NCBI GenBank assembly: GCA_024220525.1
Contig: JAMYWO010000142.1
Coordinates: 50,254-77,855, forward strand
Origin: Cochliopodium minus
Lineage: Eukaryota > Discosea > Himatismenida > Cochliopodiidae
Direction of reading: 5' to 3'
Length of the DNA stretch: 27,602 nucleotides
Under the pieces are notes generated by a model. The model ran no database searches. It was not told the origin of the DNA and saw nothing but the letters and a program-made list of their open reading frames with translations. Each line of letters begins with the position of its first letter. Position 1 is the first letter of the stretch. The translations under genes and the position numbers were made by a program. Below are positions 1 to 27,602 of the stretch, in pieces.

Positions 1-268
1 TGCATTTCAAAAAATATTTTTCCTTTTGGGAAAATAAATAGGTTTAGTATGGAATAACTGTATTTTATTTCTTTCAAATTTTATTTCTTACAATTTCTTT
101 CATCTCCAACCATGATGGGTAGTTATTTTGATTATTGGAAGGATTTTCTTGAATATCATTGTTTGGATCGTTATTTGTATCAAAAATTCCAGTAAAAATT
201 GAATCTCTTCTTTTTTGATTGTCGTATTCGGAGAAAAGATCAATCACTCTCTCAAAATTTTTATCCAT
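1..268 (-). CDS. fam-1: family member, 5' part only (runs off left edge)
   Basis: Unrecognised protein family; only the start of the gene is inside the window. Exon 1 is 92-268 (59 codons, ATG at 268 after an A-rich leader). Its donor is GTAAGA and the intron is 23-91. Exon 2 (domain A) starts at 22 and leaves the window after E-K-Y-F-L-K-C. Exon 1 carries R-V-I-D-L-F-S-E-Y-D at residues 7-16, a SIM-type hydrophobic core followed by acids, and ends in S-W-L-E-M-K-E-I just before the phase-0 donor. It is nearly identical to the first exon of fam-2 next door, so it arose by recent tandem duplication. The rest of the gene should lie to the left. Function unknown. Confidence 0.75.
1..268. repeat. 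Left copy of tandem-duplicated gene-start segment
   Basis: Bases 1-268 match 2314-2583 closely by eye: start of exon 2, first intron, all of exon 1 and the leader. The copies differ by scattered substitutions and a few small indels. The offset is about 2.3 kb, the spacing between fam-1 and fam-2. Confidence 0.85.
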
Positions 269-604
269 TTTTTTTTTTATCTTTATCTTTCTTTAAAGAG
301 GCTTTTGCTAAAATCCAAAAAGTTCTTTATTATTAATCTAGTTTAAAATTTGGAGAAATAATTAGAATTGTAGGTATTAACTGAATTCAAAGTTTTTAAT
401 AACTAAAATTTTTCATAGAAGTTTAAATCCTTTTAAACTTTTTTTTTAAAGAAAGTTAGTCCAGATGTAATTTTGAATTTGTATGATTTTTTGGATTAAT
501 CTTTTGAAAAAATAAGCAAATTTTAAATAATTTTGACTTTTTTAATTTTTCCCAATAAATTACAAGAAACAAAATTAATCATCCAATAAAAAATTAAAAA
601 CGAA
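269..604. other. Intergenic spacer between fam-1 start and fam-2 3' end
   Basis: No gene is visible. The stretch is AT-rich and should hold the fam-1 promoter and the fam-2 3' untranslated region. Its right end (about 541-590) is nearly identical to about 2860-2910 at the end of fam-3. In fam-3 those bases code the C-terminus L-L-D-D-stop. Here they lie just past the fam-2 stop codon, so part of the spacer is former coding sequence. Confidence 0.7.
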
Positions 605-2583
605 TCAATCTATTATTTCGACAATTTCATCAACAAATTCACTTTTGACAACTTTTTTTGGATCCAAAAAACCTCTATTCTGATTTTTGATGTTTTGTGG
701 GTTTTTGTAATCAAAGTTAAAACTATTATTTTGATTGTTGAAATGTTGTTGAGGAGAAAAGTTTTGTTGAGGAGAATAAGAACAATTGTAGGGGTGATAA
801 TAATTGTTCCCGAATTTTGAATGAACAGCATCTTCTTTCAATTTTTTGATTTCTTGCTTTAAAAGATCCATTTCGTTATTTTTCCTTTCTAATTTTTGAT
901 GAAGCTTCCTTATTTCCATTTGTAATAAAAACACATTGGAGGACTGTGGAGAAAACGAATTAAAATCGCTAACATTCAAGTTATTATTAGTAATATCGAT
1001 CATCAACGTTTCTTTTCCGTTTAAACCCTGAATGTATTGAGAATTAGACACATTATTCTGAATATTATCGTTTTCTGTTATTTTTCTTTTTTTATCTTTA
1101 AATTAAATTAATTTTTAAATTTAAAATCAAATAGTATTAATGAAAACTTCTTATTACTGTTGATAACTCGAGAAAAATTATTTTTGTTTTCATTAACAGA
1201 CCTATTCAAATCTTTGATGGGAGTAGAGTATTCCGAATCAATAATACTAAAACTACTATCGACAACATTTTTTTGAGGATTCGTGTTCTTTTGTGAGTCA
1301 TTAATTTCTTTGTTTTCAAAAAAAAAAAAAAAATTTGTTATAAAAATGGTTAAACCAAAAAAATTTAAAGCAAAGAATTTTATTCATAATAAAAAAAAAA
1401 ATTTTTCTTACTGTTAACTTGTTTGCTTTCCACCTTTAAAAAATTTAATGATTAAATTGAATCAAATTCTATCATTTTTTTTAAAAAAAAAAGAAAGATT
1501 ACAGGTGAGGTATTATTTCTTATAATTAGTTTAGATTTGAACCTCTCTTTGTGTGTTTCTATTATATCCCTCGCTTTTGTCATTTTTTCTTGAACCAAAA
1601 CATTTTCTTTGTGAAAATCTGAATACAACCTCAAAAAATTAGACAGGCCATTGTAATACACTTTCCTAGTATCACTCCCCAAATTGTCACTTAAATAGAT
1701 GATTGAACAATAGAAATTGATGTACTGAGTCAATTTTTCAGACTCGAATATGTCGCTTTGAAATTCTATCTTGTACGCCATGAGAACTCCTATCAATTTT
1801 CTTACTCCTGTTTTAACATGATTGCCCAATACACCTAAACTTTTAAATTCTTTCACATATTTTTTTGGATCATAGTGTTTCACCTGAAATATTTTTTTTA
1901 TATGATAAAATTTTTTTATTTAATATTATTATTTTATATTATTAAATATCATTCAATTTTTATATGTATATTTTTTACCTTTATTTGATTTTTTATTTGA
2001 TACTCAATCAATTTATCCACAACAACTATTGAATCCAAAAGATTCTTTTTAGAGAGATCATTGATCGATATTTCGCCATTTTTTATTCTACACCATTCAA
2101 ATAATACTTTCAAATCAGACAAGAAAATGATAGGAATGGCTGTATTTTCTGATAATTTCTCGAACATCTCGAATGTATCAGTGAAATTATTTGTTGAGAA
2201 GAAAGATTCTGTGAGATTTTTTATTCTTTTTTCATTGAAGAGATAATCAAAATATTTTGTCTCAAATCCATTTCCCAAATAACCTTTATCCATCACATAA
2301 TCTTCATAAAAACTGCATTTCAAAAAATATTTCTCCTTTTGGGAAAATAAAAATGTATTTGAATGTGAATAACTGTATTTTATTTCTTTCTAATTTTATT
2401 TCTTACAATTTCTTTCATCTCCAACCATGATGGGTAGTTATTTTGAATTTTGACATTATTTTCTTTAATATCATTGTTTGGATCGTTATTTGTATCAAAA
2501 ATTGCAGTGAAAATTGAATCTGTTCTTTTTTGATTATCGTATTCGGAGAAAAGATCAATCACTCTCCCAAAATTTTTATCCAT
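605..2583 (-). CDS. fam-2: domain A / domain B / coiled-coil protein with SIM-like ends
   Basis: Unrecognised family. Model: exons 2407-2583, 1979-2335, 1503-1883, 1412-1433, 1158-1307, 605-1074 (about 518 aa). All introns are GT-AG and phases agree. Residues 1-59 carry V-I-D-L-F-S-E-Y-D and end S-W-L-E-M-K-E-I. Domain A is about 60-178 (G-N-G-F-E, F-F-S-T-N-N-F, L-F-E-W-C). Domain B is about 179-305 (Q-Y-I-N-F-Y-C, Y-Y-N-G-L-S-N-F-L). A 22-nt mini-exon follows. A heptad-like coiled coil lies at about 415-446 (M-E-I-R-K-L-H-Q-K-L-E-R-K), then Q/N/F-rich sequence. The tail is D-P-K-K-V-V-K ending in I-V-E-I-I-D. A second SIM-like stretch, L-M-I-D-I, lies before the coil. The stop is TGA, and ten codons further in frame sits the L-L-D-D-stop tail still used by fam-3. 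Lowest certainty: the mini-exon and exon 5. Function unknown. Confidence 0.75.
2138..2335. repeat. Near-identical domain A patch shared with fam-3 (copy 1)
   Basis: This first half of the fam-2 domain A exon matches 4500-4697 in fam-3 with only about 14 differences by eye. The first exons, domain B exons and tails of the two genes are far more diverged, so the pattern suggests gene conversion or a partial duplication rather than simple descent. Confidence 0.8.
2314..2583. repeat. Right copy of tandem-duplicated gene-start segment
   Basis: Partner of 1-268. It covers the start of exon 2, the 71-bp first intron and exon 1 of fam-2. Confidence 0.85.
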
Positions 2584-2896
2584 TTTTTTTTTTTAATTAT
2601 CTTTCTTTAAAATTGCAACGATCTAAAGAAGATGGGTTCAACAATAAAATTTTAGTTTAAAATAGTTGAATTATTTTGGGAAAAGTGGGTATTTTTTAAC
2701 TGGATTCAAAGTTTTTACAATTATTTTAAAATGAAGTTAAATTTTTTACAGCTTTTATCTTTTTTTAAGAAAGTTTTCCAGGGATTTAAGTTTGAATTTT
2801 AATTATTTTTTGAATTATTTGGATTAAATAATCTTTAGAAAAATTATGTATTATTTTGACTTTTTTAATTTTCCCAACAAATTACAAGAAACAAAA
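2584..2896. other. Intergenic spacer between fam-2 start and fam-3 3' end
   Basis: No gene is seen. AT-rich, and alignable in patches with 269-604, as expected for the same spacer in a tandem duplication. It must contain the fam-2 promoter, but no recognisable box stands out from the A/T background. Confidence 0.65.
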
Positions 2897-4911
2897 TTAA
2901 TCATCCAATAAATCAATAGTCTCATTTTTTACAAGTTTTTTTGGATCAAAAGGAGCCCCACCTTGATAACTTGTAAAGTTATTTTGGTCAGAATTGTAAA
3001 CAGTATGGATCAACTCATTGTTATTACTTTGATTGCCAGAATTAGTGTTGTTGTTGCTACTTTGATCAATGTTATTGTGATCATAATTATTGTTATAATC
3101 ATAATTTCCATTATTATAAAAGTTTTGATCGAAATTATTTTGATGGGTATAATTTTGCGGAGGATAATAACTTTGCTGTTGATAAAAACCATTGTTAGGA
3201 GGTTTTCCAATCATTCCAGATTTAAGAAGTTTACATTCTTCTTTCAATCTTTTGTTTTCTTTCTTTAAAAGGTCCACTTTCAAATTTTTCCTTTCCAACT
3301 TTTGATGAAGCTTCCTAATTTCCATTTGCATCAAAAACTCATTTGGAGTTTGCTGAGAATTAAAAGAAGAAGAATCGAAATCATTTATATTCACATTATT
3401 ATGACTGTTCTGAAGACTATTTTTTTCGGGAGTTTTCCTTCCATAATCTTTCGCATTATGATTTACAAATAAGTTCATCAAAATAATTTTTTTTTTTTTT
3501 TTTTTTTTTACTTATATTGTTGACTTGAGAGCTGCCATTTCTAAAAGGACTTAAGAATTCAGAGTCAAGAGAACCGAAATTTCCATTCAAAAAACTATTT
3601 TGAGGAACCTTTATGCTTTGAGAGTTGAGCATGTTGTGACTCCCCGTGCCATTAACTTTTGTAATTTTTCTTTTTTTTTCTTTTCAAAAAAAAATAATGA
3701 GTGTTAAAATTAAACAAAATGAAAAAAAAACTAAAATATATTGATTAACAAACAAAATTATTCTCTTTGATATAAATATTTTCTATTTTTTATTTCCAAA
3801 TTTTTTTTACTAAACTTTTTTTTTTTTTGGATATTTTAAAAACTGTTTTACTATCAACCTGTTGGCTGCTTGTATCTTTGCGTGGTTTTTTGGGAGGCTC
3901 AACAACTTTTTTAGAAGATAATCTCCGTTTGTGCATCTCAATGATCCGCTTTGCATGAGCAATTCGGTTTTTTATCAAAGGGTCCTCCAAATTTTGTTTG
4001 TTGTACCAAACAAAGAAAGAAATCAAACCATTAAAGTATACAAAGCGGGAATTTTTATTCATATTGTCCACCGTGTATAAATAAGAACAAAAGATATTTA
4101 CGTATTTCGCCAAATCTTCAGATTCCAAGAATTTTTTGTCTATTTCTGGTAATAATATTAGGAGTGAGCCAACCATTTTTGCGTAGGAACTTTTTTCGTA
4201 TTCGTTTAACGATTTCAAGTCTTCGACTGGGATGTAATTATAATCTTTTTTGTGTTTCCTCTTTTTAAATTTTTTTTATTTAATGTTTTTATGTTCAATT
4301 AATCTTTTTTTTTTTCTTTTTTCCTAAAGTTTGTTACCTTTTTTTGAGATATTTGTTGATTTTTTTGTGCAATCGATTTATTGAGGATTTCTATTGCATC
4401 CAACAAATTTTTTTTTGAGAGGTCATTGATTGCTATATCATCATTCTTGGAGCACCATTCGAAGAATATCTGCATATCATACAAGAAAATGAGAGGAATG
4501 GTTGTATTTTCTGATAATTTCTCGAATATCTCGAATGTATCAGTGAAATTATTTGTTGAGAAGAAAGATTCAGTGAGATTTGTAATTTCCTTTTCATTGA
4601 AGAGATAATCAAAAAAATTGGTCTCAAATCCATTTCCCAAATAACCTTTATCCATCACATAATCTTCATAAAAACTGCATTTCAAAAAATATTTTTCCTT
4701 CAAAAATAATAAAAGGGAAAATATGAAAATTAAATTTGATATAATGATGGAATAATGCTTGTTTTACGATTTCATCCATATCCAACCATGATTTATATTC
4801 AATATTTTGGGTAATAAAAGAATTTTGAGAATTCTGTTGGATAATTGGATTTTGGGAAGATGAAGAGAAAATATCATTTTCATCTATTTCTGTATCATTG
4901 TTATTATCCAT
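2897..4911 (-). CDS. fam-3: domain A / domain B / coiled-coil protein, C-terminal IDLLDD
   Basis: Unrecognised family. Model: exons 4768-4911, 4338-4697, 3852-4260, 3512-3655, 2897-3447 (about 535 aa). Residues 1-48 are S/N/Q-rich and end in S-W-L-D-M-D-E-I at a phase-0 donor. Domain A is 49-168 (G-N-G-F-E, F-F-S-T-N-N-F, F-F-E-W-C). Domain B is about 169-285 (K-Y-V-N-I-F-C-S-Y, V-Y-F-N-G-L-I-S-F-F-V-W), followed by a basic P-P-K-K-P-R-K stretch that could be a nuclear localisation signal. A linker with D-S-E-F-L-S-P parallels D-S-E-Y-S-T-P in fam-2. The coiled coil at about 392-428 shares M-E-I-R-K-L-H-Q-K-L-E-R-K with fam-2. Then comes an N/Y/Q-rich tail and D-P-K-K-L-V-K-N-E-T-I-D-L-L-D-D. 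The acceptor at 3656 is the least certain, because alternative A-rich acceptors lie just upstream. Confidence 0.74.
4500..4697. repeat. Near-identical domain A patch shared with fam-2 (copy 2)
   Basis: Partner of 2138-2335. Similarity falls off sharply just upstream of exon 2, where the two first introns and first exons differ. Confidence 0.8.
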
Positions 4912-5060
4912 TTTTTTTTATTTTATTTTCAATTTTTTGAAGGGGTGATTGTAATTTACTAATATTAAAGAAGATAATACCAAAGGAAATAAGAAGAAAA
5001 ATTTAATGGAATTTTAAAAAATTTTGAAAAAAACGAATTTATATTTTAAGAGAGTTCTCT

Positions 5061-7197
5061 TCAATCTTTATCGTTTTTGACATCATAATCGCCAAAATCC
5101 TGTTGGATAACGTTATTGTTGCTTTCATATTGAAGATCCTCAACAGAAAGACCTTGAATAGGAACAGGAGTCTCGAAACCATTGCTGTTGGGGTTGTTAT
5201 TGTTGTTAGCATTGTTAAAAGCAAGGTAAGGTTGGCGAAAATCATTGATGGGATTGTTTTGAATTCTGTTATTGTTGTTATGATTATAAATTTGGTGAAA
5301 ATTGTTGTTGTTATTGTTGTTGTTAATGTTATTATTGAGGTTGTTGTTATTATTATTGTTATTGTTGAGGTTGTTATTGAGGTTGTTATTATTGTTATTA
5401 GGATTGTTCATTTGATTGAGATTATTGTTGATGCGATGATGCATCAGATTGTTATTGTTATTGTTGAGTTGGTTGTACTGTTGCGGAAGAATATTGTTCT
5501 TAGGAGGAAGAGAGTTGTTGTTCCAGTTGAAACTCTTTAGCCTATCATTCTCCTCCCTGAGCTTCCTGTTCTCATCCTTCAAGTTGAGCTTCTTGCGCTT
5601 CAAATTTTGGATTTTGGTACTCTTCCTCTCTATCTCAAGCTCCCTTTTCTTCAACTCTATCTCATACAACATCTCTCTAGACTTCTCAATGGGAAAGCTG
5701 CTCAAGTTCAAAGTCTGGTCGAAATGAATAGTACTCTTCATGATTCCATTGATATTTTCGTTGCCAATCGTATTGATGATTTTGTGTTGGATTGGAGCAA
5801 TGTTCTTGTTTGTGTTCAATGGGGAAATGGTGGTTTTAGTTTTTGTAAGGTTTTCCTTTTTCACTCTAGGTGATTTTCTCTCCAGAACTGGTTTTTTTTC
5901 TAAATATGCAATGATATTAAAAAAAAAAAATTGGGATAAGTATCATTTATTTCTTTATATAGAAATAAAAATTTGAAAATATTTTTAATTTTATTCTAGA
6001 TTACCTGTTTTTGCCTTGTTGTTTGTCTTTTTATTTGTTTTTTTGGGTCTTTTTTCTTTTTCATAAAAAACATAGTCATCGTCATCTTCATCCTTATATT
6101 TCTTCTTCTTCTTTTTGTCTTGTGGCTTCGAAGGCTTCTGCAAAGAAAGCGGGATATATTTGGGGATCTTCACCTTGTTCTTCTCCTTGAACTTGTTTAT
6201 GATGATTCTTGCAATAAACAACTTGTTCTTAAAGTCCTCCGTGTTCGAGTTTTTACACAGCCAATCCAAGAAGTTTACAAGCCTGTTTAGATAATCTCTG
6301 TTTGTGTTTTTTGCTTTGCATTCGTCCAATAAGATGTATGAGCAGAACAAATTGACATGTTTCAGAAAATCTTGGAAAACAAAGTCATTTGGAAGATCTT
6401 GGTCGAAGAAAAGCGACAATTTGAGAAGGTTTTTGAATCCTTGTTTCTCTAATTCCGAAACGTCTTCGGCTTCATCATATTTGGGTAAGTAGTTTTCTAT
6501 GTTAGCTTTTTCCTTTTCAAAAATACATTTTATAAAAAAAATCATGATTTAATCGTTTATATTAATTTAATAAATATAAATTAAATTTTTCATTTAAAAT
6601 AATTGAAGATAAGAATTTTTAATTCAAGGTATATTTGAATGTGTTTAAATGTTTTTTATTGGCTATAATTTTTGTTGAAGAAATTTCAATGATTAATTTT
6701 TTTGTTTTGTTACCCCTTTCAAAAAATACTCTGCTATTTTTACATTTTCTTCAAAAATCATTGCTTCCAATTTCAATATTGTTCCACTCATATTCTCTTT
6801 ATTTTCATGATTTTCTATTTCTTCATTTTTGTAACACCATTCTAACATATTCTTTATATCTAATAGTATAAAGATAGACATTGATTTATCTAATTTGATA
6901 GTATCGAATATATCTTGATTCTCCATGAATTCTTTGGATAAGAAGAAGGATATATCAATTTTTGGAATATTCTTTGTGTTTATCAAATAATCCAAATATT
7001 CTATCTCCATACCATTTCCCAAATAATCAATATCACCCAAATAAGCCTCCAAAAATGAGCATTTAGGGTAATATTTTTCCTATTTAAAAAATTTCAACAA
7101 AAAATAAAAAAATTTGAGAATATTAAAATGGATTTATGATTTTTACTATTTCAACAAAATTTAAGAATGGTCTAATCTGCTTAATATCTTGAATCAT
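5061..7197 (-). CDS. fam-4: domain A / domain B / coiled-coil protein with long poly-Asn tail
   Basis: Unrecognised family. Model: exons 7147-7197, 6714-7079, 6005-6512, 5061-5899 (about 587 aa). The 17-codon first exon ends I-R-P-F-L-N-F-V-E-I, the family's exon-1 ending in weaker form. Domain A is 18-139 (Y-L-G-N-G-M-E, M-L-E-W-C). Domain B is about 140-270 (Y-L-P-K-Y near its start, H-V-N-L-F-C-S-Y, K-N-T-N-R-D-Y-L-N-R-L-V-N-F-L-D-W). A lysine-rich acidic linker (K6 run, then D-E-D-D-D-D) follows. The coiled coil is at about 377-432 and is rich in E/K/R/L. After it come long Asn runs with L/M at intervals. No SIM-like end is obvious: the C-terminus is V-K-N-D-K-D. The intron between the A and B exons is 201 bp, long for this family. 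Function unknown. Confidence 0.75.
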
Positions 7198-7363
7198 TTA
7201 ATTTTTTTTTATATTAATTTTTAATATTTATTTTTTTCTAAATTTTGTATTGTTTGAATATATCTTATGTAAGTTGAGATAATGCAAAGTATTCAAAGCA
7301 CAAGAAATATTTTAAATGAAATTTGATTTTTTTTTTTTTAATTAAATTAAATAAAAGTGGAGT

Positions 7364-10078
7364 TCAATCCAAAATATCAATTACAGCAATGACTCTTTCT
7401 TTTGGAGGAGAATTTAACTCAATTTTTATGTTGGATTGTTTTCCTTGTTTGGGAGCAATGGGACTCACGTTGGTAGATTCAAAAGAAAGGTTGGAGTTAC
7501 TTTGGGAGGTACTGTGCAAAGAATTTTGTGAGATTTGAGAAGATAGACCATTTTCGTGTACAGAGTCTTTGTCAGGTGTATTTGGCACATAATTAGAAGT
7601 AATTTGAGTGTTTGTATTGTTATTGTTTTCATTATTAGGAGCGATGTTGTTAGGAATGTCACTATTTGTGTTGTTATTCGTATTATTTGTGTTGTTATTT
7701 GTGTTGTTAGGTACATAATTTATATTATTTTTAAAGTTGTTGGGTATGTTGTTTGGAGCAGTATTTTGGGGATTATTAAAGTTGGAATAATTAAAAGGAT
7801 TGTAATTTGGTTGTGAGTACTGAGAAAACATATACATGTAAGGATTTACATAACCATTGCTTGGTATGTTGGTACCATTTGGAACGTTATATTTAGTATT
7901 GCTGTTGTTCGTATTGTTATTGTTGTTTTCTTTTTTTATACTAGGAGCAGTAGATTCATTTGTATTTTTAACATTTTCGTTATTCGCATTGTTTGGAACG
8001 ACATTCACATTAGTTTTTGTGGAAAAATAAGGAGTAGAGATCATCTTATCACTCTGATAAAACTGAGAATAGTTGCACATTTGAGAAAAAAAGTTCATGC
8101 GGAACTGGGAAACTTCCTGATCGAGTTTCCTCTTTTCCTTCTCGAGCTGCTTATACTTGTTCTCAAGGTCAGTCTTTTCCCTTTGAAGAACCCGGTTTTC
8201 TTGAATGAGAGATTGGTTTTCATTTTCAGCTTTCTTCTTCTCTTTTTTGACTTGTTTGAGATCACGATTGACATTATCGATGTTATTTTGAAGGCTTTGT
8301 TTCTCATATCCCATGATGTCCAGCTTCACCTTTAGACTGTTGTTCTCTTGTTCTATTTCGTTGAGCTTCTTGGTACTTTCATCTTTCTCGATAATGTAGT
8401 TCAAGAACTGTTGGCTGCTGTTCATGAAATCCTGAGAAGTGTTATGAGAAACTCGAGTGTTTCTCTTAACTCCAATACGAATTTCATTGGTGTTGTTTTC
8501 TTCGATCATTTTCCTTTTTTTATCAATAAGAACATTGGTATTATTTTCATTGTTTTGGGTGGGGTTGTCATCATCAATCACCAAAAATTGAGTGCTTTGA
8601 GTAGAAAAAGCCTGGCTACCCTTGACATTCTCACTCTTGACACTAGTCTGTAACTTGCTTCTGATGTTATCTACGAAAATGAGAGCCTCCTTGATATTTT
8701 CTGAGATGATTCTGGAAGAATTAAAAGTAGTGGAACACCAGTCCAGGAAATGAATGACAGACTTTAACTTTGTGATTTTGGTGAGAGGCTGTGTTGAATT
8801 GTCTTTGTCCAAATAGATGCAATACTTCCTCACTTGCATGATTGAATTTTTGTCTTCGAAATACTGTCTGTTCAACTTAATCAACTTTGAGAAGTTTTTA
8901 AGGAACTTTAAGAAAAACTTTATGTCTTTTTTCCCTTTGGTCTCGTTATATTCAGTATAGAAACTGCAAAATCTTTCGCAATCTATTTTTGATCCCTTTT
9001 TTGTAGAAAAAATATTATTTTTATGTCAAATAACAATTTTTTTTATATTAAAATATTTGACATATTTTTTTTTTTTACCTTATTGCTGTTAAAGGATTCA
9101 TACTGATCTATTTCAGATAAAAATAAAAGTTTGTCTATAATATCATTGAGGTTTCTCTTTCCCCTAAATTTGGAAGACATGCTTTTGTGATTCACCTAAA
9201 AAAATAATTTTGTTTAAATAAGTAATAATAATCAATATTTATCCCAAAAAAATTCTTACCAACCAAGTGAAAAACTTTATCAAATCATTCAACATCGCAA
9301 TATCTCTTGAATCTTCAATGCTTGGAAAATCATCAAATGTCTTTATGAATAATTCTTCCATTATAAAATTGGGATCTATTACTATGTTCTTCTCTTTTAT
9401 ATGTTCAAAATACACTGATGTTTTGTCCATTTGTTTTAATTTTTTTTCGTTCATGTATGAATGATACAAGGGACAAATCTTATGTAATTTTTTGGATTTA
9501 TCTTTCTATATGAAGTGTTATTTGGAAAATATGTGAGTAAAAATGTAATTGATGAATGATATTGTATCTTGAGATTATAAAATTGATCCAACGCTCATAT
9601 ATTAAAAATATAGAAAAAATATACTTTTATTATTTATATCCATAATGATTCAAGTATTATAAATATCTATTTGTATATTAATTTTTACGTTCTCCAATTC
9701 AGTTTTGAAATCATTTTTTCTTGATTCCAACTTGTCTATCACCACATTTATTTCTCCTATCCTTATCTTTCCATTATTTTTCAACCATTCTGCATAATTC
9801 AAAATGTGATCTATCACTATCAATTTATCTGATGTTTTTTGTTTTGGAAATATCAATAAGAATTTTTCATAAGCCTTTATGAATCTATCTGATTTGATTG
9901 AAAACATATTTTCATTATCCCTTTCATTATAAAGACATTTGCTGTACAATTCCACTCCCTTTATTTCCACTTCCTTATTTGACCCTTCAATATCTTCCAA
10001 ATTAATTTCATTTGATTCTTCCTTTTCCAATATCTTCTTATATTCTTTAAAGGTTGAATAAATATTGGATTTTTCCAT
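7364..10078 (-). CDS. fam-5: enlarged member with two A-like modules, domain B, long coiled coil and SIM-like C-terminus
   Basis: Unrecognised family. Model: exons 9689-10078, 9260-9505, 9079-9195, 7364-8995 (about 794 aa), all phase 0. Exon 1 (130 aa) replaces the usual short leader and itself looks A-like (V-I-D-H-I-L-N-Y-A-E-W-L-K-N-N-G-K-I-R-I). Exons 2 and 3 form a second, diverged domain A split by an extra intron after F-F-T-W-L-V. Domain B (about 252-370) contains K-S-V-I-H-F-L-D-W-C. A short F-L-V-I-D-D-D motif near 388-394 is SIM-like. A long charged coiled coil spans about 450-555. Then comes an N/T/P-rich tail, and the end is V-I-A-V-I-D-I-L-D. The 183-bp intron joining exon 1 is the weakest part: exon 1 could instead belong to a separate short gene, but phases match and no other start fits exon 2. 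Confidence 0.68.
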
Positions 10079-10637
10079 CTGTTTTCTCTATTTTTTTTAT
10101 AATATTTATTATTTTATTTAATTTTAAAGTCTCTTTGATGATATTCCAAAATCTAATTCTCAAAAACCTCAAAAATCATTTTCTTTCTTTGTCAAGATTT
10201 TTGTTTTGGATTTTAAAATTTTTTTTTTTCGAATTTATAAAGTTGATATCGTTATATTTGTTTGTACAATTTAATATTTTTAAAAAAAAAAACGTTTTAA
10301 TCCAAATTTATTGTTATTATTTTTGAAAGTTGTTTGTTTTTTACAAGTTAGATCCGAAAATATCATCAAAATTATAAACAATTCCTCTATAAAAACAAAT
10401 AAAAAGCAAAAATGAAATTCAAAAAAATTTAGATCCTCATTACAAATATTAACAAGTGAATTAGAATTTTTAAAGAAGCTTCTTTAAAAAATATTTTTAC
10501 AAATTTAAAAAAAATTATAGTAAATATTAAATCCAAGATCTCCAAAAAATTTCCAAATAAAAAATCAATTAAAAAAAACTGTGAAAATAAATAAATAATA
10601 AATAAAAAAAAAAATTTATATATCTTTCAAATTAAAA
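10079..10637. promoter_or_regulatory. Divergent intergenic region between fam-5 and the CLU gene
   Basis: 559 bp with no coding signal; about 80-90% A+T by eye with long T and A runs. Both flanking genes start here and read outward, so it must hold both promoters. No distinct TATA-like or paired element could be picked out. It is also the point from which the leftward family array reads away. Confidence 0.5.
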
Positions 10638-12707
10638 ATGAATAACTTGAATTTGTTCAAGAAAGCTTATGATATAGATTTGAATGTAGACAGTACATAT
10701 CTTAATTTCACTATTTCAGATATAAATTTGACTAGATTTTTGAAAAAGAAACCAGCAAAAAAAGAAGAGAATGATAAAGAAGTTGAAACAATACCTCCAC
10801 AAGTCAATGAATCTAATTATTCATATACACCAATGGAATCGATAAATATGACCGATAATGGAAATTATAATGAAGAAAGGCAAAAAGAAGAAGAAATTAA
10901 ACAAAAAATGAACCATCTGATGGTTGGATCAAACTATTATTTGAATATGGATTTCGATGATGTAGGAGAAGAAAAAATAAATACTGGATCAAAAGAGGAA
11001 AGCTACGATATTGAATCCTCAACAAGTGAAATCGAAACATCAGCAAATAATTTAGGTTATTCTACTCCTGCAGTCGAAAGAATCCATTATCAATTTATGT
11101 CAGAGACATCTGAAGAAAAAAAAACTGATTCGATAATTGAAACTGACAATACACCATCTTCATCATATGATGTTCTTGATCATAAAAAGATACAAACCAA
11201 TAATAATAATAATACAGAAAAAAGAAAGCTGCATATCAAATTAACGAAATTCTATGAATCACCTTTGAATCATCATGAGGATCAGTCTTATCATTCTCCT
11301 ATTATGTTCACTGAAAATTCATCAACTGATTCACCTAAATATATGGCTTTGCAAACAGTGAAATCAGTGAATACAAATGATAATAATGATAACAATAGAC
11401 CAACCAATTTGTTATTCACTTCAAACAGTATTGATGAAAATTTGACGAGGAAAGAATTCGATTTTGGAAAATATCATTGGGTGAAAGAATTTTATTACGC
11501 AAATGATATAGATTCTCCAGAAAAGCATTATGAAAACATCTCTAAGATCGGTACAAGGGTAAGGAGAAAAAAAATTATAAAATATATTTTTTATAATTTA
11601 TTTTTTAATTTAAAATATATATTTATAAACAATTATAGTTTGTTGAATGTGCAGGTAAAAATAAACAAGATAACCAATATTAATTGAATCTCAATTTTTT
11701 TTATAAAAAGAATTTTATGGCAGAATAATCATCAGCGAAAAGAATTTGCCCAACGATCTAAAGACCATCAAACCTACTGATCTTGGAGGAATTGCTGGAG
11801 GAGATAAATTTTCAGTTCAAGGAATAATATTCAAGGTAAAAGAAAATAACAAGGAAGTTAAGAAATATATTCATCCTCAACTTGATTTTTTGTTTGAATA
11901 GTTTGCTTTAGATGTCAAAATAAACCGTGAACCAGAAATGTACTTGTATGGAGGCACGAAGAGTTCAACTGAAAACAGCAGGAAGGCTGCTGGGAGAGAA
12001 TTGGTTTCATTGGAGTCCATTTTAACAGTAGGAGTGAAAGGAATGTACTTGCCACTAATGGTAAAAGATTTTTTTTAAAAATAATTATAAATAAATAAAT
12101 TAATTTCTTTTAAAATAAAAAGTCTCTTGTTGACTTCAAAGGTTATAGATTAATTTGTGTCAGTAAGTTGCCTATTTTGAGGGACACAATCATCTATGGG
12201 AGCTGTGATGTAAAAAAAAATAAAATTTTTTAAATTTTATTATTTTAACTATCATTTTTTATACAGGGAGGACGTAATGTACACTCATCCCCGTTAGTTT
12301 CTAAACAAATGAGAGATTTGGCAGATAAACTAAATCTGAAAGGACATCAAGTGGGAGTAAAAGAAACTCTAATTCATGGTAAAAAATTAAAAATTTATAA
12401 AATAAAACCAATAATAATCAAAAATTTTTTCATAATTTATCAAGGACCTGGAGACATAGAAGTACATCTTGGAGAAGACTCAAATTATTACCTCATAGAT
12501 TTTGGAAGGTTATTTTTTTTTTTTTTTCATTTTATTTTTAAATATCTTAAATTAAAAAACTTTGTCTCCTTATTTAAAAATCTAGACTTATGCCACCGGA
12601 AGCACGTAAAGAAAAATCAATTAATTTATATGATTTTTGGTTTTAATCTTTTTTTTTAATATTAAATAGCTCCTTACAAAGCCAGACCAGGGAAAAAGAG
12701 AAAGTAA
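10638..12707 (+). CDS. Short CLU-domain (clustered-mitochondria type) protein
   Basis: CLU proteins (CluA/Clu1/CLUH) act in mitochondrial distribution and bind mRNAs of mitochondrial proteins. Model: exons 10638-11550, 11711-11835, 11902-12060, 12123-12209, 12267-12378, 12445-12508, 12586-12605, 12670-12707 (about 505 aa). Residues 1-304 are acidic, Ser/Asn-rich and unlike known CLU N-termini. From about 305 the conserved core can be read exon by exon: G-I-A-G-G-D-K-F, Y-G-G-T-K, K-A-A-G-R-E-L, G-V-K-G-M-Y-L-P-L-M, L-V-D-F-K-G-Y-R-L-I, Y-G-S-C-D-G-G-R-N-V-H, L-K-G-H-Q-V-G, G-D-I-E-V-H-L-G-E-D, I-D-F-G-R-L-M-P-P-E-A-P. The reading then ends in a basic K-K-R-K. Usual family members exceed 1200 aa with N-terminal and TPR regions, both absent here. 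The exact C-terminus is unsure: a donor at 12704 could join to 12846. Alternative: a partial gene copy. Confidence 0.8.
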
Positions 12708-13021
12708 TTTTATCAAGGATTCAAAAAATTTTTTTTTTTTTTTTATTTTTATTTTTATTTTTATTTTTATTTTTATTTTTATTTTTATTTTTATTTTTAT
12801 TTTTATTTTAAAATTAATTTTTTTCATTTTATTTTTTTTTTTCAGGTGGATTCAATACAATCTATTTTAGAAAATGGATTAGAGGTAGAATGGGAAAATT
12901 ATGATACANTGAATTCGATTTTTAGATTTATGAATTTCAGTATATGAGCTTTTAAATTTAAAAAATATCTAATGTGATGGATATTTGCCAATAGAATCAA
13001 TTGTTTATGAGTTATTGAGTC
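12708..13021. other. Gap after the CLU gene: hexamer repeat and possible 3' exon
   Basis: Mostly T-rich repeat. A candidate acceptor at 12845 opens a short frame, which could be an extra CLU 3' exon in a different phase or merely 3' untranslated sequence. Position 12909 is an undetermined base (n). The convergent beta-trefoil gene ends at 13022. Confidence 0.5.
12735..12812. repeat. (TTTTTA)n hexanucleotide microsatellite
   Basis: About eleven to twelve near-perfect copies of a T5A unit preceded by a pure T run. On the minus strand it reads as an artificial Lys-Ile repeat, which is not a gene. Confidence 0.9.
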
Positions 13022-13300
13022 CTAGTATATCTCGAATTTTCTTTAAAAAAACAATATTTACTTTTCCCAAGCATCACAATGTGAGATCAAATTCACAATA
13101 GTGAATAAATCATTGGCTCTCAAATAAGTTCCATACACAGAGGTGAAGGTATAAAGATTGAGATGTTTATGTACGATCCATTTCTCTTTGTCTCCCAATT
13201 TCTTCGATAGATTGACTGATTTATCTTTGCCTGCGCTCATATAATTTCCATGGTAAGATAGAAAACTTATAATGTCTCCATCTTTGAAACTTATTTCCAT
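13022..13300 (-). CDS. Small hisactophilin/fascin-like beta-trefoil protein (two of three repeats)
   Basis: Model: exons 13062-13300 and 13022-13040 joined over a 21-bp gap (13041-13061); 85 aa, stop TAG. Two beta-trefoil-type repeats are visible about 39 residues apart: Y-H-G-N-Y-M-S-A at 16-23 and V-Y-G-T-Y-L-R-A at 55-62. Each is followed by a strand-like stretch and an aromatic (W41; W78). The pattern is that of hisactophilin and fascin-like actin-binding beta-trefoils. Those use three such repeats (about 118 aa) or more, and the histidine loops of hisactophilin are missing. A 21-bp intron would be unusually short, so the frame may instead end at the TAA right after W-E-K (13058-13060), giving about 80 aa. 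Either way it is a short form, perhaps a dimer-forming or decayed copy. Function is inferred from the repeat pattern only. Confidence 0.55.
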
Positions 13301-13450
13301 TTTTTTTTGGTTTTTTTATTAAATTGAATTTATAATCAAGGAATAAATTAGATCAATGGTTTTCTTCTTTCAAATAAAGCTAAACTTCCAAATAAGTAAA
13401 CATTTTATTACTTAATGAATATTTTTTTATTTTTTTTTTTTTTTTAAAAA

Positions 13451-15794
13451 ATGAGGAAGTCTATTACAGTGCTTGATCTTACATCAGATCGTATCAAATT
13501 GATAGATAAAAGAAAAATAGATATAAATCATCCATGGATCAACGATGAGAATCACAAGCATTTGGTAATATTTTGAATTAAACTCATATATTTTAATATA
13601 GGATTTATAGAATCGAATATTTAAAGTATGTGATTATTATAAGCAATATATCACCAACAATAATTACATGGGAAATTGTTTGGAGAATGAATATTTTGAA
13701 AGTCTGATCTATGAAAAGAAAATAACAAAAATTGACTTTGAATTCTTCTCAAGTGTGCAATTTACGGATACATTCAGCATATTCGAAGATATAATGAACG
13801 AAAAAAAGCCATTCGCCATCGTATCATTGTTTGATCTCCTCAATTTCTTTGATTGGTGCCTTAAAAACCGCAAGATATCAATTGGTGATATCATCAAGCG
13901 GAATTTATCTGCAGCTATTGGGAAATTAGAATCATTATTGAATGAGCACGCTATAATTGAATTAAAAAATTTTTCAGAGGTAATAATAAAAAAGAACCTT
14001 CATTCTTGCTGATATATCAATCAATAAATAAAAAAACATAATTTATACCAAACATGATTGATCCATCAGCATAAGGGCAAATTTTTTTTTCTTTGAATAT
14101 GGACTCCAGACACATATTTTTAACACGATAAAAAAAATCATACATGTATATTGTAATTTACAATTAATATTTACATCCAGTGTATATAATTATGCAAATT
14201 ATTTTTCAAGCTATTTTCATACATCCAAAATCAATAAAAAAAAAAGATTAATTAAATTGAAAGGAACAATCAGTCATTAAATTGATAAATTTTTTATAGA
14301 AAATTATAAAAATAGATTGCCAGAGCTACCTTTCCAAATTCATTTTGGTAGAAAAGCAAAAGAATGATATGAAGAACGGACTCGCAAAACTGATAAAATA
14401 CATCAAGTTGCACATCCTCAACTTAGGAAGGGAGTTCATCTTGTCCAAAGAGGGATTAATGTACATCAATCATTACTGCTCTTTCCTTTTGATAATTACC
14501 AAATATGCCCGAAAATGTCGAACAAACTTGGCATTGAAGCTTTCTGAGTTTATGTAAAAAAATTTAATTAATTTTTTTTATTTTAATATTAATTTAAAAT
14601 TTTATTTTTGAATTATTCTCTGATTTTAATTTAAATTTATTTATATTTTTAATATTAGGAACTGGTACAAAAATCAACAGGCTGATATAAAAGATGAGGA
14701 ATTTTGTGGCAAGGCTGAAGAAATCATCAACAACTTTTTGGTTCTCATTAGAAAGGAAGAAAGATCCAACAAAAAAGGAAAAATGTCCCAAAGTCTGATC
14801 GGGAATGGTAATAATTTTTAAACATCATTTTTAAACATCAATTTTTTTTTATAATTTTTTTATTAATAACATTTTTTTTTATCATTTTTTCTTTAATTTT
14901 TTTTTTTTTGATAAATTTTTTTATTTTTATGAAGAAATGGAAAATAAGTTTAACATTAAAAACAACGAAAACAATCAGGAAGAGAAAGCGTATCCGAAAT
15001 CTCAAAACATGATGATCCACGAGAAAATGGAAGAAGAAGAAAAAGGATCTCAAGAGCTCTTCAGCCAAGGAATTTTCAGCGAGAAAAAGTCGAACCAAAA
15101 CAAAGAAAATAGAAAAAGAGATAGCGAAGAAGGTTCCGACAAAAATTCTTCTCAAAATAAAAAGTCAAATTATAGTCAATATCCTCCTAGTTCCTTTCAT
15201 CAAAAATATCACCCACAAAACTTTGATTTAAACAACGAAAAGTATGGGATAAAAATCAAAAATCTGAAGAAGAAATACAAGTCTTTGAAAAGCGACAATA
15301 AAAAATTGAAAGAAGACAATGAGAAGATGAGGGATAGTGCTGAGAAGATGAAGGAAGAGTTTAAACAGGAAATAGAGAAGATGAAAGAGTTCAACAAAAA
15401 CGCTTTTGACAGCATTTTCAACAATTTTAACAATACTAATAACACGAATAATAATTCTTTTTCTCGTTCGAATCCATATTACCCTCAACATTTTTTTCAG
15501 GCACAAAATAGTATGGGATTTCTGAATAATCATCTACCTAATAATCTTGGCCTTTTCACTCAAGCTAATACTGGAAATGTCCCTCCTTATTATAACCCTG
15601 TTAACCCTACTTTCCCTGGTTTTAATTCTATTCTCAACTCTAATTTCAACAATCCTCCAAACATCTCTCCACAATACAATGATCCAAAAAATCCACCAAA
15701 AAATAGTACTAACAATAATACTAATAATTTCAACAATCTTCCTCCTTCGAATGATCCCAATGTTTCTCCCCTCACTCAAAACAATCCTAATTAA
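13451..15794 (+). CDS. fam-6: domain A / split domain B / coiled-coil protein with N-terminal VLDLTSD
   Basis: Unrecognised family. Model: exons 13451-13564, 13611-13979, 14300-14553, 14659-14807, 14935-15794 (about 581 aa). Exon 1 (38 aa) has I-T-V-L-D-L-T-S-D at residues 5-13, the clearest SIM-like motif in the window with V-I-D-L-T, and ends near H-P-W-I-N-D-E-N. Domain A is 39-161 (M-G-N-C-L-E-N-E-Y-F, F-F-S-S-V-Q-F, F-F-D-W-C). Domain B is about 162-290. Its core (Y-I-N-H-Y-C, then L-S-E-F-M-N-W-Y) is interrupted by an intron inside the Met codon of F-M-N-W, a position not split in other members. The coiled coil is at about 398-453 (K/E-rich heptads). The tail is N/P/F-rich and lacks a SIM-like end. 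First member of the plus-strand array. Confidence 0.77.
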
Positions 15795-15913
15795 ATTCAT
15801 TTTTATAATTCTCAAATTATTAACAAAGTTGATGTAAACCCATCATCATTTTTTTAAATTCATATTGATTTTTATAATTATAATTATAATTATATAAATT
15901 TAAATAAAATAAA

Positions 15914-17567
15914 ATGGAAATTAATAAAAACGATTCTCCATTAAATAAAGATAAGGTTTGTTGATTAAGGATTATTTATTGTTTTATATTTATTTTATAG
16001 AACATTCTAGGACAAATATTTTCAGATCATAAAAATATACGAAACATATTTAAGCATTAAAAATCAACTATGGAATGGATTTGAGAGATTATATCTCGAT
16101 TATTTGATAGATGTAAAGAAAATGACATCTATTGACTTTGATTATTTCACAACGAAAGATTTCATCGATACATTCGACCAGTATATCAATGAAAAAGTAA
16201 ATCATGGAAGATTCCCTCTCATATTCTTCAATGATTTGTTTTTATTTTTTGGATGGTGTAATTTCAAGATGGAGAAAGAAAAAGATCAACAAATATATCT
16301 TAAATTAGCTATCAAAACATTGAAATCAAAGATGGAAGAATCTTCACTTGAAATATCGAAATATCTTAAAAATGTAAATTGCTTTTTTCTTTTTATACAA
16401 TAAATATCTTTAATATATAACTTGATTATTGAATGGATATCTCTAAATAATACTTGATAATCACAAATTATTTTCAAGAGAACCAAAAAATTAGATTTAA
16501 AAAAATACATTCCAAAATATAAAGAAGAAAAACCAAGTTTCAGCAACAAAACAGAAGAAAAAATGTGTATTTTTCTTGAATTCTTGAAATTCCACTCAGT
16601 GAAATTAGATAAAGACATCCTAACAAAAAAAACCATCATCCAATACTTTAATTTCTTTTTGATATATGTTTTTGTGGACGAAATAAAGTCTTATGCAAAA
16701 AAAAAAGACTATTACCATGAGTTGAACAATTATCTCATTTGGTGCAAAAGCCACAAGTCGGAAAATTCCGAAGAATTTCAAGAGATTCTGGAAGAGTTAA
16801 GCATTTCTTTCAAGAAACACAACAAGGTGAAACATTTTGTTACATCTTTATATTCATTATATTAAAGTTATTCTAAAATGAAATGTGTAGGTCTTTAGAG
16901 AGGTGCACGAACAAAAAAATGTTGTTCAAAATTCTCCGCACAAGAAGATTGAAATCAAAACAAGATCACAGGAAAAAACCAGTAAAAAGTTTTTTTTTAA
17001 AAAAATAATATTTTTAATTTCTTGATGATTTGTAAAGATAAAAGAAAGAAAAAAGAGTTTGTAGAAAATGAAAATATTAGTGCCAATGAATTATTTTTCA
17101 TTAATGAGATGTTGAGCTCTGAAGAAGATATTACAAGTTACGAAAATAAGGAAATAAAAAAGCCTATAAATTTGATAAAGAAAGTTATTTTGGAAAGTTC
17201 CAACAGAGAAAGTTCTTTTCGTAGAAAAAAAACTCACAAAAAAATTGAAAGATCAAGTTTTTACATCAAAAAACTCCAAAAATACAAATTTCTCAACAAA
17301 AAATTGAAAAAGGACGTTGAGGAATTTAAAACTATCCTCGCTCTCGTTCAAAATTTATTTCCCAATACACCCAACGCACCTTTTCCCTTTTTTCCTAAAT
17401 CCAACAACATTCCAAAAGAGGGTATGACAAAAAGAAACAGTATCAACAATGAAGTAACCAAACTGATTGAATCATACAAAGAAAAAAACAAACTTTTAAA
17501 GGAAGAAGTCGATAAATTTTCTTTTTCTCTTATTCCTTATTTAAATTGTTTTTCTCTAAACAATTAA
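15914..17567 (+). CDS. fam-7: short family member
   Basis: Unrecognised family. Model: exons 15914-15955, 16011-16373, 16479-16826, 16891-16981, 17038-17567 (about 457 aa). The 14-codon first exon lacks the usual W-L peptide and its donor is the unusual GTTTGT, so this exon is the least certain. Domain A is 15-135. It opens D-K-Y-F like the E-K-Y-F of fam-2 and fam-3, then W-N-G-F-E, F-F-N-D-L-F-L-F-F-G-W-C. Domain B is 136-251 (K-Y-I-P-K-Y, Q-Y-F-N-F-F, L-N-N-Y-L-I-W-C); the usual Cys after Y-x-N is replaced by Leu. Two short coiled coils lie near 355-390 and 420-446, separated by a P/F-rich segment. There is no long Asn tail and no SIM-like end. Confidence 0.7.
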
Positions 17568-17698
17568 TATATTGAGAATCTTATACATTTTCAATTAAAT
17601 TAATTACAAACTTTTCTTTTTTTTTTTTTTAACTGAAAATTTTATATATAATTGTGATTGTAATTTAATAAATTGAAATATAAAAAAAAGATTGATTG

Positions 17699-19274
17699 AT
17701 GATAAGTGAATTGAATTTTAGAATTAGACCATGGTTGAATTGGCCAATGATTGTAAAAAAAAAAATAAAAAATTTATTTGAAGCAAATTTTTAAAATATA
17801 AAAGAAAAGCTATGGAGAATATTTCGTTTTATATGGAATTTACACAAATGACGTGGAAAATTACAAGGGAAATGGATTGGAAGGGGAATATTTTAAAAAA
17901 TTGAAAGAGAACAACATCCCTATAATAAATGAAACATTTTTCTCAACAACTATATTCCCAAATTCATTCATACTCTTCAATGAAATCCGCAGACAAAAAT
18001 TTTCCTTGATAATATTTTACGATTTGATGGCATTTTTCATGTGGCTAATGAACAGAGAAGAAATAAAAAGGATAGAAGGGAGTTTAAAAAACATAAATGA
18101 AGCAATAATAAATCTGGATAATCATATAGAATGGGAAAATAATAGATTTGCAATGAGATTAAGCAAAGGAGTAAAAAAAAATGACTAATTCAACAATTTA
18201 ATTATAATATTGATAAATCGCAAATTATATTTTCAATTGTAGTTAGATGAACAAGAACTTGAAACATACTTTCCTAAATACGAAGTTCTTCAACCAAAAA
18301 GCAAGGAGATCTCAGGATTCAGCACGTTTTTGAAGTTCATCAAAATGTATTTCCCAGAGAACCCTCCTGAAGACTTTTATTGCAACAAAGAAACAGTCAA
18401 CTACATAAATTATTTCTGTTATTGTATTTATGCAAACTTCAAAAAGGCGACAGCTACAAAAAGAAACTATTTCACTTCTGTAAGAAAGTTTTTGAAATGG
18501 TGTTTGGGAAAGGAAAAGTCATTTATAAAGAAAGACTTTTTACACGACTGCAAGGATGTTTTGGACGAGTATTTGAGGCTCATTAAAATCAAGTTCAAGA
18601 AAGAGAGCCCCAAAGATAAAACAGATTCCAACAAAAAAACAACGAAGAAGCGAGTTTCGAGGGAAACTTCTCCTTCTGCCGTAACGAACAAAGAAGGAAG
18701 TATTGAGATCAGAGAAGGAAGTATTGAGATCAAAGAAGGAAGTATTGAGAACAATTCTTCTCCCAACTATTTAGAACTTAGTGAAACTGCTTCCAACAAA
18801 AGAATTTGTATTGATCTTTCAACTCCTCCCGAAGAAGAAATTGTCGAGAGGGATCCTTTCACCAAAGCAGATGAACTTATCTTTAGAGAATTTGTCGAAG
18901 ATACTATTGTTGATCAGATCTCTGATCTTAAAATGGTTAATCTTCTATCTGAAAAAAAGAATCTCTTCTTACAGTCTGAATACGATTCAATAAAGTTGGA
19001 AAATCAGCTTTTGAAGGTGGAAAATAATAATTTGATTAATGAAAAAGAAATGCTTTTGGATGATTTGGGAAGAAAAGATGAACAAATTAACAAATTACTT
19101 AAGAAATTGAGTGACAAGAAGATGGAAATTGCAAAATCAAAAGAAAACATGGAATTGATTTTAAGAGGGATTGAATCTTCTAACACTGTTCAACCTTATT
19201 TTTTTCATTCTCAACCACATCATTTTCATGCTCAACCAAATAATAATGTCAACCCTTCTCATCCTAACAAGTAA
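17699..19274 (+). CDS. fam-8: domain A / domain B / SIM-like / coiled-coil protein
   Basis: Unrecognised family. Model: exons 17699-17752, 17805-18170, 18243-19274 (about 483 aa); domain B and tail share one exon. Residues 1-18 end R-P-W-L-N-W-P-M-I. Domain A is 19-140 (Y-K-G-N-G-L-E-G-E-Y-F, F-F-S-T-T-I-F, F-F-M-W-L; the Cys is lost). Domain B is about 141-262 (Y-F-P-K-Y, N-Y-I-N-Y-F-C-Y, K-R-N-Y-F-T-S-V-R-K-F-L-K-W-C). Then a basic linker, three copies of E-G-S-I-E-[IN] (291-310), and I-C-I-D-L-S-T-P-P-E-E-E at 328-339, a textbook-looking SIM with an acidic flank. The coiled coil at about 364-454 is the longest uninterrupted in the plus array. The C-terminus is H/Q/P/N-rich (F-H-S-Q-P-H-H-F-H-A-Q-P). 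Function unknown. Confidence 0.77.
18693..18752. repeat. 21-bp in-frame tandem repeat (E-G-S-I-E-I-K) inside fam-8
   Basis: Units 18693-18713, 18714-18734 and a shorter third to 18752, nearly identical at DNA level (one base differs between units 1 and 2). It lies just upstream of the SIM-like motif. Confidence 0.9.
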
Positions 19275-19488
19275 CAAAATACATTGATCTTGATTTGTTA
19301 AATAATAAAATCAAAAAAAAAAAAATTTCTTTCTTTCTTTTTCACTCAAAAAAATATATTTAAAAATATTAAAATAAAATCGTACAATATAAAAATTATA
19401 AAAAAATAAAAAATAAAAAATCGATTGTAAAATAAATTACAAAATAAATAATATAAAAAAAAAAAATTTACAAAATAAATAATAATAA

Positions 19489-22400
19489 ATGTTGAGTAAT
19501 TTTGAAAAAAACTGGTTGGATTATGATGAATTGGTAAAATTTTTTAATTTTTTGCAAAATAAAATATAAATATAAAAAAAAAAAAAAAATATAGAAAAAA
19601 TATTTTTCATTTTGCAAATTTTATGAGGAATACATAAATGATAAAGATTACTTTGGAAATGGTATGGAAAAGGAATATTTTAAATTGATACAAGAATTTA
19701 AATTGGCAGAAGAGATAAATGATGATTTCTTTTTGAATCAAAATTTGAATATTGCAAATACATTAATTACATTCGACGAAATAAAGAATAGAAATTCTTA
19801 TTTCACATCCATTATCTTCTTTGATATTTTAGAATTCCTAAAATATTGCAAGAATAAGAAATATGCAGGGAGGAATGTGGGAGAAATATCGAAAATGATT
19901 ACAATTTTGGAGACAAAATTAAAATTGGAAAAAAAGAAATTATCAAATGAATTCAGAAGCGTAAATATCCTCAAATAATAATCCCATTTAAAAAAATTCC
20001 ATTAAAAAAAATTTTTTTTTTTTTTTAGCCTTCTGTAAGAAAAATATTTACATAAAAAAAAAAAAAAAATCAATGAATAATTATTTACTTTTCCAAAAAA
20101 TTATTTTTTTTTTTTTTAAATTAAAATTATAGTACCTGCAACGCTCAGATCTGAAGGAATACTTCCCAGAATACGTAAAAACAGAATTGTTATCAGAACT
20201 AAACAAAACAGGAATGAAGTACATCATAAAGTTTTTGGCAATAGTAAAGGTAGAACCTCCAAAAGATTTTTTCCAAAAGAAAGAGGCGATCAAATACGTC
20301 AACTTTTACTGTACCTACGTTTACATGGACGATTCCAAATCAAAGAACACAAACAGAGATTATCTACAACGTCTCATCAATGTGCTGGATTTTGTGATTT
20401 CAAACCATGCCCAGGAGAATTCGGAGCAGTACAGGGAAGTTTTGAAGGAATGTAGGAATCTCGTTGAGAAACACAAAGTGAGGGTCAACAAAAAAATTCC
20501 CACCGAAACCAAAAGAAAGAAAACCGAGAAAAGTGAGAGTAACAATTTTTTATTTTTAAAAAAATTTATTTAATTATATTTTTTATTTTTTTTTTATAAT
20601 GTTATTTATTTTTTATTAGATTCTCAAAAGAGCAAAAAGAAAAACGAGAAAAATCTTAGTAACAAATCGGCGAAAATTTTGAACATTTCATCTCCGAACA
20701 ATAGTAACATGGGAGACTCATTCTTAAGAATTAATCATCAATATGAAGAATTTTCGGAACTTTCTCAAGAAATAAGCCAAAATCACAAAAACCAATTTCT
20801 GAATAACCAAAGTAGTCAAACCAGTCAAAGTACTCAAAGCTCCGAAAGTAGTCCAAGTTATGAAACACAAAATTCCCAGAATAATACTCCTCTCTCCAAT
20901 AACAAATCTCCTCCTGGAGACTCTAACAATAATTACAATTTTAATTACAATGTTAATAGTGGAAGTAATTCTGATATCCAAAGTAATTCTCCCTTCTTTA
21001 CTCCGACCATTGTTAATTCTCCCCCCTTTACTCCGACCATTGTTAATTCTCCCCCCTTCACTCCAACAACGGTTAATTCTCCGAATCTTTTCACTATCAA
21101 AAACAACACAAACCAAAAAACTCCAAATATTTCTCAAAACACCCCTCTCACCAATGATAAATCTCCCACAAATCAACCTAACAATAATACTTTTGAGATT
21201 TTTTTTAATAATAAAAATAACAATAACATTAACTTAAGTAACCCCAGTTCTCAAAATTCCCAAGAAAACTCTCAAACCAATTCTTCTTCTTTTTTTATTA
21301 CTAATCCGAATTCCTCTCTCACCAATCTCAAATCCTCCACAAACAACCCCACTAACAATAATTCTAATAACAATAATAATTTAAATAATAACAATAATTC
21401 TAATAACAATAATAATAATTTAAATAAAGTTAGTAGTATTAATAATAATAATTTAAATAATGACAACAGTAGTATTTCTAATAATAATTTAAATAATAAT
21501 AACAGTAGTATTCCTAATAATAATAATAATTTAATTAAAATTAGTAGTACTTCTAATAATAATGGCAATTTAAATAATAATTTAAATAATGATAACAGTA
21601 ACTTTAACATTTCTAACCCCAATTCCCAAAATTCCCAAGAAAACTCCCAAACCAACTCCCCTCAAGTACAACTTATTAACAAAGATGTGCATCCTCGCAT
21701 CGCCCTTCCTCTTTCGAAGCAAACCTTTTTTTCAAAAAGCAATAACCAACAAGGAAGTAGTCCCACCAAATTTCTTGCCAAAAGTAATACCCCCCAAAAC
21801 ATCACCCCACTTCACAACAATAATCCTCCCAAAAAAACAATCCCTCCCACCAAAAATTTACACAATGATATTCCACAACACCACTCCACTACTCCCAAAC
21901 AAAAACTTCTTACCAAAAACAATAAAAGTAGCTTAGGTTCTATTAAGAATGATTCAAAAGAGGTTTTGCTTAATTTAGGAGGGAAATCTTATTCATTTCC
22001 TTCCCTTTCTTCGATCCTCTCTTCTAAAATTGCTAATTTAGATGTGAAAATTGAAATTGCTTTTATGAAAAAGGAGCTCGAAAGTTTGAGAGAGGAGAAT
22101 CTCATGTACAAAAAATCCTCCAAAGAACTTGAAAATCAAAAAATAAAAGAGATTTTGATCAAAGAAGATGAGACTCCCAACTTTGAAGTTTTAAATTTGA
22201 AAAGAGAAATGGAGGAAATGAGAAAGAAGTTTCAAAAGTACGATAAATTGAAGGAAAAATGTAAAAAACTAATGAGGGAAGCTGAGGAATCACGAGTAAA
22301 AAACTGCCTCAATGTCATCCACAACAAAAGTTTTGTTAACCCTCCTAGTTTCAATACTCAACCTGTTTCTACTCAAAATTTTTTTAATCCTAATCCTAAT

Positions 22401-22583
22401 CAAAGCATTCCAAATAATTTCAATCCTAATAATAACAATAATCCAAATTATTTCCCTCCTCAAATTCCACAAAATCAATTTTACAATAATTTGAATCCTA
22501 ATTTTAATTATAATCCCAATAATAACACTTTACCTCCACAAAATCAAAACTTTCCTAATCCAATGAATGATACAAATATCTAA
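19489..22583 (+). CDS. fam-9: largest family member, very long Asn/Ser/Pro-rich region
   Basis: Unrecognised family. Model: exons 19489-19533, 19595-19960, 20133-20532, 20620-22583 (about 924 aa). Residues 1-15 end N-W-L-D-Y-D-E-L. Domain A is 16-137 (F-G-N-G-M-E-K-E-Y-F, F-F-D-I-L-E-F-L-K-Y-C). Domain B is about 138-265 (Y-F-P-E-Y, K-Y-V-N-F-Y-C-T-Y-V-Y, K-N-T-N-R-D-Y-L-Q-R-L-I-N-V-L-D-F). Its K-N-T-N-R-D-Y-L matches fam-4 exactly. Residues about 290-740 are S/Q/N/P low complexity with a three-unit F-T-P-T-I-V-N-S-P-P repeat and a duplicated S-Q-N-S-Q-E-N-S-Q-T-N-S block. The coiled coil is at about 744-835, including E-I-L-I-K-E-D-E. The tail is N/P/F-rich. Here the coil sits after the disordered stretch rather than before it. 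Confidence 0.77.
20992..21090. repeat. 30-bp in-frame tandem repeat (F-T-P-T-I-V-N-S-P-P) inside fam-9
   Basis: Units 21001-21030 and 21031-21060 are almost identical; 21061-21090 is more diverged (T-T-V). The C-rich runs make it stand out from the surrounding AT-rich sequence. Confidence 0.9.
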
Positions 22584-22648
22584 ATCAAAAAACTTTTTAT
22601 TGAAAATAAATAACTTTATTATTACAAATTTTATTTTTATTTTTATTT

Positions 22649-24725
22649 TTATTTCTTATCAAACATGAAAACATTTTGCTTTGAATCCATCAATTTTTTA
22701 AAAAGTTGTAAAATTAAATACAACAAGTTATACATTTGTTTGTTCCAATCACAAGAAAAGAAGCTAAATATTGGATAGTCAATAACATGAAAGTTATCCT
22801 TGTCACCAATACGATTGCCATCAATTCTAATCTCAGAGTTTAGTCCCACCGTTTCTTTCATCTCTTTAACATACATCAAAAGAAATGCGAGGCCAGAGTT
22901 GAAATAAGATTCAGGTTTGTACACTGTAAAAAAGGAAGAGTTTTCAACGTATAGAGGATATTCTGTGTTTGTTTTTCTTTCAACAATTTTACTTTTTTCT
23001 CCTAAAAAAAATTTTATTTTTTTATTTAATTTTTATTTTTTATTTTTTTATTTTTTATTTACCCAACGAATACAAAGAATATTTCGAAGTGAACTGAAAA
23101 TTATTTTCCAAAATGCTCAAGAAGAAAGTGATCCAACCCATCCCAACATTAAATTCCGGCCAGTTTATAGGATTCTTTGAATCACAACCCATTAAAATAC
23201 CATTTATTTTTGCAATTTTTCCTTTAATCAAAAAAGTTATTTTTTTATTGTTTATATTTATTTAATTTTATTTTTAATTTTTTAATAATTTTTATTTTTA
23301 TTATTTTTATTTATTTTTTATTTATTTACCTTTTTCCAATTCACAAGGAATTAATATTTCTCTTACTTTTCTGTCGAATTTGGCAAAGTTTTGCTCGATG
23401 GAGTGGTATCTAGAAATGTAATTGACACTGGTTCTCATCCCGAAAAAAGTTTCGTTAAAAAAGTGGTTCACCTAAAAAATATGAATTATAATTAAATTAA
23501 AAAAAAAATCAAATAAAAATAAAAAAATAATTATAATAAAAAATTGAAAAAAATTTATGAATTAAATTTAAATCTTTTTAAAGAATATATATATTTTTAA
23601 AGAATATACATTTTTTTTTAAAGAATACATATATTTTTTACATCTTCAATCTTCCTTTCAGATTCTTGCTTAAGACTCTCGATTTCGTTAATTTCAATAT
23701 CCATTTTCGAACACTCTTCTTTCAAGTCGGAGATCTGCTTTAAGATCTCCATCTCCTCCTCATCCATCCTCTGAAAATCTTCAGAGAATTTCTCTACCAA
23801 TAAAAGTCTCTTCTCTTTGTCTCTTTCGTTTTGTTTGACGATAGTTTCATTCGTCCTTTTCATCTCTTCGTTTTCTTCGTTCATCAACAACACTTCTTTA
23901 TTATATTGCTCGAACAGTGCCTTTAAAGTTAAATCATTTTATTTTTAATTTTTTATTTTGAATGAGCTTTCATTTTATTTTTTTTGTTTTTTGTTTTTTG
24001 ATCATATTGATGATTTTTCAAACTGATTAAGTTTTAAATTTTTTTATCTCAAAAAAGAAAGCTTTGTTTCAAAAAAAGTTTCCATTCATTTTTATAATGA
24101 GGTGTTTAGGTTTTTAATTGATGAATGCAAAATTTATGTTTACTGACTACAAGATATTTCTTTGTATTGTTAAGTAGTATATCTTAAAATGTTTAAATTT
24201 TTTCATAAAATAATAATAATTGTATTATTTATATTATAATCAGCTAATTATATGATCAAATAGCAGCTTTATGTATGATAAACTTCATTTTTGGATAGAA
24301 ATTCTTTTTTCTCCAATTTACCTTCAAATCAATCACGCATACTTTACTCTCTATCGTTAATTTGGTGAATCTATCATCCTCTTTGGTGAAACCATCGATG
24401 ATATTCTCAACATTGGTCTCCCTCTCGACATTATCGAAATAAAATCTTGATATTTTTTCTTTGAAGATAAAAAAAGAAAAATGAAGTTATGTGAGTGAAT
24501 ATAGAACAACATTATTTTTAGATAATGTATTTTAAAGTTACCTGTACTCAATTCTCCATCTTTCATGAAATTTGGATGGATCCAGTGATTATCTTCTATT
24601 TTGTTGTCCCAATTCTTGTTCTTCTTGATGGATTCGTCTATAGAATTGAGGAGTCCTGGCTCTTTATCATCGAAATAATCATTGCAATTGGTACATCTCC
24701 TCAGATATTTCGTTTCTTTTTTCAT
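22649..24725 (-). CDS. ATG6: Beclin-1 / Atg6 (Vps30) autophagy protein
   Basis: Atg6 is the regulatory subunit of the class III PI3-kinase (Vps34) complexes in autophagy and vacuolar sorting. Model: exons 24542-24725, 24322-24458, 23642-23920, 23330-23471, 23063-23221, 22649-23001 (about 417 aa, close to the family's usual 450). The N-terminus has C-x-x-C at residues 11 and 14, as in Beclin N-termini. A charged coiled coil spans about 108-200. The C-terminal evolutionarily conserved domain follows: I-N-G-I-L-M-G, N-W-P-E-F-N-V-G-M-G-W (matching W-x-E-I-N-A-A-x-G-Q), K-Y-S-L-Y-S-L-G, Y-P-L-Y-V, F-F-T-V-Y, F-N-S-G-L-A-F-L-L, and a final L-L-Y-L-I-L-Q-L-F-K-K-L-M helix where others have the L-K-W-x-L region. 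It is strongly diverged, but the motif order is right. One intron (23921-24321, 401 bp) is the longest in the window. The 3' end is 65 bp from fam-9, convergent. Confidence 0.83.
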
Positions 24726-24747
24726 TTTTTTTTATTTATTTCAAATT

Positions 24748-24864
24748 ATGGCCAGTGTTATTGATGGAATAGAAAATGTTTTGAATGGAATATTGGAAAG
24801 AGAATATTTACTTTATTTCAAACAAAAAAATAATGTAAATGAAATATTTAATCCATTTATATTA
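24748..24864 (+). pseudogene. Possible decayed domain A fragment
   Basis: A 38-codon open stretch between the divergent Atg6 and BPL_N genes reads V-L-N-G-I-L-E-R-E-Y-L near its middle, then Y-F-K-Q-K-N-N. This resembles the G-N-G-L-E-G-E-Y-F and K-E-N-N-I segments that open domain A in fam-8. No first exon, rest of domain A or domain B follows. Chance similarity in AT-rich DNA is quite possible. Confidence 0.2.
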
Positions 24865-24960
24865 TGATTAAATATATTCAATGTGATGGGATGATATTTT
24901 TATTCTTAAAATAGATCACTATTTTTTTGAATAAATTAAATTAATTGAAAAAAAAAAAAA

Positions 24961-26085
24961 ATGGAAGAGATAACAAAAAGACCAAGAATAATGTTATTTG
25001 TGGGGAATGGTATATGAGAAATATTTTACCTTTTCAATCTTATTTAATTTTTAAAAAGGAGCAAGAGGATTGGGAATAGAAAAATTGGAAAATTTATTGA
25101 AAGAAGATTGTGATTTTGAAAAGATTGATACAATCACTGAAAACATAAATTCATTTGACATTGTAACATTTTTAAATATTCAATTTTAAATTTCAAATAT
25201 AAAAATAAAATTTATATTAATTTTTGTTGGAAAAAAGATAATATTTCCAGGAGGGAGTCAATCTAAACAATTTCATTCAATAGGAGAGAAAGGACCAGAT
25301 ATAATAAGAAAGTATGTTTCAAACGGAGGGAATTATGTTGGTAAATAAAAAATAAAAAATAAAATATTCAATAATATTTTTAAAATTATTTGGAAATTAT
25401 AGGAATTTGTGCTGGAGGTTTGTTTTTAATTTATATCAAATAATTTTTTTAATGATTTTCTCTAAAAATAAAAAGCTTATTTGGGATCTTTTTCGGAGAA
25501 GAGCAAAAAGGGAATAAAATTAACAGAAGAGCTTAATTTTGTTGTTCCTTATAATTCAAGAAAAACTAAAAAACATTCACTAGACATAAGAGCAACTTGT
25601 AAATTAAAATTAAATGAAGGTAAATTGAAAAAAAATTTTGGGAAAAAAATTCAAAAAAAATTCAAAAAAAATTTTTTCTCAGAAACAAAATTTTTGAATG
25701 ATGAAAAAGATGTTTTGGATTGTTTTTATCACAATGGTCCCACTTGGAGGAAAAACGAGATTCCTAAACATATTGAGATAGTCGCTTCTTATTCAGTGGA
25801 ACATGAGTTAGTAATGGAAGAAAACAACAAAAGAGCAAGTGTAGGAGTCAAAAAGAAAGTAAATAAAATATTTTTAGAATAATAATTTTTTTTTTTTATT
25901 TTTTTTTTTTTTTTTTTTTGATAATAAAGATTTCAAGAATATTATCAGGTAATCCTGCAATTTTAAAGGGGAAATATGGAGCAGGTAATTACATTTTGAT
26001 AGGACCTCACCCTGAGCAAACTTTGTCTTTAGAAAACTTCACAAAAAATTTGATTCTTTCTTGTCTAAAAAACAAAGAAAATTAA
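24961..26085 (+). CDS. Stand-alone BPL_N-type class-I glutamine-amidotransferase-like protein
   Basis: Matches the N-terminal domain of eukaryotic biotin-protein ligases (BPL_N), a catalytic-triad-type fold that also occurs alone; the substrate of the stand-alone form is not established. Model: exons 24961-25009, 25059-25162, 25238-25340, 25403-25417, 25476-25858, 25930-26085 (269 aa). Motifs in order: F-V-G-N-G-A-R-G at the start, I-F-P-G-G-S-Q-S, S-N-G-G-N-Y-V-G-I-C-A-G-A-Y-L-G with the putative nucleophile Cys88, C-F-Y-H-N-G-P-T-W, and Y-I-L-I-G-P-H-P-E with the putative His245/Glu247. There is no biotin-ligase catalytic or C-terminal domain. A 15-nt exon codes the Cys88 motif. A lysine/phenylalanine-rich insertion with long A runs lies at about 135-160. 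The stop is only 43 bp from the convergent fam-10 stop. Confidence 0.82.
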
Positions 26086-26128
26086 AAAAAAAAAAAAAAA
26101 AAAATGTGTAAAAAAAATCTTTTTTTTT

Positions 26129-27602
26129 TTAATCATCTAGACTGTCAACAAAATTATTTTTCTCATCCCTATTTTTCTTGCTTTTTTGAATTTTGTTGTT
26201 TGTTTTAGAACCATTCAAGTAGTTTTCCTTCTTGTTGTCTTTTACACTGACGAAATCGTTCATTTCTTGTTTTGACACAACTTGTTCTTTGTTATTTTGA
26301 TGATGATGTGAAAGACCAGAAGGAACAAGAGGGACATTGATCAAGCTGGGAGACAAAAGATTGCTATTTAATTTGAACAAATTAGGAACGATTTTGTTTT
26401 GTTTAAAGTTATTATAGCTATTTTTATTTTGAGAAGGTTTTGGCTGTAAATATTGTTGAAGAGAAAATTTTTCGTAATTGTAATTGTTCTTATTGAATTT
26501 GTTGTTTTGTGGGATCTCCTTCCCCTCATTGCTCTTCTTTTTTTGTTTGGAGAAACGTATTGTCCGGACGTTCTGTTGATTGAGGGGATCTTGGGACAAG
26601 ATCACTTGAGTTTTGATGTTGGTGTGTTTTTTGACGGGCTCCTCTTTGTTTAAATCGATCTCGATGATCTTTCCGAGATTTTTGTTTGTGTTTCCGTTTT
26701 TTTTGTTGTCATTTTGGAGTTGGTTTTTATTCTCTTTGGGACCATCATTTTTAGAGTAATTTTCTCCGCTTTCATTAACATCTTCATTTTCAGTTTCATC
26801 ATTAAAATCAATATTGTTATAAATATTGTTATTAATATTGTTATCATCACTATTTTTATTATTAATATCATTTTTTTTTGGTGTAGAATTATTATTATTT
26901 ACATTATTATTTACAAAATTTTTCTTTAAAATTTTTTCTTTAGTAATATCCTCTTCACTTTTTTCTTGAATCACTTCTTCTGTCTCATTTTTTTCTTCGC
27001 TCATGAGAGAATTATCGATTCGTTCACTAAGACTCTTCTTTTTCACACTGAGCTTGTTTATTCTCCCAATTTCATTTTCTTCCTTGATTTCTTTGGTGGG
27101 AATATTTTCAAAGTCTATGTCTTCCTTTGGGTCATTCTCACCTATTATTTCTAAGATGTAATTTCTCTGGTTAACTTTTTGAAAAATAAAATTTAAAAAA
27201 ATAAAATTAAATAAAGAAAAAATAAAAATTAAATAAACTAAAAATTAATTAAAAATAAAAATAAAAATAATATCAAAAATTATTTTTATTATTACCATCA
27301 TTTTCTCGATAATTCTCAGAATTATCATTGTTATCAAAATGATCCCCATCATTACCTACACTTTCGTTTTTTATTTGAAGATAACTATCATCGTTGTTCA
27401 AGTCAGCGCTGTTATTAGATTTGATGTCGAAAATGATGTCTTTGAGTTTTTGGTTCTTCCTCTTGAGATCTTTGATCATCAAAATGAGACTGTCGATTTT
27501 AATGTCTTTGTTTTCCAACTTTAAAGTCAACTCATTCACTTTTTTTTTCATAAAATAAAACTCATCTTTACTCCCATGGTTATAATTATTCAAAGAATTA
27601 TG
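26129..27602 (-). CDS. fam-10: coiled-coil and disordered C-terminal part of a probable family member (runs off right edge)
   Basis: Only the 3' part is in the window: an exon from 27296 to beyond 27602, an intron 27175-27295, and the last exon 26129-27174 (about 450 codons visible). The visible part opens with a coiled coil (E-L-T-L-K-L-E-N-K, then L-K-R-K-N-Q-K-L-K) spaced like that of fam-2 and fam-3. Acidic N/D-rich sequence follows. After the splice comes N-Y-I-L-E-I-I-G-E-N-D, a SIM-like hydrophobic-acidic stretch, then long K/E/N-rich disorder. The protein ends N-F-V-D-S-L-D-D, closely like I-D-L-L-D-D at the end of fam-3. Membership rests on the coil and this tail; domains A and B, if present, lie to the right. 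An unrelated low-complexity protein is the alternative. Confidence 0.6.

Follow-up and report, generated by a model that had tools for sequence, protein, structure and literature searches.

The nine genes of this array belong to one family whose proteins are built from copies of a single module: the two domains previously called A and B are versions of the same unit, one to three per gene, and models predict it to be a four-helix structure. The module probably, though with modest confidence, is folded like the core-binding (SAM-like) domain found at the N terminus of tyrosine recombinases. On that footing our tentative and roughly balanced judgment is that the genes of the array code for DNA-binding proteins (regulators or chromatin scaffolds) that use this fold, lack catalytic activity and are probably nuclear.

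Organization of the array

The window, meaning the whole stretch of 27,602 nucleotides that was analysed (G000:C142:50254-77855), has a GC content of 26% and comes from a genome of 44.65 Mb in 598 contigs. Stop-to-stop frames and the sequence itself define five genes on the minus strand (1-10078) and four on the plus strand (13451-22583), so the count of nine in the first-pass annotation was a fair one. Between the two groups lie a CLU-domain gene and a short beta-trefoil-like frame. The members are as follows, with splice junctions predicted from sequence.

1-268, minus: gene 1, cut at the window edge; leader exon 268-92 and the first 22 bases of the A exon
605-2583, minus: gene 2; leader 2583-2407, module A 2335-1979, module B 1883-1503, coil/tail frame 1102-605
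2897-4911, minus: gene 3; leader from 4911, module A 4697-4338, module B in frame 4275-3790, coil/tail frame 3511-2897
5061-7197, minus: gene 4; leader 7197-7147, module A 7079-6714, module B in frame 6548-5991, coil and N-rich tail frame 5942-5061
7364-10078, minus: gene 5; modules at 10078-9689, 9478-9260 plus 9195-9079, and 8998-8642, then coil and N-rich tail to 7364
13451-15794, plus: gene 6; leader 13451-13564 (contains ITVLDLTSD), module A 13611-13979, module B split over two exons (about 14300-14555 and after 14659), coil/tail frame to 15794
15914-17567, plus: gene 7; leader from 15914, module A 16011-16373, module B in frame 16461-16865, tail frame 17001-17567
17702-19274, plus: gene 8; putative leader near 17702-17750, without an assigned start codon, module A 17805-18170, module B and coil 18243-19274 (contains ICIDLSTPPEEE)
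19489-22583, plus: gene 9; leader from 19489, module A 19595-19960, module B in frame 20133-20573, N/Q/S-rich tail and coil frame 20574-22583
26129-27602, minus: possible tenth member; coil and N-rich tail only, with no module visible in the window

The domain-A exons are where they had been placed, all seven with AG and GT flanks; they measure 357-369 nt and every length is a multiple of three. The frames for a coil and N/Q-rich tail do follow the B exons, again as claimed. Near the end of the leader exon genes 1, 2, 3, 8 and 9 carry a W-L piece (SWLEMKEI, SWLDMDE, PWLNW, NWLDYDEL); the corresponding piece is FLNFVEI in gene 4 and PWIND in gene 6, and the leader of gene 7 lacks it. The leaders of genes 1 and 2 are identical at 51 of 59 residues. 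Both edges of the window adjoin sequence gaps: to the left, next to gene 1, are 5,000 bases all N, and the DNA beyond the possible tenth member is likewise N. The right-edge frame (27244-26132) has no Pfam match.

A and B are copies of one module

The first-pass annotation described two domains in a fixed A-B order, neither assignable to a named family. The absence of a name stands: five A and five B copies were scanned and no Pfam family scored above its cut-off, the matches being scattered (LisH_PAC1, GatF, Phage_lambda_P, Phage_int_SAM_1 and others), and a named Pfam family for either was rejected on these grounds. The two-domain architecture does not stand. Within A, the other six copies are 29-78% identical to that of gene 3; within B, eight copies align. 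Compared directly, profile to profile, A and B reach only 38.7% (E 3e-4). Both are matched by A4, a profile built from 22 modules on four other contigs: hhalign gives 97.6% (E 4e-12) against A and 96.7% (E 4e-10) against B.

The same picture emerges from a profile of ten outside modules run over all frames of at least 40 residues in the window and seven other loci. Of the seven A exons it matches six (E 5.9e-10 to 5.3e-7), missing that of gene 9 (E 0.37), and genes 2-9 all have their B frame matched, eight of eight (E 7.8e-10 to 0.007). Gene 6, represented by its first B exon only, gives the weakest of these matches (E 0.007), and unrelated frames start at ∼0.01 to 0.07. In gene 5 the split second module scores E 6.2e-8 when spliced and module 1 scores E 0.0016, the best of 1,000 shuffles being 0.13. 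Because profiles of outside modules match both A and B, the two are copies of one module, and the profile comparison rules out a pair of distinct unknown domains. Nor is the order fixed, since gene 5 has three modules rather than an A-B pair, and paralogues elsewhere have one to three. The G-N-G-x-E signature listed among the kept positions holds for A copies, with changes in gene 6 (G-N-C) and gene 7 (W-N-G), and is absent from B.

Used as a genome query, a single A or B exon finds the window cluster and one weak A match, on contig C358. The C358 paralogue contains three tandem module copies, and these lead on to C58, C449 and a cluster on C3 that consists mostly of single-module frames. Related modules thus occur on five contigs. 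All counts are lower bounds: 17 modules in the window (7 A; 8 B, including the third of gene 5; and the 2 others of gene 5), at least 15 on C3 plus one split (counted from open frames, without gene structures), at least two on C58, and at least three each on C449 and C358. The 22 outside modules exclude the third C358 module, which is split.

Structure models and fold

AlphaFold2 was given alignments of the 14 window modules; the split B of gene 6 was excluded from these and from the counts of seven B copies below. Both models are helical and confident: the A module of gene 3 reaches a pLDDT of 94.3 and the B module of gene 9 one of 81.2. The repeated unit is predicted to have four helices. 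Foldseek searches of PDB and BFVD with the two models returned nothing at E 0.001 or better (best E 1.1 and 0.74; 0.45 among viral models). That result would suit a module that is a generic four-helix bundle unrelated to recombinases, serving as an interaction domain of cytoplasmic or cytoskeletal scaffolds: a doubtful reading, in our judgment, with a real chance of being right.

Structural alignment of B argues against a generic bundle. When B was compared by VIA-align with 999 Foldseek-ranked chains, recombinase N-terminal domains filled 15 of the first 20 rows. The match to 3nrw has Z 7.0 over 92 of 104 residues at 3.0 Å, and those to Cre/Tre chains have Z 6.3-7.0 over 89-97 residues at 2.8-3.4 Å, within the N-terminal domain to residue 123; the tool warns that Z near 7 can arise by chance among helical bundles. 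The recombinase rows comprise only 3nrw and Cre or its variants, so that all but 3nrw represent one protein, and the top row is an unrelated axonemal chain (Z 7.1). For A, the better of two models was compared with 298 chains: no recombinase was listed, and the assortment of unrelated bundles that was (Z up to 5.7) is again what a generic bundle might give, while being still compatible with a recombinase-type fold. VIA-align reports the first and last aligned residues only; judged from helix order, the structural register would be that of XerD and Cre.

Sequence comparison with recombinase families

The sequence support for kinship with recombinases is weak and mixed, and agrees in kind with the structural comparison. 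Of the 22 outside modules, three match the NCBIfam family XerS (best E 1.7e-4) and one matches XerC; two match Phage_int_SAM_1 of Pfam (best E 0.0083), a number that DUF6434 and AAA_23 equal or exceed. Recombinase families are nonetheless the hint, itself weak, that recurs in two libraries, a further point against a generic bundle. PHROGs returned 36 families (best E 0.0042), with one member each among the 25 matches listed. Sequence-profile searches of PDB gave a myosin/alpha-actinin chimera as the best match for B (E 0.012) and nothing below 0.3 for the outside modules, and a search of the whole genome with PF02899 at E 0.1 gave nothing.

Profile-profile scores are mixed and fall in two registers. 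The A4 profile scores 21.8 against XerD (probability 2.7%, E 0.017; XerD residues 26-91), where 60 column shuffles give at most 15.4 and reversed profiles about 10, and 16.6 against Cre, aligned on Cre 69-95 (100 shuffles, at most 15.4). The XerS and Phage_int_SAM_1 matches instead pair module helices C-D with the first helix pair of the recombinase. Since this register differs from that of XerD 26-91 and Cre, these matches were dropped as positional proof. A 35-module profile (40 rows less five that were split, partial or doubtful) scores 25.7 against XerD (60 shuffles, at most 21.1) in the XerS/Phage_int_SAM_1 register, and 12.0 against Cre, below its shuffles (14.3). Integron integrases were rejected as a match, their scores of 8.6 and 9.3 lying below the shuffles (up to 14.5 for A4).

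An exon-by-exon genome search, to which stretches of N are unseen, found no catalytic domain (PF00589) at the family loci. The genome holds two PF00589 matches, neither at a family locus: one, on C163, looks like a Bacteroidetes-like gene and the other, on C18, like a DIRS-like element. The recombinase region of the latter does not rise above background against the module profile.

Charge and helix D divide A from B

The start of helix D is S or T in 19 of the 22 outside modules and in six of seven B copies, and in none of seven A copies; a K or R lies within five residues of it in 20 of 22, seven of seven and none of seven, respectively, a comparison that depends on the alignment, A being shorter there. 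Helix D of A is hydrophobic. Mean net charge is -3.4 for the seven A, +5.9 for the seven B and +3.7 for the 22 outside modules, with overlapping ranges (A -11 to +2, B -2 to +10, outside -12 to +13) and outliers in gene 4 (B, -2) and gene 9 (A, +2). In the Cre alignment the helix-D start falls on T87; the adjoining K86 and Q90 we take to be DNA contacts.

From these differences in charge and helix-D start we infer that B is the DNA-contacting copy and A a changed one. An acidic A with a hydrophobic helix D would equally befit a generic interaction bundle, which the basic character of B and most outside modules, and the S/T plus K/R start that they keep, tell against. If the module is a recombinase-type domain, then DNA contact in a gene with two modules would fall to helix D of the C-terminal copy (B), with its S/T and K/R start. 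The N-terminal copy (A), on average acidic and having lost these residues, would probably act as an interface with other proteins or for dimerisation. Oligomerisation would be the task of the coil, the N/Q-rich tail may recruit partners or form condensates, and the whole could act as a sequence-specific regulator or chromatin scaffold. DNA binding, nuclear location, oligomerisation and regulation are thus predictions from module, coil and tail. Where the first-pass annotation proposed structural or regulatory proteins, the evidence leans towards predicted DNA-binding ones.

Coils and tails

Coils and N/Q-rich tails are common in scaffold proteins, and to that extent their presence here accords with a generic bundle. 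Pfam shows no coil match in genes 4, 7 and 9; in the other genes the matches are to generic coil families, below cut-off. The tail of gene 7, unlike the other tails of the array, is not N-rich. An AT-hook in the C358 tail, suspected from its RGRGRK repeats, was rejected, Pfam giving none at E 0.1.

The tails also allow a quite different account, in which the proteins are SUMO-linked nuclear-body scaffolds whose tail SUMO-interacting motifs (SIMs) and psi-K-x-E sites build condensates, the modules being mere address tags. A strict SIM-like pattern occurs ten times, in eight of 21 tails, against 1.7 in shuffles, and psi-K-x-E 42 times against 22.8, neither count being reached in any of 1,000 shuffles; the ITVLDLTSD of the gene 6 leader is in keeping with this. 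However, the strict pattern was picked after the sequences had been seen, the eight tails that contain it include four from close C3 paralogues and one from the possible right-edge gene, and the motif counts took in only nine of the 15 C3 open frames. A permissive pattern is not enriched (10 against 9.4; 477 of 1,000 shuffles reach it), and many psi-K-x-E sites fall inside coils. Because the enrichment holds under the post hoc strict pattern and not the permissive one, SUMO involvement is only a lead, and we think this account improbable.

Relation to known systems

Stand-alone DNA-binding families of recombinase type are already known: ALOG, Gcr1/Ndc10 and, with the whole fold, MrpR. For the ALOG domain of the plant LSH1/G1 family, Iyer and Aravind (2012, PMC3537659) report HHpred hits to 3nrw, Cre and XerD and a zinc ribbon (HxxxC and CxC) inserted between helices 2 and 3. 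The likeness is close: like ALOG, the module is a stand-alone domain, here a predicted DNA-binding one of probable recombinase type, with low-complexity flanks and no catalytic domain found; 3nrw and Cre are among the structural neighbours of module B, as reported for ALOG; and B and most outside modules share with ALOG an alcohol residue with nearby basic residues in a helix, if module helix D corresponds to ALOG helix 3. Unlike ALOG, the present family has one to three modules per protein, a coil and N/Q-rich tail, and an acidic partner copy (A), and it forms large tandem arrays in a protist. No ALOG-type zinc-ribbon Cys/His pattern was seen by eye in the alignments of the 22 outside and 14 window modules.

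The fungal Gcr1/Ndc10/Msn1 family, derived from Crypton elements according to PMC3537659, likewise reuses a recombinase-derived DNA-binding domain in a regulator (for our family a prediction), but no corresponding Pfam match is among the matches listed for the modules. MrpR, the SPbeta prophage repressor, binds DNA with a recombinase fold and has lost recombination (PMC10516654), as is predicted here; it resembles the overall fold, whereas our modules show the N-terminal type only. With XerC/D-like tyrosine recombinases and DIRS-1 integrases the family shares the likely module fold. It differs in the lack of any catalytic domain found at its loci and in consisting of spliced eukaryotic genes with coils and disordered tails.

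An open-access literature search for a protist family of recombinase-type DNA-binding modules recognised none. If our reading is true, a protist has made its own DNA-binding family from the non-catalytic half of an integrase, in tandem multi-module form: a case separate from plant ALOG and fungal Gcr1, and a test case for the turning of mobile-element parts into regulators. A family otherwise annotated as 'coil plus disorder' would gain a testable function.

Evolution of the family

In three C3 genes the final 180 bases do not differ, yet identity between their modules is 49-58%; the combination suggests gene conversion of the tails. Fast module divergence beside homogenised tails in these genes also hints at an arms race, and one may imagine that a DNA-gripping recombinase domain was independently reused as a multi-module protist DNA-binding family, in which intragenic duplication freed A to become an interface while B kept the DNA contact, with a role such as silencing the genome's own DIRS-like elements. 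We consider this whole scenario unlikely, short of far-fetched.

That the family is an expanding tandem one, as first proposed, is borne out by the spread of modules over five contigs and by the region of genes 1 and 2, which is a recent duplication (80.9% identity over 617 columns). Between genes 2 and 3 identity is 78% in A (dN/dS 0.29), 34% in B and 52% in the coil-tail stretch.

Uneven divergence among paralogues

Three adjacent paralogues of the tandem family on contig C3 of the same genome (L034, G000:C3:169000-177000) are identical over their last bases (180/180), while their modules, the repeated helical units, are only 49-58% identical: the tails are concerted and the modules free. 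Within one gene pair of the window, genes 2 and 3 (1503-2335 and 3790-4697), the N-terminal and C-terminal modules have diverged unequally, identity being 78% for A and 34% for B.

Other genes and frames in the window

10602-12930, plus strand: CLU-domain gene, separating the two half-arrays
13058-13300, minus strand: short beta-trefoil-like frame of DUF569/fascin type
22649-24731, minus strand: spliced gene, short Beclin/Atg6-like
24961-26085, plus strand: biotin-protein ligase N-terminal-domain-like gene

The CLU domain lies in frame 12249-12656, with a Pfam match above cut-off (E 2.8e-9). A run of TTTTTA-type repeats is found amid the frames of this gene (12733-12811); near it, at about 12909, is the sole N of the window. 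The frame lying between the CLU gene and gene 6 resembles, in sequence, a beta-trefoil of the DUF569/fascin type; this match (E 5.5e-4) stays below cut-off. Judged from its Apg6 BARA (E 9.7e-4) and Apg6 coil (E 0.089) matches, each below cut-off, the spliced gene looks like a short Beclin/Atg6. The last gene, in which GICAGA is found, appears similar to the biotin-protein ligase N-terminal domain, with a BPL_N match that does not reach the cut-off (E 0.0093).

Tyrosine recombinases elsewhere in the genome

G000:C18:205500-210000 (L040): DIRS-like element, containing frames of reverse-transcriptase-like and of tyrosine-recombinase type
G000:C163:3000-6500 (L039): bacterial-looking tyrosine recombinase

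The DIRS-like element matches the tyrosine recombinase catalytic domain (PF00589) with E 9.3e-6. Because its recombinase looks bacterial, assembly contig C163 may come from a bacterium, either a contaminant or a symbiont.
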